DNA of 64,000 bases, taken from Bacteroidales bacterium. Its GTDB lineage: Bacteria > Bacteroidota > Bacteroidia > Bacteroidales > Marinilabiliaceae. The stretch covers positions 62,001 through 126,000 of the forward strand of contig SUWW01000010.1 in the NCBI GenBank assembly GCA_015061285.1, in the 5' to 3' direction. A model generated the notes under the pieces. It saw only the letters and a list, made by a program, of their open reading frames with translations. It was not told where the DNA came from and searched no databases. Of the stretch, positions 1-64,000 are shown piece by piece. The position numbers were made by a program, and so were the translations under genes. Positions within the stretch are counted from its first letter, which is position 1. Each line of letters starts with the position of its first letter.

Positions 1-189
1 ATAAATAAAACAGAATTACGTATAGAAGTTTATTTATTGGATTATCAAGGAGATTTGTACCAAAAAAAATTGAAAATAGAGTTTTGTGATTACATACGAG
101 GAGAAATAAAATTCAACACACTTGAAGAACTGTCGAATAAAATATCAGAAGATGTGTTAAAAATTCGTGAAAAGATAGAACATAAATAG
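1..189 (+). CDS. ribF: Riboflavin kinase/FAD synthetase, C-terminal end (partial)
   Basis: Frame 1 is open from the first base to a TAG stop and gives 62 residues of a protein that begins outside the window. The text RIEVYLLDYQGDLY followed by a leucine/glutamate-rich helix (FNTLEELSNKISEDV) is the usual ending of bifunctional RibF, where the C-terminal riboflavin kinase domain makes FMN from riboflavin and ATP. The N-terminal adenylyltransferase half and most of the kinase domain are missing. It is on the same strand as the chemosensory operon, but a good promoter at 228-259 lies between them, so the two are probably transcribed separately. The identification rests on a short segment, although that segment is characteristic. 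Confidence 0.8.
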   Translation: MNKTELRIEVYLLDYQGDLYQKKLKIEFCDYIRGEIKFNTLEELSNKISEDVLKIREKIEHK

Positions 190-227
190 CAGTAAGTACG
201 TAATAAATCTATGTTAGGAAAAAATAT

Positions 228-259
228 TTTGTTTTGGTAGATACAAAACAATAACTTTG
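228..259 (+). promoter_or_regulatory. Bacteroidota-type promoter for the chemosensory operon
   Basis: TTTG at 228-231 is followed by a 20-base spacer and TAACTTTG at 252-259. This fits the known Bacteroidota sigma factor consensus (TTTG, N19-21, TAnnTTTG). Transcription should start near 266, about 47 bases before the first ATG at 313. No equally good match was noticed within the downstream gene string, so this may drive most of it. Confidence 0.65.
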
Positions 260-312
260 AGGTTTGTAGTATGTAAGAATATTATTCTTTTACTAACTGA
301 AAACCGAAAAAG

Positions 313-822
313 ATGAAAAAGATATTGGTCTTATTGCTGTTGTCGTTAGTGACGTATACAGCACATGCTCAGGTAGCAAAAGCAAAAGCAATGCTTATAT
401 TAAGTTTTGTGCGCTACGTTGGATGGAATGAATCAGTGAAAACTGGCGATTTTGTTATAGGAGTAGTGAAAGATAAAGAGTTGGTAGGATTTTTGAAAAA
501 ACAGTCTGAAGGAAAGAAATTTGGTTTTCAGGATGTTGTAATAAAGGAGTTTAATAGTGCTGAGGATATAACAGATTGTCAAGTAATTTGTGTTTCTCAG
601 AAATATAACTTCATAAAGAATGCAGATAAAATAATAGATAAAGTAGGTAAAAACACATTAATTATCACGGAAGTTGAAGGAGCCACAGCAAGAGGTTCAA
701 TGATTAACTTCGTAGTAAGAGATGAAAAATTGAAATTTGAATTGCATAAGCACAATGCTCAAGTGGCAGGAATATTGATAAGTGCGAAGCTATCAGATAT
801 GAGTTCTGCCATAAACCTTTGA
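313..822 (+). CDS. YfiR-like (DUF4154) periplasmic protein
   Basis: The 169-residue product has a clear signal peptide (MKKILVLLLLSLVTYTAHAQ, cleavage likely after AHA). The rest matches the YfiR/DUF4154 pattern: an early LSFVRYVGW segment, the alternating VIGVVKDKEL strand, a mid-protein CQVICVS strand with two cysteines, and a final strand/helix with INFVVRDEKLKFELH. In Pseudomonas, YfiR is a periplasmic protein that represses the membrane diguanylate cyclase YfiN. No cyclase is present here. The next gene, 30 bases downstream, is a chemoreceptor with a periplasmic domain, so by inference this protein may modulate that receptor. It is the first gene of the long operon. Family assignment is fairly secure; partner and role are not. 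Confidence 0.75.
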   Translation: MKKILVLLLLSLVTYTAHAQVAKAKAMLILSFVRYVGWNESVKTGDFVIGVVKDKELVGFLKKQSEGKKFGFQDVVIKEFNSAEDITDCQVICVSQKYNFIKNADKIIDKVGKNTLIITEVEGATARGSMINFVVRDEKLKFELHKHNAQVAGILISAKLSDMSSAINL

Positions 823-852
823 TAAATAAGTAAAAAAGAAAAGAAGTAAACC

Positions 853-2589
853 ATGGGAAAAGTAGCGAGTTTTTTGGGTAAGTTGAATATTAACCAAAAA
901 ATGAAAATTGGTTTTGGTGTAATTTTCACTTTCATATTACTTAATGCTATTGTAACAATTGTAATACACATAGTTACACAAGCTAAGCAATCGACAGAGA
1001 CTGAGGAGTATTTGCCTGTAAAAGCAGACCTTCTTGAGATGCAAAATCTCATAACTGAATCTAAACGATTGACAGCTAGTTGGGTATATATAGAAAAGCA
1101 AGATAAGACTCCAGATAAATTACGTCTTCGTACTGTAGTAGATACTACTTTCACTGAGGTTTACACCAACGTAAAGGAAAAGACACAAGGATGGGAAAGC
1201 GAATTTACCGACACATTGAATTATCTTGATAGTAGAATTCAAGAATATTTTGATCTACAACGCCAAGTGATGAGCAATCTGAGCACTTTTGATGCTTATG
1301 ATGATATGATGGCGCAGATGGAGAGTGAAAATTTAGCTGGTCCCGATGGCGACATTGCAATTATGTCTGTTGAGCTAAATCAAGTGATGCAGTACATGAT
1401 TGATATATGCGATGAAAAATGTACAGATATAAAAGATAGCATACAGACATACACTAATATTCAATTGTTTGTAGTTGTGTTTATGAGTTTATTAGTTATA
1501 GCGATAGCTGTTTTTGTAGCTATTATACTCATACAATCAATAGTAAAACCATTGAAAGATGGTGTTGAATTTGCGCAAGCTATTGGTAATGGTAATTTGA
1601 ACGCAAGCATCTCAGTTCATTCAAACGATGAAATAGGACAATTGTGTGATGCTTTGCGACAAATGGCTGTTAATCTTAGAAACATTGTATTCACCATAAA
1701 TACAAACTCAAGCAAATTGGTAGTTTCAGGTGAGACTCTTAAGTCAAACTCAATGAAATTGTCGAAAGGAGCATCAGAACAAGCTGCATCAGCCGAAGAG
1801 GTTTCTACGGCTATAGAGGAGATGGTTGCTAATATCGATCAAAACACAGAAAACGCCATTGCTACAGAGAAAATTACATCTTCGACTGTTGAAAATGTTA
1901 ACTTATCAAGTCAGTATTCAAATGAGGCAGCCGAGGCTATGGGTATAATATCTCAGAAGATTACCATAATATCAGATATAGCATTCCAAACGAACATATT
2001 AGCGTTGAATGCTGCGGTTGAAGCAGTTCGAGCTGGTGAACATGGCAAAGGATTCTCTGTAGTAGCTGCAGAGGTAAGAAAGTTGGCAGAAAGAAGTAAA
2101 CAGGCTGCTAAAGAAATAGTTGACTTGGTAAATAAAGGTATGAAAGTATCGCAACTTGCTGGAGAAAAAGCAAAAGCCTTAGTACCTGATATTGAAAAGA
2201 CAACAGTTCTTATAAAGGAGATATCTGCTGCTTCAATAGAGCAAAAAACAGGAGCAGAGCAGATTAATACTGCAATGCAGAATCTTAATGTAATTACTCA
2301 AGAAAATGCTTCAGCGAGTGATGAACTTACTAATAGTTCTTTGGAGTTGTCGCAATTGGCAGATAACCTAAAGAAGGTTGTAGGTTTCTTCAAACTCGAT
2401 GGAGAACAAGCAACTGAAGAAGAAAACACAAACAATTCGTCGAATAATACAGTAGAAAACAATTTTTCAGAGCAATCAAGTGCAGAAGTTGTAAGAGAGG
2501 CAAGACAATCACAAACAACAGGCACGACAATTGATTTAGGTAAGTTATCTACTAAAGATCTCGATGATGGTAACTATGAATCTTTCTAA
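853..2589 (+). CDS. Methyl-accepting chemotaxis protein with C-terminal CheR-tether-like pentapeptide
   Basis: The 578-residue transmembrane chemoreceptor has TM1 at about 19-40, an extracytoplasmic helical sensor region at about 41-205, TM2 at about 206-230, a HAMP domain to about 285, and a long methyl-accepting coiled coil. The hairpin tip lies near residues 376-415 and contains [20 protein letters not shown], which is very close to the universal CheA/CheW-binding tip. The tip reads EAVRAGE where EAARAGE is usual. An Asn/Glu/Ser-rich flexible tail of about 60 residues ends in NYESF at the extreme C-terminus. That resembles the NWETF-type pentapeptide by which some receptors tether CheR. 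It is the only receptor gene in the operon, next to the YfiR-like gene. It signals to CheA and is modified by CheR, CheB and CheD, all encoded downstream. The ligand is unknown. Confidence 0.93.
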
Positions 2590-2601
2590 ATCTATTTTGC
2601 T

Positions 2602-2907
2602 ATGAGCGAATATAAAATAGAAGTTGTTGAAAAGAAGGAAGGAGCAGAAATACATTGTTCTGGTAATTTGGTAATCAACAACATAGAAAAAATAGTTGAA
2701 TACATACGTGAAAATGTTAGTCTTGAGCGAGGGTATACATTATATGTAGATAATCCAGAGAACATAGATATAACATTCATTCAATTAATAATATCAATGC
2801 GAAAGCAAATAGAGGCAAGTAGTAATAAGTTGGCAGTAAAAATGGAGCTAAAAGACGACATGCGCCAACTTATAAGTAAAGCAGGATTAGATTACGCAAT
2901 AAAATAA
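2602..2907 (+). CDS. STAS-domain protein
   Basis: The 101-residue cytosolic protein begins 12 bases after the receptor gene. The pattern of a hydrophobic beta strand (GAEIHCSGNLVI), a helix, a second strand (GYTLYVDNP) and then IDITFIQLIISMRKQ fits the STAS fold of anti-sigma-factor antagonists. At the position where SpoIIAA-like proteins carry the phosphorylated serine, the local alignment suggests a threonine (in DITF). Its place between the receptor and CheY suggests either an adaptor of the array or a phospho-switch handled by the kinase/phosphatase pair encoded later in the operon. The STAS call is made from pattern alone and is moderately secure. The partner is unknown. Confidence 0.65.
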   Translation: MSEYKIEVVEKKEGAEIHCSGNLVINNIEKIVEYIRENVSLERGYTLYVDNPENIDITFIQLIISMRKQIEASSNKLAVKMELKDDMRQLISKAGLDYAIK

Positions 2908-2924
2908 TATAACATACCGAATAT

Positions 2925-3290
2925 ATGGCAAAGACAGTTCTTATAGTTGACGACTCAGAGAGTATACGTGAGGTTGTGAACTTTACTCTTCAAAACGAAG
3001 GATATGAAGTTTTAGTAGGAGTAGATGGAGAAGATGCATTGAAATTTCTTGATGGTCGTAATATAGACATAGTTATTACCGACCTTCACATGCCAAATCT
3101 CGATGGTTTAGGTTTAATTCGTAAGATTCGTGAAATGGATGCCTACAAGCATATTCCTATCTTGTTTCTTACAACAGAATCTCAGACCGAAAAGAAGATG
3201 GAGGCTAAGGAAGCCGGTGCAACAGGATGGATTATTAAACCATTTGTTCCTGCAAAATTACTGAGCGCTATTTCTCGTGTACTTCGTTAA
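2925..3290 (+). CDS. cheY: CheY-type single-domain response regulator
   Basis: The 121 residues form a complete receiver domain with no output domain. The acidic pocket is D9/D10 (VDDSES), the phospho-acceptor is D53 in ITDLHMP, the switch threonine sits in FLTTES, and the conserved lysine is in IIKPF. It should take phosphate from CheA, encoded immediately downstream. As no flagellar motor gene is visible, its target is unknown. It could control a gliding, secretion or envelope process, or feed the other regulators of this operon. The 79-base gap before cheA contains no clear promoter box. Confidence 0.92.
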   Translation: MAKTVLIVDDSESIREVVNFTLQNEGYEVLVGVDGEDALKFLDGRNIDIVITDLHMPNLDGLGLIRKIREMDAYKHIPILFLTTESQTEKKMEAKEAGATGWIIKPFVPAKLLSAISRVLR

Positions 3291-3369
3291 TAATTAATTA
3301 ACGAGTAGTTTAACGATAGAAATATTTTATAAATGACACGCTAGGAAAAGAAATAGAAAGTTATCAACT

Positions 3370-5457
3370 ATGGATGATGCGATAGATAAGTTCAAAGAGA
3401 AATTCAAAGAAGAAGCTCTCGATAATGTCGCTAACATAGAAGAATCGCTTTTTCAGTTAGAAAACGAACCGGATAATAAAGAGTTGATAGAAAAACTCTT
3501 CCGTTCGATGCATACTATAAAAGGCGGTGGTGCTATGTTTGGTTTCAATGATTTGAGTACGTTTACACATAATCTAGAGACCATATACGACCTTATACGA
3601 AACGACAAATTAGCTGTAACTAAGGATGTTATTTCGTTGACTTTTGAGAGTTTGGATTACATTCGTCAATTACTCGACTTGGGTGTATTGACGGATCCGG
3701 ATGATATTGCGCGTCAGAAAGACTATATCGATCGCATTCAAAAGTATTTTCCTGAAGGCGAAGGATTATATGTTAATCCAAACAAAAAAGCAGCTGCATC
3801 ACAGCCTACAGCTACACCACAAGCAGCACCTGCTCCTAAAGGTGGAAAGAAAAACTATTTGGTAAATTTCTTCCCATTAGACACGTTATTGAATAATGGT
3901 TCAAACCCATTCTTCATAATTGACGATCTAACAGCAATGGGCGATTACAAAACGCTAGCTTTTATCAATGAAATAAAGCCGTTTAGCGAATTGAGTCCAT
4001 TATCGCTTGGTATTAAGTGGCAAATAATATTATCTACTGAGCAAGATGTTAATGACATAAAAGATGTTTTCATCTTTGTCGAAGATGAATGTAAAGTAGA
4101 TATAAAGGAGCTTCCTGATGGTAAAATACTGGAAGACACTGAAAAATTGCCTAAAATTATCGAAGATGCCATTAGTCAAGGAAAACTATTAGAGGCAAGT
4201 CAATTCGATATATTCAAGACAGTAAAGCCTGAAGTAAAGGAGCAAAAAACAGAAGTAGCTAAGAAAGCACCAGCACAGCAAGAGAATAAAATATCTTCGA
4301 TGCGTGTTTCGTCAGTAAAGATTGATGAACTAGTTGATGCTGTGAGTGAGTTAGTTACTATGCAAGCTCAGCTTAATCTGGTAGCGAGCAAGATTGATAA
4401 CCAATCTTTGTTAACTATTACAGAACAGATGGAAAAACTTACACGTCAATTGCGTGAAAACTCGTTCGAGTTGAGTTTGATTCCACTTCAAGGTGAATTA
4501 GTTCGTTTCCAACGATTGGTTCGCGACCTTTGCAACAAACTTGGTAAACAGATGAAGTTTGAAGTTGAGGGTGGCGATATAGAGTTGGATAAGAATATCA
4601 TAGAGCATCTTACAGATCCACTCCTCCATATAATCAGAAATTCGGGTGACCATGGTATAGAATTGCCAGATGAACGTATAGCTAAGGGTAAAAATCCAGA
4701 AGGTATAATAAAACTCAAGGCATTCTATTCTGGTTCGTCTGTAGTAATAAAGATTATGGATGATGGTAAGGGTATGGATCCGAATAAGATTCTAAATAAA
4801 GCTATTGAGAAAGGTCTTGTCGATGTAAATACCAAACTATCGAAAAAAGAGATACTTAACTTGGTTTTTGCAAGTGGATTCTCCACGGCTGAAAAGGTAA
4901 GCGACGTATCAGGTCGTGGTGTTGGTATGGACGTAGTAAAGAGTAAAATAGCAGAAATTAGAGGCGAGGTTAGCATTGATTCTGAGATAGATCAAGGTAC
5001 TACAATAACATTAGACCTACCACTTACGCTATCTATCATAGATGGTTTGCTTACTAAGGTTAATAATGAGCAATTCATAATACCATTATCGAATATAGAA
5101 CGAATAGTATCATTCACTGATGTCGATTTCAATAAGAATAGTCAGAGTAGCATGTTTGTATATAACAACGAACAAGTTCTATGCATAAAACTTGACGAAT
5201 TCTTTTACAAAAAAGAGGAAGATCTCGACAAAGCAAAGATTGTTCTTGTTAGATGGAGTGAGAAGTTAGTTGGCTTGGTGGTAGATCAAGTTTTAGGTGA
5301 ATTCCAAATAGTAGTAAAACCTCTTGGACGCTTCTTACGTAAGATAGATATGATTTCAGGAGCTTCAGTTATGGGCGATGGTTCATTATCATTGGTAATA
5401 GATACTACCCGACTGATAAACTTCTATAATCAGAGAAAGTATAAGGTAAATCATTGA
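3370..5457 (+). CDS. cheA: Chemotaxis histidine kinase CheA
   Basis: The 695-residue CheA has all core domains in order. The HPt domain (P1) holds the phosphorylated histidine H48 in MHTIKGGGAMFGF. A Pro/Ala/Gln-rich linker near 137-155 leads into a P2-like domain at about 160-250. A second linker precedes the dimerisation domain near 310-370. The HATPase domain shows HIIRNSGDHGIE, DDGKGMD and GRGVGMDVV. A C-terminal CheW-like domain starts near 555. It autophosphorylates under receptor control and passes phosphate to CheY and CheB. Length and motifs are normal for the family, with no sign of inactivation. Two cheW genes follow within a few bases. Confidence 0.96.
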   Translation: MDDAIDKFKEKFKEEALDNVANIEESLFQLENEPDNKELIEKLFRSMHTIKGGGAMFGFNDLSTFTHNLETIYDLIRNDKLAVTKDVISLTFESLDYIRQLLDLGVLTDPDDIARQKDYIDRIQKYFPEGEGLYVNPNKKAAASQPTATPQAAPAPKGGKKNYLVNFFPLDTLLNNGSNPFFIIDDLTAMGDYKTLAFINEIKPFSELSPLSLGIKWQIILSTEQDVNDIKDVFIFVEDECKVDIKELPDGKILEDTEKLPKIIEDAISQGKLLEASQFDIFKTVKPEVKEQKTEVAKKAPAQQENKISSMRVSSVKIDELVDAVSELVTMQAQLNLVASKIDNQSLLTITEQMEKLTRQLRENSFELSLIPLQGELVRFQRLVRDLCNKLGKQMKFEVEGGDIELDKNIIEHLTDPLLHIIRNSGDHGIELPDERIAKGKNPEGIIKLKAFYSGSSVVIKIMDDGKGMDPNKILNKAIEKGLVDVNTKLSKKEILNLVFASGFSTAEKVSDVSGRGVGMDVVKSKIAEIRGEVSIDSEIDQGTTITLDLPLTLSIIDGLLTKVNNEQFIIPLSNIERIVSFTDVDFNKNSQSSMFVYNNEQVLCIKLDEFFYKKEEDLDKAKIVLVRWSEKLVGLVVDQVLGEFQIVVKPLGRFLRKIDMISGASVMGDGSLSLVIDTTRLINFYNQRKYKVNH

Positions 5458-5461
5458 AAAC

Positions 5462-5920
5462 ATGGAAGAAGAAAAAATAGTATCGCTGACAACATTTCGC
5501 TCGGCAGGTGAGTATTTTGCATTCGAAACCATAAGGATTCGCCATATACTCGAAAATATGAAGCCAACATCTGTTCCGCTTACTAAGGATTATATACTTG
5601 GTATAATTAATAACCATGGTAATATGATACCAGTAGTAGACTTCAGAAAGATAACTGGTGCAAAGAACTATGAAGAAAATACAGATGATAGCTCAATAAT
5701 AGTAGTCGCTTGTGAAGACAATGGAGGAGAGCAACTTGTATCCTTCAAAGTTGACGAAGTTGACGATGTATTGAATTGCAACATAGATGATATATCGAAA
5801 GAAGTAATCTATGAAGTTGAACCAAACGTGCAAAAGGCACTTACTGGAACTATAAAATTAGGCGACAAATTCATCTATACAGTAGATATAGACACAATAG
5901 CAAAAGTGATAGAACAATAG
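5462..5920 (+). CDS. cheW: CheW-like coupling protein (first copy)
   Basis: The 152-residue single-domain CheW starts 4 bases after cheA. Typical features are the starting strand (LTTFRSAGEYFAFET), the VPLTKDYILGIINNHGNMIPVVDFR core, and the late TGTIKLGDKFIYTVDID segment. It should bridge receptor tips to CheA in the signalling array. It differs considerably from the second copy that follows, which suggests specialised roles rather than a recent duplication. Confidence in the family is high. Confidence 0.92.
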   Translation: MEEEKIVSLTTFRSAGEYFAFETIRIRHILENMKPTSVPLTKDYILGIINNHGNMIPVVDFRKITGAKNYEENTDDSSIIVVACEDNGGEQLVSFKVDEVDDVLNCNIDDISKEVIYEVEPNVQKALTGTIKLGDKFIYTVDIDTIAKVIEQ

Positions 5921-5923
5921 GAT

Positions 5924-6394
5924 ATGGAAGAAGAACAGATAAATTCATACCTAACATTCAAGATAGGCGAAGAACTTTATGGAGTTCATGTGGAACAAGT
6001 TTCGGAAATTTTGGAATATAAAGATCCCGAGACTCGTACGAGTAATTTGCCATATCTTTTAGGCTTAGTTGACCATCGCGGAAACATTATTCCGTTGATA
6101 GACACGAGTATAAAATTTGGTGGGCAAGCCATAAAAACAGATGACAAGGTATGCTTATTAGTTCTTAACATAAAAAATGGTGAAGAAACGTTTGAAGTGG
6201 CATTAATTGTGAATGAGATTTCTGACGTATTGACCATAGAAGAAGAAGAAAAATCACACATTGAGACTAATTATAAGCCAGGATACGTGCAATTTGCAGT
6301 CAAAAGAGAAGATTTATTTATGCTCGTAATTGATGCAAATAAAGTATTTGGTGATACAGAAATAGTCGAAATGAAAAAATTTAGTAGTAAGTAG
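5924..6394 (+). CDS. cheW: CheW-like coupling protein (second copy)
   Basis: The 156-residue CheW starts 3 bases after the first copy. It keeps YLTFKIGEELYGVHVEQVSEI, LPYLLGLVDHRGNIIPLID and the late FAVKREDLFMLVIDANKVF strand. This copy is closer to the textbook CheW pattern than the upstream one. Two CheW proteins with a single receptor and CheA may allow mixed arrays, or allow one of them to link other operon proteins to the array (inference). Confidence 0.93.
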   Translation: MEEEQINSYLTFKIGEELYGVHVEQVSEILEYKDPETRTSNLPYLLGLVDHRGNIIPLIDTSIKFGGQAIKTDDKVCLLVLNIKNGEETFEVALIVNEISDVLTIEEEEKSHIETNYKPGYVQFAVKREDLFMLVIDANKVFGDTEIVEMKKFSSK

Positions 6395-6398
6395 TTAC

Positions 6399-7271
6399 AT
6401 GTCGGTAAACGAGAATCTATCAAGCGGCTCCGAGTTAGACTGCTTCAAGGCAGAGCTTTCAGCGGCAGACTTCAAGATCTTCAGCAATTATATTTATTCC
6501 GAGTTTGGAATAAAGATGCCGGAGGTTAAGAGAGTTATGCTTCAAGGAAGATTACTAAAGCGAATCCGTCAATTGAAGATGTCCTCGTATTCCGAGTATA
6601 AAGAATATTTTTTCAGTAAAGAAGGGCAGCAAAAGGAGTTATACAACTTTTTGAGCGTAGTAACGACCAACAAAACTGACTTTTTTAGAGAGCCAGTACA
6701 TTTTGATTTTTTATCTAATACGCTATTACCCGAAATGGTAAATGAGCAAAAAAAATCGATGGTAAAGATTTGGTCGGCAGCATGTTCAAGTGGTGAAGAG
6801 CCGTATACTATAAGCATAGTTCTGAATGAATTCAAAGAAGAGCATCCGCAGATTGGATTTAGTATACTAGGCACCGACATTTCACTAAATGTTCTTGATA
6901 AAGCTGCAAAAGGTATATATGCAGAGAAAGAAGTAGAGCTAATGCCACTCAATTTGAAAAAAAAATATTTCCTTAGAAGTAAGGACAGAAAGAACCCAAC
7001 AGTTAAGGTTCAGCCTATACTTCAAAAAAATATTTCACTTCAGTACCTGAATTTGATGGATTCGGTATACGATTTGAAGGATACTTTTGATGTTATTTTT
7101 TGTAGAAACGTGTTGATCTATTTTGATAGGGAGACACAAGAAAAAGTGATAAATAAATTATGTGAGAGATTGATACCAGGAGGATACTTATTCATAGGAC
7201 ACAGTGAATCAGTAGCTAATATGAACGTACCATTAATAAACATAAAACCAACGATTTTCAAAAGAAAATAA
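6399..7271 (+). CDS. cheR: Chemoreceptor glutamate methyltransferase CheR
   Basis: The 290-residue CheR methylates glutamates on the chemoreceptor using S-adenosylmethionine. The N-terminal helical domain covers about 15-90. The catalytic domain has the expected landmarks: TNKTDFFREPVHF, the SAM-binding IWSAACSSGEEPYTISI, LGTDIS, and FCRNVLIYFD near the end, followed by GGYLFIGHSES. All the key motifs that are eroded in the two later CheR-like genes of this operon are intact here, so this is the likely active enzyme. The NYESF tail of the receptor may be its docking site. It is 4 bases from the second cheW. Confidence 0.95.
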   Translation: MSVNENLSSGSELDCFKAELSAADFKIFSNYIYSEFGIKMPEVKRVMLQGRLLKRIRQLKMSSYSEYKEYFFSKEGQQKELYNFLSVVTTNKTDFFREPVHFDFLSNTLLPEMVNEQKKSMVKIWSAACSSGEEPYTISIVLNEFKEEHPQIGFSILGTDISLNVLDKAAKGIYAEKEVELMPLNLKKKYFLRSKDRKNPTVKVQPILQKNISLQYLNLMDSVYDLKDTFDVIFCRNVLIYFDRETQEKVINKLCERLIPGGYLFIGHSESVANMNVPLINIKPTIFKRK

Positions 7272-7285
7272 AAACAAAGCGATAT

Positions 7286-8185
7286 ATGGATAGTCTTTCA
7301 GACAAGCAATTACTTCGTGAGTTGCGATTGCGGCTCGAAGAGAGAAAAACATTTGAGGAGAAATATAATGGACTATTTAGTGAGTACCAGCTTTTAGGCA
7401 AACGCTTGAAAGAATCGGAGGCATTGAAGAGCCATTTTATATCAAACATAACCAATGAGATTGTAAACCCGTTTTCGTCAATTATTGGTTTGTCAAAATC
7501 GATTTTGTCTGTTGAAAAGCAAGATTGGAAGAAGATTGTAACTATGGTAGCAATGATACATAGTGAAGCATTCAACCTTGACTTTCAATTGAAAAACATA
7601 TTCACGGCAGCTAAGATTGAAGCAGGTGAGGTTCAGCCAAATATCTCTAAGGTGAATGTTAAAAGTTTGGTTCAAACCGTTATTGATAGTTTCTTGGTTG
7701 TTGCTCGCAAAATGGGCATCGAGATAGAGTTTGATTATAGAATAGAATTTGGATTCGGTAAGAACTTTTATTACAAGACGGACTCAGAGAAGCTTAAACA
7801 AATACTTACAAACATTATAAACAATGCTGTTAAGTATAGTTACAAAGAGTCGAAAGTAATAGTTTCGATGTGGGTAGAAGACGATGTACTCAACATATCA
7901 GTTCAAGATTTTGGTACCGGTATATCAGAGAAGAATCAGAACTTGATATTCGAGAGATTTAAGCGTCTTGATACAGGTATTAATTCAATAAATCAAGGCC
8001 ATGGTTTAGGACTTTCAATCACCAAATCGTTGTTGGATTTATTGAATGGCACTATAAGTATAAAGAGTAAAAAAGGAGAAGGAACCACGTTTACCATATC
8101 ATTACCAGAATCATCAGCAGTAGTAAACGACTTGACGGATGATGATGGCGGATTCTTTGTTGACGACGGTGACGAGTTATTTTAG
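7286..8185 (+). CDS. Histidine-kinase-like protein lacking the phospho-acceptor histidine
   Basis: The 299-residue protein has no membrane segment. A coiled coil (about 5-48) leads into a HisKA-like helix reading SHFISNITNEIVNPFSS, where the usual motif is SHE(I/L)RTP. The histidine position is N57 (codon AAT), and the following Arg-Thr is Val-Asn. The ATPase domain is intact, with the N box near LKQILTNIINNAVKYS, the G1 box QDFGTGISE, the F box IFERFKRLD and the G2 box GHGLGLSITKSLL. It therefore cannot act as an ordinary autophosphorylating HisKA kinase. It could be a pseudokinase scaffold, or a kinase acting on a partner protein such as the STAS or SiaC protein. The C-terminal tail is acidic. 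It sits between cheR and cheD. Confidence 0.85.
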   Translation: MDSLSDKQLLRELRLRLEERKTFEEKYNGLFSEYQLLGKRLKESEALKSHFISNITNEIVNPFSSIIGLSKSILSVEKQDWKKIVTMVAMIHSEAFNLDFQLKNIFTAAKIEAGEVQPNISKVNVKSLVQTVIDSFLVVARKMGIEIEFDYRIEFGFGKNFYYKTDSEKLKQILTNIINNAVKYSYKESKVIVSMWVEDDVLNISVQDFGTGISEKNQNLIFERFKRLDTGINSINQGHGLGLSITKSLLDLLNGTISIKSKKGEGTTFTISLPESSAVVNDLTDDDGGFFVDDGDELF

Positions 8186-8196
8186 AAAAACGGCGA

Positions 8197-8670
8197 ATGG
8201 AATATTCACAACATTTTTTATATCCATCGTCATTTTTCACGAGTCGAGAGCCTTATATAGTGAAGACAGTTCTAGGTTCGTGTGTGGCAGTTTGTCTTTG
8301 GGATAAGCGGTTACACTTTGGAGGAATAAATCACTATATGTTGCCAATGTGGAATGGAGCAGATTTAGCCTCACCCAAATATGGCAATATAGCGATTGAG
8401 AAGTTGTTGGAGAGAATGCGAAGTATGGGAAGCCGCACCGAAGACTTGCAAGCAAAAGTTTTTGGCGGAGGAGACCTACTTAGCGTATCGGGCGAATCAT
8501 CGACAACAAAGATAGGTGAGCGGAATATTGAGGTAGCCAAAATGATGCTTGCACAAGAGAAAATACCGATTGTGGGCTCAAGTTTGGGAGGAAAACGGGG
8601 AAGAAAAATTATTTTTCTTACCGATACGGGAGAAGTAAGGCATAAGTTTCTCGAAAAACACGAGATATAG
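8197..8670 (+). CDS. cheD: Chemoreceptor glutamine deamidase CheD
   Basis: The 157-residue protein has the CheD signature: [14 protein letters not shown], containing the catalytic cysteine and preceding threonine, then GGINHYMLP with the catalytic histidine. KVFGGGDLL and [13 protein letters not shown] follow. CheD converts specific receptor glutamines into methylatable glutamates. With CheR and CheB on either side, the adaptation system of this operon is complete. It starts 11 bases after the histidine-kinase-like gene. Confidence 0.94.
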
Positions 8671-8684
8671 AAGCGAATAATGTC

Positions 8685-9839
8685 ATGGAAAAGAAGATCA
8701 GAGTTTTAGTAGTAGACGATTCAGCGGTTGTACGCCAGTCGCTTTCGACAATTTTGGAGAATGATCCAGAAATAGAAGTGATGGGCACAGCAGCTGATCC
8801 TATTATTGCAGTGAAGAAAATATCAAAAGAGGTACCAGATGTTATCACTCTTGATATTGAAATGCCGCGCATGGATGGCTTGACATTTCTGAAGAAGATA
8901 ATGACGCAGCATCCAATTCCTGTTGTAGTAATATCATCGCTTACTCAGCGAGGAACGGAGACCGCAATGAAAGCATTGGAATATGGTGCTACTGAAATAA
9001 TCGGTAAACCATCGATGAATCCTGATCGCTTTTTCCAAGAATCTCATATCATGCTGTGTGATGCTGTGAAAGCAGCAGCACAAGCAAAATTGAAGAGAAA
9101 ACGTCCAGAGGAACTTGGTGCTCAGTCACAGCCAGCGCCTGCAGTTACGCCAAGACCATCGTTATTCTCTCATCGTACGCAAGCTACGCCAATTGTAGTA
9201 TCGCCAAAATATACGGCAGATGCTGTGATTGAAAAAGGCAATGCGAACGACATCATTGTAGATACGGATACAGTAATAGTACTTGGCTCATCTACTGGAG
9301 GAACGGAGGCAATACGAGTATTGTTACGTACGATGCCAGAGCGTATGCCAGGTATAGCTATAGTACAACATATGCCAGAAGGTTTTACACGTTCGTTCTC
9401 CAATAGCTTAAATCAGATTTCTAAACTTGAAGTCAAAGAGGCAGAGAATGGAGATAAACTTTACAGAGGACGAGTATTGATCGCTCCTGGTAATAAGCAT
9501 ATGCTGCTAAAACGTGTTGGCAAGGAGTACTTCGTTGAAGTAAAAGAGGGTCCGTTAGTTAACAGACACCGCCCTTCTGTCGATGTTTTGTTCCGCTCGG
9601 CTGCTCGATATGCTGGTAAGAATGCCATTGGCGTTATACTTACTGGTATGGGTAACGATGGAGCTAAAGGATTGCAAGAGTTGCATGATACTGGAGCACG
9701 AACCATAGCACAAGATGAGCAGTCGTGTGTTGTGTTTGGAATGCCTAAAGAAGCAATAAAGGCTGGAGCAGCGGACGAAATAATAGCTCTTGATAAGATT
9801 ACAGAAAGATTAGTGACAATGTCACAAGCACATAAATAA
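8685..9839 (+). CDS. cheB: Receptor methylesterase/deamidase with receiver domain, CheB
   Basis: The 384-residue, two-domain CheB has a receiver domain at 1-125 with D11/D12 and phospho-acceptor D57 ([10 protein letters not shown]). A linker rich in Pro, Ala and Gln follows at about 126-200. The methylesterase domain from about 205 carries the catalytic serine in [11 protein letters not shown], the histidine in [10 protein letters not shown] and the aspartate in [11 protein letters not shown]. It removes receptor methyl groups when phosphorylated by CheA. It starts 14 bases after cheD. A second, receiver-less CheB-like gene lies 3.6 kb downstream. Confidence 0.96.
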
Positions 9840-9884
9840 AAACACATAGCCGTCGTTTAAGAGGCTTTTCATATTTACTAATTG

Positions 9885-11774
9885 ATGAAAAACAAGAAAC
9901 TCAATAGACAAATTTGGAGCTACGCCCTGAAAGGTTTCTTTTTCGGCATGCTTATAGCGTTAATAGCTACATTGTTGGCTGCTGACTCTACCGCATACCA
10001 TCAGAGTAGGCATACACTTTCTGATTTTGTGGATTTATTTCCTTCTATTTGGGTGATAGTTCTCTTTCCTGTGCTATGCGGTGCAGCAACATATTTTGTG
10101 GCATGGCAACTATCGAAAATCATCTATAAGCAGAAGATTTCGATAAAACAAGAGGAGAAGCGTGGAACGGTCATTTTGAAGTTTGTTGAAGATTTGGGAG
10201 AGGGAAAATTTGATGCTACACTCCAAATAGAAGATGAAAACGACAAACTTGGTAATGCGCTTACAAAGCTTCACGATTACTTGATTTCCAATAAAAAAGA
10301 GGAAGAGCAACGTCGTCTTGATGAACAGCAGCGAACATGGGTTACCAATGGTTTGGCACAATTTGCTGAAATACTACGACGCAACAATGATAATATGGAG
10401 GAGTTGTCATACAACATCATCCGTTATCTTGTTGATTATATGAAGATTAACCAAGCAGGTTTCTTCATACTAAATTCAACAGAAGAAGAGGCTGGCGAAG
10501 TGAGAAAATATTTCGAACTTATTGGCTTCGTAGCATATAACAGAAAGAAATACACCGAAAAGATTATTCCATGGGGCGAAGGTCTTGTGGGTCGCTGCGG
10601 ACTTGAGCAGGAGACAATATACATGACCGACATTCCTGATAATTATATGACAGTTACGTCGGGATTGGGTGAATCAAATCCGCGCTCATTGTTGCTTGTG
10701 CCATTGAAGAGCAATGATGAAGTATTCGGTGTGATTGAAATGGCTTCGTTCCAACCATTCTTGGAATACGAAATACAATTCGTAGAAAAGACAGCAGAAA
10801 GTATAGCTATGACTATTGCGAATGTTCGCAATAACATAAAAACATCTAATCTTCTTCGTGAAACACAGAACCAAGCAGAGGCTATGGTTCAGAAGGAGGA
10901 ACAACTCAATCAAAACATTGAAGAGTTGCAAGCAACGCAAGAAGAGAATGAACGTCGTCAGATAGAAATGAATGGTATTATCGCGGCAGTGAACAAAGCT
11001 TCGTTGAGTTGCGAGTTTGAAGTAGATGGTACCATTATCAAGATAAACGAAAACTTCCTAAAGACATTTAAGTATCGTCCAGAAGAGATAGAAGGGCAGA
11101 ATATTAAGGTGTTTATCTTCAAAGAAGATGTGGAAAAATTTGAAGAGATGCTTGAAGTTGTTCGCAAAGGCGAGACATATAGTGGTCGTGTACGCAGAAG
11201 AACGAAAAAGGGTGAGGAAGTTTGGTTACTCTCAACGTATTCACCAGTTATCAATGCAGAAGGAAAAGTCTTCAAGATATTAAGTCTCGAGAATGATATC
11301 GTAGACCAAGTTAAGCTTGAGGAAGAAATGAAGCGCAGCAAAGAAGAATTGGAAATAATGATTCAAGATGCGCGAAGAGAGATGAAGGAACAGTTCAAAG
11401 AGATCGAGGCAGTCAAAATACGTAATGAGATGACACTCGAAGGTGCTTTGGATGCTATTATAACCATAAACAAAGAGGGCGTAATAGAGTTCTTCAATGC
11501 AGCAGCCGAGAAACTATGGGGCTATGATAGACAAGAGGTTTTGCAACAGAATGTAAAAATGTTGTTCTCAGACGATTCTATACAAAACGACGAATTTATC
11601 AAAGATTTTGTTACGCCAGAATTGACCAAAATAGTTGGTGAGCGTCGTGAAGTTCCTATTAAGAATAAATTTGGCGAAGAAGTGCCAGTGTTATTCTTGC
11701 TCTCTGAAGCAGAGGTAGGCGATGAGCACTCATTTACAGCATTTATACAGAATGTAGAAGTAGAACTCTTCTAA
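9885..11774 (+). CDS. Membrane GAF-PAS-PAS sensor without output domain
   Basis: The 629-residue protein uses the ATG at 9885 rather than a TTG one codon upstream. Two membrane segments (about 12-33 and 54-75) enclose a short outer loop. A HAMP-like region, a GAF domain at about 165-320 (GEGLVGRC, MTDIPDNYMTVTSGLG, VFGVIEMASF), a coiled coil to about 375, a PAS domain (about 375-490), a second coiled coil and a final PAS domain follow. No kinase, cyclase, phosphatase or HTH domain follows, so signals must leave by protein contact. Its GAF domain resembles those of the proteins at 13975 and 14916, and its layout matches the front half of the PP2C phosphatase. It is probably a partner or decoy of that phosphatase (inference). 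Confidence 0.85.
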   Translation: MKNKKLNRQIWSYALKGFFFGMLIALIATLLAADSTAYHQSRHTLSDFVDLFPSIWVIVLFPVLCGAATYFVAWQLSKIIYKQKISIKQEEKRGTVILKFVEDLGEGKFDATLQIEDENDKLGNALTKLHDYLISNKKEEEQRRLDEQQRTWVTNGLAQFAEILRRNNDNMEELSYNIIRYLVDYMKINQAGFFILNSTEEEAGEVRKYFELIGFVAYNRKKYTEKIIPWGEGLVGRCGLEQETIYMTDIPDNYMTVTSGLGESNPRSLLLVPLKSNDEVFGVIEMASFQPFLEYEIQFVEKTAESIAMTIANVRNNIKTSNLLRETQNQAEAMVQKEEQLNQNIEELQATQEENERRQIEMNGIIAAVNKASLSCEFEVDGTIIKINENFLKTFKYRPEEIEGQNIKVFIFKEDVEKFEEMLEVVRKGETYSGRVRRRTKKGEEVWLLSTYSPVINAEGKVFKILSLENDIVDQVKLEEEMKRSKEELEIMIQDARREMKEQFKEIEAVKIRNEMTLEGALDAIITINKEGVIEFFNAAAEKLWGYDRQEVLQQNVKMLFSDDSIQNDEFIKDFVTPELTKIVGERREVPIKNKFGEEVPVLFLLSEAEVGDEHSFTAFIQNVEVELF

Positions 11775-11786
11775 GAGTTGTAGAAA

Positions 11787-12593
11787 ATGGAATTCAAGGC
11801 CTTTTTAGACGAGTTCAAAAATCGAACAGGGTTCGATTTTTGTGACTATTCTGACGAATCTCTAAATCGAAGACTAACTAAAATCCAAAAGGAGACAGGT
11901 CTTGATTTTGAAGGGATTTTGTCGCGCGTAGGTATAGATGTAAAATTCAAACAGAAAATCGTTGAGGATATTACAGTAAATACCACAGAGTTGTTTCGAG
12001 ACCCAGATGTTTGGGTGAATCTATATAAAAAGCTCTATTGTAGTATTCCAAGAAATGTTACGACTGCTTTTTGGCACATAGGATGTTCAATAGGTTTGGA
12101 AGTATATTCTAATTTGATATTGCTCAACGAGCTTAACTTGCTGGATAACGTGAGAGTTATGGCAACAGACCTAAATTCGAGCGTTCTTGAAACAGCAAAG
12201 AATGGCGTATATGTATACGACAAGCAATTTGAGGAGAACTTCAATAAGGTATTTACCGAACTTGGCAAAAACGTTAGGTTCGACAAATACTTTGATAGAG
12301 ATAAAGACCAATTGAAGTTAAAACCATTTCTCAAGGCAGTGCCAAAATTCAAGCAGCAGAATTTGGTAAGTGAGCCAGCACCTTTCCCATTCAAAGCAGA
12401 TTTTGTCTTCTTACGAAATGTGATGATATACTTCAACAATAAGTTGCAAGTCAAAATTATGAAGCAGGTCTACGACAAAATGTATGATGGTGCTTATTTA
12501 GTTTTGGGTAAGCAAGAGCGTTTACCACTAAATATGAGTGGTCGATTTGAAGCTATTGCCAATTTGTATAGAAAAAATGCCTTGATTATATAG
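11787..12593 (+). CDS. Divergent CheR-like methyltransferase, SAM motif partly eroded
   Basis: The 268-residue protein has the CheR fold. The N-terminal helical segment (LNRRLTKIQKE), NTTELFRDPDVW, and FLRNVMIYFNNKLQ match CheR. In the SAM-binding loop, where CheR has CSxGEEPYS, it reads CSIGLEVYSN: the paired acidic residue and the proline are gone. MATDLNSSVLE still resembles the SAM ribose-binding strand. Activity is therefore doubtful though possible. It starts 12 bases after the GAF-PAS-PAS gene and precedes a still more degenerate relative. It may be a methyltransferase for another target or a binding-only paralogue. Confidence 0.8.
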   Translation: MEFKAFLDEFKNRTGFDFCDYSDESLNRRLTKIQKETGLDFEGILSRVGIDVKFKQKIVEDITVNTTELFRDPDVWVNLYKKLYCSIPRNVTTAFWHIGCSIGLEVYSNLILLNELNLLDNVRVMATDLNSSVLETAKNGVYVYDKQFEENFNKVFTELGKNVRFDKYFDRDKDQLKLKPFLKAVPKFKQQNLVSEPAPFPFKADFVFLRNVMIYFNNKLQVKIMKQVYDKMYDGAYLVLGKQERLPLNMSGRFEAIANLYRKNALII

Positions 12594-12617
12594 GAGATAG
12601 GCTATAACACACAAGCT

Positions 12618-13415
12618 ATGTTTTTAGCTATAAACGACATAAAGGAGATTGCAGTAAAAATGACTGAAACTATAGGAGTGGAATACACATCTTATAGATT
12701 CTCTTTTTTTCGTCGTAGAATATCGAAGATTTTTGACGAACTACATATAAATAAGGTCCAAGATTTTTATTCGTTGCTTGCCAACAAAAAAAGCGCAGAT
12801 GATATAGCATATAGAATGTTAGTTGCCGACACGGAGATGTTTCGAGATCCTTCAATGTGGCGACAAATGCGTAAAATGTTGATCGACAGGCAGCAATTGA
12901 ATGTCTGGTTGCCTACGCTTACGAATGGTTATGAATTGTTCAGTTTGCTTGCTATACTGAAACAGGCTAATGTAAAAAGCCCACGTATAGTTGTAAATTC
13001 TGAATCGCAGCAAGCCATTGATAATGTGCGAAATGTAGTAATACCAGCAAAAATTCATGAAGTTGGCGTATCCAACTTTGAGCGACTCGAATTGGCAGAC
13101 GATAGCATAGATAACTACGTAGATGTTGTAAGCGATGGTTATTCATTCAAAAATAGTATGTTGGAGAATGTAGAGTTCAGAAACAAATGGTTTTTAAGTG
13201 AAGCGGTCGAGAGATACGACTTAATTATCGCACGCAACGCAATGATATATTACGATAATTCACTTCAAGAGCGAGCCATAAAGAGGCTTAGTGAATCTAT
13301 GGAGCGAAATACCATATTGTGCATAGGCGTAAAAGAGCAACTCTTGTATAAGATACCAAATCTTAATACAAAGACCTCAGCCGATGGACTATATGTAAAA
13401 GAATTGATAGTATGA
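12618..13415 (+). CDS. Highly degenerate CheR-like protein, probably non-catalytic
   Basis: The 265-residue protein still shows CheR landmarks at both ends: FRRRISKIFDEL, VADTEMFRDPSMWRQM and IIARNAMIYYDNSLQERAI. The SAM-binding loop is lost, with NVWLPTLTNGYELFSLL standing where the glycine/cysteine-rich motif should be, and the acidic ribose-binding aspartate is replaced (VNSESQQ). It probably does not bind SAM and may act as a scaffold for methylated or pentapeptide-bearing proteins. Its last 4 bases overlap the start of the next gene, which suggests translational coupling to the receiver-less CheB. Confidence 0.75.
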   Translation: MFLAINDIKEIAVKMTETIGVEYTSYRFSFFRRRISKIFDELHINKVQDFYSLLANKKSADDIAYRMLVADTEMFRDPSMWRQMRKMLIDRQQLNVWLPTLTNGYELFSLLAILKQANVKSPRIVVNSESQQAIDNVRNVVIPAKIHEVGVSNFERLELADDSIDNYVDVVSDGYSFKNSMLENVEFRNKWFLSEAVERYDLIIARNAMIYYDNSLQERAIKRLSESMERNTILCIGVKEQLLYKIPNLNTKTSADGLYVKELIV

Positions 13416-13972
13416 GTGAATATAAAGCTGTTGTCATAGGAGGTTCGGCAGGAAGCTTTTCGCTTATGCTTAAGATATTATCGGGAATAAAAAGTGACTT
13501 CAAATTGCCGATAGTTTTGTGTATGCATAGATTGAAGCATGTACGTTCTGGTATAGCAGAGAGTATGCGAACAAAATCAAAATTGCCAATTATAGAGCCG
13601 ATGGACAAGCAACGCATAGAGCCAGGAGCAGTATATTTGGCACCGGCAAACTATCATATGTTTGTAGAACTTGATGGTACTGTTTCGCTTTCGACCGAAG
13701 AAATGAATTTTTTCTGTCGTCCCTCTATCGATTACACTTTGTCGTCATGTGCGGCAGCGTATCGAGAAAAATTGGTTGGAATAATTCTAACAGGAGCAAA
13801 TGCCGACGGAGCTAAAGGATTGAAAGATATAGCTGATAAAAAAGGATATACCATAGTGCAAGATCCTGCGACAGCAGAGGTCGACACTATGCCAAAATCT
13901 GCTTTGGCAGTGATGACACCAAATGAGGTGCTAAAACCAGATGGAATCATAGCTTTTTTGAATAACTTGTAG
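13412..13972 (+). CDS. Stand-alone CheB-type methylesterase domain
   Basis: The 186 residues correspond to the CheB catalytic domain alone, without receiver domain or linker. The catalytic serine (IGGSAGSFSL), histidine (LCMHRLKHV) and aspartate (LTGANADGAKG) positions are all kept, so the enzyme is probably active. Without a receiver it would not be controlled by CheA phosphorylation. The 4-base overlap with the degenerate CheR gene suggests the two work as a pair, perhaps on a protein other than the chemoreceptor. Confidence 0.88.
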   Translation: MSEYKAVVIGGSAGSFSLMLKILSGIKSDFKLPIVLCMHRLKHVRSGIAESMRTKSKLPIIEPMDKQRIEPGAVYLAPANYHMFVELDGTVSLSTEEMNFFCRPSIDYTLSSCAAAYREKLVGIILTGANADGAKGLKDIADKKGYTIVQDPATAEVDTMPKSALAVMTPNEVLKPDGIIAFLNNL

Positions 13973-13974
13973 AT

Positions 13975-14904
13975 ATGAAATTTTTTAGACTTTTAGACCA
14001 ATTAGGAGACTATGTTATTCGCTTGGCGCGATTCTTAGAAATACAGCCCAAGTGGATATTAGTTGCTGTGCGCACAGGCGTTCAAAAGGTTTTTTTGTCA
14101 CTAAAAAATGGATTAGAGAAACTCAGAAGTCAAATAAAAATAATCTCATTCGAGAAACGAGTGGCAATAGCAGTAACAGCATCGGCAATAGCATTTATAT
14201 GTTGGCAGATGTTTGCTTATGCTGTTTATCAATCGTTGTTTATAATAGTAAACCTTGTATTTACAGCAAGTTTAGCATTGTACGTAAGTAGACTATTGTT
14301 TAGAATACGAGAGCAACGACGAGATTTCGACCAGCGGCTACAGTCACTTGCAATGGTCCGTCGTCGTCGTGAGGCAGAATTGCAGCAAGTTCGTGCCGAG
14401 AATGATGTGCTCAAGCAATCATTAAGCAAAGAAAAAGTTTATGAAGCTACAAGTGAATCACTAATAAATGCCATAAAGTCGAACAAAGCATTACGTCAAC
14501 CAAGTGATGAACTTGGGCACTACATACTATTGTCAATATCGCAATGCTTTGAAATATGTGGTGGTATAATATATCTACGAGACAAGAACTCAGAAGACGA
14601 AGAGCTTAATTATGCAGGAAGCTATGCTCTCGATGAAAAACCTTCGCGCCTGACGATGACAGCAGACGATGCTCTTGTTGGTGAAGTCTTTAGAAATTGT
14701 CAGCCTATGTATTTGGCAGACATACCAAGCGAAAACATGCGTGCAATAACAGGCTTGGGTCGCGCTCGTGAACTTCAAATGTATATATTGCCAATATCTA
14801 TTGATAAGAAAGTTATTGGTATAATAGAGGTGGCAAGTTTCGTCAAATTGGATATTGCCAATTTGTGGGATAAAGTGAATGAGCAACTTGCACAAGAAAT
14901 ATAA
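13975..14904 (+). CDS. Membrane-anchored GAF-domain protein
   Basis: The 309-residue protein begins with an amphipathic region and then two closely spaced membrane segments (about 62-80 and 83-103). A charged coiled coil follows (about 105-155, rich in Arg, Glu, Gln), then a GAF domain at about 165-305 containing ALVGEVFRNCQPMYLADIP and VIGIIEVASF. This GAF matches those of the 9885 and 14916 genes, including the 'ADIP...AITGLG' turn. There is no enzymatic output domain. It lies directly upstream of the PP2C phosphatase gene (11 bases) and could form mixed complexes with it through the coiled coil. The signal is unknown. Confidence 0.8.
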   Translation: MKFFRLLDQLGDYVIRLARFLEIQPKWILVAVRTGVQKVFLSLKNGLEKLRSQIKIISFEKRVAIAVTASAIAFICWQMFAYAVYQSLFIIVNLVFTASLALYVSRLLFRIREQRRDFDQRLQSLAMVRRRREAELQQVRAENDVLKQSLSKEKVYEATSESLINAIKSNKALRQPSDELGHYILLSISQCFEICGGIIYLRDKNSEDEELNYAGSYALDEKPSRLTMTADDALVGEVFRNCQPMYLADIPSENMRAITGLGRARELQMYILPISIDKKVIGIIEVASFVKLDIANLWDKVNEQLAQEI

Positions 14905-14915
14905 GGAATAGGTAT

Positions 14916-17537
14916 ATGAAGAATAAGAAACAGCAAACAGTGTTCAAATACCTTTCGCCTCGGGGCTTTTCCGAGATACAATGGTATGCCGCTTTTGTGG
15001 CAGTCATTGTTGTGCTCTTTATTGGATGGACCTCGGTGATGAGCCTTTTAGGCTTTAGTGTCTCCTTTTTTAGTATAGCATACTTACACAGAAGTTTATT
15101 TGTTTGGTTGTTCGATATAGCTGTAGTTCTGCTGCCGCTGTTTGTATTATATATTAGTAACTATCGTCGCATAAAACTCAATGAGCTTAAGCGAAAAATA
15201 GATGACCTTCAAGGGCAAATAGATACCAGTATAATTATGGCCGGCAAGATTGGTGCTGGTCAAGAACTCGAGGAACAAACCGAAGACGAAGAGAGCGAAC
15301 TTCAGAAAGCTTTGCTCGCACTAGGTAAAAACCTTTCGGATACAAAAGAGAAAGAGCAGCAATTTGGTTGGGTAAGTAAAGGCAAGGAAAAAATATCAGA
15401 TATTCTTCGTGTAAACAACGACCTTGAAGAGTTGGCTGTTGCTTCGCTTCAAGGTATTGTGTCGTATTATGGTGCAGTGCAAGGCGTATTTTTTATACTC
15501 GATGATAATGGTATTTTGAAAGCAGTTACGCAGTATGCATACGACCGTCGCAGATATGAAAAAGTAGAAATAAAGATTGGTCATGGGCTTGTTGGAGCAG
15601 CGGCATACGAGAAACAGATTATCTATCGCACTGAAATCCCCGACGACTATTTCACGATAACATCTGGATTGCTCAACGACCAAAAGCCTAAGTCGATACT
15701 CATTATACCTTTGCTGCAAGAGCAACAAGTGCAAGGCGTGCTTGAATTGTCATTCTTCCGCAAAAGTTTGCCTGATTATTTCATATCTCTTGCTGAAGAA
15801 ATAGGCAATGTTGTAGGCGGTAGTATCTACAACATGAAGAATAATCTGCGCACCGAAAACCTTCTCCACGAATCGCAAAAAATGACTGAAACGCTCCGAA
15901 AAAATGAGGAGCAACTTCGTGAAAATGCGCGCGAGATGATGGAAGCTCAAGAGCAACTTGAGACATCAAATAAGGAATTGGCAGAAAAGATGCGTGAAGT
16001 CGAACTTGCGCAGAAAAAACTACAAGCATTGCTTACCAATGCTTCAGAATTCATATCGATATATGATGAAAATAGAGAGCTAGTTTTCGAGAGTCCATCC
16101 ATTCGACGAATATTGGGATATGAAGCCGATGAAGAGGTTCATGGTATGGACGAGGAGATGATGACTCCACGAGGCTATAAGAGCATATGTAGTATGTTCG
16201 ATTATTTGCTTGAAACACCAGGAGGCGAGGCAGCCGAGCAATACACCTATCTAAAGAAAAATGGAGAAAAGATATTCCTTGAGACTCAGGGTAAGAACCT
16301 TATACACGACCCCGCTATTAGAGGCTTAATATTCAATACTCGCGATATTACAGAGCGTAAACGTGCCGAGAAAGAGGAACGCATGAAGAGCCGTATGCAA
16401 TCACTGTCGGAGAACTCTCCGGATATGATTATACGTACGAACACGAAAGGAAAGATGGTTTATGCCAATCCAGCAGCATCGAAATTCCTGCAGAAAGATG
16501 TCGCAGAGCTTGTAAACATGCGAATTTCAGAGATTGATACAAACCCTAATTTTGTTCAATATATTACTGATACGCTCAAAGATATTCGACGAAGCAAAGA
16601 GGCAGTAGAATCTGAAATAGAAGTAGAATTTGATGGAGAGCAACGCATAGTAGAAATAAAAGGCATACCAGAATTTGGTGAAAATGAGGAACTTGAGTCG
16701 GTTCTATATTCAGCGCATGATGTTACTGAGTTGAAGCGAATAGAGCAAGAAGTGAAAGATAAGAATAAGAAGATTCAGGATAGTATTAACTATGGTAAGC
16801 GCATACAGATGGCCATAATGCCTGAAGCATCTATATATCAGCAAAGTTTCCCAAATTCATTCATGTTCTATCGACCAAAAGATGTCGTATCAGGCGACTT
16901 CCCTTGGTATTTTGAATGGGGTGATGTTAGCTATGTAGCTGCTGTCGACTGTACAGGTCATGGAGTGCCAGGCGCAATTCTTTCTATTATCGGCTATTTG
17001 ATGCTAACAAATATTGTAGATAATGGACATGAGCTCACAGCAGCTCAGATTCTTGATAGACTACATGCAGCAGTACGTCGCACATTACGTCAAGATGTCG
17101 ATGGTGCCAATGGTAGAGAAGGTATGGATATCGGTTTGTGCAGAATCGACAAATCGAAGAAAGAGCTACAATTTGCAGGTGCGCACCGACCATTGTATTA
17201 TATGCGCGATGGTGAGTTTACAGAGTATAAAGCATCAAGAAAAGGTATAGGTGGTATACCTTTGCCAGGTCGTCCGGAAAAGGATTTTGAAAACAATGTA
17301 ATAGAATATAAAGAGGGAGATCGATTCTTTGTATTCTCCGACGGATTGCCCGACCAATTAGGAGGCGGCCCAGGAGTAAAAAAGAAATACCAGACATCGC
17401 GATTCAAAGACTTGCTCGATCGTGATAAAAACGAAAGTATGGTAGGAATCGAGAAAGACCTTATAAAAGACTTCTATGAATGGGTTGGAGACGAGAAACA
17501 AGTCGACGACGTTTTACTTATAGGAATCGAATTATAA
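14916..17537 (+). CDS. Membrane GAF-PAS-PAS PP2C (SpoIIE-type) serine/threonine phosphatase, SiaA-like
   Basis: The 873-residue protein has two membrane segments near 22-48 and 64-84, a GAF domain at about 165-310, a long coiled coil, two PAS domains (about 375-480 and 485-605), and a PP2C/SpoIIE phosphatase at about 616-873. Metal-binding motifs are all present: DVVSGDFPW, AAVDCTGHGVPGA, FSDGLPDQ, and the final QVDDVLLIGIEL. The enzyme should dephosphorylate Ser/Thr on a partner protein. The kinase-like and SiaC-like genes directly downstream make SiaC the obvious substrate, by analogy with SiaA-SiaB-SiaC of Pseudomonas. Pseudomonas SiaA has a HAMP-PP2C layout, so the sensory half here is different. 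Confidence 0.9.
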   Translation: MKNKKQQTVFKYLSPRGFSEIQWYAAFVAVIVVLFIGWTSVMSLLGFSVSFFSIAYLHRSLFVWLFDIAVVLLPLFVLYISNYRRIKLNELKRKIDDLQGQIDTSIIMAGKIGAGQELEEQTEDEESELQKALLALGKNLSDTKEKEQQFGWVSKGKEKISDILRVNNDLEELAVASLQGIVSYYGAVQGVFFILDDNGILKAVTQYAYDRRRYEKVEIKIGHGLVGAAAYEKQIIYRTEIPDDYFTITSGLLNDQKPKSILIIPLLQEQQVQGVLELSFFRKSLPDYFISLAEEIGNVVGGSIYNMKNNLRTENLLHESQKMTETLRKNEEQLRENAREMMEAQEQLETSNKELAEKMREVELAQKKLQALLTNASEFISIYDENRELVFESPSIRRILGYEADEEVHGMDEEMMTPRGYKSICSMFDYLLETPGGEAAEQYTYLKKNGEKIFLETQGKNLIHDPAIRGLIFNTRDITERKRAEKEERMKSRMQSLSENSPDMIIRTNTKGKMVYANPAASKFLQKDVAELVNMRISEIDTNPNFVQYITDTLKDIRRSKEAVESEIEVEFDGEQRIVEIKGIPEFGENEELESVLYSAHDVTELKRIEQEVKDKNKKIQDSINYGKRIQMAIMPEASIYQQSFPNSFMFYRPKDVVSGDFPWYFEWGDVSYVAAVDCTGHGVPGAILSIIGYLMLTNIVDNGHELTAAQILDRLHAAVRRTLRQDVDGANGREGMDIGLCRIDKSKKELQFAGAHRPLYYMRDGEFTEYKASRKGIGGIPLPGRPEKDFENNVIEYKEGDRFFVFSDGLPDQLGGGPGVKKKYQTSRFKDLLDRDKNESMVGIEKDLIKDFYEWVGDEKQVDDVLLIGIEL

Positions 17538-17568
17538 ATTTAAGTACTATATTTACACACTTTTAATT

Positions 17569-18153
17569 ATGTGCAGTATGAATAAAATAGTAGGAAGCAA
17601 AGACTTCTTAGAGTTTGCATATGAGTTATATCACACTATGCAAGCCAATGAAATTAACTTGGTCTATGAAGGAGTCGTAACGCAAGAAATTACAAAGACT
17701 TTCACTGCGTTGACCGAGAAGAACATGGTAAAGAACGAAGAGTCGAACCAAGTTCAGCGTAAGGTATTCAACGTAATGGTGGAATGTTTGCAAAATATTA
17801 GTAAGCATGCCGATGCGATGACAGAGAATGCCGACGAAGAGCGTCGAGGTATTGTTTTAGTTAGTCATGGCGAGAACTTCTACAATGTCATTACAGGCAA
17901 TGTGATAAAGAAGGAAAAGAGAGATCGACTTGAAAAGAGTCTTGAGCATATTAATAGTCTCGACAAAGAAGGTCTTTCGGCATTGTATAAACAACAAATC
18001 AAAGAAGGAAAATTATCAGAAAAAGGCGGCGCAGGTCTTGGTTTTATTGATATAGCTAAGAAATCGGGAAACAAGATAGAGTATCAATTCAAAGAATTGA
18101 CAGACGATCGCTTTTTCTTCATAGTAATAACAACCATTTCAAGAAATAACTAA
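17569..18153 (+). CDS. SiaB-family (DUF6272) protein kinase
   Basis: The 194-residue cytosolic protein has a GHKL-type ATPase layout: an N box with VMVECLQNISKHAD and a glycine-rich G2 box GGAGLGFIDIAKKSG. This is the SiaB/DUF6272 pattern, whose members phosphorylate SiaC on a threonine. A second in-frame ATG at 17578 is an equally possible start, as neither has a strong ribosome binding site. It lies between the PP2C phosphatase and the SiaC-like gene, so the three form a complete phosphorylation/dephosphorylation switch. No SiaD-like diguanylate cyclase follows. Confidence 0.85.
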   Translation: MCSMNKIVGSKDFLEFAYELYHTMQANEINLVYEGVVTQEITKTFTALTEKNMVKNEESNQVQRKVFNVMVECLQNISKHADAMTENADEERRGIVLVSHGENFYNVITGNVIKKEKRDRLEKSLEHINSLDKEGLSALYKQQIKEGKLSEKGGAGLGFIDIAKKSGNKIEYQFKELTDDRFFFIVITTISRNN

Positions 18154-18171
18154 TAGACAAACCCCAAAATA

Positions 18172-18546
18172 ATGGACGTAATAAGTATAAAAGGTACAGA
18201 TGATACGCCAAGCGTAACACTTGACAAAGACAAAGGCGAATTTGTTTTCGAAGGTCGTTCACTTCCAGAAGATGTAGGTGATTTTTATCAACCTATCCTT
18301 AATTGGTTGGATGCCTATGCTCAGGAGCCTAATGATACCACAGATGTTATGTTCAAACTTGAATATTTCAACACAGCATCGTCGAAGGTTATACTCGACA
18401 TTTTGCTCAAGTTTGAGGAAATCAATGATGCAAAAGGTGGAGTAACAATCAAGTGGCACTATCACGAGGACGAAGAGGATATGAAAGAGGCAGGTGAAGA
18501 ATATGAAGACATCGTCTCTGAGCCGTTTGAATATATTGTCTACTAA
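18172..18546 (+). CDS. SiaC-family (DUF1987) regulatory phosphoprotein
   Basis: The 124-residue protein has the DUF1987/SiaC hallmarks: GEFVFEGRSLPEDVGDFYQP, then WLDAYAQEP, then FKLEYFNTASSKVILDIL. The threonine in YFNTASSK is T68 by direct count. From memory this is also the number of the SiaB-phosphorylated threonine in Pseudomonas SiaC. In Pseudomonas, unphosphorylated SiaC activates the cyclase SiaD. Here no cyclase is encoded nearby, so SiaC must have another client, perhaps the FHA-like ABC transporter that follows 49 bases downstream (inference). Confidence 0.9.
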   Translation: MDVISIKGTDDTPSVTLDKDKGEFVFEGRSLPEDVGDFYQPILNWLDAYAQEPNDTTDVMFKLEYFNTASSKVILDILLKFEEINDAKGGVTIKWHYHEDEEDMKEAGEEYEDIVSEPFEYIVY

Positions 18547-18595
18547 TATGTAGGCAAGATGTTTTATACACCGCACTATAAGAAGATAGTAACAC

Positions 18596-21500
18596 ATGAG
18601 TGAAGAAATCCTTGGCGCTCTGATGGAATTGTTTGGCTTGATAGCCAAGCAAGACGATGGAGTTGAAGCAGCAGAAGTCGAGTATGTACGACAATTTCTC
18701 AAATCTCAAATAGAGATTGAGAAAATAGAGTCGTATATGGCGTTGTTTACTGAGAAAGCAAAATCTACAGTAAAATACGACAAAGACGGCAACCCAATAG
18801 TTGACGTGCGCGACTCTGTGAAGATCCTCGGATTCTGTCGCAAGATAAACAAGAAACTCAACCGCGAGCAGAAGGTTGTTGTATTGGTGCGTATCTATGA
18901 GATGCTCAGCGTTTCTCGCAAATTCACCGAGAAGCGTATGGAGGTCATCAATACAGTAGCTGACGTATTCACCTTAGCAAAAGATGAGGTTAAGGCTATT
19001 GAGGCATTCAACGTTCAAGACGACATTGCTAACCTCGATATACAGTCGATACTCATAGCTAACGAACAAGAGGATCAAACATTTACAAACGCACTTCACG
19101 TTACAGTTGGTGCACTCGATGGAAACATATTCATACTGCGTGTTCAGAGTGCCAACATGTACTTTATTCGTTACCTGGGTAACCAAGAAGTGTTTGTGAA
19201 TGGACAACTTTTGGCGCCACGTCACGTCTACCCTCTCTCGAAAGGTAGTTTTATAAAAATGCCGCAAGGCGCACCACTCTACTATACTGATATTGTAGCA
19301 AAATTCATGAACGAGACAACGCTCCAAAAGATCTCGTTCGAAGTGAAGAATATGTACTATCGCTTCAAAAATGGAGCATTAGGCTTGCGCAATATTAATA
19401 TGGCCGAAGAGCAAGGTAAGCTCATAGGTATTATGGGTGCGTCGGGAGCAGGTAAGACTACCCTTTTGAATGTTCTTTGTGGTAATGAAGCTCCATCGGA
19501 AGGCGAAGTTCTTATCAATGGTCTCAATTTGCATACTCAGAGTGATTTGCTTGAAGGTGTAATTGGCCTTATTCCGCAAGACGATCTTCTTATAGAGGAA
19601 CTTACTGTATATCAAAATCTTTACTACAACACAAAACTCTGCTTCAAAGACAAAACGGAAGAAGAGATAGACCAAATGGTCTGCAATACGCTTATGAGTT
19701 TGGGCCTTTACGAACGTAAGGACCTGACTGTTGGCTCGCCACTTAATAAGACAATTAGTGGTGGTCAACGCAAGCGTTTGAATATTGCTCTTGAGCTTAT
19801 TCGCGAGCCAGCTATTCTCTTCGTTGATGAGCCAACTTCGGGCTTGTCTTCTCGCGACTCAGAGAACGTTATGAATCTTTTGCGTGAGTTGTCGCTCAAA
19901 GGCAAACTTGTGTTTGTGGTAATCCACCAACCATCATCGGATATCTACAAGATGTTCGATAAGATGTTTATTCTTGATACTGGAGGTTATCCAGTATACT
20001 ATGGCAACCCAACGCAGTCAATCACATATTTCAAGCACCTCGATGAACAGGTAAATGCAGATGTGGGCGAATGTCCTGTTTGTGGTAACCTTAATCCAGA
20101 ACTTGTTTTCAACGTGCTCGATGCTTCGGTAATCGATGAGTATGGTAATTATACCAATCAACGTAAGGTTAAACCTGAAGAGTGGTATAATAAGTATGTA
20201 GAAAATATTGAATTACCCAAAGTTAAGACCGTTACTGATCAGCCACCGCGTGGGCTAAATATACCAAGTTGGTTTAAGCAGTTTAGAATATATACTGTGC
20301 GCGATTTTTGGGCAAAAATCAGTAATACACAGTATATACTTTTGAACATACTCGAAGCCCCATTGTTGGGTTTCATCTTGGCTTATCTAATTCGCTACAT
20401 TGTTGACCCAGATTCAGATGTATATATTTTCCGCGAAAACGAGAATATACCTATCTATATATTCATGGGCATCATCGTGGCAATATTCTTTGGTCTGATC
20501 ATTTCAGCGGAAGAGATATTCAAAGATGCCAAGATTCTTAAGCGAGAAGCATTCTTGAACCTTAGTAGGTCGGCATACCTTGTATCGAAGATTTTTATCC
20601 TTATGGGTATATCGGCTATTCAGATGATTTTATTCCTATTGGTTGCTAATGCAATAATTGGATTCAAAGGCATGAACGTTGAGTTCTTCTTGATGTTGTT
20701 CTCAGTTTCAGTGTCGTCCAACTTGATAGGTTTGATAATATCATCAGCGTTTAACTCGATAGTAACCATATATATTATGATTCCGCTTCTGATGATACCA
20801 CAGATGGTGTTGGGCGGAGCTATGTTTACTTTCGATAAACTAAATAAAGACTTTACGACAGTAGGCGAAGTGCCTCTCATAGCAGAGTTTATTCCAGCAC
20901 GATTTGCCTACGAAGGTCTGACAGTTTATCAGTATAAGCATAATAATTATGGAAGACTATTCTTCGCCGATGAGATGAAGAAGAGTCAAGCTAACTACAA
21001 GCAGGTATATTACTTACCAGAGTTGACAACAGCGCTCGACAAAGTTGGCAATAGTTTCAAAGTAGGCACTCAAAAAGACGAGTCGGGTGCATACGAGAAG
21101 AGCTATGTAGCCGATTTGGCTTTGTTGCACAACGAACTTGGTAAAGAAACCAAGAGAATACCAGATATTGAGTTTGCTTTGTTAGATAAACTTACGCCAG
21201 ATGCATTCAATAGCGAAGTATATGATGCTACACAACAGTATATCAATCAATTGTCGGCATTCTATTCTGAGATGACGCGTACGTCAATAGATAATATAGA
21301 CAGAAGAATAGATTATTATCTTGAGAATAAAAAGGATTTGTTCCTTGCGACAAAAGATGCGTACTATAATGAGCAGTTGGCTGACATATTGAAGAAGACA
21401 TTCGACAAGAACAAGATTTTGCGCGATGGAGAAAATCTTATTCAAGTGTTAGATCCTATATATCAAATGCCTGAGCCTAAAGGATTATTACCATTCCGTA

Positions 21501-21769
21501 CACATTTCTTTGCTCCATATAAATATGTTCCAATAATAGGCGTATTTGTTGAAACACTGTGGTTCAACATCATATCAATATGGTTGCTTTCGGTATTTTT
21601 CTATATAGTTCTTTACTTCGATTGGGCGCGACGTGCGATAGAGTATCTTTCGCATGTAGATTATAAGGAGATATTTGATAACATAAAACAGCATTTACCT
21701 AAAATACAGAAACCAAAATTTTTGAACAGCGTAAAAGCGATTGTTACCAAGAAGAAAACTAAGAAATAA
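18596..21769 (+). CDS. TerB-like/FHA-like/ABCG transporter fusion
   Basis: The 1057-residue protein joins ATPase and membrane domains. Residues 1-140 are helical and acidic with a TerB-like look (ALMELFGLIAKQDDGVEAAE). Residues 150-240 form a beta-rich, FHA-like segment (VFVNGQLL, PLSKGSFIKM). The ATPase follows, with Walker A GASGAGKTT near 281, signature ISGGQRKRLNIAL and Walker B ILFVDEPTSG: the ABCG (White) order. A CPVC pair occurs near 500. ABC2-type membrane helices begin near 575. A large soluble insertion lies between the last helices (about 780-960), with a final helix near 990. It probably moves lipid or another envelope substrate. The FHA-like part may read phosphothreonine set by the Sia switch (inference). 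Confidence 0.85.
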   Translation: MSEEILGALMELFGLIAKQDDGVEAAEVEYVRQFLKSQIEIEKIESYMALFTEKAKSTVKYDKDGNPIVDVRDSVKILGFCRKINKKLNREQKVVVLVRIYEMLSVSRKFTEKRMEVINTVADVFTLAKDEVKAIEAFNVQDDIANLDIQSILIANEQEDQTFTNALHVTVGALDGNIFILRVQSANMYFIRYLGNQEVFVNGQLLAPRHVYPLSKGSFIKMPQGAPLYYTDIVAKFMNETTLQKISFEVKNMYYRFKNGALGLRNINMAEEQGKLIGIMGASGAGKTTLLNVLCGNEAPSEGEVLINGLNLHTQSDLLEGVIGLIPQDDLLIEELTVYQNLYYNTKLCFKDKTEEEIDQMVCNTLMSLGLYERKDLTVGSPLNKTISGGQRKRLNIALELIREPAILFVDEPTSGLSSRDSENVMNLLRELSLKGKLVFVVIHQPSSDIYKMFDKMFILDTGGYPVYYGNPTQSITYFKHLDEQVNADVGECPVCGNLNPELVFNVLDASVIDEYGNYTNQRKVKPEEWYNKYVENIELPKVKTVTDQPPRGLNIPSWFKQFRIYTVRDFWAKISNTQYILLNILEAPLLGFILAYLIRYIVDPDSDVYIFRENENIPIYIFMGIIVAIFFGLIISAEEIFKDAKILKREAFLNLSRSAYLVSKIFILMGISAIQMILFLLVANAIIGFKGMNVEFFLMLFSVSVSSNLIGLIISSAFNSIVTIYIMIPLLMIPQMVLGGAMFTFDKLNKDFTTVGEVPLIAEFIPARFAYEGLTVYQYKHNNYGRLFFADEMKKSQANYKQVYYLPELTTALDKVGNSFKVGTQKDESGAYEKSYVADLALLHNELGKETKRIPDIEFALLDKLTPDAFNSEVYDATQQYINQLSAFYSEMTRTSIDNIDRRIDYYLENKKDLFLATKDAYYNEQLADILKKTFDKNKILRDGENLIQVLDPIYQMPEPKGLLPFRTHFFAPYKYVPIIGVFVETLWFNIISIWLLSVFFYIVLYFDWARRAIEYLSHVDYKEIFDNIKQHLPKIQKPKFLNSVKAIVTKKKTKK

Positions 21770-21787
21770 ACCATAAATCTTATAGTA

Positions 21788-22732
21788 ATGATAAAGCACA
21801 TGTCAATGGCCGTAGCATTGATCTGCGGTCTACATCTTATGGCAGGATGTTCAGGAAATTCAAACAATTCTGAGGGTTCATTAGATGAACCAATACCAGA
21901 TTCGACAATAACACACGGCCCTCTCGAAATTTCTGAAGGAGTTGTTAATGATATGATTCAAAACATATCTTCTCCTGTAGAGATGGCAAATATGATTCTT
22001 GGCTCGGGAGTTCCTTTCTCACAGCAAATGCTTAATTCTTCAGACAACATGAAGAACTACAGCACAAGCTTCAAAAGAGCTATAAACCTTGGTGCATATA
22101 GTGCTGACCTCGGTTATATCAACTGTTATAATAAAAACACCGTAGTTGTTTCTTATCTATTGGCAGTTAAGGAGTTGGCTGACGGTATTAATGTAGGTCA
22201 GTTTATTGATTTTGCTCATTTGAAGAGTTTGGCAACCAACTCATCAAATCTCGATTCGTTGAAACAGCTCTCTGTAACGAGCTTCAACGATATGGATAAA
22301 TATCTTCGTGAGCAGAAACGCGCTAACGTAAGTACTGCTATTGTAGCTGGTGCTTGGGCAGAAGGTATTTATCTCACATGTAGCGTTGTTGAGCAAATGC
22401 AAAAGAACCCTAGTGCAGATACAACTAAGCTAAAAGAACTTGTTAGCCGCATAGGTGAGCAAAAAGACATCGTGAATATTCTCAAAATTGTTGTTCACAA
22501 CTACTCTTTGAGTGATCGCAACTTCCAAACTTTGGAGGAGAAGATAAACGAACTTCAAAATGTATACGAAGCTGTACGCATTACAACCGAGTTCGCTCCG
22601 CCTGAAATGGTAGAACAAGATGGTATGCTTGTGATTGTACAACATGAGATTAGCCACGTAGAGATAACCGACGAACAGGTAGCTCAAATAATCGAAAAGA
22701 TTAAGGACCTTCGTGAGTTCATCGTGGGATAA
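21788..22732 (+). CDS. Lipoprotein of unknown function
   Basis: The 314-residue protein has a signal peptide ending in the lipobox LMAGC (Cys21), so it is a lipoprotein. The mature part begins with a Ser/Asn/Asp-rich linker and is then mostly helical, with no cysteine or glycine motif that I recognise (for example AINLGAYSADLGYINCYNK and AIVAGAWAEGIYLTCSVVEQ). The phrase GAYSADLGY...LLAVKELADGI recurs in uncharacterised Bacteroidota lipoproteins as I remember them, but no function is known to me. It follows the ABC transporter by 18 bases and is a possible accessory or cargo of it. Confidence 0.75.
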   Translation: MIKHMSMAVALICGLHLMAGCSGNSNNSEGSLDEPIPDSTITHGPLEISEGVVNDMIQNISSPVEMANMILGSGVPFSQQMLNSSDNMKNYSTSFKRAINLGAYSADLGYINCYNKNTVVVSYLLAVKELADGINVGQFIDFAHLKSLATNSSNLDSLKQLSVTSFNDMDKYLREQKRANVSTAIVAGAWAEGIYLTCSVVEQMQKNPSADTTKLKELVSRIGEQKDIVNILKIVVHNYSLSDRNFQTLEEKINELQNVYEAVRITTEFAPPEMVEQDGMLVIVQHEISHVEITDEQVAQIIEKIKDLREFIVG

Positions 22733-22776
22733 TGATAGTTGGCGAAAGAAGAGAACTAACAATAAAAAGGAATAAG

Positions 22777-23211
22777 ATGAAGAATATCATATTAACAGTT
22801 ATCGCCCTCTTCGGATTGGCATCAATTGCATCGGCACAATGTGGCGACGATTTGATGAAAAAAGCGCTCGGAGCAATGGGTGGTTACCAATACATCAAAG
22901 ACTTTGACATCAAAGTGCCAGCTGGAGCAGCCGATGGAGCTACATTTTCTATTGTGCTCAATAGCCGTACGCACTATCAAATAAACGTTGCGAATGGAGC
23001 TTCGAATCCTGAGCACGTTACTATCAAAATTTTCGATGCATCTGGCAAATTGATAGGTATCAATGCTTCGAATGGTAAAGTGTTCGATACTTTCCAGTTT
23101 ATTTGTGGTAAAACTGGCGCATACAAACTTCAAGTGACATGTTCGGGTGAAGCTTGTGCTCGCGCTGTGCTTTCTTTGGTTAAGCAGTATACTGAGGCAG
23201 AGATGCCATAA
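22777..23211 (+). CDS. Small exported beta-rich protein of unknown function
   Basis: The frame is open from an ATG at 22732. The start is placed at the ATG at 22777, because a typical signal peptide begins there (MKNIILTVIALFGLASIASA) and the purine-rich AAAAAGGAATAAG precedes it. The mature part of about 125 residues contains four cysteines and looks like a beta sandwich: FSIVLNSRTHYQINVANG, VTIKIFDASGKLIG, GAYKLQVTCSGEACARAVLS. It vaguely resembles pre-peptidase C-terminal (PPC-like) domains. It is the last gene of the operon before a strong terminator. Function unknown. Confidence 0.75.
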   Translation: MKNIILTVIALFGLASIASAQCGDDLMKKALGAMGGYQYIKDFDIKVPAGAADGATFSIVLNSRTHYQINVANGASNPEHVTIKIFDASGKLIGINASNGKVFDTFQFICGKTGAYKLQVTCSGEACARAVLSLVKQYTEAEMP

Positions 23212-23235
23212 GCATAAATATTCTACCAATAAAAC

Positions 23236-23276
23236 AAAAAGAGTGTGTCGGGGTTATTCTCGATACACTCTTTTTT
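23236..23276 (+). terminator. Terminator of the chemosensory/Sia operon
   Basis: GAGTGTGTCG (23241-23250) pairs with CGATACACTC (23261-23270), with one G-T pair, around a 10-base loop. It is preceded by five A and followed by six T, so it could act in both directions. It lies 25 bases after the last gene of the operon. Confidence 0.88.
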
Positions 23277-23351
23277 ATTGTTGAGACTTCTTTTAGCTTG
23301 AGGTTGTAGCTTTTATCGAAAGCTAAAAAACTGTCAATACGTAGGATAATT

Positions 23352-24374
23352 TTATGCGTTGTAGTGAACGAAAAGTGAGACGTTGTCTATTTGGTGTTGT
23401 TGCTGCGCAGAATGCATAAATATGGGCGCTTTTATGCCATCGTTGAGGCTTATTTGCGACTTGTATATGTATGCTTCGTCCCAAATATTAGCATCTATGA
23501 AAGGCTGTAAAGTTTTTGTCCCGCCTTCAATTATAACCGATTGAGCGCCTTCGTTGTAAATAGCCGAAAGAATAGCATTTACACCATTATTGAAGTCTAC
23601 GTATACATATTTTACATTGCCACAATCTTCATCTTTTTGCGAGTTAAGTATTATGGTGCGGTTGTCGTCGTTCATAATATTTAGCAAGTCAGAAGTGCGT
23701 AAATGAGGGTCTACGACGAAGCGTGTAGGATTGTTGCCGGCAAATAGTCGTGCGGTTAATGAAGGATTATCGTTGATAGCAGTGTTGGCACCGATGAGAA
23801 TAGCAGGTTCGGTTGTGCGTTGCTTGTGTACTAAGCGTTTGCAAGCTTCATTTGTGAGCCATACGGCTTGACCTACCTTACCGATGAAGCCATCAGACGA
23901 TTCGGCCCATTTTAGAATTACATAAGGGCGGCGTTTTTCGTTGAAAGTGAAGAAGCGGCGATTTAGGTATCGGCACTCTTTTTCGAGGATTCCTACAGTT
24001 ACCTCTATACCAGCATTGCGTAGCATGGAAATGCCTCTGCCACTAACAGCGCTGAAACTGTCTATGCAGCCTACCACAACCTTTGGAATACCCATTTCTA
24101 TGATCAGTTTTGAGCAAGGCGGCGTTTTGCCATAGTGTGAGCAAGGTTCGAGGCTGACGTATAGTGTACTATTTTTTAGCAGTTCTTTGTTGCGAACGGA
24201 TGCAATTGCATTAACTTCCGCATGCCCTTCGCCAGCTTTTCTGTGATATCCTTCACCTATAATCTTACCTTCATGCACTATGACACAACCAACCATAGGG
24301 TTGGGATAAGTGAGGCCTTCAGCCGACATAGCAAGTTGAAGGCAGCGTTGCATATATATTTCGTGTTGACTCAT
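23352..24374 (-). CDS. ribD: Riboflavin biosynthesis deaminase/reductase RibD
   Basis: The bifunctional enzyme performs the deamination and reduction that follow GTP cyclohydrolase in riboflavin synthesis. The start is placed at MSQHEIYMQRCLQLA (24374), giving 340 residues; the open frame extends further upstream but that part is not family-like. The deaminase domain has the zinc ligands HAEVNAI and PCSHYGKTPPC. The reductase half starts near 145 with PYVILKWAESSDG and includes ILIGANTAINDNPSLTAR and VIIEGGTKTLQ. It is transcribed divergently from prmC. RibF, of the same pathway, lies at the window start. Confidence 0.94.
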   Translation of the reverse strand: MSQHEIYMQRCLQLAMSAEGLTYPNPMVGCVIVHEGKIIGEGYHRKAGEGHAEVNAIASVRNKELLKNSTLYVSLEPCSHYGKTPPCSKLIIEMGIPKVVVGCIDSFSAVSGRGISMLRNAGIEVTVGILEKECRYLNRRFFTFNEKRRPYVILKWAESSDGFIGKVGQAVWLTNEACKRLVHKQRTTEPAILIGANTAINDNPSLTARLFAGNNPTRFVVDPHLRTSDLLNIMNDDNRTIILNSQKDEDCGNVKYVYVDFNNGVNAILSAIYNEGAQSVIIEGGTKTLQPFIDANIWDEAYIYKSQISLNDGIKAPIFMHSAQQQHQIDNVSLFVHYNA

Positions 24375-24410
24375 AGAGTTTTTTTCTGTAAAAGTAAACA
24401 CTCTACGTAA

Positions 24411-24418
24411 TAGCTTTG
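24411..24418 (+). promoter_or_regulatory. Promoter -7 box for prmC
   Basis: TAGCTTTG matches the Bacteroidota -7 consensus TAnnTTTG and lies 22 bases before the prmC ATG. No good TTTG is seen at the right distance upstream; TCTG at 24385-24388 is the nearest candidate. Confidence 0.4.
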
Positions 24419-24440
24419 CATCATTATAGAGATGCTGTAG

Positions 24441-25286
24441 ATGCAAAAGTTGACATTTGATAGTGTTCGTAAAGAAATTTCGGAGCAATTGTCTCCGGAG
24501 TATGGCGCAGAAAGCGTGTCGCTTGCCCGAAATTTACTGTGCGACTATTACGATATTTCATTTACACAGTTGATACTGAATGCCAATCAGAGTATAGGTG
24601 TAAGTGATTATGAATCTTTATGCAGTTATGTGGAGAGGCTAAAACGTTATGAACCACTGCAATATATAATCGGTCATACTCAGTTTTGTGGTTTACGATT
24701 TGAGGTTAATAGCTCCGTACTTATTCCTCGTCCAGAGACACAACAAATAGTTGATTTGGTATCGGAGAGGCTCATTGGAACGGAGTCCGTTCTTGACATA
24801 GGCACAGGTTCAGGCTGCATACCTATAGCAATAAAAAAGCGTAAGCCAAATGCTCGAGTAAGTGCCGTAGATGTTTCAAAGGAGGCGTTGGCAGTAGCTA
24901 AGCGCAATTCTATTCAGAATGGTGTTGAAGTTAACTTCGTTAAGTGCGATATTTTGCGTGAGATGCCACAAGGAGAGTATGAGATAGTTGTATCTAATCC
25001 GCCATATGTATGTGATGAAGAGCGTTCGGACATGCAAAAGAACGTGCTCGACTATGAACCCTCGTTGGCTCTTTTTGTGCCAAATAATAATCCATTACTG
25101 TTCTATAGAGAAATAGCCCGTAAGTGTATGTCGGGGTTGCTCAAGCCCAACGGATATTTGTTTTTTGAGATAAATGAGCGTTTTGGAATGGAGACAGAAG
25201 AGATGCTTCGAGGTATGGATTATAAAAGAGTTGAAGTGGTGAAAGATTACTGCAACAAAGATAGGTTTGTGGTGGCGATGCGATGA
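24441..25286 (+). CDS. prmC: Release factor glutamine methyltransferase PrmC
   Basis: The 281-residue SAM-dependent enzyme methylates the GGQ glutamine of peptide release factors. An N-terminal helical domain (1-80) ends with PLQYIIGHTQFCGLRFEV. The catalytic domain carries LIPRPETQQ, the SAM-binding VLDIGTGSGCIPIA and the catalytic VSNPPYV. A nearby upstream ATG at 24433 is followed at once by a stop, so 24441 is the start. Length and motifs are normal. It is divergent from ribD and convergent with the AcpH-like gene. Confidence 0.95.
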   Translation: MQKLTFDSVRKEISEQLSPEYGAESVSLARNLLCDYYDISFTQLILNANQSIGVSDYESLCSYVERLKRYEPLQYIIGHTQFCGLRFEVNSSVLIPRPETQQIVDLVSERLIGTESVLDIGTGSGCIPIAIKKRKPNARVSAVDVSKEALAVAKRNSIQNGVEVNFVKCDILREMPQGEYEIVVSNPPYVCDEERSDMQKNVLDYEPSLALFVPNNNPLLFYREIARKCMSGLLKPNGYLFFEINERFGMETEEMLRGMDYKRVEVVKDYCNKDRFVVAMR

Positions 25287-25293
25287 AAATTGG

Positions 25294-25881
25294 TTATTTG
25301 TCTTTCAAAACATTGTCGACCATAGCCACAATTTGTGGGTAAAAAGCTCTAAAATGCTGTTCAAAAGTGGCGTAATTATCTTTCAAACAAGAGATAGCTT
25401 CTTGAGTATTGTCGGGTAGCGAAGTGTTGCGAGCCATAATATTAAGGGCGCGAGCTATTCCACCGAAGTTGGCATAATTCTCTAATCGACGGCTTTTTAT
25501 TAGAAAAGGAAGCATTTTCTTTACGTCGTTAGGCAGACGGAAATAATTGAGTAGAAGTATTTTGTGAACTTTATTTACGAATGACGATAGAGACATAGTA
25601 GGGTGAAACTCGTTCCAATTGGCAGCTAAAAAATGATCGTAGAAAATATCTACAATTATGCTTGCATATCTACCATACGCGTCTTTGAGCAATTGAGTCG
25701 ACTGAATAACAATTTCATTGCTATCGGTGAAAGAGTCGATTTGTCTATGAAGAAGTATGCCTGTGCGTACGTTAGGCTTGTATCTGTTGAAATTGTTGCC
25801 CTTCACGAAGTCGCCAATAAAATTTCCGAGCATAATGTCGGAGTTGTCGTGTGAGAGCGCTAAATGAGCTAAATAATTCAC
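25294..25881 (-). CDS. Acyl carrier protein phosphodiesterase-like protein (AcpH/DUF479)
   Basis: The product resembles AcpH, which removes phosphopantetheine from acyl carrier protein. Family members start with M-N-(Y/F)-LAHL. Here VNYLAHLALS begins at a GTG at 25881, and I take that as the start (195 residues). An ATG at 25944 would add 21 atypical residues. A -7-like box at 25908-25915 lies inside that extension, which also favours GTG. Landmarks are MLGNFIGDFVKG, GILLHRQIDSFTDS, YDHFLAANW and the RLENYANFGGI helix. It is divergent from thioredoxin. Confidence 0.8.
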   Translation of the reverse strand: MNYLAHLALSHDNSDIMLGNFIGDFVKGNNFNRYKPNVRTGILLHRQIDSFTDSNEIVIQSTQLLKDAYGRYASIIVDIFYDHFLAANWNEFHPTMSLSSFVNKVHKILLLNYFRLPNDVKKMLPFLIKSRRLENYANFGGIARALNIMARNTSLPDNTQEAISCLKDNYATFEQHFRAFYPQIVAMVDNVLKDK

Positions 25882-25907
25882 GATGCGTTGTCTAAAGACA
25901 TTGTTCG

Positions 25908-25915
25908 CAAACTTA
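25908..25915 (-). promoter_or_regulatory. Possible -7 box for the AcpH-like gene
   Basis: On the minus strand the bases read TAAGTTTG, which matches TAnnTTTG. A transcript from here would begin near 25901, downstream of the ATG at 25944 but upstream of the GTG at 25881. No upstream TTTG was found at a suitable spacing. Confidence 0.3.
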
Positions 25916-25962
25916 ATCCAAAAGATGCATCTTTGTATACTCATAGTTAAAAGATAAACGAT

Positions 25963-26277
25963 ATGATAAAAGAATTGAATGATAGCAATTTTGCCGAGGT
26001 AACATCACAAGGCGTTGTAATGGTAGATTTTTGGGCTGTTTGGTGCGGACCATGTCGTGCATTAGCGCCACACGTAGAAGCTATTGCTGAAGAATATGAA
26101 GGAAGAGTGGTAGTAGGAAAACTCGACATAGAGGCATCTGAAAAGGTGGCTATGGAATTGGGTATTCGTGCTATACCTACAATAATATTCTTCAAAAACG
26201 GAGAGATTGTCGACCGAACTACTGGCCTCGTAAACAAGAAAGTGCTTGCTGAAAAACTCGACGCACTGCTTGCGTAA
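25963..26277 (+). CDS. trxA: Thioredoxin
   Basis: The 104-residue single-domain thioredoxin has the active site WCGPC in VDFWAVWCGPCRALAPH. The buried KLDIEA strand, the cis-proline in IRAIPTIIFFKNGE and the C-terminal helix are all present. It is a general cytosolic disulphide reductase. There is no signal peptide. The first residues (MIKELNDSNF) are typical, so the start is secure. Confidence 0.95.
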   Translation: MIKELNDSNFAEVTSQGVVMVDFWAVWCGPCRALAPHVEAIAEEYEGRVVVGKLDIEASEKVAMELGIRAIPTIIFFKNGEIVDRTTGLVNKKVLAEKLDALLA

Positions 26278-26326
26278 GCAATAACAACCCTTTTGCAAGG
26301 TGTTTTCTTGCTTCGTTCGTATGGTA

Positions 26327-26596
26327 AAAACCTATTTTCGTTGAACTAAGGTGACTTAAATTGAGTAAAAACGTCCGTTGGCTGAAAAAGCTTTATGCGG
26401 CAAAACGGTCATGCTACATTTGCATTGTTCTCAAAAAGACAGCAAACAATAGCATAAGTTTTTCGTAATATTTAGAGGTTTAACATTTGGTTTACGCCGT
26501 GAAGGTTTACTACCACAGACCAACGGGTCGAAAAGAAATAAAGGTTTTATTCATATCTGAAAAAAGTCCTGCTTTCTCACGAAGGCAGGATTTTTT
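26327..26596 (+). ncRNA. Candidate structured RNA with its own terminator
   Basis: This 380-base gap between thioredoxin and the ammonia-lyase has no convincing reading frame, but it shows nested complementarity. A closing stem pairs 26327-26340 with 26529-26548 (AAAACCT/AGGTTTT and TTTTCG/CGAAAA, with a bulge). TTG 26341-26343 pairs with CAA 26521-26523, GGT 26350-26352 with ACC 26512-26514, and AGTAAA 26364-26369 with TTTACT 26506-26511. Inside are two hairpins: 26375-26408 (CCGTT/AACGG, GCTG/CGGC) and 26411-26455 (ATGCT/AGCAT, ATTGTT/AACAAT). A strong terminator follows. I do not recognise the class; RNase P RNA and tmRNA landmarks are absent. It could be a small RNA or a long leader. Confidence 0.4.
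26567..26596 (+). terminator. Terminator between the RNA candidate and the ammonia-lyase operon
   Basis: TCCTGCTTTC (26567-26576) pairs with GAAGGCAGGA (26581-26590), with one G-T pair, around the tetraloop TCAC. Six T follow at 26591-26596 and an A run precedes. It ends transcription before the promoter box of the next operon at 26631. Confidence 0.9.
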
Positions 26597-26630
26597 ATGA
26601 TTTACGCATTACGATTGCTTGTTGATTGGT

Positions 26631-26638
26631 TACCTTTG
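26631..26638 (+). promoter_or_regulatory. -7 box for the ammonia-lyase operon
   Basis: TACCTTTG matches TAnnTTTG and lies 20 bases before the ATG at 26659. An in-frame ATG at 26626 lies upstream of the predicted transcript start, which rules it out as the real start. No clear -33 TTTG was found. Confidence 0.5.
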
Positions 26639-26658
26639 CAGAGCGTTTATATAGCGAT

Positions 26659-28194
26659 ATGATAGATATAAAAATAATAGAAAACGTTCTTTTCAGAGGT
26701 GGCAAATTGGATGTCGCAGATGAAGAATGGAAAGGTATAGATGAATGCTATAAGTTTCTTGAAAACTTCCGACGTGATAAAGTTATCTATGGCATAAACA
26801 CTGGTTTTGGGCCTATGGCACAATATCGAGTGTCAGAGGATAATTTGCGAAAGCTTCAATATAATATAATTCGTTCGCATTCAACTGGTGCGGGAGCTCC
26901 ACTTAGCGAGAGTGTTGTTCGTGCAGCCATGATTTCACGCATAGGTACGTTCCTTCAATTTCGTTCTGGCATACATCGCGATGTGGTGGCTCAGCTTGTC
27001 TCTTATGTAAATAAGGGAATAACCCCATTTGTGCCACAACATGGTTCTGTAGGTGCGAGTGGCGACCTTGTTCAACTTGCTCATATCGCGCTGACGCTTA
27101 TAGGAGAAGGCAAAGTGTTTTATAAAGGCAGTCTTGTTGACACGCAAGAAGCACTCAAAGCCGAGAATCTGAAAGCCGTTGAACTACACGGGCGTGATGG
27201 CCTATCGGTAGTGAATGGCACGGCAGTGATGACTGGTTTGGGCTTAGTTACGCTGATTGAGAGCAAACGCCTTTTGGAATGGATGGTAGCGGCTTCGGCA
27301 ATGGTAAATGAAGTTGTGGAGTCGTATGATGATATGTTTACCGAGCAACTTAATGGAGTGCGCCGTCAAGATGGACAGCAAGAGGTGGCTCGTATGCTAC
27401 GTGAATTTACTCAGGGTGCGACACTATTGCGTAAACGCGAATCGACGCTCTATGCTGGCAACGACGAAACTTATTTCAAGCATAAAGTTCAGCCATTCTA
27501 TTCGCTTCGTTGTGTTCCTCAAATATTAGGTCCTGTGATAGAGGTACTAAAAAATGCAGAGCGAATATTAATCAACGAAGTCAATTCGGCAGACGATAAT
27601 CCGATTGTAGATCCTGTATCGAAATCGGTTTATCATGGAGGCAATTTCCATGGCGACTACATCTCGATGGAGATGGATAAGTTGAAAATAGCTATGACAA
27701 AAGCTATTATGCTTAGCGAGCGTCAGCTTAACTATTTACTTCATGACAAAATAAACGAGACTCTGCCTCCATTCTGCAATCTCGGTCAACTTGGACTCGA
27801 CTATGGTATGCAAGCTTGTCAGTTTACAGCTACAAGCACCACGGCCGAATGTCAAACATTGGCAAACCCAATGTCGATACATAGCATACCAAACAACAAT
27901 GATAATCAGGATATTGTGTCGATGGGTACAAATTCGGCGCTCATAGCGCGACGAATAATCAGCAATGGTTATCAAGTGGTGTCGATACTACTTATGACAA
28001 TAGCTCAAGCTGTCGATTGCTTGAAGTTGTCTGGCAAGTTGAGCCCTCGGTCGCGAGCGTGCTATGATACAATTCGTGCCGTATTCCCCGCATTTAGCGA
28101 AGATCATCCGCACTACGAGGAAGTGGCCTCTGTTGAGGCAATGATTCGTAAGAACGGTTTAGATATACTAACAGAAAAATCTTTATCAATATGA
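26659..28194 (+). CDS. Aromatic amino acid (tyrosine/histidine) ammonia-lyase
   Basis: The 511-residue enzyme belongs to the HAL/PAL/TAL family, which removes ammonia from an aromatic amino acid with an MIO cofactor. MIO forms from Ala-Ser-Gly in VGASGDLVQLAH. Other landmarks are VIYGINTGFGPMAQYR, RSHSTGAG, the active-site SADDNPIVD region and SIPNNNDNQDIVSMGTNSA. As I remember it, the tyrosine ammonia-lyase of Flavobacterium johnsoniae (FjTAL) is very similar, including GPMAQYR and RSHSSG. This favours tyrosine to coumarate over histidine catabolism. No hutU/hutI neighbours are present. FabG, an acyl carrier protein and an acyltransferase follow without gaps, which points to coumaroyl-primed polyene or lipid synthesis. 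Confidence 0.88.
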   Translation: MIDIKIIENVLFRGGKLDVADEEWKGIDECYKFLENFRRDKVIYGINTGFGPMAQYRVSEDNLRKLQYNIIRSHSTGAGAPLSESVVRAAMISRIGTFLQFRSGIHRDVVAQLVSYVNKGITPFVPQHGSVGASGDLVQLAHIALTLIGEGKVFYKGSLVDTQEALKAENLKAVELHGRDGLSVVNGTAVMTGLGLVTLIESKRLLEWMVAASAMVNEVVESYDDMFTEQLNGVRRQDGQQEVARMLREFTQGATLLRKRESTLYAGNDETYFKHKVQPFYSLRCVPQILGPVIEVLKNAERILINEVNSADDNPIVDPVSKSVYHGGNFHGDYISMEMDKLKIAMTKAIMLSERQLNYLLHDKINETLPPFCNLGQLGLDYGMQACQFTATSTTAECQTLANPMSIHSIPNNNDNQDIVSMGTNSALIARRIISNGYQVVSILLMTIAQAVDCLKLSGKLSPRSRACYDTIRAVFPAFSEDHPHYEEVASVEAMIRKNGLDILTEKSLSI

Positions 28195-28919
28195 AATATG
28201 CATTAGTAACCGGCGGAAGCCGAGGTATCGGGCGTGCAGTAAGTGTAGCTTTGGCGCGTGATGGATACACAATAATTATTAATTATCGTTCGCGCTCCGA
28301 AGAGGCTGAAGAGACTCTCCGCTTAGTACGTGAAGCTGGTTCTGACGGCGAACTTTTGCCATTCGATGTGGCAAATCGTGAGCAAACTGCTGCAGCTCTT
28401 GAAAAGTGGGCAGCTGAACATCCAGGTGAATACATAGCTTGTGTTGTCAATAATGCTGGTATACGTAAGGACAATCTTATGGTATTTATGCAGCCAGAGG
28501 ATTGGAGTTCTGTGCTTCATATTACGCTCGACGGATTCTATAACGTAACGCAGCCTTTGTTGCAGAATATGCTCGTGAAGAAGTTCGGACGTATAATCAA
28601 TATGGTGTCGCTTTCGGGCTTGAAAGGACTTCCTGGACAGACTAATTATTCATGCTCTAAAGGCGGATTGATAGCTGCAACAAAAGCATTGGCTCAAGAA
28701 GTTGCTCGCAAGAATGTAACTGTCAATGCAGTTGCTCCTGGCTTCATTCACTCCGATATGACCGCTGATCTCGACGAAGCATCGATAAAGAAAACCATTC
28801 CAGCTGGTCGTTTTGGTGATGCAAGCGAAGTGGCAGATCTTGTAGCATTCCTCGCTTCAGAACGTGCTTCGTATATCACTGGTGAGGTTATCTCTATCAA
28901 TGGTGGTCTTTATACCTAA
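28191..28919 (+). CDS. fabG: 3-oxoacyl-ACP reductase (FabG-like)
   Basis: The 242-residue short-chain dehydrogenase has the NADPH motif TGGSRGIGRAVSVALA, NNAGIRKDNL, the catalytic serine in VSLSGLKGLPG, and Tyr and Lys in NYSCSKGG. It should reduce 3-ketoacyl groups carried on acyl carrier protein. Its ATG overlaps the end of the ammonia-lyase gene by 4 bases, and an ACP gene follows after 15 bases. This places it in a dedicated acyl-chain pathway rather than housekeeping fatty acid synthesis. No ketosynthase or dehydratase gene is present in this short operon, so those steps must come from elsewhere. Confidence 0.9.
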   Translation: MKYALVTGGSRGIGRAVSVALARDGYTIIINYRSRSEEAEETLRLVREAGSDGELLPFDVANREQTAAALEKWAAEHPGEYIACVVNNAGIRKDNLMVFMQPEDWSSVLHITLDGFYNVTQPLLQNMLVKKFGRIINMVSLSGLKGLPGQTNYSCSKGGLIAATKALAQEVARKNVTVNAVAPGFIHSDMTADLDEASIKKTIPAGRFGDASEVADLVAFLASERASYITGEVISINGGLYT

Positions 28920-28934
28920 ATACTAATTGATAGC

Positions 28935-29186
28935 ATGCCTTACGATTCGAAGACGATAAGCGAAAAATTGGCTAAAGTGTTGGCGGACGAATTTGAAGTG
29001 CCGCAAGAGACGCTTACGCCGCAAGCCCCTTTGATGGCAACACTGCAACTTGATAGCCTCGATTTGGTTGACCTCGTAGTGCTGATTGAGAAGGAGTTTG
29101 GTGTGCGTTTGCAAAAAAACGATTTCAAAACGATCAACACTTTCGCTGAACTTGTTGAGTTTATTATGAATAAGAGCAATATGTAA
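28935..29186 (+). CDS. Acyl carrier protein
   Basis: The 83-residue acidic protein has the phosphopantetheine attachment motif LDSLDLVDLVV; the serine in DSLD is the modified residue. A helix with FGVRLQKNDFKTINTFAELVEFI follows, as in ACPs. It is clearly different from a typical housekeeping AcpP and is dedicated to this operon by position. Its stop codon TAA overlaps the ATG of the acyltransferase gene by one base (TAATG), which indicates translational coupling. Confidence 0.9.
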   Translation: MPYDSKTISEKLAKVLADEFEVPQETLTPQAPLMATLQLDSLDLVDLVVLIEKEFGVRLQKNDFKTINTFAELVEFIMNKSNM

Positions 29187-30064
29187 TGGAAGATAAGCAA
29201 CAATGGAATGGTAAGTCGCGCGGAGGAGCGTTGGGTACAACGATTTTTGTGAAGCTTACTACCATTTGTGGGCCACGAGTAGCCTATGTATTGCTTCTTC
29301 TTGTTATTCCATATTTTGTGCTTTTTGCCCCAAAGGCTTCAAGAGCATCATATAAATATCATAGAAAAATACTGCGCCGCGGAGTTGTAGCTTCGTTTGG
29401 TGCAGTTTTTTTTCATTTCTACACTTTTGGTAGAGTCTTAGTCGATCGCATAGCTGTGAGGCATGGATTGACGCATTTTTATACCTTTAAGCGTAGTGGC
29501 GAAGCTGAGGTAATGCAGCTGATAGATCAGAAGCGAGGAGCCATTCTTCTTGGAGCTCATGTAGGAGCTTGGGAAATTGGTCCAATGATGTCGGATAGGT
29601 ATGCAAGCAAAATAAACGTGGCTATGATTGATGCTGAGTATCAGGCTGTAAAGAGAGTTATTGAAAACGGTGTTGATATTCTGCCATACAATATTATTCC
29701 CATAAAAACTGACGGACTTGAAAGTGTTTTGCAAATTAAGCAAGCTATCGATAGGGGAGAGCTCGTTAGCTTTCTAAGTGATAGATATTTGCAAGGTCAT
29801 GATACCATAGATATAACACTAATGGGGAAGCCAGCTAAATTGCCTGCTGGAGTATTCAAAATTGCTACGCGTTTGCGGGTGCCTGTCGTACTCTATTCGT
29901 CGATGCGCGATAGAGGTCTTGCGTATAATTTTTCGTTCAAAACTATCGACAGTAAATCGCTAACGCCTCAAAAATTGGCCGAATTGTATGCTGAGTATCT
30001 TGAGGAATTGATAAAGCAGTATCCCGACCAATGGTTCAATCTATACGATTTTTGGAGAAATTAG
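29186..30064 (+). CDS. LpxL/HtrB-like lipid acyltransferase
   Basis: The 292-residue protein has an N-terminal hydrophobic segment (VAYVLLLLVIPYFVLFAP, about 31-48) and the HX4E catalytic motif in GAHVGAWEIG. A later VSFLSDRYL segment and the FKIATRLRVPVVLYSSMRDR stretch are typical of the lauroyl/myristoyl transferase superfamily. Such enzymes move acyl groups from ACP to a lipid acceptor at the inner membrane. In aryl-polyene gene clusters a member of this family is thought to attach the finished chain to lipid, and the context here fits that role. It is the last gene of the four-gene operon. Confidence 0.85.
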   Translation: MEDKQQWNGKSRGGALGTTIFVKLTTICGPRVAYVLLLLVIPYFVLFAPKASRASYKYHRKILRRGVVASFGAVFFHFYTFGRVLVDRIAVRHGLTHFYTFKRSGEAEVMQLIDQKRGAILLGAHVGAWEIGPMMSDRYASKINVAMIDAEYQAVKRVIENGVDILPYNIIPIKTDGLESVLQIKQAIDRGELVSFLSDRYLQGHDTIDITLMGKPAKLPAGVFKIATRLRVPVVLYSSMRDRGLAYNFSFKTIDSKSLTPQKLAELYAEYLEELIKQYPDQWFNLYDFWRN

Positions 30065-30087
30065 TTCGTTGAACTATAAAACAAAAA

Positions 30088-30126
30088 AAGAAGCGTGAGT
30101 ATTAGTTATTCACGCTTCTTCTCTAT
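30088..30126. terminator. Bidirectional terminator between convergent genes
   Basis: GAAGCGTGA (30090-30098) pairs with TCACGCTTC (30110-30118), perfect over 9 bases. A run of A at 30083-30089 gives a T run on the minus strand, and T-rich bases follow at a short distance on the plus strand. It separates the acyltransferase gene from the convergent lipoprotein gene. Confidence 0.85.
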
Positions 30127-30153
30127 TTTTTGTGTATTGATTGTTGCTTTTAG

Positions 30154-30900
30154 CTAATCTATCAATTCCATAGCTTGAGTCTCTACATCGATTTTTAGCG
30201 TGTGGTATTCGGCTTCGCGATACATACCAGAGCTATTCAACACATAAACACAGATGCGAGCTCGGCTATTGCCAATTCTTAATCCACTTTGGGATAATGG
30301 CAATTTTATGGTGATGGTGCCATCATCGTTTGCCGTGTAGTTGCTAAGAGTAAAATAGCAATTCGACATACGCACAGGTGAACTTTCGGGTTCGTAGGGA
30401 GTTAGGGCAAAACCAATAGTTGCGCCCTCTTTCTGAGCCGAGATTGTTGCAACAACTAATTTATTTTCTTCATCGAATTCGAAAGCGGAGCAATCTATTT
30501 CGCCTATAGTATCCGACTCTTCGAAAGACACCAACTGCGAAGTGGAGTACGTCTGTCCGTTGGTAGTGCGAGCCATAAAGTCGTAAGTGCCATTAAGACT
30601 ACTTATAGATGTGAAACTTACGTTGTCGTCGCTATACCAAGCATAATCGTTGAACTTAACCATGGTTAAGTTTACTTGGTCGGATTCGTGGACTATTGAA
30701 GTACTACTGATTTTGAAATCTTCTACTGATGATGTCATGTAGAAATATGGCGTATAGCATCGAGTGCTGTCTGAGCCCGATTCGATAACGTAGCCTGCAA
30801 TATTGGGTGCAAAAGTTAATTCGTCTTCTTCGATGCACGACACGAAAGAAGCGATAGCCGCTATGGCAGAAATGCTTATTAATAATAGGGTCTTTTTCAT
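30154..30900 (-). CDS. Lipoprotein of unknown function
   Basis: The 248-residue protein has a signal peptide ending in the lipobox FVSC (Cys22), followed by acidic residues (IEEDE) that fit surface-exposed Bacteroidota lipoproteins. The rest looks beta-rich and low in cysteine, with several Ser/Thr-rich loops. I recognise no enzymatic motif. It is a single-gene unit between two divergent or convergent operons, with its own good promoter at 30920-30952 and its own terminator. Function unknown. Confidence 0.8.
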   Translation of the reverse strand: MKKTLLLISISAIAAIASFVSCIEEDELTFAPNIAGYVIESGSDSTRCYTPYFYMTSSVEDFKISSTSIVHESDQVNLTMVKFNDYAWYSDDNVSFTSISSLNGTYDFMARTTNGQTYSTSQLVSFEESDTIGEIDCSAFEFDEENKLVVATISAQKEGATIGFALTPYEPESSPVRMSNCYFTLSNYTANDDGTITIKLPLSQSGLRIGNSRARICVYVLNSSGMYREAEYHTLKIDVETQAMELID

Positions 30901-30919
30901 TTACTTGGAGAAATACGTA

Positions 30920-30952
30920 CAAAAGTATATACATGTATTCAACGAATGCAAA
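30920..30952 (-). promoter_or_regulatory. Bacteroidota-type promoter for the lipoprotein gene
   Basis: Read on the minus strand: TTTG at 30952-30949, a 21-base spacer, then TACTTTTG at 30927-30920. This is a full match to the TTTG/TAnnTTTG pattern. The -7 box ends 20 bases before the ATG. Confidence 0.7.
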
Positions 30953-31106
30953 AAAAATCAGCGAAAAGTTAAAATTTCACTATGTATATATATTATTTGA
31001 CCGAATAAAGACCAAACAAGACAGCATATACACAAAAAAACGAAGTAATGAAAGTTGTAGTTAACATAATAAACACAATAAGATTTTTATATTTCAAAAC
31101 CAAAAC

Positions 31107-31136
31107 TTTGAAAAAAGGCAATATGACCTATTTTTG
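31107..31136 (+). promoter_or_regulatory. Bacteroidota-type promoter for the parE-parC operon
   Basis: TTTG at 31107-31110, an 18-base spacer and TATTTTTG at 31129-31136. The transcript should begin near 31143. An in-frame ATG at 31134 therefore cannot be the start, which supports the ATG at 31176. AAGGAG at 31160-31165 is an unusually good ribosome binding site for this genome. Confidence 0.7.
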
Positions 31137-31175
31137 CGTTCGCATATAAAAAGAAAAACAAGGAGATATAATAAA

Positions 31176-33080
31176 ATGGCAGAAGTAGCAACGCAGCAAT
31201 ACACCGAAGACAATATAAAAACGCTTGAGTGGTGGGAGCATATTCGTCGCCGTCCAGGTATGTATATTGGTAAACTTGGTGATGGCGGTTCGAGCGATGA
31301 TGGTATATACGTCCTGCTCAAGGAGGTCATAGACAACTCGATAGACGAGTTTATGATGGGTAATGGTAAGAAGATTATTGTTGACGTTGAAAACACAGCC
31401 CCCGAAGGCGAGCCAAGACATTGGCAAGTGAGCATTCGCGACTATGGACGAGGCATTCCATTAGGTTCGGTGGTTGATGTGTCGTCGAAGATGAACACTG
31501 GTGGTAAATACGATAGTGAAGCATTTCAGAAATCTATTGGTCTGAACGGCGTAGGTATAAAGGCCGTGAATGCCCTTTCGACAAGTTTCGTCATAGAGTC
31601 GTTTCGCGATGGACAATGCAAACGTGTTGAGTATTCGCGCGGATTGATAGTGAAAGAGCACGATGTAACAGCTACAACAGAGAAAAACGGCACACACGTA
31701 GTGTTTACGCCAGACGATACGGTGTTTGAGAAATACGATTATCGTATGGATGTCGTGCAACGCATGTTGAAGAACTATACCTACCTCAACAAAGGTCTCA
31801 CGATGTGCTTCAATGGCGAAAACTTCAAGAGCGAAGAGGGTGTTGTTGACCTTTTGCGCGACAATATGACCGAAGAGCCTCTCTATCCTATAATACACCT
31901 TGAAGATCAAGATCTTGAAATAGCACTCACCCATTGCAATCACGATCGCGAGGAGTATTACACCTTCTGTAATGGCCAGCATACCACACAAGGTGGTACG
32001 CACTTAATGGCATTCAAAGAGGCTGTAGTGAAAACCATACGCGACTTTCTTGGCAAAAACTACGATGCTTCCGACATACGTACGGGTATGGCCGCCGTGG
32101 TATCTATCCGCGTGCAAGAGCCTGTGTTCGAGAGCCAAACAAAGACCAAACTTGGTTCTAAAAATATGGCACCCGACGAGAGCAGCGTAACTATAAAAAC
32201 ATACGTACAAAATTTCCTCTCTAAATATCTCGACGATTATTTGCATCGTAACCTCACCGTTGGTGATATTATGAGCAAGAAGATTCAGCAGAACGAAGAG
32301 GAGCGTAAGGATATTCAAGGCGTGAAAAAAGCAGCGCGCGAGAAGGCCAAAAAAGCCAGTTTGAACAACACTAAGCTACGCGACTGCCGTATCCACCTCA
32401 CCGACAAGGAGAAAGACAAAAACGACCGTCGCGAAGAGACGGCAATATTCATCACCGAGGGTAATTCGGCTTCTGGTTCTATCACTAAGAGTCGCGATGC
32501 CAATGTGCAAGCCGTATTTAGCCTTCGTGGTAAGCCGCTCAACACTTTCGGGCTGAAGCGCGACATTGTATATAAAAACGAAGAGTTCTACCTACTTCAA
32601 GCAGCGCTCGACATCGAAGATGGCATTGAGGGATTGCGCTACAACAAGGTAATTATAGCTACCGATGCCGATGTCGATGGTATGCACATTCGCCTACTTA
32701 TGATGACATTCTTTTTGCAATTTTTCCCCGATGTCATTCGCAATGGTCACCTATTTATATTGCAGACACCGCTTTTCCGCGTACGCAACAAGAAGAAAAC
32801 CGTCTATTGCTATAGCGAGGAAGAACGCGATAAGGCTGCTAATCAGCTTGCTGGTGCAGAAATCACACGATTCAAAGGATTGGGAGAAATCAACCCCGAA
32901 GAGTTCAAAGGATTTATTGGAGACAACATCCGCCTCAACACCGTGGAGATGCGTCAAGCCGACCAAGTGCGAGAATTACTACAATTCTACATGGGTCAGA
33001 ACACGTCGCAACGACAAGATTTCATTATAGATAATCTTGTTATCGAAGAAGACCTTGTTGATATTCAAGATGTTATGTAG
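31176..33080 (+). CDS. parE: DNA topoisomerase IV subunit B, with EGNSA in the TOPRIM motif
   Basis: The 634-residue ATPase subunit of type IIA topoisomerase starts at [14 protein letters not shown]; promoter and ribosome binding site positions exclude the upstream ATG. The GHKL domain has RRRPGMYIG and [10 protein letters not shown]. The TOPRIM domain has [11 protein letters not shown] and the acidic pair in [10 protein letters not shown], then [12 protein letters not shown]. The family normally reads EGDSA. Here the third residue is N430, the position of the quinolone-resistance changes GyrB D426N (E. coli) and ParE D435N (pneumococcus). It acts with the subunit encoded by the next gene. 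ParE rather than GyrB is chosen because of the adjacent parC-like gene and the short length. Confidence 0.93.
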
Positions 33081-33082
33081 TA

Positions 33083-33142
33083 GTAAGTTATAAGTACGTA
33101 AGTGTTAAGTAGGTAAGTATTAAGTACTTATGTGCTAAGTTT
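33083..33142. repeat. Four 15-base imperfect tandem repeats
   Basis: Units start at 33083, 33098, 33113 and 33128. The first three read GTAAG followed by TTATAAGTAC, TGTTAAGTAG and TATTAAGTAC; the fourth is more diverged. They lie directly after the parE stop codon. The role is unknown; slipped-strand origin or protein binding are both possible. Confidence 0.75.
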
Positions 33143-33171
33143 TTATAAGTAAAAAGTTTTGCGAGTACAAC

Positions 33172-33204
33172 AAACCGTACATCGTACATAATAAAACCGT
33201 ACAT
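33172..33204. repeat. Direct repeat AAACCGTACAT upstream of parC
   Basis: Two exact 11-base copies at 33172-33182 and 33194-33204, two helical turns apart, with an extra CGTACAT half copy at 33183-33189. The second copy ends 9 bases before the parC ATG. It is a possible operator or a simple duplication. Confidence 0.65.
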
Positions 33205-33213
33205 AAATATTAT

Positions 33214-35937
33214 ATGTCAGACGAAATAGATAACCTCAACGACAACGAAGAGGTGCCAATGGAGCAGTCTAACGATGAAGAGGCAGCCAACACCGAAAAT
33301 TTCGATGAAGAAGCAAGCCAAGTTGAGGATGCCGAAGTGATACCTTCTGCAGTGCCGCTTTGGGACGAAGCAGCAGTGAAAACAAGCCAATTGCATGGTA
33401 TGTATCGTGCATGGTTTCTCGACTATGCATCGTATGTAATACTCGATCGTGCAGTACCTCATATCGACGACGGATTCAAGCCTGTGCAACGCAGAATATT
33501 GCACGCCATGTCGCTCATGGAAGATGGACGATTCAATAAAGTGGCCAACATCGTGGGTAGCACCATGCCATTCCACCCGCACGGCGATGCATCAATTGGC
33601 GACGCGTTGGTGCAACTTGGACAAAAAGGCTTATTGATTGATACTCAGGGTAACTGGGGTAATATTCTTACTGGTGATGAGGCTGCAGCACCTCGATACA
33701 TAGAGGCTCGACTGACCAAGTTTGCCCTCGACGTGGTGTTCAACAAGAAAACTACGCAATGGATGCTCAGTTATGATGGTCGCAACGACGAGCCAGTCAC
33801 GCTGCCTGTAAAGTTTCCGCTTCTTCTTGCTCATGGCGCTGAGGGCATTGCGGTGGGTTTGTCGACAAAGATTTTGCCGCACAACTTCAACGAACTCATC
33901 GATGCTTCTATATCGTACCTTAAGGGCGAAGAGTTTACGCTACTGCCCGATTTCCCAACAGGCGGTTTGATTGATGCATCTAAATATAACGATGGTCAGC
34001 GAGGCGGTTCGCTGCGTGTGCGTGCGCGAATTGAGAAGCGCGATGCTCGAACAATCGTAATCACTGAAGTGCCATTTACCAAAACAACGCAAATACTACG
34101 TCAGAGCATCGAGAATGCCGCTAAGAAGGGCAAGATTAAGGTTCGCAAAATTGACGACCTCACTTCCGAAAATGCCGAGATTGTCATCACTCTACCCGCC
34201 GACACATCGCCCGATAAAACCATCGATGCGCTCTATGCCTTCACCGACTGCGAGCTCAACCTTGCGCCTAATGCTTGCGTAGTGTACGACCGCAAACCTC
34301 ACTTCCTTGGTGTGAGCGACATACTTAAGCATAGCACCGACCGCACCGTATCGCTTCTCAAACGCGAACTCGAAATCAACCTCGACGAGCTCGACACTCA
34401 GTGGCATTTGCTCTCGCTTGAGAAGATTTTCATTGAAGAGCGTATTTATAAAGACAAAGAATTTGAACAAGCCTCGAGCACCGATGCGGCTTGCGAACAC
34501 ATTGACGAGCGATTGACGCCATACTATAAATATTTTACGCGTGCCGTCACGAAAGAAGACATCTTGCATCTGCTCGAGATAAAGATGGCGCGTATCCTTC
34601 GCTTCAACTCCGATGCTGCTGAAGAAAAACTCGCACGCCTCAAAGAGGAGATGGAGACAACGCGCTTCAACATTGAGCATATTATTGAATACACCATAGA
34701 TTATTTCAAACGCCTCAAACGTCAATATGGCAAGGATCGCGAACGCAAAACCGAAATTCGCTCATTCGACAAGATTGAAACAACTAAGGTTGTCGTACGC
34801 AACAAAAAACTCTACGTCAACAAGGCTGATGGCTTCATGGGTATGGGCTTGAAACCATCTGAGAGTGAATACGTTGCCGATTGCTCTGAGCTCGACGATG
34901 CTATAATATTCTATAAAGATGGTCGTTATTGCATAAAACACATCGACGAGAAAGTAGATATAGGAAACAACGTCATACATATTGATGTATTCAAGAAGAA
35001 CGACACGCGTACTATATACACTTGCGCTTATGCCGATGGCGAAACTGGTATAACATACATAAAACGTTTTGCCGTAACTGGAGTAATACGAGACAAAGAG
35101 TACAACATGACCACCGAAACGCCCAAAACCGTAGTGCACTACTTCAGTGTGAGCGAAAATGGCGAATCGGAAGTGCTCACCGTGCTTCTAAAACCGAAGC
35201 TCAAACTGCATAAAGTTGTATTCGATTTCGATACTTCGAGCATAGCAGTGAAGGGCCGCTCATCGCGTGGTAACATACTCACAAAGAACGAAGTACATAA
35301 AATAAAACTGCGTCGCAAAGGCGAAAGTACGCTTGGTGGTCAGCAGATATGGTTTGAGCCCGAAATACTACGCCTCAACGACGAAGGTCGAGGCACATTG
35401 CTTGGCGAATTCTGTGGCTCTGACCTCATATTCCTTGTGCTCAATAACGGTGAAGCAAGCACCGTGGGCACAGGACTCGAACAGCACTTTAGCGATAACA
35501 TTTTGCGCATAGAGAAATTCGACAATCGCAAGTTGTGGACTGCGGTATATCTCGATGGCAAAGATGGTATGTACTACATAAAGCGATTCCGAGTGGCTGC
35601 CGATGGTTGTTCTAAGCCAGTTATGCTTGCTGGCGACGATCCCAACTCGCGCATTGTGCTGCTGAGCGATGAAGATCATCCTCGTATAGAGATCTCTTAT
35701 GGTGGTTCCGACAAGTGGCGACCAAAAGAGATTATAGAGGTTGATGATTTTGCAGCAGAAAAAGGCATAAAATCGAAAGGAAAGCGAATAACGCAACATA
35801 GTAATCCTAAATTTGTAGAACTCGAACCAACAATCCCAACAATACGCGAATCGCCTGTCGACAAACTTGCCGATGAGGTTGTGAAAGACGATTCGTCGGT
35901 AGATGAGGGGCAACTCGAGTTTCCTTTAGATAATTAG
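33214..35937 (+). CDS. parC: DNA topoisomerase IV subunit A
   Basis: The 907-residue breakage-rejoining subunit begins with an acidic N-terminal tail (about 1-45). The catalytic region follows with YASYVILDRAVPHIDDG, HPHGDASIGDAL and AAPRYIEARLTKF, where the tyrosine is the DNA-linking residue. A long coiled-coil gate is next, then a C-terminal beta-pinwheel region from about 530. The C-terminus is acidic. The usual quinolone-contact serine position reads Ala (GDAS), which is the normal Bacteroidota form as I remember it. It forms the topoisomerase with the ParE-like protein. It is separated from parE by 133 bases carrying short repeats. Confidence 0.94.
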   Translation: MSDEIDNLNDNEEVPMEQSNDEEAANTENFDEEASQVEDAEVIPSAVPLWDEAAVKTSQLHGMYRAWFLDYASYVILDRAVPHIDDGFKPVQRRILHAMSLMEDGRFNKVANIVGSTMPFHPHGDASIGDALVQLGQKGLLIDTQGNWGNILTGDEAAAPRYIEARLTKFALDVVFNKKTTQWMLSYDGRNDEPVTLPVKFPLLLAHGAEGIAVGLSTKILPHNFNELIDASISYLKGEEFTLLPDFPTGGLIDASKYNDGQRGGSLRVRARIEKRDARTIVITEVPFTKTTQILRQSIENAAKKGKIKVRKIDDLTSENAEIVITLPADTSPDKTIDALYAFTDCELNLAPNACVVYDRKPHFLGVSDILKHSTDRTVSLLKRELEINLDELDTQWHLLSLEKIFIEERIYKDKEFEQASSTDAACEHIDERLTPYYKYFTRAVTKEDILHLLEIKMARILRFNSDAAEEKLARLKEEMETTRFNIEHIIEYTIDYFKRLKRQYGKDRERKTEIRSFDKIETTKVVVRNKKLYVNKADGFMGMGLKPSESEYVADCSELDDAIIFYKDGRYCIKHIDEKVDIGNNVIHIDVFKKNDTRTIYTCAYADGETGITYIKRFAVTGVIRDKEYNMTTETPKTVVHYFSVSENGESEVLTVLLKPKLKLHKVVFDFDTSSIAVKGRSSRGNILTKNEVHKIKLRRKGESTLGGQQIWFEPEILRLNDEGRGTLLGEFCGSDLIFLVLNNGEASTVGTGLEQHFSDNILRIEKFDNRKLWTAVYLDGKDGMYYIKRFRVAADGCSKPVMLAGDDPNSRIVLLSDEDHPRIEISYGGSDKWRPKEIIEVDDFAAEKGIKSKGKRITQHSNPKFVELEPTIPTIRESPVDKLADEVVKDDSSVDEGQLEFPLDN

Positions 35938-35938
35938 T

Positions 35939-36763
35939 ATGAAAAACGCCGTCGTAGCCATATTACTCGCATTGGTGTGCCTTTGGGTGCAAGCGCAAGA
36001 AGTTGTATGGCTGCCTGCAACAGCAATAGGCGCGGCAAACATTCGTACATTATCGATAAACAATAGCATAGAGACAATGCAACCAGCACAAGCCGCCGAG
36101 ACGAAAAGTTTCGCGGCTGTGGTTGGTTACACTATGCCATATTCGCTCAGCGAACTTGGAGAATCGCATTTGCGAGGAGCGGCCAATATTTGCAATACGT
36201 TTTGCCTTACTCTTGATGTAGGAAGACATGGCGATCAAGCAAGCAGCATAACCAACATTGGAGGAGGCGCGTCTAAACGTTGGCGCTATTTCAGTATTGG
36301 TATGGAGTATTATGCTGTTATACACACACTTGCAGATAATCAGAAGTTTACATCGTCGTATTCGCGCTTTGGTTTCATACTTACACCTAATAGTGAATGG
36401 CGTCTTAGCGTATGTATAAATAACGTCGAGCATCGCAAAATTGACTACGGCGGCGCATTGTTCGACATCGATCAAATAGCAGCAGTTGGCGCAAAATGGC
36501 AGCCTTCTGAGCGCTTCAGCGTGATGGCCGAGGTAGAGAAAAATTTCAACTTCGACGACCCTGCGGGCAAAATGGCTGTGGTGCTCTATCCTGTAGAAAG
36601 ATTGCAACTTTCGGCGGGCTTTTGCAGTCAAGGGCGAACGCCTACAGTTGGTGTTGGCTATGGCATACGTATGGTTAGCCTCAACGTAGGTTTTTCATAT
36701 CATCAACAACTTGGCTCTACCACGGGCGCTCTCATCACCATTAAGCCATGGAACGTCGATTGA
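35939..36763 (+). CDS. Putative outer-membrane beta-barrel protein
   Basis: The 274-residue protein has a signal peptide (cut likely after VQAQ, near residue 20). The rest is made of alternating amphipathic strands with aromatic ends, for example FSIGMEYYAVI, SRFGFILTPNSEWRLSVCINN and VGVGYGIRMVSLNVGFSYHQQ, as expected for a small outer-membrane barrel. I do not recognise a family. It starts 1 base after parC and overlaps the next gene by 16 bases, so it belongs to the same transcript. Function unknown. Confidence 0.75.
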   Translation: MKNAVVAILLALVCLWVQAQEVVWLPATAIGAANIRTLSINNSIETMQPAQAAETKSFAAVVGYTMPYSLSELGESHLRGAANICNTFCLTLDVGRHGDQASSITNIGGGASKRWRYFSIGMEYYAVIHTLADNQKFTSSYSRFGFILTPNSEWRLSVCINNVEHRKIDYGGALFDIDQIAAVGAKWQPSERFSVMAEVEKNFNFDDPAGKMAVVLYPVERLQLSAGFCSQGRTPTVGVGYGIRMVSLNVGFSYHQQLGSTTGALITIKPWNVD

Positions 36764-38916
36764 CATTGCTTGCAAGCCGATTGTGTGGCGTAGTGGCTAT
36801 GTGCATATCTATAAATATGTATGCACAAGAAGTTGATTCTCATGCCATTATTGATGAGATGACAGAGAATATGGCGGCAGATGGTCTTCTAAACGAAAAT
36901 GCTTCGGAGGATATAGCCGAAATGCACGCAATGCTCGAGCGTAAGATAGATCTTAACACATGTTCCGAAGAGGACTTGCAGCGACTTATTTTCCTAAAGC
37001 ATAGTCAGATACGTAGTATCATGTTGCGTCGTAACAAAGTGAAAGCCTTTTGTTCTGTGTATGAGCTACAAACTATCGAAAATATTGATGCACAGACTGT
37101 TGAACGGCTCAATACGTTTGTGACTTGCGAACCAATAGAAATGGAGAGCAAGCAAAGCAGAATAAGTTCTGTAGGAGCTGTAGTGCGAGCATATACAACA
37201 TATCCGCAAGCAAAAGGGTTTAAGAGTATCGATGGTAAAGAGCCAGCCTACGAAGGGAAACCCGTTGGGATGTTGGCGCGTTTGTCACTTCAGCACGGAG
37301 AAAAGTGGAGTGCGGGCGCAGTGCTCGAGAGTGATCCTGGCGAACCCATAGCATCGCATGGCGTGACGCTTACCGACTTCACTTCTGCCTTTGTGCAATA
37401 TAGCAATAGAGGCAAAATGCTTCGGCAAGTGATAGTGGGACACTACACAGCGCGCTTTGGTCAAGGTCTTGGATTGTGGACAGGTTTTGCCTCCGATGGT
37501 GCTACTTCGCAGACATCGCTAAATCGTAACGCTTATGGTGTGATGAGTACGCTTTCGGCTGCCGAGAGTGGTTATCTGCGAGGAGTTGCAGCATACATAG
37601 TACCCTCTCTCAATTGGCGAGTGACTGTATTTGGTTCATACACCGACGGCGATGTTTCGACTGCCACCACAGTTGTCAATGAAGACTCCATAACTAAAAT
37701 TGAAGCTCTTACGATTCAAAACGATGGTTACCATCGCACTAAGAGCGAACTTGATGGGCGCAATAATTTCGGCCAGACGCTCTATGGCGCAGTGCTGACG
37801 CGTTCGTGGCAACGAGTGACGTCGGAAGTTGGTTATAATCAGTGGCATGCCTCTATACCTTTGGGAACGAGCGATGATCTATATCGACTCAATTATCCCA
37901 CAGGCCAAAACATTGGCGTAGCACATGCCGATTATAGAATGTATCTACCTAAAGTTCAGGCTTATGGCGAGGTTGCATATCAAACAACTCATGCTGTGGG
38001 TATGATGCAAGGCGTAGATGTTGATATGCAGAACGGAAATCAATTGACACTTGCTGCGCGTTATTTTTCGCCAAAATATTTCACTATTTATCAAAATCCA
38101 TATTCGCGAGCAGGACATGCAGGCGGCGAACGGGGTTTGAGAGCGTCGTTGCTTATTTCGCCGCGAGCAGGATGGTCGCTTTTTGCCGATGTAGATGTTT
38201 ATAGAAATAGTTGGTTGCTCTATCAGAAGTATGCGCCATCGGGTGGCTACAAGGCTCGTTTTTACCTCAACTACAACATAAATAGAAATAACGCGTTGCG
38301 CCTTTCGCTTCGTCACGACGACTACGACTATGCCTCGAGCATAAATAGTAAAATACTTACCGTGACACGTCGCACGGCGCTTCGTTTTCGTTGGGAGGCA
38401 CATCCATTTGTGTGGGCTCGATTTATTTCGACTGTAGATAAAGTTTTCTATGGTCAGCAAGAGTCAGGTCAACATACCGAAGGCTTTAGCATGGCAGAGC
38501 GAGTGTCGCTTCATTTTTCGCAGCCCAAGCTATCGGCCGATTTCGTTTTGGCGCATTTCGACACCGACGATTACAACACGCGTATATATGCCTCGCATCC
38601 CGAGGTGCGCTATGCAATGTCGATGCCTGCATATTATTATCGAGGAGTGCAGTGTGTAGGTCAAATATCGTGGGAACCAATGCGTAGATTAACTATTTGG
38701 TTACGAGGTGATTATGTGCATTATTACGATCGTGAAACCATAAGTCAAGGCAATCAGCAGATTAACAAATCGCATTTGTTCAATGGTAAAGTGCAAGTTT
38801 CCTACTATTTGCAGCATTACAGACATCGCAAACAGCCGATGAATAAAGCAGTTGGAGATGGTGCAAGGTCGAGCATAACGGAAGACGAAGCAGAAGACGA
38901 GGAGCAAGATGAGTAA
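36748..38916 (+). CDS. Helix-hairpin-helix protein with outer-membrane barrel
   Basis: The 722-residue protein has a signal peptide (1 to about 27). A helix-hairpin-helix region at about 68-130 (KIDLNTCSEEDLQRLIFLKHSQI, with VYELQTIENIDAQTV) resembles ComEA-type DNA-binding repeats. About 580 residues of barrel-like strands follow (for example GQGLGLWTGFASDGA and ARFYLNYNINRNNALRLSLRHDD). The tail is very acidic. Bacteroidota carry such HHH-barrel proteins with unknown role; DNA uptake or envelope assembly have been guessed. It overlaps the upstream barrel gene by 16 bases and the helicase gene by 8. Confidence 0.8.
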   Translation: MERRLTLLASRLCGVVAMCISINMYAQEVDSHAIIDEMTENMAADGLLNENASEDIAEMHAMLERKIDLNTCSEEDLQRLIFLKHSQIRSIMLRRNKVKAFCSVYELQTIENIDAQTVERLNTFVTCEPIEMESKQSRISSVGAVVRAYTTYPQAKGFKSIDGKEPAYEGKPVGMLARLSLQHGEKWSAGAVLESDPGEPIASHGVTLTDFTSAFVQYSNRGKMLRQVIVGHYTARFGQGLGLWTGFASDGATSQTSLNRNAYGVMSTLSAAESGYLRGVAAYIVPSLNWRVTVFGSYTDGDVSTATTVVNEDSITKIEALTIQNDGYHRTKSELDGRNNFGQTLYGAVLTRSWQRVTSEVGYNQWHASIPLGTSDDLYRLNYPTGQNIGVAHADYRMYLPKVQAYGEVAYQTTHAVGMMQGVDVDMQNGNQLTLAARYFSPKYFTIYQNPYSRAGHAGGERGLRASLLISPRAGWSLFADVDVYRNSWLLYQKYAPSGGYKARFYLNYNINRNNALRLSLRHDDYDYASSINSKILTVTRRTALRFRWEAHPFVWARFISTVDKVFYGQQESGQHTEGFSMAERVSLHFSQPKLSADFVLAHFDTDDYNTRIYASHPEVRYAMSMPAYYYRGVQCVGQISWEPMRRLTIWLRGDYVHYYDRETISQGNQQINKSHLFNGKVQVSYYLQHYRHRKQPMNKAVGDGARSSITEDEAEDEEQDE

Positions 38917-40801
38917 CAATAAAGAGCAAGATTTGGCATGGAGGTGCATCACCGAAACCGATGTGAATATATTCCTCACAGGGCGCGCAGGCACAGGCAA
39001 GACAACGTTTCTGAAGAAACTCAAAGCTAAAAGTCCTAAGCGCATGGTGGTGCTTGCGCCCACAGGTGTGGCTGCTATCAATGCAGGAGGCTCAACCATA
39101 CACTCGTTTTTCCAGATTGCGCCTGGACCATACGTTCCCGATCTAAAACCCAAGTACAACCTACGACGCGAGAAGGTAAATCTGATACGTACGCTCGATC
39201 TTGTGGTAATAGACGAAATATCTATGGTGCGAGCCGATTTGCTCGATGCTGTCGATGCTGCTTTGCGACATTATCGTCGTTCTGCAAAACCTTTTGGAGG
39301 CGTGCAAATGCTTCTTATTGGCGACTTGCAGCAACTTCCGCCCGTGGTCCGCGACGATGAACGACAAGAGCTCTTGGCTAATTACGATTCGCCATATTTT
39401 TTTAGTAGCAAGGCAATGATGGCGCGGTCATACGTAACTATTGAATTGCAAAAGGTTTATCGGCAGCAAAATGCCAACTTCATCAATTTGCTTAATGCCA
39501 TTCGCGACAACAATCTTAATGCTGATATGCTCGACCTGCTCAACAGTCGCTATCAACCCGATTTTAAGCCTCGTGAGAGTGAACACTACATACGTCTAAC
39601 AACCCACAATGCCTCCGCCGATGAGATTAACTACAACTTCTTGCATGCTCTGAAGCGTAAGGCATATACATACGAATGTGTAGTGGAGGGAACATTCCCC
39701 GAAACCTCCTATCCTGCCGAAAAGGAACTTATGCTCAAGAAAGGTGCTCAAGTGATGTTTCTTCGTAACGATGCTGGCGGGCTCTACTACAACGGCAAGA
39801 TTGGTTATGTAACAGACCTCACCGAAACCACCGTAGAAGTTACTTGTCCTGGCGATGAAAGACCAATATCTGTAGCTCAAGAGACATGGACAAACACACG
39901 CTACGAACTCGACGAAAAGACAAAGGAGATTCGCGAACACGTGGAGGGTAAGTTTATGCAAATTCCTTTGCGTCTTGCGTGGGCTATCACCATACATAAA
40001 AGTCAAGGTTTAACTTTCGAACACGCCATAATAGATGCACAAAAAGCCTTTGCTCATGGGCAAGTCTATGTGGCTCTTTCGCGATGCAGAACACTCGAAG
40101 GCTTGGTGCTAAGTACGCCCATCTCGCGCTCGGCCATAAAATTCGACAATATGGTTACTGCCTATTCTGCTCAGCGAGCGCAACATGAGGTGACCGAGAG
40201 TTCGCTCACGCAGATGAGCATTAATTATGCGTATAATCTAATTGCAGATCTATTTGATTTCACGGCAATTGTTGAACTTGTGTTTCAACTTAAGCGCATT
40301 TTCGATGAGTCGTATTATAAGAAATATCCACACGAAACGGCTCGCATTGGAGTTTGTGCGCAAGAGATAAGTACTGATATTAGTATTATATCGCAACGAT
40401 TTATGGCGCAACTCGAGGCCAATAGGCAAAGCGGCATAGATATTATGACCGACGAAAAAATGCTTGAGCGCATAAAGAATGGCGCTAAATATTTCAATAC
40501 AAAACTCAGCGACCAACTCGGCAAAGTGCTCGATATAGCCAGACTCAAAGTAGACAACAAAGCCAATGCCGAACGCATGACACAAATACGCAACGATATA
40601 GCTCATGAGAAGCGTATAAAGTTGGTGCTTCTGTCGCACGTGTCACGCGCTGGCTTCGACATGAAATCTGTTCAAAAGAAAAAGTTAGACGCCATACTCA
40701 CCAAAGAACTGAAAAAGAGTTCCGAAGGCTCTGCATCTATATCTCTTGATATTCGAGCAATAATAGAAAATATGCGGCGTCGCGAGAAGCGAGATTTCTA
40801 A
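38909..40801 (+). CDS. PIF1-like superfamily 1 DNA helicase
   Basis: The 630-residue protein has Walker A in LTGRAGTGKTTFLKK, then LAPTGVAAINAGGSTIHSFF. Walker B is LVVIDEISMV. Motif III is LIGDLQQLPPVV. The late motifs include WAITIHKSQGLTFEHAI and VYVALSRCRTLEGL. This order is that of PIF1/RecD2-like 5'-3' helicases. A C-terminal extension from about 440 is helical and not part of the motor. It is last in the topoisomerase operon and ends 1 base before the convergent GH43 gene, with no visible terminator in between. Confidence 0.9.
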   Translation: MSNNKEQDLAWRCITETDVNIFLTGRAGTGKTTFLKKLKAKSPKRMVVLAPTGVAAINAGGSTIHSFFQIAPGPYVPDLKPKYNLRREKVNLIRTLDLVVIDEISMVRADLLDAVDAALRHYRRSAKPFGGVQMLLIGDLQQLPPVVRDDERQELLANYDSPYFFSSKAMMARSYVTIELQKVYRQQNANFINLLNAIRDNNLNADMLDLLNSRYQPDFKPRESEHYIRLTTHNASADEINYNFLHALKRKAYTYECVVEGTFPETSYPAEKELMLKKGAQVMFLRNDAGGLYYNGKIGYVTDLTETTVEVTCPGDERPISVAQETWTNTRYELDEKTKEIREHVEGKFMQIPLRLAWAITIHKSQGLTFEHAIIDAQKAFAHGQVYVALSRCRTLEGLVLSTPISRSAIKFDNMVTAYSAQRAQHEVTESSLTQMSINYAYNLIADLFDFTAIVELVFQLKRIFDESYYKKYPHETARIGVCAQEISTDISIISQRFMAQLEANRQSGIDIMTDEKMLERIKNGAKYFNTKLSDQLGKVLDIARLKVDNKANAERMTQIRNDIAHEKRIKLVLLSHVSRAGFDMKSVQKKKLDAILTKELKKSSEGSASISLDIRAIIENMRRREKRDF

Positions 40802-40802
40802 T

Positions 40803-41759
40803 TTATATCGTAGGCACAACGGGCAAAATATCACCATTCTCATCGAAATAGAGGCGGTCGATGCATACTTCGCGGTTGTAGCCAGCCTCGCGTCCCATGG
40901 TTACACCATCGGGCCAATAGAAGCGGTGATAGAGGATATACCAAATGTCGGTTCCTGGAATGTTGAGCACCGAGTGGTGACCTGTGCCATAAATACTATG
41001 CTCGGCATCTTTGCGCAGCACAACTTTCGACGTCTCAGGGTCGGGAATTTCGGTGGGCGAATCGCTCTTCACGTAGCGCACACAGTAGTTCGGACTGCGT
41101 GTGTCGTCTTGGCTCCACATGAAGTAATATTTACCCTTGCGATAGAATACATACGTACCCTCGCGATAGAGTTTGCTGCTGTGTATGAGCTCTTTAGTAG
41201 TGCCGGGCTTGATAGCTGTCATCGAAGGCTCGAGCTCGCTAACAGCCATGAAGTGGTTGCCCCAATAGAGATACGTTTTGCCCGAAACGGGGTCGGTGAA
41301 TACGTCAGGGTCGATGCACTGACCACCATCGGCAGTGGCTGGACGCTCGGCAATAAGCGGTTTGTCCATAGCTTTGAACGGTCCTGTTGGGTCGTCGGCT
41401 ACAGCAACGCCAATCTTCGTTTCGGCGGTGAAGTAGTAGTAATATTTATACGAACCATCCGCCATTTTCTTCTCCTCGATGCAAGGTGCCCACGCACGCG
41501 AATCGGCCCATGAAACGTCTTTTTTGAGGTCGATAATTATGCCTTCGTCGGTCCATGTGCGCAAATCTTCCGACGAAAAACAGTGGAACACGTCGCCCGT
41601 CCAGTTGGTGAAACCGTCGGTGGTTGGGTATATATAAAACTTATGCGTCTTGTGCGAATAGAGAATCTCGGGATCGGCAAATCGACCTTTCAGAACGGGA
41701 TTTTGAGCCATCGTACATACGCACGAAAATATTGATAATAAGGATATTATAAACTTCAT
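40803..41759 (-). CDS. Glycoside hydrolase family 43 (arabinofuranosidase/xylosidase type)
   Basis: The 318-residue exported enzyme has a signal peptide (1-19). The GH43 five-bladed propeller has the catalytic base in GRFADPEIL (D29), the pKa-modulating aspartate in CIDPDVF (about 150) and the acid glutamate in YREGTYVF (about 200). The substrate is probably arabinose- or xylose-decorated plant polysaccharide. The ATG overlaps the TGA of the GH51 gene by 4 bases. It is last in a four-gene minus-strand operon (CE12, GH2, GH51, GH43). Confidence 0.9.
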   Translation of the reverse strand: MKFIISLLSIFSCVCTMAQNPVLKGRFADPEILYSHKTHKFYIYPTTDGFTNWTGDVFHCFSSEDLRTWTDEGIIIDLKKDVSWADSRAWAPCIEEKKMADGSYKYYYYFTAETKIGVAVADDPTGPFKAMDKPLIAERPATADGGQCIDPDVFTDPVSGKTYLYWGNHFMAVSELEPSMTAIKPGTTKELIHSSKLYREGTYVFYRKGKYYFMWSQDDTRSPNYCVRYVKSDSPTEIPDPETSKVVLRKDAEHSIYGTGHHSVLNIPGTDIWYILYHRFYWPDGVTMGREAGYNREVCIDRLYFDENGDILPVVPTI

Positions 41760-44248
41760 TTTACTGTAAATATTTGGAATGAATATGGAGGTAGCTCTAC
41801 ATACTCGCCTTTTGCGTTTGCGTCACTGATGCTTGGCGAAGCCTTTCTGTCGGTAGGCGAACCGCAGAAGCCTTCTGTCACGGTTTTGTTATTAATATTT
41901 ACGCCGTTGATTTTCAGGCGAGTAGTTACGGGAAGAGCGTTCACAACTTTCACGTAAGTATGTCCATCGCTATCCTTCACAACGCTTGCCACCACGCGGC
42001 GCGAAACCTCTGGCGTAGCATCGATATGATTATTTACGTAAGCATTGCCAGCGTAAGTACCAAAAAGGCGTTGCGTGTGGTAGCTCGGCGTGAGTTGCGG
42101 TGCTTCGTTGCCACGGAAATAAATCATGTCGGGGTCCCAATTGCGGTGCAGTTTGTTGCAGAGCAGCGGTGCATAGCTTGTCATCATAACCACATCGGCG
42201 TTGCGCTCCACGTTGCAGAGGTGAATAGCCTCGCAGAGAGCCGATTCGATGGTGCTTCGGCGGCTTCGGGCTTGCACCGAATATTCGCCGAGGTAGACTT
42301 TGGGAGCATTGCGGTCGTAATTATCGTAGTAATGCTGATTGTTCAAATACCAGCCCGGCGACTCGTAGTAATGTTCATCTACCATATCTATGACGTCCTT
42401 GTGCTCGTTGGCAAAGCGCCAACCTTCAATGTAATCCGACGAAGGGTAGTGGAACGGACCTACTGTGCCACAGAGAGTTATGTTGGGATATTTAGCCTTT
42501 ACGGCCTTAGCTATCATAAGCATACGCTCCTCTAAGACGGTGCTGATGAGGTCCTCATTGCCTATACCTATATATTTCAAATTGAATGGTTTAGGATGTC
42601 CTGCATCGGCACGAAGTTTAGCCCATTTGCTTGAGTTTGGGTCGCCATTTGCCCATTCAATGAGGTTGAGAATCTCCTTGCAGTAGTCATCCATTTCGTC
42701 CATAGGTATGCCACCCTGCTGACCGCCATAGTTTTCATGGTTAGGCGCGGAGTTCTGACAAGGCACGCCAGCAGCCAACACAGGCAGAGGCTCAGCGCCC
42801 ATATCTTCGCACCACTGGAAGAATTCATAGAAACCCAAGCCGCGCGTCTGATGGTAGTGCCAGATATTCATGTCGGGCTTGCGATCCTCCAGATTGCCAA
42901 CCGTTTCGTTCCAATGATAGATATTGTCGATGCCCTGACCGTGCGACATGCAACCGCCCGGGAAACGCACAAACTTCGGGTGCAAAGCAGCAATAGCCTC
43001 AGCAATGTCGCGGCGCAAACCATTTCTGCGGCCTTTGTAAGTATCTGTGGGGAAGAGGCTTATCATATCCATATCGACTTCGCCATCAACCTCCAACGCG
43101 AGTTTGGCTGATGCTGTATATTTCTGTGCCACAAGCGTCAATTCGGTGTGGTGCCAACTATTTAGCAATTTGCTATGCATAGTTACGTAGCCTCGTGCAA
43201 TAATCTCATCGCCATCTTTCAATGCCACGAGGACTTTGGTGTCATCTTTCGCACGAATGAAAGCGCTAAATATGTACGATGCGTCCTTTTCGATGCGCAT
43301 GCCGTCCCAGCCATGATTTTCGATGGTCTGCGATTTTAGTCGCGCATAGTGGTAATTGACCTTGCTGATAGGATTTATAGTATCGATGGTGATGGACTTG
43401 TCGCTATGCCAAGCAGTGGTAGCGTTCCAGCCCTTTTGCTCGCCGTTGTATTCAAAATCACGATTTTCAACCATTTCGGCGTACAAACCGCCATCGGCAG
43501 CATAACTAATATCTTCGAAGAATATGCCAATAAGGTTGTCGGAAATGGGCTTAATATTCTTATTATCAACGTTAAGCGTAGCCTCGGCATAACCCGTTGT
43601 AATTATGTCGGCAAAACGAACACTGTCGTCGGCGAAAGTCTCGCTATTTGCTTCTGCTTCAGCTTTTTGCTGCTTATGGAACGAGACGAGAGCATTGTAT
43701 TCATCCGACGTAAGATTGAATAGCTGACCACTAAGTTTTTTGCCATCAATCTCGACAAAAGTTGGGCTTACTTCGAAGACACTTTGGTCTGACACTTCGT
43801 CGGCCGAGAAGTGGCGGAAATCGAACGAAGCTTTGGTCATTCTATACGTATCGTTATGCGAATAATAGATAGTAAAGCCATCGCCATTTTTCATGATGAA
43901 GGGCGTTTTGCAAGGGCCAGCCGACATTTTAGGATAGTCCTGCGGACGCCATGTGATGAGGTCGGCAGAGTAGGCAGCGGCAAATGTTGGAGCATTGTCG
44001 TTGACTTGCCAAACGGCGCGCCAAGTGCCATCGGATGCGCGCAATACGTAAGGAGAATACATACGTTTTTCTGAACCCCATTGCGAATAGTCCGATGCGC
44101 AAAGTTGTCCTAAATCAGACCATTGCCCGTTTGCGTCTTTGATAGCTGCGTGCAATCCAGCACGTTCGTTAGGCGAATAGATAAATACAGATTGTGCAAA
44201 GGCCACAGAGCAAATCAGTGTGGCTAATGTGCTTATAATTAGTTTCAT
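41756..44248 (-). CDS. Alpha-L-arabinofuranosidase, GH51, with N-terminal propeller-like domain
   Basis: The 830-residue product starts at the ATG at 44248, where MKLIISTLATLICSVAFAQ forms a proper signal peptide; an ATG 24 bases upstream is less likely. Residues up to about 190 look like part of a GH43-like propeller (YSPYVLRASDGTWRAVW). The GH51 part then has VRFPGGCMSHG, acid/base IGNEDLIS (about E564) and nucleophile VYLGEYSVQAR (about E654), and a C-terminal beta domain. It removes terminal arabinose from arabinan or arabinoxylan. It lies between the GH2 and GH43 genes. Confidence 0.9.
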   Translation of the reverse strand: MKLIISTLATLICSVAFAQSVFIYSPNERAGLHAAIKDANGQWSDLGQLCASDYSQWGSEKRMYSPYVLRASDGTWRAVWQVNDNAPTFAAAYSADLITWRPQDYPKMSAGPCKTPFIMKNGDGFTIYYSHNDTYRMTKASFDFRHFSADEVSDQSVFEVSPTFVEIDGKKLSGQLFNLTSDEYNALVSFHKQQKAEAEANSETFADDSVRFADIITTGYAEATLNVDNKNIKPISDNLIGIFFEDISYAADGGLYAEMVENRDFEYNGEQKGWNATTAWHSDKSITIDTINPISKVNYHYARLKSQTIENHGWDGMRIEKDASYIFSAFIRAKDDTKVLVALKDGDEIIARGYVTMHSKLLNSWHHTELTLVAQKYTASAKLALEVDGEVDMDMISLFPTDTYKGRRNGLRRDIAEAIAALHPKFVRFPGGCMSHGQGIDNIYHWNETVGNLEDRKPDMNIWHYHQTRGLGFYEFFQWCEDMGAEPLPVLAAGVPCQNSAPNHENYGGQQGGIPMDEMDDYCKEILNLIEWANGDPNSSKWAKLRADAGHPKPFNLKYIGIGNEDLISTVLEERMLMIAKAVKAKYPNITLCGTVGPFHYPSSDYIEGWRFANEHKDVIDMVDEHYYESPGWYLNNQHYYDNYDRNAPKVYLGEYSVQARSRRSTIESALCEAIHLCNVERNADVVMMTSYAPLLCNKLHRNWDPDMIYFRGNEAPQLTPSYHTQRLFGTYAGNAYVNNHIDATPEVSRRVVASVVKDSDGHTYVKVVNALPVTTRLKINGVNINNKTVTEGFCGSPTDRKASPSISDANAKGEYVELPPYSFQIFTVK

Positions 44249-44273
44249 ATATGTACTTATAACGCTAAACATT

Positions 44274-46685
44274 CTACTTAGAACTTACATTGAACGTCTT
44301 CACCACGTCCTTCATGCCATCGCAAGAAATTGTGAGTTTTACGACGCCACCCTTTTGGCCAGCGCGAAGAATAAGAAGAGCAGATCCATTCCATAATCGG
44401 CGATGGTCGGTCACGTTAAGTTCTTCCGAAGCATTGTCGCCATTGCTAACAGCCACAATAGTTGCATCGCCTTCTACTTTGAAGCGGAGGTCGTTTTGTG
44501 CCGTAACAGCTTTGCGACCTTTCTTGTCGAGGGCGTATATACGTATATGTTGCAAATCCATGCCGTCGGCTTTCCATTGAGCATTGTCGGCTTCGACGCT
44601 AAGTTTTGTCATAGGAGTAGAGGTCTCAATGCGATGACGTGCGACCACTTTGCCGTCCTTTTTAGCCACAGCCTCGGCGTAACCATCTTTATACTCAATA
44701 CCATTCCAACGAATTTGGTTGCGCATTTTGGCATTGTTGATGTCGTTTTTCTTCACGCCCACACTCTTGCCATTCACAAAAAGTTCCACTTCGTCGGCAT
44801 TGGTGTAGGTAATAATGTCGAGTTTTTGTCCATTGATGCGGTTCCAATGGTCGCTCAAGCCATCGTTGTTGGTGTTTACGCCATTCCATTCGCCCGATTC
44901 TGCTTTTTTATCGACTATGGCAATATGTACGAGAGGTTCGTTGCGGAAAAATGAGCGCATGTAGTATGCTTTAGGTTTTGGCTCAAGAGAGATGTCGAAC
45001 ACGCCTTGTGTCCAGCCTTTAGCGGGCCAACCGTTGCTTTCGCCGAGGTAGTCTATAGCACCCCAATAGGCCAAGCCCATCGTTTTGTCGCGGTCCATCT
45101 CAAAGTAGTTTTGCCCCATGGCAGCCACTGAGGCTTCGCTTTGGTAGAATGTCATCCAAGGGAATTTTTGACCATCGCCGGGGAAATACATATAACGATA
45201 GTTATACGACTGAAAATCAGTTACCATAGCTAATGCGCAAGGCAGCGAGTCGGTCTCCCAATTGCGGTAGCGAGGATGCATAGCTACAGTCACTTTGCGC
45301 GTAGAGTCGAAACGTGCAATGAGCTCATGCATAAGCTTATACATAGTCACACCGAAGTCGTTATATGGCATGTTGGGGTCTTGTTGCAGCTCGTTGCCAA
45401 GGCTCCAAGCAATTACCGAAGGCGAGTTACGATCGCGCTTAATCCACTCTGGCACATCGTATTGCCAAAGTTGCTCGAATGGCACGCGACCTCCAGTGTG
45501 CTGACGCGTCCATTTGTCGTAGAGTTCGTCAACGACGAGAATACCGTTGCGGTCGCAAAGTTCAATAAACTCGCGGCTGTAAGGGTTGTGGCTCGTACGT
45601 ATGTGGTTGAGTCCCCACTCTTTCATAAGCTTGATGCGTTTTTCAATAGCGCGAGGATATGCAGCAGCACCAAGAGCACCAAGAGAATGGTGATTGGCAT
45701 AGCCTTGTAGCAAAACTTTTTTGCCGTTGAGTTTCAGACCTACGTTGGGGATAATCTCAATAGTACGTATGCCAAAATGGTCAGTGGCTACATCGACGGC
45801 CTCATTTTTTTCGTTGTATAGAGTGAGTTCAACGCTGTAGATGTTAGGATTTTCGGTATCCCAAAGTTGAGGATTTGTAATCTCAATCTCTGGCAGTGCC
45901 TGTTCGATATAGCGAGTTGGCGTCGAACGGCGTATTTCGCTCTTGCCTTGGTAGACAATCTTGCCATCGGGAGCAGTGATTTTTATATCGATAGGCATCT
46001 TTTTGTCGCGCCCCATGGTAGCCACTTCTACGCCAATATTTACGAAGCCATTGTCGCGTGTGGTGATATACATAGGATAGCGAGCAAAATAGAGCTGTTT
46101 GTTGGTGGTAATCATATATACATCGCGGAAAAGTCCGCCGCCCGTGTACCAACGCGAATTTTTAGGGTCGCGAGTGTCGGCCATTACAGCAATGACGTTA
46201 TCCTCGCCGAAGCGCAGTTTGTCGGTAATATCTATTTCGAAACCAACATAGCCATAGTTCGTTGCGCCAACCAATTCGCCGTTGAGATATACATCACCGA
46301 CATACATAATGCCACCGAAATCGAGCAATATGCGTCGACCTTTGAGACTGTCGGCTGGCGTGAAATGTTTGCGATACCAGCCGCGAGCCATCTCCTTGAA
46401 GCCGCGGCTCGAAAGGCGGCTCTTGATGTTGGCTGCCGCATCGGTGTTGTCTGCCTTCTCGTCGGCTGCAGGAGCAACCCACTCTTGCTCAATCTGGAAA
46501 TCGTGTGGAATGTCGACAAGTCGCCAACTGGAATCGTCGAAGTCTTTATTGGCAGCGCCATCTATATCGCCTAAATGAAATCGCCAGCCAAAGTTGAAGC
46601 TCTCTTTGCTACGATGCGTTTGAGCTTCTACTATGCATGTCAGCATAAGTATAGCTATTGTTAGTATTATGTTTACCTTTTTCAT
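44274..46685 (-). CDS. Glycoside hydrolase family 2 (beta-galactosidase-like)
   Basis: About 803 residues, starting at MKKVNIILTIAILMLTC; the ATG 9 bases upstream is possible. It has an N-terminal sugar-binding beta domain (GWRFHLGDIDGA, HDFQIEQEW, WYTGGGLFRDVY), an Ig-like domain and the TIM barrel. The acid/base is in WSLGNELQQD (about E430) and the nucleophile in YQSEASVAAM (about E515). A C-terminal Ig-like region follows. Beta-galactosidase fits galactan side chains of rhamnogalacturonan, although other GH2 activities cannot be excluded. The gene is inside the pectin-type operon. Confidence 0.9.
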   Translation of the reverse strand: MKKVNIILTIAILMLTCIVEAQTHRSKESFNFGWRFHLGDIDGAANKDFDDSSWRLVDIPHDFQIEQEWVAPAADEKADNTDAAANIKSRLSSRGFKEMARGWYRKHFTPADSLKGRRILLDFGGIMYVGDVYLNGELVGATNYGYVGFEIDITDKLRFGEDNVIAVMADTRDPKNSRWYTGGGLFRDVYMITTNKQLYFARYPMYITTRDNGFVNIGVEVATMGRDKKMPIDIKITAPDGKIVYQGKSEIRRSTPTRYIEQALPEIEITNPQLWDTENPNIYSVELTLYNEKNEAVDVATDHFGIRTIEIIPNVGLKLNGKKVLLQGYANHHSLGALGAAAYPRAIEKRIKLMKEWGLNHIRTSHNPYSREFIELCDRNGILVVDELYDKWTRQHTGGRVPFEQLWQYDVPEWIKRDRNSPSVIAWSLGNELQQDPNMPYNDFGVTMYKLMHELIARFDSTRKVTVAMHPRYRNWETDSLPCALAMVTDFQSYNYRYMYFPGDGQKFPWMTFYQSEASVAAMGQNYFEMDRDKTMGLAYWGAIDYLGESNGWPAKGWTQGVFDISLEPKPKAYYMRSFFRNEPLVHIAIVDKKAESGEWNGVNTNNDGLSDHWNRINGQKLDIITYTNADEVELFVNGKSVGVKKNDINNAKMRNQIRWNGIEYKDGYAEAVAKKDGKVVARHRIETSTPMTKLSVEADNAQWKADGMDLQHIRIYALDKKGRKAVTAQNDLRFKVEGDATIVAVSNGDNASEELNVTDHRRLWNGSALLILRAGQKGGVVKLTISCDGMKDVVKTFNVSSK

Positions 46686-46738
46686 ATCTATCAAAATCTT
46701 ATTATTCGGTTGAAGATGAGAGTTATAGCGGTATCATG

Positions 46739-47980
46739 CTAATTACCATCAGGTTTTTCAATCTCTGCGTTGTCGGCAGGCATAAGTTTGAACGACTCCC
46801 AATTGTCGGGTTTTGCCGGGTCGAAATCTTGCCAATCGCTACGTAGATACTTTATGAAAGGCGCTTCGATTTTTTTCAGACCCATAATTATGCACTTAGC
46901 CACTTCGTATGCACCGAAAACGTTGAAATGAGTGTTGTCGGCGAGTGCCGTTTCTTGACCAGGGAACGAGTTGGCGGGGTAGTGCACCAAGAGGTGTTTG
47001 CTACCCTCAGGACCGCATGCAGAGAAGAGAGTCATAGTCATCTCGGTGAGGTCGATGAGTCCAATGCCTTCGCGTTGAGCGACAGCACGCGTAGCCGCAG
47101 GATATTCGCCGTGAGTATCTTTGAGGTTGTTGCCTTCGAAGAAGCGACGCGCTGTAGGTGTAATAAGTATTGGCGTACAGCCTTTAGCTTTTATGCGGTC
47201 GATGAAGGTCTTAAGGTTGTGGCTAAAATTATACCAAGCACCAGAGCCAGCGCCGCGATCTTTCTCGTCGTTATGACCAAACTCAATGAGAAAATAGTCA
47301 CCCGCTTTGGCCATCGAAAGGGCTTTGTCTAAGCGTTTGCTTGCCATGAACGAAGTTGTGCGCTCGCCACTTTCTGCATAATTAGCAATACACACATTTT
47401 CGTCGAACCAGCGAACAATGGGTTGTCCCCAACTTGCCCAAGGCTCGTTTTCTTGATCGACAACAGTTGAGTTGCCGCATAGGAAAAGCGTCACCGCGGT
47501 AGTGTCGGGCTCTATATGTATGCTTTTTACTGCGGGAGCATCGCCATTGAAGGTGAGAGTGAGGCGGTCGTCCCAATTGAGATAGTCTTTTTCGCGAGGC
47601 TTGGTTTTCACACGCTCTTCGGCATTGATTTGTGGCGAGCGTTTGTGAATGGTCCACGAGAGAGTCTTGAACTCCTTTTTCTTGGTGTCTATCTGTTCCG
47701 TAAGTATGCGTCGACTCTCAGCGCGTACGATGGTTTTACCAGCATAAGCATTGCTTCCTAAAGTTATGGTTACGCGGTAGTTGCCATCGGGTACGGCAAA
47801 TGAGTAGCTCATCTGCTTGAGGTTTTTCTTGTTGAGCTCCGTAGTATTGAAGTCGTAGCCCATTGTGCCATTGTAGGCGGGTTGCTTTTTAGAAAAATCT
47901 ACATCGAAAGTTTGAGCAGTCATCAAGCTGCTTGCAGTAGCAAATAGAATAGTTAGTAGGCTTTTCGGATGGATTGTCAT
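46739..47980 (-). CDS. Rhamnogalacturonan acetylesterase-like SGNH hydrolase (CE12 type)
   Basis: The 413-residue exported protein has a signal peptide ending near SLMTAQ. An N-terminal beta domain (about 25-155) is followed by an SGNH esterase: the serine block LCGNSTVVDQ, the GHNDEKDRG block, and the final catalytic pair in ALADNTHFN. The first block reads GNST rather than GDST, which is common in this subgroup as I remember it. It would deacetylate rhamnogalacturonan. It is first in the operon that runs to the GH43 gene at 40803. Confidence 0.87.
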   Translation of the reverse strand: MTIHPKSLLTILFATASSLMTAQTFDVDFSKKQPAYNGTMGYDFNTTELNKKNLKQMSYSFAVPDGNYRVTITLGSNAYAGKTIVRAESRRILTEQIDTKKKEFKTLSWTIHKRSPQINAEERVKTKPREKDYLNWDDRLTLTFNGDAPAVKSIHIEPDTTAVTLFLCGNSTVVDQENEPWASWGQPIVRWFDENVCIANYAESGERTTSFMASKRLDKALSMAKAGDYFLIEFGHNDEKDRGAGSGAWYNFSHNLKTFIDRIKAKGCTPILITPTARRFFEGNNLKDTHGEYPAATRAVAQREGIGLIDLTEMTMTLFSACGPEGSKHLLVHYPANSFPGQETALADNTHFNVFGAYEVAKCIIMGLKKIEAPFIKYLRSDWQDFDPAKPDNWESFKLMPADNAEIEKPDGN

Positions 47981-48018
47981 ATTATGTAAAAATTTATTTC
48001 TGAATGTTATTGCGCTTG

Positions 48019-48026
48019 CGAAGGTA
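48019..48026 (-). promoter_or_regulatory. -7-like box of the CE12-GH2-GH51-GH43 operon
   Basis: The minus strand reads TACCTTCG, one base from TAnnTTTG. A transcript would start near 48012, about 32 bases before the ATG at 47980. No TTTG was found at the expected spacing. Confidence 0.35.
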
Positions 48027-48065
48027 GTATTTTGTTTTTAGTTGCTTTTCATAGCTATGTATACA

Positions 48066-48102
48066 AAACAAAAATGGGGCGAAAGCAAAACTCTTCGTCC
48101 CA
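48066..48102 (-). terminator. Terminator after the endo-arabinanase gene
   Basis: The two stem arms are 48073-48082 and 48093-48102 (ATGGGGCGAA and TTCGTCCCAT, one G-T pair). On the minus strand a run of T follows at 48072-48066. It separates the GH43 gene at 48134-50764 from the four-gene operon, so these are separate transcripts. Confidence 0.8.
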
Positions 48103-48133
48103 TTTTCAATCATGTGTCAACAAAAAACAAAAC

Positions 48134-50764
48134 CTAATCAATAATAATCTTGCTACAAGTGTTGCCCACGCGCACAATATATATGCCAGGAGCATTCACA
48201 AAGTATTGCTCTTGAGTGCCTCGAGCTACTATTGCACCACGCATGTCGTATATGGTGCAAATGTCGTTTGTGGCTTTGCCTACGATGGTTATAGTGCGGT
48301 GGTTGCTACTTATAGTTATGTTGTTGTCGGCAATAGAGAGCACCGGCGTAGGCGAAGGCGCAGTGTAGCCAACGGCATAACCTACAACAATGTTCGAAAC
48401 CGATAACTGGAAGTTTATTTGATTTTTCAAGTAATAATTAATCACAGCTTCCACAACCTTTGTTGGCGTAGTTGCGCTTACTGTAGTTGCGTGCCAATTT
48501 GGTGTTATGTTGGCAGCATAGGTAAGCATGAGCACGCCATCGCGATAATAGCTTACTGTGCCATCGGGGTTGAAACTGATGGTGACGTAGTATTTCTTGT
48601 TGTAGAACGATGTATATGAGCCGCCGTTGAACGATTGAGCCGCAGCCTCGTAGAAGTCGTTGTCGTTGTAGTGGAGCACCGAGAGATACATAATATACTT
48701 GCCATCGGTCGATTTGGCTATTGGTGTCCAATCCGAATTGATGGTTTCGTTCATTTGAAAACTGATAGAAAGACCAGTCTCTGTTGTTATGTTGCTGCTT
48801 GGCGTGGCAGCTTTGAATTCGTCAGACGATGAATATATACCCATTATGGCCGATTCGTCGATTGGTAGCGACGACGTCAGATTGGCGATTGATTTCACTG
48901 TTATGATCACGTTCTTGGAGTACGACACTTCGCCGCAAGTGATTGTTTCGGTGAGCGTTACGTCGGTGTCGGAGTCTACCTCTTTTACTTCGCCATCGTC
49001 CGTGATGACGTCAACGTTTTGCGATTTCCATTCTATTGTGGCACCATATACACCTGCAGAAGGAAGATTAAGTTTCAACCCCGAGAACGCCGTTGTTGGT
49101 AGCGACGAGTCGAAGTTGTAGGCGTTGTAAGCAACAACAGCTTCGTCAGAAAATGTCTTGTAGCCCCACACGCAAATGTCCGATTCGCAAGTAGCAGTGA
49201 AGCACAGTGTGGTGTAGTTGGTCTCTTCTATGCACTGTTTCAAGAAAACGCCTTTATACGAAGCGCCACTAATCATTATACTCATTTCTGGACCATCGGC
49301 CGACTGAGTCCATGTGCCTGTATATGCGCCGCTAACAGTTCCATCTTCGTTGAGCGTGATTTGCTTTTCTGTTACGCATTGTAGGCTTGAGTATGATGTG
49401 CCAAAGCCATGATAGAGTATTGAGTATGTGCCAACTATTTCGCTCGCATCGTATGGTGTTGCTGAGAGTGTTTCGCCTTTGTATTCGAAAGGAGCTGCAG
49501 CTAACCCGCCATTCGAAGTTTGAAACATCTGATGAACACGAACTTGATGGCCTTCGGTGCCGTCATCGAAGCGTGTATGATAGACGAGGAACGTTTTGCC
49601 ATCGCTATCGACAACAGCCGAGTTGTGACCTTGAGCAGTGTAGCCATAGTTCATAAAACTCCAATGATAATATGACATCAAACGAGTGCCAACGTAACCA
49701 TTCACAGTGCCGCAGCAGTTGTTGCTATTTATGCTGCTCGATGAGGTGTAGCGTGCGTCTTGGCCCGACAAATCGTAGTACGGACCAGTAACATCTTTCG
49801 ACGAGAAGACGCGCATGTTATATCCTCCAGTGGCTGTGAGGCCACCATAGGTTACGAATAGATAGTATCGGTCGCCTATGTATTCTATGTATGAAGCTTC
49901 GCCCGACACATGGAATCCACCATATATTTTTATGCCCTGATATGCATCGCTAAGAGCATTGGTAGGCATGCCATCGTTGGTTTCGTATGTATAAGTAGCA
50001 TCGCGCAAACCTGTCGATGGGTCGAGTTTGAGCATATACAAGCCGCCAAACCACGATCCGTAGGTCATCCACATGTTGCCATCTTCATCGAAAAATGTGC
50101 AAGGGTCGATGCAATTCATGCCATAGGTGCGATTGCCATTGCGATTTTGCACATACCTATCAGGAAAGGTAGATACGCCAAGAACCTCATCGAGGTCGGT
50201 GCTTTTCCAATTCGATGACGTGAAGCCCGAGTAGACTACTGCGCCAACTCGTGTCCAATTGCCAAGAAGATTGTCGGCTGTAAGTAGCACTATTGAGCTA
50301 TACCAATTGTCGCCATTGATACTCATATACATACACCACTTGCCCATCGTGGGATTCCAAACTACGTCGGGCGCCCACATGTTGCCACTTACGTCGTAGC
50401 TCGAACTACCGTTTTTCGACCATGTGGCATCGTCGGCAAAAATGGTAGCATAACTTGTGGATATGTTATTGGTGAATGTTGTCCAATTCTGTAGGTCGTA
50501 GCTCTTGGCCCACGCACGATGCGAACCAAAAACGCAGTAGATTTTTCGACTGCCTTCGCTCTCAACGCCCGTTACTACTCCATTATTCTCGTAGCCTATC
50601 ACTATCGATGGATCGTGCACCGAAACGCGTGTCGGCGTAGCATCTTTGAAATAGGTGTTGTATAGTGTTTCTACTTGCGTTGCGCTAAGCTCCGTTGCTA
50701 ATGTTTCTATGCATATCGATGACGAAACAATAGCGGCTAAAAAAAACTTGTAAAGTCTGTTCAT
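48134..50764 (-). CDS. Secreted GH43 endo-arabinanase-like enzyme with type IX-like C-terminal domain
   Basis: The 876-residue modular protein has a signal peptide at 1-24. The GH43 catalytic domain (about 40-420) has VHDPSIV (D51), CIDPCTFFD (about 220) and the acid in SGEASYIEY (about 291). A lipocalin-like beta domain follows (about 440-560), as in endo-1,5-arabinanases. An atrophied Ig-like domain (about 565-640) and a LamG-like region (about 650-800) are next. The final 70 residues resemble a type IX secretion sorting domain: ICTIYDMRGAIVARG, APGIYIVRVG and KIIID. It probably cuts the arabinan backbone at the cell surface. Confidence 0.88.
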   Translation of the reverse strand: MNRLYKFFLAAIVSSSICIETLATELSATQVETLYNTYFKDATPTRVSVHDPSIVIGYENNGVVTGVESEGSRKIYCVFGSHRAWAKSYDLQNWTTFTNNISTSYATIFADDATWSKNGSSSYDVSGNMWAPDVVWNPTMGKWCMYMSINGDNWYSSIVLLTADNLLGNWTRVGAVVYSGFTSSNWKSTDLDEVLGVSTFPDRYVQNRNGNRTYGMNCIDPCTFFDEDGNMWMTYGSWFGGLYMLKLDPSTGLRDATYTYETNDGMPTNALSDAYQGIKIYGGFHVSGEASYIEYIGDRYYLFVTYGGLTATGGYNMRVFSSKDVTGPYYDLSGQDARYTSSSSINSNNCCGTVNGYVGTRLMSYYHWSFMNYGYTAQGHNSAVVDSDGKTFLVYHTRFDDGTEGHQVRVHQMFQTSNGGLAAAPFEYKGETLSATPYDASEIVGTYSILYHGFGTSYSSLQCVTEKQITLNEDGTVSGAYTGTWTQSADGPEMSIMISGASYKGVFLKQCIEETNYTTLCFTATCESDICVWGYKTFSDEAVVAYNAYNFDSSLPTTAFSGLKLNLPSAGVYGATIEWKSQNVDVITDDGEVKEVDSDTDVTLTETITCGEVSYSKNVIITVKSIANLTSSLPIDESAIMGIYSSSDEFKAATPSSNITTETGLSISFQMNETINSDWTPIAKSTDGKYIMYLSVLHYNDNDFYEAAAQSFNGGSYTSFYNKKYYVTISFNPDGTVSYYRDGVLMLTYAANITPNWHATTVSATTPTKVVEAVINYYLKNQINFQLSVSNIVVGYAVGYTAPSPTPVLSIADNNITISSNHRTITIVGKATNDICTIYDMRGAIVARGTQEQYFVNAPGIYIVRVGNTCSKIIID

Positions 50765-51006
50765 TTTCTATTTCGCACTGAATTTTGTTTTTGCGAAAAT
50801 ATGTGAACAAACACTAACGAAGGTGAAATTCTATTTCGTGATGGTGGACAATAGTTTTTCTATGTATGATGATAGACGCCGTCAGCTTGAGGCGTAGCTT
50901 AGAATTTCCTTGGCTTTCGCCTATTTCATCAGAAAAATAATAAAGATGTTCTTTTATTCGGTGGTGTAATACTTATAACTTCAAACTCCAAAATTTTCAA
51001 CTAACA

Positions 51007-51459
51007 ATGAGAGCAGTACTACAACGCGTAAAGCGTGCCAATGTGAGCATTGAAGGACGAGTAAATGGTGCTATCGGCGAAGGGCTTATGGTGCTTTTCG
51101 GAGTAGAAGATTCCGACGATGCTGCCGACCTCGATTGGCTTGTGCAGAAGATTGTGCAGATGCGCATCTTTAGCGACGAGGCTGGGCTGATGAATCTTTC
51201 GGTGAAGGATATTAATGGAGAAATATTGGTAGTGAGCCAGTTTACGCTCTTTGCCAAGACGAAGAAGGGCAATCGGCCATCGTTTATTGCTGCTGCTCGT
51301 CCCGAAAAGGCGGTGCCTATTTATGAGAGTTTTGTGGAAAAATTGTCGCAAGCGCTCGGAAAACCAATCCCAACTGGTGAGTTTGGTGCCGATATGCAGA
51401 TAGATATGCTTGCCGATGGTCCCGTAACTATAATTATCGACACGCAAAACAAAGAATAA
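51007..51459 (+). CDS. dtd: D-aminoacyl-tRNA deacylase
   Basis: The 150-residue protein matches DTD from its first residues (MRAVLQRVKRANVSI). The catalytic SQFTLFA motif, the region RPSFIAAARPEKA and the second motif DGPVTIIIDT (usually NGPVT) are present. It hydrolyses D-amino acids from mischarged tRNA. It is a single gene, preceded by a 242-base gap in which a small inverted repeat (ACGCC/GGCGT near 50876-50896) is all I notice. Confidence 0.94.
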   Translation: MRAVLQRVKRANVSIEGRVNGAIGEGLMVLFGVEDSDDAADLDWLVQKIVQMRIFSDEAGLMNLSVKDINGEILVVSQFTLFAKTKKGNRPSFIAAARPEKAVPIYESFVEKLSQALGKPIPTGEFGADMQIDMLADGPVTIIIDTQNKE

Positions 51460-51491
51460 GCACTCAACTCAAAATTCGTAATTCGTACTTA

Positions 51492-52790
51492 TCATAGTCT
51501 CATATCTACTTTCTCGCGCGGCAGACGCCCTTTCACATCGTAGACAACGCCTCCGCTTGGTTTCAGCAGGCTCCGTATGTCGAGTTGCATAAATTCATCA
51601 TGTGCCACGCATAGCACCACTGCGTCGAAGCAGTTTTTCATTTCTGTGATGCTATTATCGATAATATCTATGCCAAACAACCGACGAACTTCTGAGGCAT
51701 CGGCTTTAGGGTCGTAGATGCTGATGTCGGTTGTGTATGGCAATAGTGTTTTGTATATATCTACCACCTTCGAACCTCGTATGTCGGGGCAATTCTCTTT
51801 GAAGGTGATGCCAAGTAGCAAGATTTTTGAGCCTTTGGCTGCTATACCATTTTTACTCATTAGCTTGATAACTTCTGTGGCTACATATTCGCCCATGCCA
51901 TCGTTGAGGCGACGAGCCGAGCTAACCACGTGAGGCATAACACCATACACCTGCGCTTTTTCAATCAAATAGTACGGATCGACTGCTATGCAGTGTCCTC
52001 CCACAAGGCCAGGTTCTACGGCTACAAAATTCCATTTTGTCTGTGCGGCTTCTATCACGTCGTGTGTGTCGAGTCCCATGGCATTGAACACCTTAGCCAT
52101 CTCGTTGATGAAGGCAATATTTACATCGCGTTGTGTGTTCTCTATAATCTTTGCTGCTTCTGCCACGCGAATCGATGGTGCGAGGTGTATGCCTGCAACA
52201 ACCACACTGCCATACACACGCTCTATCTCGGCTGCCACTTGGGGCGTTGATCCTGATACTATTTTCACCACATTAGCTATGCCATGCGTCTTGTCGCCAG
52301 GGTTGATGCGCTCAGGACTATAGCCAACAAAAAAGTCTTTGTTGCATCTAAGTCCGCTCGATGCTTCTATTGCTGGTATGCACTCCTCTTCTGTCATACC
52401 AGGATAGACAGTCGACTCAAAAACCACAATGTCGCCCTTTTTCACGACACTGCCTACCATTTGGCATGCGTCGAGCAACATACGTATGTCAATGTGGTTA
52501 TTCTTATCTACTGGCGTTGGCACTGCCACTATATATATGTTGCAATCGCGTATGTCATCGATATTTGATGTGCAGTGGAAACCATTTTCAATAGCGTCAA
52601 TAAGCTCGCCATGTGATAGTTCAAGCCTTTTGTCGTTGCCCATCATAATTGCTGCTACTCGCTCAGTGTCGATGTCGAAACCTACAACATCGTATTTTGA
52701 TGCAAACAGGTGAGCGAGAGGCAATCCAACATATCCTAACCCTACAACAGCAATTTTTACTCTTTTCACTTCAGCTGAAATTTTATGCAA
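51492..52790 (-). CDS. UDP-N-acetyl-hexosamine 6-dehydrogenase (WbpA/TviB type)
   Basis: The 432-residue nucleotide sugar dehydrogenase has the NAD-binding motif IAVVGLGYVGLPLAHLFA, the middle segments VFESTVYPGMTEEECIP and VGYSPERINPGDK, and the catalytic cysteine in GLVGGHCIAVDPYYL. The C-terminal domain contains LLGITFKENCPDIRGSKVVD. This subgroup oxidises UDP-GlcNAc or UDP-GalNAc to the uronic acid for capsule or O-antigen. The divergent glycosyltransferase gene fits an envelope polysaccharide role. A GTG near residue 9 is a possible alternative start. Confidence 0.92.
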   Translation of the reverse strand: MHKISAEVKRVKIAVVGLGYVGLPLAHLFASKYDVVGFDIDTERVAAIMMGNDKRLELSHGELIDAIENGFHCTSNIDDIRDCNIYIVAVPTPVDKNNHIDIRMLLDACQMVGSVVKKGDIVVFESTVYPGMTEEECIPAIEASSGLRCNKDFFVGYSPERINPGDKTHGIANVVKIVSGSTPQVAAEIERVYGSVVVAGIHLAPSIRVAEAAKIIENTQRDVNIAFINEMAKVFNAMGLDTHDVIEAAQTKWNFVAVEPGLVGGHCIAVDPYYLIEKAQVYGVMPHVVSSARRLNDGMGEYVATEVIKLMSKNGIAAKGSKILLLGITFKENCPDIRGSKVVDIYKTLLPYTTDISIYDPKADASEVRRLFGIDIIDNSITEMKNCFDAVVLCVAHDEFMQLDIRSLLKPSGGVVYDVKGRLPREKVDMRL

Positions 52791-52826
52791 ATTACGCCAA
52801 TTGGTATCAAAATTTATGCAGATAAT

Positions 52827-52834
52827 TATCTTCG
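52827..52834 (+). promoter_or_regulatory. -7-like box for the glycosyltransferase gene
   Basis: TATCTTCG, one base from TAnnTTTG, lies 21 bases before the ATG at 52856. It overlaps the palindrome GATAATTATC (52821-52830) in the 65-base divergent gap shared with the dehydrogenase gene. Confidence 0.35.
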
Positions 52835-52855
52835 TAAAACTAAAAAGTTAAGGAT

Positions 52856-53749
52856 ATGAACGCACCTATTGCATTGTTTGTTTACAATAGTCCGCAACTT
52901 ACGCAGCGTGTCATTAAGTCGCTCTTGTCTTGTGAGCGAGCTTCAACCTCTGATTTGTATATTTTTAGCGATGCAGCCAAAACGTCCGAAGATCAGCGCA
53001 ATGTGGCCGATGTGCGCTCTATATGTCGCAACATAAGCGGTTTTGCAAATGTATATATTGAAGAGCGAGCTGAGAATTTGGGCTTTTCTGGCAATTTAAT
53101 TTCGGGCGTTTCCTACGTACTTAGCAAGCATTCCAAGGTGATTGTTATGGAAGATAATCTTGAGGTGTCGCCATTCTTTTTGAAGTATATGAATTCGGCT
53201 CTCAATTTCTACGAGAACTACGGAATACTTAGCATTTCAGGCTATACACCACCAGTGGATATGCCGCGTGGTTTCGAATCGTCGACTTTCATAATGTATC
53301 GCACATGCCGTTGGGGCTGGGGCACATGGCGCGAACAATGGCAAAAAATTGATTGGAGTGTGCCTACTTTCGATGCTTTTATTCGCAATTCGGCTAAGCG
53401 CAAGGAGCTTAATAATAGTGGCAACGACCTATGTTATAACCTTTTGCGTTGGAAGATTGGCGAAACAGATGATTGGTCTATTCGTTTTACTTATGCCGGT
53501 TTTCTGCTCAACGAGCCTACGGTTTTTCCGCGAAAATCGCTTGTGCGCTATATCGGTAGTAATGCTAATAATGTCGATGGTGCATGTTCGATGCCTTTAG
53601 CAGCTAATGTTGGTCTTTCGGATTTTTCATCGGGCATAGCTCCTAACGTAGAAATTGCTGACGAATTTCGCCGTTTGTATGCACTCCCTTTTCTAACTCG
53701 AGTATTAAGCTCAATCAAGTATTGTCGCTATTTGCTTTTCCATAAATAG
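52856..53749 (+). CDS. Glycosyltransferase, GT-A fold (GT2-like)
   Basis: The 297-residue protein starts with the typical PIALFVYNSPQLTQRVIKSL. The metal-binding region reads VIVMEDNLEVSPFFLKYMN, where related enzymes have EDD. Later come GWGTWREQW and a tail of the same type seen in Bacteroidota sugar transferases. The change of the second aspartate to Asn (codon AAT) may alter metal binding, though the nearby acid may be enough. The divergent UDP-sugar dehydrogenase suggests a shared polysaccharide pathway. Donor and acceptor are unknown. Confidence 0.82.
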   Translation: MNAPIALFVYNSPQLTQRVIKSLLSCERASTSDLYIFSDAAKTSEDQRNVADVRSICRNISGFANVYIEERAENLGFSGNLISGVSYVLSKHSKVIVMEDNLEVSPFFLKYMNSALNFYENYGILSISGYTPPVDMPRGFESSTFIMYRTCRWGWGTWREQWQKIDWSVPTFDAFIRNSAKRKELNNSGNDLCYNLLRWKIGETDDWSIRFTYAGFLLNEPTVFPRKSLVRYIGSNANNVDGACSMPLAANVGLSDFSSGIAPNVEIADEFRRLYALPFLTRVLSSIKYCRYLLFHK

Positions 53750-53784
53750 GGCTTGCTGTCGCACGCTGAGCATCTTTTTTATAT

Positions 53785-53820
53785 ATAAAAAGTGGGAACG
53801 ACCCAATCAGCCATTCCCAC
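53785..53820 (-). terminator. Terminator after the GH5 gene
   Basis: Arms 53792-53798 and 53814-53820 (GTGGGAA/TTCCCAC) are perfect over 7 bases. A T run follows on the minus strand (complement of AAAA at 53787-53790). It ends the deacetylase-GH5 operon. Confidence 0.8.
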
Positions 53821-53841
53821 ATCACAGCTGTCTTCAATACT

Positions 53842-55401
53842 TTATTCAACGCCCTCCATTATGCCGCGAAGAGCGTATGGCTCTATTATTTTCATGTCGT
53901 TCCATCGGTCGAAGATGGCAAACACTTCTGAGCCCTCTTTCGAACTGTTTAAGTAGCCGTTGCTACCCACTTGATTCTTTCCGCCATTATCCCAATAGAA
54001 CCCAGGTATGTTGTATTGTTTGGCAGTCGAAACTTTAGTTTTCATATACAATTCGCGAGTCTGCAACTCTGTTTCGGTAGGCGCATCACCTTTATATTTA
54101 TATGCAGCACCAAATTCACCCATAACCACGCCATAACCTTTGTCGTACCAAGCCTCTTTCAATTTTTTGAATAGAGAGCCGACTTCTGCAATTTCGGCGC
54201 TTGTGCCCCAAGTGTATTTGCCAGCGTTAGTGTATGCAGCATAATCCCAAGGGCGATAATCGTGAAACTCAATCATTATTCGGCCTTCAACAGCATCGGT
54301 TGGGAATGTGAAGCCCGACAAACCAAAATCGGGGTTGCAAGCCCACGTTTGCACACACAAGCAGCGAACGGCGTTTTTGCCTCCAGTGGCGCGCACTGCA
54401 TCAACAAAAGTTTGGTTGAATTTGTTTTGTATAGCTTGATTAGCTGCCGATGGTGTGCTCCAATTTTCTACGCCATTTTCTACCGTTATCACTTCATTGG
54501 TGCCTGCGAAGATGAGGTGTTGGTCGTAGTTGGCAAAGAATGTTGCTATTTGGGTCCAAAGTTGAGCTAATTTGTTGTTTACCAAGTCACTGTCGAACGA
54601 GGCTGGGTTCATTCTATCGTACCATTGGTCGTGGTGCGAGTTGAGTATTACATACATATTATTGTCGATGCAATAATCTACAATGGTTTTCACATGTTCG
54701 AGCCAACTCTTTTTTATGGTGAGAGTTTTAGCCGTACGAGCTATTTCAAGAGTCAAACCTTCCTCGCTGTGAGGATACCAACGCACAGGAATGCGCACGG
54801 CATTGAATCCAGCGGCTTTCACCGCGTCGATCATAGCTTTGGTTGTTACAGGGTTCCCCCAAGTGGTCTCTTGGTCAGCTTCCGAAGCCCATTCTCCAGC
54901 CGCTTCGAGAGTGTTTCCTAAGTTCCATCCCACTTTTATTTGACTAAGTAGCTCTTGCGCGCCCATCTCCATGCCTTCCTCGTCTAAGCTACCAATGTTA
55001 GTCTTTTGTTCGGCTGTGGTGAATGTTATGCTTACGGCATCAGCGCAGTCACCATTTTCGTTTCTTATGGCGTCGTTGGATAGTTTAAGTGTATATGTAG
55101 TCAACGACGAAAGGCCATTCACCGTAATAAGCACAGTAGCTGCACTTTCGCTCGAGATGCTTACGCTTGTTATAGTTGCGTTGCCACCTTCGAGAGTTAT
55201 TTCATTCTCGTTGATAGCGGCTACGATGTAGTTGTATGACAGTTTTATTTGTTCGGTATTGCAACTTATGTCGGTACTGCCGTCTACAATACTTGAAAAG
55301 TTTATGTGCATATCGCTACTTTTCGATGTGTTGCTTTCGTCTTTGCAACCGCCCATAGCAGCCATGACAAAAGCAAGAATTAAGAGAATTTGGTGTTTCA
55401 T
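53842..55401 (-). CDS. GH5 endoglucanase-like lipoprotein
   Basis: The 519-residue surface lipoprotein has its lipobox at MGGC (Cys19). An Ig-like domain (about 30-130) is rich in Ser/Thr. The GH5 domain covers about 150-505, with VGWNLGNTLEA, NAVRIPVRWYP, NSHHDQWYD, acid/base FAGTNEVI (about 300) and nucleophile VVMGEFGAAY (about 427). The usual text around the acid/base is MNEP; TNEV is less common. Likely substrate: beta-glucan, mannan or xyloglucan. It is 7 bases downstream of the deacetylase gene in the same operon. Confidence 0.9.
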   Translation of the reverse strand: MKHQILLILAFVMAAMGGCKDESNTSKSSDMHINFSSIVDGSTDISCNTEQIKLSYNYIVAAINENEITLEGGNATITSVSISSESAATVLITVNGLSSLTTYTLKLSNDAIRNENGDCADAVSITFTTAEQKTNIGSLDEEGMEMGAQELLSQIKVGWNLGNTLEAAGEWASEADQETTWGNPVTTKAMIDAVKAAGFNAVRIPVRWYPHSEEGLTLEIARTAKTLTIKKSWLEHVKTIVDYCIDNNMYVILNSHHDQWYDRMNPASFDSDLVNNKLAQLWTQIATFFANYDQHLIFAGTNEVITVENGVENWSTPSAANQAIQNKFNQTFVDAVRATGGKNAVRCLCVQTWACNPDFGLSGFTFPTDAVEGRIMIEFHDYRPWDYAAYTNAGKYTWGTSAEIAEVGSLFKKLKEAWYDKGYGVVMGEFGAAYKYKGDAPTETELQTRELYMKTKVSTAKQYNIPGFYWDNGGKNQVGSNGYLNSSKEGSEVFAIFDRWNDMKIIEPYALRGIMEGVE

Positions 55402-55408
55402 GACTATT

Positions 55409-56389
55409 CTATTTTTGTTTCGTTATAGTTACATCGGCTCCTGGGATTATGTCAATATTTACATAACCATCGGATATACAGAGGTTCGCGCTCGCCTTGT
55501 CGGCACTGACGGTTGACCAACCTTGAGGCAATTTACGACGAATGGTAAGCGGAACGTATTGTGGTAGTTCCTTAGTAGTTACCGAAATGGTGATAGCGTC
55601 GTCGTGTCGTGTTTCAAAAATCTTAGCACTTTCGCGTTCCAGAGCATAAATAGCCACATCGGCAAAAGGCGCCACCCAATAACCTTCGTAGCGTTGCGAG
55701 AGATAGTTGAGTGTCGAGTCGAGGGCTTGCGTGGTGAGTGGCGAATATCCATTACCATTGTCGAGCTCGTGTATTAGCAATACACTCCACGCACCTTTTG
55801 TTTTCCCTTTTTCGAAATAGTCTCTGATGTCTCGTGCATATATATAGTCAGATTCCGAGCCTACGCCCAAAGAGCTTATTCTCATTGCGTTGGGAATGAT
55901 AGCAGGAGTATATTTTTTGTCGCAAATGCGAGCAGCAATATAGTATTGCGCTGTTAGTGAATCGTTTGTGGTGGCGCAAAAAGGATAGGCAATAGTTAAG
56001 CACGGCTTGCCAATCTCGCGTTCGATAATGGCCTTCGAAAGTTCAAGTTCTACGCGTGCCGAATCTTCGTTTAGTTCGCTCAAATTTGGGTGCGACACAG
56101 TGTGCGATCCTATTTCGTGTCCATGGTTGGCTGCTTTGCGCAGAGGTGCCCAATCGGTCACCCAATTTGTAACAGGATAAAATGTGCCTCTGAATCCATA
56201 TTTCTCGAGCAATTGAACTGCTGTGGTAAATTGTGCAGGAAGATTGTCGTCGAAAGTGTAGGAAACGGCAGTAGCGCGAAAACCTTGCCATGTGGCTATT
56301 TCATAGTTGTCGGTGTTGTCTAAAGGACGGCTGTTGGAGCATCCCAACGCTACTAAAGCCAAAGCTATGGCGAGCGAAATTTTTTTCAT
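55409..56389 (-). CDS. Polysaccharide deacetylase-like lipoprotein (CE4)
   Basis: The 326-residue protein has a lipobox LGC (Cys17). The NodB-type domain shows motif 1 as YTFDDNLPAQF (usually TFDDG), the metal-binding HEIGSHTVSHPNL, and later AYPFCATTND in place of RxPY and LLIHELDNG. The overall pattern is that of CE4-like proteins, which remove acetyl groups from xylan or chitin-like chains. Asn for Gly after TFDD is a moderate variation. A beta domain occupies the C-terminal 90 residues. It is first in an operon with the GH5 gene. Confidence 0.85.
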   Translation of the reverse strand: MKKISLAIALALVALGCSNSRPLDNTDNYEIATWQGFRATAVSYTFDDNLPAQFTTAVQLLEKYGFRGTFYPVTNWVTDWAPLRKAANHGHEIGSHTVSHPNLSELNEDSARVELELSKAIIEREIGKPCLTIAYPFCATTNDSLTAQYYIAARICDKKYTPAIIPNAMRISSLGVGSESDYIYARDIRDYFEKGKTKGAWSVLLIHELDNGNGYSPLTTQALDSTLNYLSQRYEGYWVAPFADVAIYALERESAKIFETRHDDAITISVTTKELPQYVPLTIRRKLPQGWSTVSADKASANLCISDGYVNIDIIPGADVTITKQK

Positions 56390-56599
56390 ATGTATATTAT
56401 TAATTGCGTAAATATAGCTAATGTTTCTTATTGAGTTCTACAAACTAATTGCCTAACTTCGCTATGCAAATTGCAAGTAGATAGTATCCCGTTGGAATAT
56501 TTATACACAAACGCTGTTTTGAAATGCCGTTTATTGTGTTTTTATACATTTTTATATGTATGAAGCAGTGTTTTATCTATTCACCGAATAAATAATTTA

Positions 56600-56607
56600 T
56601 AACTTTG
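56600..56607 (+). promoter_or_regulatory. -7 box for ilvD
   Basis: TAACTTTG matches TAnnTTTG, in the 299-base gap between the deacetylase and ilvD genes. A transcript would begin near 56614, giving a leader of about 75 bases. No -33 TTTG is visible at the expected spacing. The rest of the gap is AT-rich and shows nothing else clear. Confidence 0.5.
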
Positions 56608-56624
56608 CAAGCCAAAAAATAACA

Positions 56625-56654
56625 ATGCTGAATAAAGTATATCTACATATATAG
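56625..56654 (+). CDS. Possible nine-codon leader peptide upstream of ilvD
   Basis: ATG-CTG-AAT-AAA-GTA-TAT-CTA-CAT-ATA-TAG encodes MLNKVYLHI. Four of nine residues are Leu, Val or Ile, the end products of the operon, and the Ile codon is ATA. It starts about 11 bases into the predicted transcript. Only 34 bases separate its stop from ilvD, and I see no terminator there, so classical attenuation is not supported. It could be chance. Confidence 0.2.
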   Translation: MLNKVYLHI

Positions 56655-56688
56655 GTAATATCGAAGCAGCAAAACCAAGAAAAGAACG

Positions 56689-58518
56689 ATGAAAAACAAA
56701 CTTAGAAGCGCCGCAACAACAGAAGGCCGAAGAATGGCTGGAGCTCGTGCTCTCTGGGCTGCCAATGGCATGAAGAAAGAGCAAATCGGCAAACCAATCA
56801 TAGCTATAGCAAACTCATTTACGCAGTTTGTTCCTGGTCATACACATTTGCATGAGATTGGTCAAATAGTGAAAGCCGAAATTGAGAAATTAGGTTGCTA
56901 CGCTGCTGAGTTCAACACTATTGCTATCGACGATGGCATAGCCATGGGTCACAATGGTATGCTCTATTCTCTTCCGAGTCGCGATATTATTGCCGATTCG
57001 GTAGAATATATGTGCAACGCCCACAAAGCCGATGCGCTTGTTTGCATCTCTAACTGCGATAAGATTACTCCTGGTATGCTTATGGCATCGATGCGACTAA
57101 ATATACCAACCGTGTTTGTGAGTGGAGGCCCTATGGAAGCAGGACATTGGAATGGCGAGAATGCCGACCTTATAACCGCCATGGTCAAGGGTGCCGACCC
57201 TTCGATTACCGATGCGCAGATGGACGAGATAGAACATTGTGCTTGCCCTGGTTGCGGTAGTTGCTCGGGTATGTTCACCGCCAACTCGATGAACTCGCTC
57301 ACCGAGGCTATCGGTCTTTCGCTGCCAGGCAATGGAACCATTTTGGCTACCCACACCAACCGTTTGCAGCTTTTCAAAGATGCAGCAAAGTTGGTAGTAG
57401 AAAATGCATATAAATATTATCGTGATGGTGATGAGTCGGTTCTCCCTAAGTCGATAGCTACGCGTGAGGCTTTCCTCAATGCTATGACGCTCGACATAGC
57501 TATGGGTGGCTCTACCAACACTGTGCTTCACCTCTTGGCCGTAGCCAATGAAGCAGGAGTAGACTTCAAAATGGCCGACATCGACGCCCTTTCGCGTAAA
57601 GTGCCTTGCCTTTGTAAACTTGCGCCTAACACGCAGAAATACTCTATTCAAGAGTGCAATCGTGCTGGTGGCATACTTGGCATACTCAATGAGCTGAACA
57701 AAGGAGGCTTGCTCAATACTTCGCTTAAACGAGTAAATGGTGCAACGCTTGCCGAAGACTTGAAGAAATATTGCATTACCGGCTCAACCATCGACCCGGA
57801 GGCTGAGCGCATATACAAAAGTGCACCAGCCGGCAAGTTCTCTACCAAGATGGCATCGCAAAGTTGCACCTACGACAGCTTCGATACCGATCGTGCCACG
57901 GGCTGTATACGCGACCTTGAACATGCTTACACTAAAGATGGTGGTCTTGGTGTTCTCTTTGGAAATATTGCACTTGATGGTTGTGTGATTAAGACGGCTG
58001 GCGTCGATGAGAGCATTTGGCACTTTGAAGGTCCAGCAAAAGTTTTCGATTCGCAAGAAGAGGCATGCGAAGGAATTCTTGGTGGCAAAGTGAAATCGGG
58101 CGATGTGGTAGTTATTCTCTACGAAGGTCCTAAAGGTGGACCTGGTATGCAAGAGATGCTCTATCCGACATCGTATATAAAATCAATGCACCTTGGCAAA
58201 GAGTGTGCGCTCATTACCGATGGCCGTTTTAGTGGCGGAACATCAGGTCTTAGCATAGGACACATCTCGCCAGAAGCAGCAGCAGGTGGCAACATTGGCT
58301 TGCTTCGCGATGGAGATATAATAGTGATAGACATACCAAGTCGAAAGCTCGAAGTGAAACTTTCCGACGAAGAGTTGGCTGCACGCCGAGCCGAAGAGTT
58401 GAAGCGAGGCGACAAAGCATTCACAGCGCCACGTCGTCAGCGCGATGTTCCTAAGAGTCTTCGTGCATATGCATCGATGGTGTCGTCGGCAGACAAAGGA
58501 GCTATAAGATTGATATAA
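56689..58518 (+). CDS. ilvD: Dihydroxy-acid dehydratase
   Basis: The 609-residue enzyme makes the 2-keto acids that precede valine and isoleucine. Iron-sulphur ligands are in [15 protein letters not shown] and [18 protein letters not shown]. Other landmarks are [48 protein letters not shown] and [21 protein letters not shown]. Length and motifs are normal. It is first gene of the ilvD-ilvB-ilvN-ilvC-leuA set. Confidence 0.96.
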
Positions 58519-58568
58519 GTATCTAAGTCATAAGACAATAGTAAAAATTAATATATAGAGGAATACGT

Positions 58569-60284
58569 ATGAATGAATATTCCGGATCGGAGATTCTACT
58601 CAAGTCGCTCATAGAAGAGGGAGTAGAGACGATTTTTGGCTATCCCGGTGGAAGTATAATGCCCGTCTACGACGCGCTATACGACTATCAAGACAAATTT
58701 CACCACGTGTTGGTTCGTCACGAACAAGGCGCAGTGCATGCAGCACAAGGCTTTGCACGTGCAAGTGGCAAAACGGGTGTCGTCATTGTCACCTCGGGAC
58801 CAGGAGCAACCAACGCCATAACAGGCATAGCTGATGCTATGATTGATTCAACGCCAATCGTCGTCATCACAGGTCAGGTGGCATCGGCAGCATTAGGTTC
58901 AGACGCATTCCAAGAGACCGATCTCATAGGCATCACTTTGCCTATCACCAAATGGAGTTATCAAATTCGCCGTGCTGAAGATGTGGCTTGGGCAGTGGCT
59001 CGTGCATTCTATATAGCTTCGAACGGACGCCCGGGTCCTGTGGTGCTCGACTTCGCTAAGAATGCGCAAGTTGGCAAGACTGAGTTCAACTACAAAAAGT
59101 GCAACTTCATACGTAGTTACAATCCGTATCCTAATATCGACAATTCGCTCATCAGCCAAGCTGTAAACATGATAAATAGCGCTAAGAAACCGCTACTTAT
59201 CTTCGGCCAAGGCATTACGTTGAGTGGTGCCGAGAAAGAACTCAAAGAGTTCCTCGACAAAACTGACATTCCTGCTGCATCGACTCTTATGGGTCTTTCG
59301 GCATTGCCTTCGGACTATAAAAACTTCAAAGGCATGCTCGGTATGCACGGAAGTATTGCAAGTAACATCAAGACCAATGAGTGTGATTTACTTATTGCCG
59401 TTGGCTTGCGTTTTTCCGATCGCATCACAGGCACTGTAAGTACTTATGCAAAACAAGCTAAGGTCATACATATAGATATTGATGCTGCCGAAATAGGTAA
59501 GATAATCCCAGTTTCGCTTGGCATACTTGGTGACGCCAAAACGGTGCTTTCGCGTTTGACAAATAGCGTGAAAGAGAGTAAGCACACCGAGTGGCTACAG
59601 ACATTCGAAGAGCCGGAGCGCGTAGAGTATGAAAAGGTTATCAGTCCGGAAATTTTCCCAGAGAAAGGCCCGATAAATATGGGCGAAGTGGTTCGCTTCG
59701 TAGCCGATGCGTCGCAAGGAGAAGCCATAGTGGTGAACGATGTAGGACAGAATCAAATGCTTTCTGCACGTTATTCGAAATTTGCAAAGCCACGTAGCCT
59801 TATAACCTCTGGAGGATTGGGTACTATGGGATTTGGATTGCCAGCAGCAGTAGGTGCGAAGATTGCTCAACCTACACGACAAGTGTGCCTATTCGTAGGT
59901 GATGGCGGCCTGCAAATGACAATGCAAGAGCTTGGCACGATAATGCAAGAGAAGATAGGAGTGAAGATAATAGTGCTCAATAATACGTGGCTTGGCAACG
60001 TGCGCCAATGGCAAGAGCTATTCTTCAACGAACGCTATTCGCAAACGCGTTTGCAAAATCCCGACTTCCAACAAGTAGCAGAGGCTTATGGTTTTGGTCA
60101 TCAGCGAGTGATAGAGCGCAAGGACCTTGGCGAAGCAATAGAGAAGATGCTTGCCGACCCCGATCAACCTTATCTGCTTGAAGTTTGCGTTGTAGAAGCG
60201 GGAATGGTTATGCCAATGATACCACCAGGAAAGGGCATAACAGATATTATGTTGAACGAACACGAATGGTATTCTAAAAGCTAA
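58569..60284 (+). CDS. ilvB: Acetolactate synthase, large subunit
   Basis: The 571-residue thiamine diphosphate enzyme joins two pyruvates, or pyruvate and 2-ketobutyrate. The catalytic glutamate is in VRHEQGAVHAAQG, the FAD-binding part spans the middle third, and the ThDP/Mg motif is VGDGGLQMTMQELGTI with NNTWLGNVRQWQ. It lies 50 bases from ilvD and 6 bases from the regulatory subunit gene. Confidence 0.95.
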   Translation: MNEYSGSEILLKSLIEEGVETIFGYPGGSIMPVYDALYDYQDKFHHVLVRHEQGAVHAAQGFARASGKTGVVIVTSGPGATNAITGIADAMIDSTPIVVITGQVASAALGSDAFQETDLIGITLPITKWSYQIRRAEDVAWAVARAFYIASNGRPGPVVLDFAKNAQVGKTEFNYKKCNFIRSYNPYPNIDNSLISQAVNMINSAKKPLLIFGQGITLSGAEKELKEFLDKTDIPAASTLMGLSALPSDYKNFKGMLGMHGSIASNIKTNECDLLIAVGLRFSDRITGTVSTYAKQAKVIHIDIDAAEIGKIIPVSLGILGDAKTVLSRLTNSVKESKHTEWLQTFEEPERVEYEKVISPEIFPEKGPINMGEVVRFVADASQGEAIVVNDVGQNQMLSARYSKFAKPRSLITSGGLGTMGFGLPAAVGAKIAQPTRQVCLFVGDGGLQMTMQELGTIMQEKIGVKIIVLNNTWLGNVRQWQELFFNERYSQTRLQNPDFQQVAEAYGFGHQRVIERKDLGEAIEKMLADPDQPYLLEVCVVEAGMVMPMIPPGKGITDIMLNEHEWYSKS

Positions 60285-60290
60285 GCGTCT

Positions 60291-60833
60291 ATGGATCCGT
60301 TATTTACAGTAACAGTATATTCAGAAAACCAAGTAGGTTTGCTGAACCAAATATCTATAATATTTACACGTCGAAACCTCAATATTTGGTCGTTAACGGT
60401 GTCGGCATCGGCAATAGAAGGTGTGCATAAGTTCACCATCACATGCCGCACATCGCAGAAGCAAATTGAGGCAGTAGTGAAGCAAATAGAGAAAAAGATA
60501 GATGTGTTGAAAGCATTCTATTACACCAACGACGAGATTATATATCAAGAAGTTGCTCTCTATAAAGTGCAAACCGAAAATTTGCTCGACAGCAGCGATT
60601 TTGAGGAACTTGTACGTAGCAGCCACGCTCATATTATGGAGATTAATCGCACATATACAGTAATACAAAAAACTGGACACTGCGAGGAGATACAGGACCT
60701 CTACGAAAAGCTCATTCCTTACGGAGTGTTACAATTTGTTCGTTCGGGTCGAGTAGCTATAACCAAATCGACCGAAGAAAAAGTGTCGCGATTCTTGGCA
60801 GAACGAGCCGAAGTGGGACGAAACGTAAACTAA
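60291..60833 (+). CDS. ilvN: Acetolactate synthase, small (regulatory) subunit
   Basis: The 180-residue protein has an N-terminal ACT domain (FTVTVYSENQVGLLNQISIIFTRR, then LNIWSLTVSAS) and a second ACT-like domain. Valine probably binds here to inhibit the synthase. It is slightly longer than E. coli IlvN, as in many Bacteroidota. It starts 6 bases after ilvB, so the two subunits are co-translated. Confidence 0.92.
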   Translation: MDPLFTVTVYSENQVGLLNQISIIFTRRNLNIWSLTVSASAIEGVHKFTITCRTSQKQIEAVVKQIEKKIDVLKAFYYTNDEIIYQEVALYKVQTENLLDSSDFEELVRSSHAHIMEINRTYTVIQKTGHCEEIQDLYEKLIPYGVLQFVRSGRVAITKSTEEKVSRFLAERAEVGRNVN

Positions 60834-60876
60834 CAAATCATTAGAGAATAAGGTAAGGAAGTGGCGAATAGTTAGT

Positions 60877-60884
60877 TAAATTTG
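60877..60884 (+). promoter_or_regulatory. Possible internal promoter -7 box for ilvC
   Basis: TAAATTTG matches TAnnTTTG, 48 bases before the ilvC ATG in a 99-base gap. No -33 partner was found. It may add expression of ilvC independent of ilvD. Confidence 0.3.
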
Positions 60885-60932
60885 CTCTTCCTATGAAAAA
60901 AGATACAACACATAAAAATTAATAGTAAACAA

Positions 60933-61976
60933 ATGGCAAAAATGAATTTTGGCGGTGTCATAGAAAATGTTGTGACCCGTGATGAATTTCCACTTGCGAA
61001 AGCAAAAGAGATCCTAAAAGACGAAACCATAGCAGTTATTGGTTATGGTGTGCAAGGCCCTGGTCAATCGCTTAACCTTCGCGATAATGGTTTCAATGTT
61101 ATAGTTGGTCAACGTCCAGGTAAAACATTCGATAAGGCAGTAGCTGATGGTTGGGTGCCAGGCGAGACTCTTTTTGGCATCGAAGAGGCAGCACAAAGAG
61201 GCACTATCATCATGTGTCTTCTTTCCGACGCTGCTGTTATGTCGGTTTGGCCTACCCTCAAGAAATATCTCACACCAGGTAAGGCTCTCTATTTCTCACA
61301 CGGTTTTGCCATCACTTGGAACGATCGCACGGGCGTAGTTCCTGATAAAGATATCGACGTAATCATGGTTGCTCCTAAAGGTTCTGGTACATCACTTCGT
61401 ACTATGTTCCTTCAAGGTCGCGGCTTGAATAGCTCATATGCAGTATATCAAGATGTAACAGGCAAAGCAATGGATCGCACGCTTGCTCTTGGTATTGGTA
61501 TTGGTTCGGGCTACTTGTTCGAAACAACCTTCCAACGTGAGGCTACTTCCGACCTTACTGGTGAACGTGGCTCACTCATGGGCGCAATCCAAGGTTTGTT
61601 GCTCGCACAGTATGAAGTACTCCGCGAGAATGGTCACACTCCTTCTGAAGCATTCAACGAAACTGTAGAAGAGCTCACACAGTCGCTAATGCCACTCTTT
61701 GCTAAGAATGGTATGGACTGGATGTATGCTAACTGCTCTACCACCGCTCAGCGTGGAGCTCTCGACTGGATGGGTCCATTCCACGACGCTATCAAACCAG
61801 TTGTTGAGAAGCTATATGCTAACGTAAAATGTGGCAACGAAGCTCAAATCTCTATCGATGCAAACTCTAAGCCCGACTATCGTGTTGGCTTGGAGAAAGA
61901 GCTAAAAGCCCTACGCGAAAGCGAAATGTGGCAAACCGCTGTAACAGTTCGCAAACTACGTCCTGAGAATAATTAA
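60933..61976 (+). CDS. ilvC: Ketol-acid reductoisomerase
   Basis: The 347-residue enzyme isomerises and reduces acetolactate with NADPH. The Rossmann motif reads IGYGVQGPGQSLNLRDNG with the cofactor loop QRPGKTFDKA. The knotted C-terminal domain has the metal ligands in REATSDLTGERGSLMGAIQ and EELTQSLMPLF. GVQGPG in place of GSQGHA is the Bacteroidota type as I remember it. A 99-base gap separates it from ilvN and a strong terminator follows. Confidence 0.95.
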   Translation: MAKMNFGGVIENVVTRDEFPLAKAKEILKDETIAVIGYGVQGPGQSLNLRDNGFNVIVGQRPGKTFDKAVADGWVPGETLFGIEEAAQRGTIIMCLLSDAAVMSVWPTLKKYLTPGKALYFSHGFAITWNDRTGVVPDKDIDVIMVAPKGSGTSLRTMFLQGRGLNSSYAVYQDVTGKAMDRTLALGIGIGSGYLFETTFQREATSDLTGERGSLMGAIQGLLLAQYEVLRENGHTPSEAFNETVEELTQSLMPLFAKNGMDWMYANCSTTAQRGALDWMGPFHDAIKPVVEKLYANVKCGNEAQISIDANSKPDYRVGLEKELKALRESEMWQTAVTVRKLRPENN

Positions 61977-61999
61977 TATTCAGAGCATCATAGTTAATA

Positions 62000-62037
62000 G
62001 TCAGCGAGTTTGCTCTGAGCCGACTCGCTGACTTTTT
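62000..62037 (+). terminator. Terminator between ilvC and leuA
   Basis: GTCAGCGAGT (62000-62009) pairs perfectly with ACTCGCTGAC (62023-62032), followed by TTTTT. The loop contains GCTCTG (62012-62017), which is complementary to CAGAGC at 61981-61986, so an alternative pairing exists. leuA starts only 31 bases after the T run. Confidence 0.88.
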
Positions 62038-62067
62038 CATTTTTACATACATATACATAGAAAAACA

Positions 62068-63567
62068 ATGGAAAATCACGTCTATATCTTCGACACAACA
62101 TTGCGCGATGGCGAACAAGTGCCCGGCTGCCAACTCAACACAGTAGAAAAAATACAAGTAGCTAAGCAGCTCGAAGCCCTCGGTGTCGACATCATTGAGG
62201 CGGGCTTTCCTATATCGAGCCCTGGCGATTTCAACTCGGTAGTAGAAATTTCGAAAGCCGTTACTTGGCCTACCATCTGCGCTCTTACTCGCGCAGTAGA
62301 AAAAGACATCGATGTGGCTGCTGAGGCTTTGAAATATGCAAAACATAAGCGCATACACACTGGCATTGGTACGTCAGACTCGCATATAAAATATAAATTC
62401 AACTCCACTCGCGAAGAGATCATCGAGCGCGCTGTAAAAGCAGTTAAGTATGCTCGTAGATTTGTAGACGACGTTGAATTCTATGCCGAGGACGCTGGTC
62501 GTACCGATAACGAATATCTCGCGCGCGTAGTGGAAGCTGTTATCAAAGCTGGCGCTACTGTTGTAAATATTCCCGACACCACGGGCTATTGCCTACCTTC
62601 GGAATATGGTGCTAAGATTAAGTACCTCATTGATCATGTTGATGGCATCGACAAAGCTATAATCTCTACACACTGTCACAACGACCTCGGTATGGCTACT
62701 GCCAACACCATGGCTGGCTTGCTCAATGGTGCTCGCCAAGTGGAAGTTACTATTAATGGTATTGGTGAGCGCGCGGGCAACACTTCGCTCGAAGAGATTG
62801 CCATGATTATAAAATGCCACAACGACATAGCTCTCGACACTACTATCAATACTCAGAAAATTTACCCGACAAGCCGCATGGTTTCGAACTTGATGAATAT
62901 GCCTGTTCAGCCAAACAAAGCCATTGTCGGACGAAATGCATTTGCTCATTCAAGTGGTATTCACCAAGATGGTGTGCTGAAAAACGTTCAGACCTACGAG
63001 ATTATGAATCCGCAAGATGTAGGTATCGATGTAAATAGCATTGTGCTTACGGCGCGAAGCGGACGTGCTGCACTGAAACACCGTTTGCATACCTTAGGAA
63101 TTGAGGTAGAAGGCGAAAAACTTGATGGCCTTTATGAGAAGTTTCTGAAACTTGCCGACAAGAAGAAAGAGGTCAACGACGACGATTTGCTCATCTTGGC
63201 TGGTGCCGACACTGCCAATAATAACCATATAAAACTTGATTATCTGCAAGTTACGAGTGGTGTAGGTCTGAAACCTATGGCAAGCATTGGGCTCGACATA
63301 GCGGGCGAAAAATTCCAAGCTGCCGACACTGGTAATGGTCCTGTAGATGCTGCTATCAACGCGCTTAAGCAGATTATCAAGCGTCCAATGATACTGAAAG
63401 AGATGACCATTCAGAGCATCAACAAAGGTTCCGATGATGCTTGCAAAGTGCACATGCAAGTGGAGACCGAGGGCAGAGTTTACTATGGTTTCGGCTCCAA
63501 CACCGACATTGTGGCAGCCAGCATCGAGGCGTACATCGATTGCATAAATAAATTTGTGAAGAAGTAG
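62068..63567 (+). CDS. leuA: 2-isopropylmalate synthase
   Basis: The 499-residue enzyme is the first step of leucine synthesis, joining acetyl-CoA and 2-ketoisovalerate. It has the HMGL-like barrel with [14 protein letters not shown], the metal ligands in [15 protein letters not shown] and GIGERAGN, and [19 protein letters not shown]-terminal regulatory domain (about 390-499) suggests feedback control by leucine. Homocitrate or citramalate synthase are alternatives, but the ilv context favours LeuA. No leuB, leuC or leuD is in the window. Confidence 0.92.
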
Positions 63568-63600
63568 AATCTTCTTTCTACATACGTATTTATAAAAACT

Positions 63601-63636
63601 AAATGCCGTGCTAACGAGTGTAGTACGGCATTTTTA
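63601..63636. terminator. Bidirectional terminator between leuA and obgE
   Basis: ATGCCGTGCT (63603-63612) pairs with AGTACGGCAT (63622-63631), one G-T pair, followed by TTTTT on the plus strand. A T-rich stretch also follows on the minus strand. Confidence 0.82.
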
Positions 63637-63661
63637 TATGAGTGGTGAACTCATAATTATT

Positions 63662-64000
63662 TTATCCATTCATTTGCTTCCAGAGCACGTCTTTGAGTTC
63701 CATAAGACCTTGCTGTGTATGCGATGAGAACATCACGGTAGGAATATCTTTAGGAAGGTTTTTGGCTATTTTGGCGCGTTGTTCTTCGTCGACGAGGTCG
63801 AGTTTCGATACGGCCAATACGCGTTGTTTGTCGAGCAATTCTGGATTGTATTTTTCGAGTTCGTGGCAAAGAACGTTATATTCTTCGGCAACATCTTCGG
63901 CGTCGGCAGCTACAACGAAAAGCAGAATACTATTACGCTCTATATGGCGTAAGAATCGCAAGCCTAAGCCCTTGCCTTCGGCGGCTCCTTCGATGATTCC
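63662..64000 (-). CDS. obgE: GTPase ObgE, C-terminal part (partial)
   Basis: The minus-strand frame stays open to the window edge, giving about 112 residues of an Obg-type GTPase. [20 protein letters not shown] is the G3-switch II region of Obg. [18 protein letters not shown] carries the SKLD (NKxD-type) base-binding motif, and [19 protein letters not shown] holds the SA(K)-type motif and last helix. ObgE is a ribosome-associated GTPase. The N-terminal Obg fold and P-loop lie outside the window. A TTG within the frame is not a start. Confidence 0.92.

Follow-up and report, generated by a model that had tools for sequence, protein, structure and literature searches.

The tight and widely conserved link in this gene run is that of a PP2C phosphatase, a SiaB-family kinase and a SiaC-family phosphoprotein with an ABC transporter, mostly with CheR and CheB genes beside them (50 of 68 loci). 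The switch and the receptor-tuning enzymes probably control the neighboring exporter. A chemosensory array lies immediately upstream in the window (the whole 64,000-nucleotide stretch of DNA that was analyzed), and among the loci examined the two units are joined only in one clade, the Marinilabiliaceae and their kin.

Gene content of the locus

Twenty-two consecutive plus-strand genes occupy 313–23211 (Table 1), with a largest gap of 79 bases and two overlaps as judged from open reading frames and Pfam, in agreement with a sequence-only reading of this DNA that had described about 20 same-strand genes with short or overlapping gaps. That reading had also placed the run between a strong promoter and a strong terminator, and such flanks are present: a promoter-like site in front (by its match to consensus only) and a strong terminator behind, the stretch around the hairpin having a z-score of −7.3. 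Strict promoter-like matches number three, against 0.36 expected in mononucleotide shuffles, and the two others are internal, in CheR2 (12070) and CheB2 (13636); the 22-gene run is thus only a putative single transcript. Open reading frames and Pfam bear out the genes named earlier (receptor, CheA, CheY, two CheW, CheR, CheB, CheD, PP2C, SiaB, SiaC and a TerB/FHA-like ABCG transporter), and to these can be added a YfiR-like protein, a STAS protein, a histidine-kinase-like protein that lacks its His, two further CheR proteins, another CheB that has no receiver domain, a pair of GAF(-PAS) membrane proteins, and a lipoprotein and a secreted protein after the transporter.

By comparison with relatives, unit 1 is the chemosensory cluster, from STAS through GAF-PAS, and unit 2 has the order CheR-CheR-CheB-GAF-PP2C-SiaB-SiaC-ABC-lipoprotein-secreted protein. 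The chemosensory core (CheA, CheW, MCP and CheY) is complete in the window. The STAS protein is a candidate second phospho-target of the His-less kinase; across 28 orthologs its conserved Asp is followed almost always by I, V or L, and the Thr at +2 varies.

Table 1. Features of the gene run in window coordinates; conservation counts for the unit 2 genes are of alignment rows over score thresholds set by the authors, with some genomes entered twice
Position	Strand	Feature	Evidence or remarks
228..259	+	Bacteroidota-type promoter-like site	pattern TTTG-N20-TAACTTTG, match to consensus only
313..822	+	YfiR/HmsC-like secreted protein (DUF4154)	Pfam E 1.4e-24
853..2589	+	transmembrane MCP (HAMP + MCPsignal)	two strict methylation-consensus sites
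2602..2907	+	stand-alone STAS-like protein	below Pfam cut-off; orthologs
2925..3290	+	CheY, single receiver domain	D53 kept in 30/30 rows
3370..5457	+	CheA	only CheA match of the genome
5462..5920	+	CheW	
5924..6394	+	CheW	
6399..7271	+	CheR1	Pfam E 1.7e-61
7286..8185	+	histidine-kinase-like protein	H-box His replaced by Asn (N57) in 31/31 rows; ATP-binding boxes kept
8197..8670	+	CheD	
8685..9839	+	CheB1, receiver + methylesterase	
9882..11774	+	membrane GAF-PAS-PAS protein	ends che unit in 7/9 other che loci
11787..12593	+	CheR2, opens Sia/ABC unit	R71, G103, E105, R210, N211 invariant in 86/86 rows (73 distinct sequences; 15 rows below threshold excluded)
12618..13415	+	CheR3	SAM site partly degenerate (0 rows excluded)
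13412..13972	+	CheB2, methylesterase without receiver domain	Ser-His-Asp triad in 78/78 rows (70 distinct; 2 excluded)
13975..14904	+	membrane GAF protein	
14916..17537	+	SiaA-like membrane GAF-PAS-PAS-PP2C (SpoIIE) phosphatase	PP2C-site acidic residues in 98/98 rows (87 distinct; 34 excluded)
17569..18153	+	SiaB-family kinase (DUF6272)	E72 and N76 invariant in 120/120 rows (109 distinct; 15 excluded)
18172..18546	+	SiaC-family phosphoprotein	T68 in 116/116 rows (103 distinct; 19 excluded)
18596..21769	+	TerB + FHA-like + ABCG-type ATPase and permease	signature Ser and catalytic Glu invariant in 116/116 rows (105 distinct; 13 excluded)
21788..22732	+	conserved lipoprotein	model mainly of helices; nothing clear in PDB
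22732..23211	+	conserved small secreted protein	M16 is the probable start
23236..23275	+	intrinsic terminator-like hairpin	18 pairs + T tail

Conservation of the two units in relatives

At least 14 other families of the order also have unit 2, and one family of another order has a shorter form of it. The sequence-only reading looked to conserved gene order in relatives, and this was found: in 13 of 22 near relatives, in genome G423 and in the window the order runs unbroken as far as the transporter, and PP2C-SiaB-SiaC-ABC is widely kept. The units are split in eight of the 22, and one near relative has the transporter without the rest, its che locus lying outside the comparison; at nine of nine further che loci that were fetched, no SiaB, SiaC or transporter gene lies within the stretch. 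Of the idea that the Che and Sia/ABC parts form one system, the juxtaposition of the Sia switch with a TerB/FHA-like ABCG transporter stands, and the single system gives way to two units. Some members of the clade in which these are joined have split them again. In the tree, all che-linked rows fall inside one 24-row clade; L134, L135 and L136 were labeled che-linked by hand, and two of the 17 che labels (L135 and L136) are wrong, their CheA genes being on other contigs, but the clade result is independent of these two.

Within unit 2 the adjacencies are very regular. Among 80 loci found by the transporter N-terminus alone (i.e. the best-scoring relatives), the transporter is immediately preceded by SiaC in 75 of the 78 loci that could be tested, SiaB is in position in 71 of 72 and PP2C in 63 of 69, and downstream the lipoprotein is present in 72 of 73 and the secreted protein in 69 of 70; the 18 loci that have no CheB2 beside the transporter are the same 18 that have no CheR. 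Across 198 genomes of the order (kinship uncorrected), 79 have both SiaB and the transporter, 10 only SiaB, 5 only the transporter and 104 neither, where the transporter was counted at E < 1e-30 and 15 weaker matches were scored absent. The co-occurrence table of loci is partly biased, as L061–L120 were picked by their SiaB.

It is quite conceivable, if on balance improbable, that two independent systems share an operon here, the che unit acting through CheY on surface motility or some other output, the Sia/ABC unit being autonomous and their adjacency incidental. The split units, the further che loci devoid of Sia/ABC genes, the occurrence of the Sia unit without CheA and MCP matches, and the promoter-like sites inside the run all speak for such independence. 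They are countered by the order that continues to the transporter in the near relatives listed above, and by the co-occurrence of CheA with the main transporter type (E < 1e-100), since in the order sample 47 genomes have both, 13 only CheA, 15 only the transporter and 123 neither, although shared ancestry can produce such a pattern.

Other neighborhoods of CheA and SiaB occur. At L079 and L109, neither of which has this transporter, CheA lies within about 12–15 kb of a different SiaB-SiaC pair, on the opposite strand at L079 and on the same strand at L109. On contig 116 of genome G520, roughly 12 kb separate a SiaB and a CheA of like strand; these cases are among the matches listed, and further ones may exist.

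The PP2C-SiaB-SiaC switch and the transporter

The phosphatase is over the cut-off for the SpoIIE domain and scores 162.7 with the SiaA equivalog model, under its cut-off of 700. SiaB reaches 170.6 bits with the NCBIfam model SiaB_fam_kinase (cut-off 85) and 89.8 with the narrower kinase_SiaB equivalog, under the cut-off of 225. SiaC is over the cut-off for Pfam SiaC and scores 83.6 with the SiaC equivalog model, under the cut-off of 150, so it is a member of the family whose orthology is only putative.

The transporter carries its ABC ATPase and ABC-2 permease in a single chain, whose membrane spans near 745 and 980 are separated by a long segment. Its TerB and FHA-like head, encoded at 18596–19400, gave a structure model with pLDDT 83.6, for which the Foldseek and VIA-align rows are mostly FHA plus TerB-like; the FHA-like sandwich, read in sequence against the phosphothreonine pocket motif, has no invariant Arg or Ser among 19 rows. 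This head is common: a single scan of named genomes gave at least 550 stretches that encode a relative, some of them in cultured Marinilabiliaceae and in genomes from rumen metagenomes. Downstream, the lipoprotein found nothing better than E 1.1 by Foldseek in PDB, and its Pfam match T3RM_EcoP15I_C (25.1 bits, cut-off 25) was taken as spurious.

SiaC could have another partner, such as the GAF-PAS protein or an unlinked enzyme, with the transporter merely co-regulated. We consider this unlikely, given that SiaC immediately precedes the transporter in nearly all testable loci, that the two remain adjacent in loci without neighboring PP2C or che genes (L121, L122, L123, L126 and L129), and that related transporters, in convergent orientation, also adjoin a SiaB-SiaC pair (L095, L098, L099 and L119). 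The contact between SiaC and the ABC protein is nonetheless a predicted one; SiaC outputs vary, since a LytTR DNA-binding domain is fused to the second SiaC of this genome, and among the matches listed several related transporters occur in most genomes that have the transporter.

CheR and CheB in genomes without chemoreceptor matches

The known targets of CheR and CheB are chemoreceptors. Of 18 genomes with the transporter and no CheA match, however, 14 have CheB yet no MCP match; the searches, which used the single domain PF02895 for CheA and PF00015 for MCPs at E ≤ 0.001, could miss divergent forms. CheB lies inside unit 2 in 13 of these 14 and is the sole CheB in 10. The retention of CheB in such genomes argues that CheR and CheB there serve something other than a receptor, and the presence of the Sia/ABC unit in genomes without CheA or MCP matches, that the array is no necessary part of the system. 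That CheR2 and CheB2 are instead spare adaptation enzymes for chemoreceptors appears quite improbable in the face of those 13 genomes, even though the window's MCP has methylation-consensus sites of its own. The MCP-type motif was tried as a marker of the CheR2 substrate and set aside, as it is not enriched in the GAF or PP2C proteins, a result that favors the spare-enzyme explanation.

Output of the genome

The locus had been assigned to a non-flagellar bacterium without a SiaD-type target, and the genome fits both descriptions. Flagellin gave no match in it at E ≤ 0.001, and flagellar output was rejected on that ground. A SiaABCD system with c-di-GMP output, despite the SiaA, SiaB and SiaC homologs, is almost certainly not what is encoded here, as the genome (99% complete) has no GGDEF match at E ≤ 0.001 while 8 of 14 control genomes were positive.

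Proposed mechanism

We favor a mechanism in which phosphorylation of SiaC at Thr68 would be governed by the kinase SiaB and by the SiaA-like membrane GAF/PAS-PP2C phosphatase, the latter partnered by the membrane GAF protein. Either the phosphorylated or the unphosphorylated form of SiaC would bind the cytoplasmic TerB and FHA-like head of the ABCG transporter and thereby switch export, jointly with the co-encoded lipoprotein and secreted protein. CheR2 and CheB2 may reversibly carboxyl-methylate some unit 2 protein, most likely the membrane GAF or PP2C sensor rather than a chemoreceptor, and so adapt the switch. In the Marinilabiliaceae and their kin, the upstream array (MCP-CheA-CheW-CheY, with its own CheR1, CheB1 and CheD) would supply receptor input. 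Gene content and order, invariant active sites, co-occurrence, and CheR and CheB in genomes without MCP matches are its observed basis; from these we infer the SiaC-transporter contact, the methylation substrate, the direction of control and the cross-talk between array and switch. Taken whole, switch, adaptation and clade-specific array input, this explanation seems to us slightly better than an even bet.

A broader proposal is made tentatively, as one that we doubt somewhat more than we believe: a self-contained Bacteroidota signaling class in which a PP2C-SiaB-SiaC switch gates an ABCG exporter directly, CheR and CheB adapt it by carboxyl-methylating a sensor that is not a chemoreceptor, and CheA and MCP are dispensable, the whole having become docked, in one clade, as the output of a full chemosensory array. 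None of the open-licence PMC papers listed seems, by title and abstract opening, to report this gene set. The known target of SiaC is a diguanylate cyclase; here SiaC adjoins an exporter, and the genome gave no GGDEF match. In relatives, CheR and CheB are kept in unit 2 without MCP matches. These settings, with active sites kept in both, make two propositions testable, that a SiaC protein acts on an exporter and that chemotaxis-style methylation adapts Ser/Thr phospho-signaling.

Comparison with known systems

In Pseudomonas aeruginosa, according to the excerpted portions of the two sources, SiaA and SiaB act on T68 of SiaC, and phosphorylation of T68 blocks target binding (PMC8457831, PMC7647112). 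SiaABCD and the present genes share the PP2C phosphatase, the SiaB kinase, a SiaC with Thr68 and the order A-B-C-target; they differ in that a TerB-FHA-like-ABCG transporter takes the place of the diguanylate cyclase SiaD and in that CheR/CheB and GAF genes precede the switch, in a genome with no GGDEF match.

Rv1747 of Mycobacterium tuberculosis is of the ABCG type. In the excerpted text on Rv1747/PknF, an ABC exporter with FHA domains is combined with Ser/Thr phospho-signaling (PMC3908365), and the pairing of such signaling with an ABC exporter, here one with an FHA-like domain, is common to both systems. The kinase there is a Ser/Thr kinase of the PknF kind, whereas the genes described here encode a PP2C/SiaB/SiaC switch and a transporter that has a TerB domain as well as an FHA-like domain in which no phosphothreonine pocket is evident.

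In a figure legend of PMC9239204, some chemosensory clusters include genes abbreviated S for STAS and K for histidine kinase, and an auxiliary CheB without receiver domain is given there for class F3, as far as the excerpt goes. Like these clusters, unit 1 brings together STAS, CheY, CheA, CheW, CheR, a histidine-kinase-like protein, CheD and CheB; unlike the clusters as excerpted, its kinase-like protein lacks the phospho-accepting His, the genome has no flagellin match, and in one clade the cluster continues into the Sia/ABC unit. For Campylobacterota, the same excerpt proposes combinations of PP2C, kinase and STAS proteins with c-di-GMP enzymes or chemoreceptors (PMC9239204). These proposals likewise merge a Ser/Thr switch with another signaling layer, but as excerpted they include no transporter, and CheR and CheB are not part of the switch. 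CheR and CheB domains also occur outside classical arrays in CheB-CheR-PAS-kinase fusion proteins; unlike in those fusions, CheR and CheB are here separate proteins, linked with both a transporter and a Ser/Thr phosphatase switch.

Operon structure and genome context

The sequence-only reading described a long same-strand operon that combines chemosensory genes, a Sia-type switch and an ABC transporter, and ORF calls and Pfam matches locate this gene set where it was described, as 22 + strand genes separated by gaps of −4 to 79 bases. In order, these are YfiR-like, MCP, STAS, CheY, CheA, CheW, CheW, CheR1, HK-like, CheD and CheB1, followed by GAF-PAS-PAS, CheR2, CheR3, CheB2, GAF, GAF-PAS-PAS-PP2C, SiaB (DUF6272 kinase), SiaC (DUF1987 phosphoprotein), TerB-FHA-like-ABCG (the transporter), a lipoprotein and a secreted protein. 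Two additional promoter-like matches lie within CheR2 and CheB2 (three in total, 0.36 expected from mononucleotide shuffles) and leave room for a transcription start inside the series. The first large ORF after the series runs on the opposite strand; ORFs farther downstream look like genes for a ketoreductase, an acyltransferase and an enzyme of the ammonia-lyase type, and may belong to a pigment or aryl polyene cluster.

Features of the window and of a second Sia locus in the same genome
Feature	Position	Strand	Remark
Promoter-like site	228–259		Bacteroidota-type consensus match
22-gene series	313–23211	+	YfiR-like to secreted protein
HK-like protein	7286–8185	+	
Lipoprotein	21788–22732	+	
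Terminator-like hairpin	23236–23275		strong
Downstream ORFs	26626–30064		
SiaB, SiaC-LytTR (L063, contig C22)	14836–16026		L063 coordinates

The window's genome (3.55 Mb, 99% complete) has one CheA match and 13 MCP matches, two of which are parts of one frame; genome-wide profile searches gave no match for GGDEF or flagellin. Elsewhere in this genome (L063), the neighbor of a second SiaB is a SiaC fusion protein with a LytTR DNA-binding domain, and genes for an Hpt protein and an ECF sigma factor lie upstream of them; this Sia switch seems to be wired to transcription.

A junction of two units

The series is continuous from the che genes to the transporter in the window, genome G423 (L061) and 13 of 22 near relatives, but among the loci examined the hybrid of the sequence-only reading joins two units that are found apart in other genomes: a che unit (STAS to GAF-PAS) and a core unit (CheR2 to secreted protein). 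Three lines of evidence lead to this conclusion. First, che and transporter positions were compared in the 22 genomes that carry the transporter loci nearest to the window's (L121–L141, L177), all of which have a CheA match. Thirteen carry an unbroken series from CheA to the transporter on one contig (L211–L222 and Natronoflexus, L062/L131; the L222 stretch breaks off at SiaB, and L134, on a contig of equal length, carries the continuation), beginning at YfiR or MCP where the fetched stretch reaches that far. In six Carboxylicivirga-type genomes the che-side series ends after PP2C (L225–L227, L229–L231), SiaB is absent from the remaining 1.7–1.9 kb, and SiaB-SiaC-ABC-lipoprotein-secreted protein lies elsewhere (L121–L123, L126, L127, L129). 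The break falls between CheB1 and GAF-PAS in two others (L223, L224 with L135, L136), and one Marinilabiliaceae metagenome genome (L141) keeps the transporter with no other unit genes within its stretch. Second, nine further che loci (L232–L240; eight from other families, one the second che locus of G535) all contain CheY, CheA, CheW, CheR1 and CheB1, and in seven of them CheB1 is followed by the same GAF-PAS protein; none contains SiaB, SiaC or the transporter in stretches of 15–19.5 kb. Third, a quickly built phylogeny of 109 transporter proteins places all linked rows in one 24-row clade (SH-aLRT 100; 2 of 17 linkage labels on the tree are wrong), the window's nearest rows being L177 (an uncultured Bacteroidales genome, 70% identity) and Marinilabiliaceae. 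In L079 and L109, CheA also lies within ∼12–15 kb of another SiaB-SiaC pair that has no transporter of this kind beside it, and match positions place a CheA about 12 kb from a SiaB on one strand of G520 contig 116.

Spread of the core unit

The core unit has fewer genes and a wider distribution than first described. Among the 80 best-scoring loci, found by the transporter N-terminus alone, testable loci have SiaC just upstream (75/78), SiaB (71/72) and PP2C (63/69) upstream, and the lipoprotein (72/73) and secreted protein (69/70) downstream. CheB2 and CheR are each present in 50 of 68, the same 18 being without both on the transporter's strand; in L143 and L193 both occur close by on the opposite strand. 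Gene order, whose conservation had been proposed as a check, is retained beyond the near relatives: at loci anchored on SiaB, at least 14 families of the order, not counting that of the window, have the run CheR-CheB-GAF-PP2C-SiaB-SiaC-ABC (L064–L069, L072, L077, L078, L081, L084–L086, L088–L090, L092, L093, L096), and three genomes of one family in another order of the class have a one-CheR version (L104, L106, L107). Among the matches listed for 198 genomes of the order, 79 have both SiaB and transporter, 10 SiaB only, 5 transporter only and 104 neither (Fisher p 2.5e-37, uncorrected for kinship).

The order appears to have undergone an expansion of Sia-type switches, since single genomes of the sample have up to 19 DUF6272 matches among those listed, some in frames of ∼380 or 500 residues. 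Related TerB-FHA-ABCG transporters are convergent to a SiaB-SiaC pair in L095, L098, L099 and L119; genes upstream of the L099 pair include a GMP synthase, an S41 peptidase, an rRNA methyltransferase-like protein and a STAS protein.

Residue conservation

In rows above set score thresholds, duplicate sequences included, the active-site residues SiaC T68 (116/116), SiaB E72 and N76 (120/120), the PP2C acidic residues (98/98), CheB2 Ser-His-Asp (78/78) and CheR2 R71, G103, E105, R210 and N211 (86/86) are invariant. CheR3 is less conserved than CheR2, with Asp at the SAM-binding Asp position in none of 51 rows listed (of 52). The HK-like protein has Asn for the H-box His in all 31 aligned rows (the window and orthologues from L061, L062 and L211–L240) and keeps its ATP-binding boxes; judged from this alignment, it is a conserved His-less kinase-like protein. 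The lipoprotein family has 21 invariant columns (n = 30 rows); its model is mostly helical (pLDDT 85.7), and Foldseek against PDB found nothing better than E 1.1.

CheR and CheB in genomes without MCP matches

Fifteen genomes of the order have a transporter match at E < 1e-100 and, among the matches listed, none for CheA. MCP matches are likewise missing from twelve of these; G438 and G523 do have MCP matches, and G583 has one below the cut-off. The three one-CheR genomes of the other order lack matches for CheA and MCP alike; control genomes gave matches for both families. CheB is present in 17 of these 18 genomes, the exception being G517 (convergent-type transporter, L099), and 14 of the 18, 88–100% complete, have CheB and no MCP match. 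In 13 of the 14 it adjoins SiaB-SiaC-ABC (L068, L081, L096, L104, L106, L107, L201, L202, L203, L205, L207, L208, L209; PP2C is absent from the L202 stretch), and in G459 it lies elsewhere. The core-unit CheB is the sole CheB match in ten of the 13 (G408, G412, G437, G447, G486, G545, G582, G049, G146, G186), and Pfam confirmed CheR and CheB in L096 and L104. Because CheB is kept beside Sia/ABC genes without MCP and CheA matches, CheR and CheB in these genomes most likely act on a substrate other than MCPs. The window's MCP has two strict methylation-motif sites; GAF and PP2C proteins show no enrichment of MCP-type motifs. What is surprising is that, in genomes where no receptor matches are present, methylation enzymes of chemotaxis appear to be wired to a Ser/Thr switch.

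Proposed mechanism

In Pseudomonas aeruginosa, SiaA and SiaB set the phosphorylation state of SiaC T68, and T68-phosphorylated SiaC cannot bind its target's stalk (PMC8457831, PMC7647112); the authors of the former suggest that DUF1987 proteins generally modulate adjacent proteins (PMC8457831). Since SiaC's neighbor by position here is an exporter, we propose that PP2C and SiaB would set the state of SiaC, which would gate the exporter via its TerB-FHA-like head; we infer both the contact and its direction. The lipoprotein and secreted protein could either complete the export path or be the exporter's cargo, and CheR2 and CheB2 would adjust the sensor. A receptor-driven input would be added by the array in Marinilabiliaceae and kin, perhaps with CheY acting on the GAF or PP2C proteins. 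The nearest precedent found is Rv1747 with PknF, in which an FHA-bearing ABC exporter is under phospho-control.
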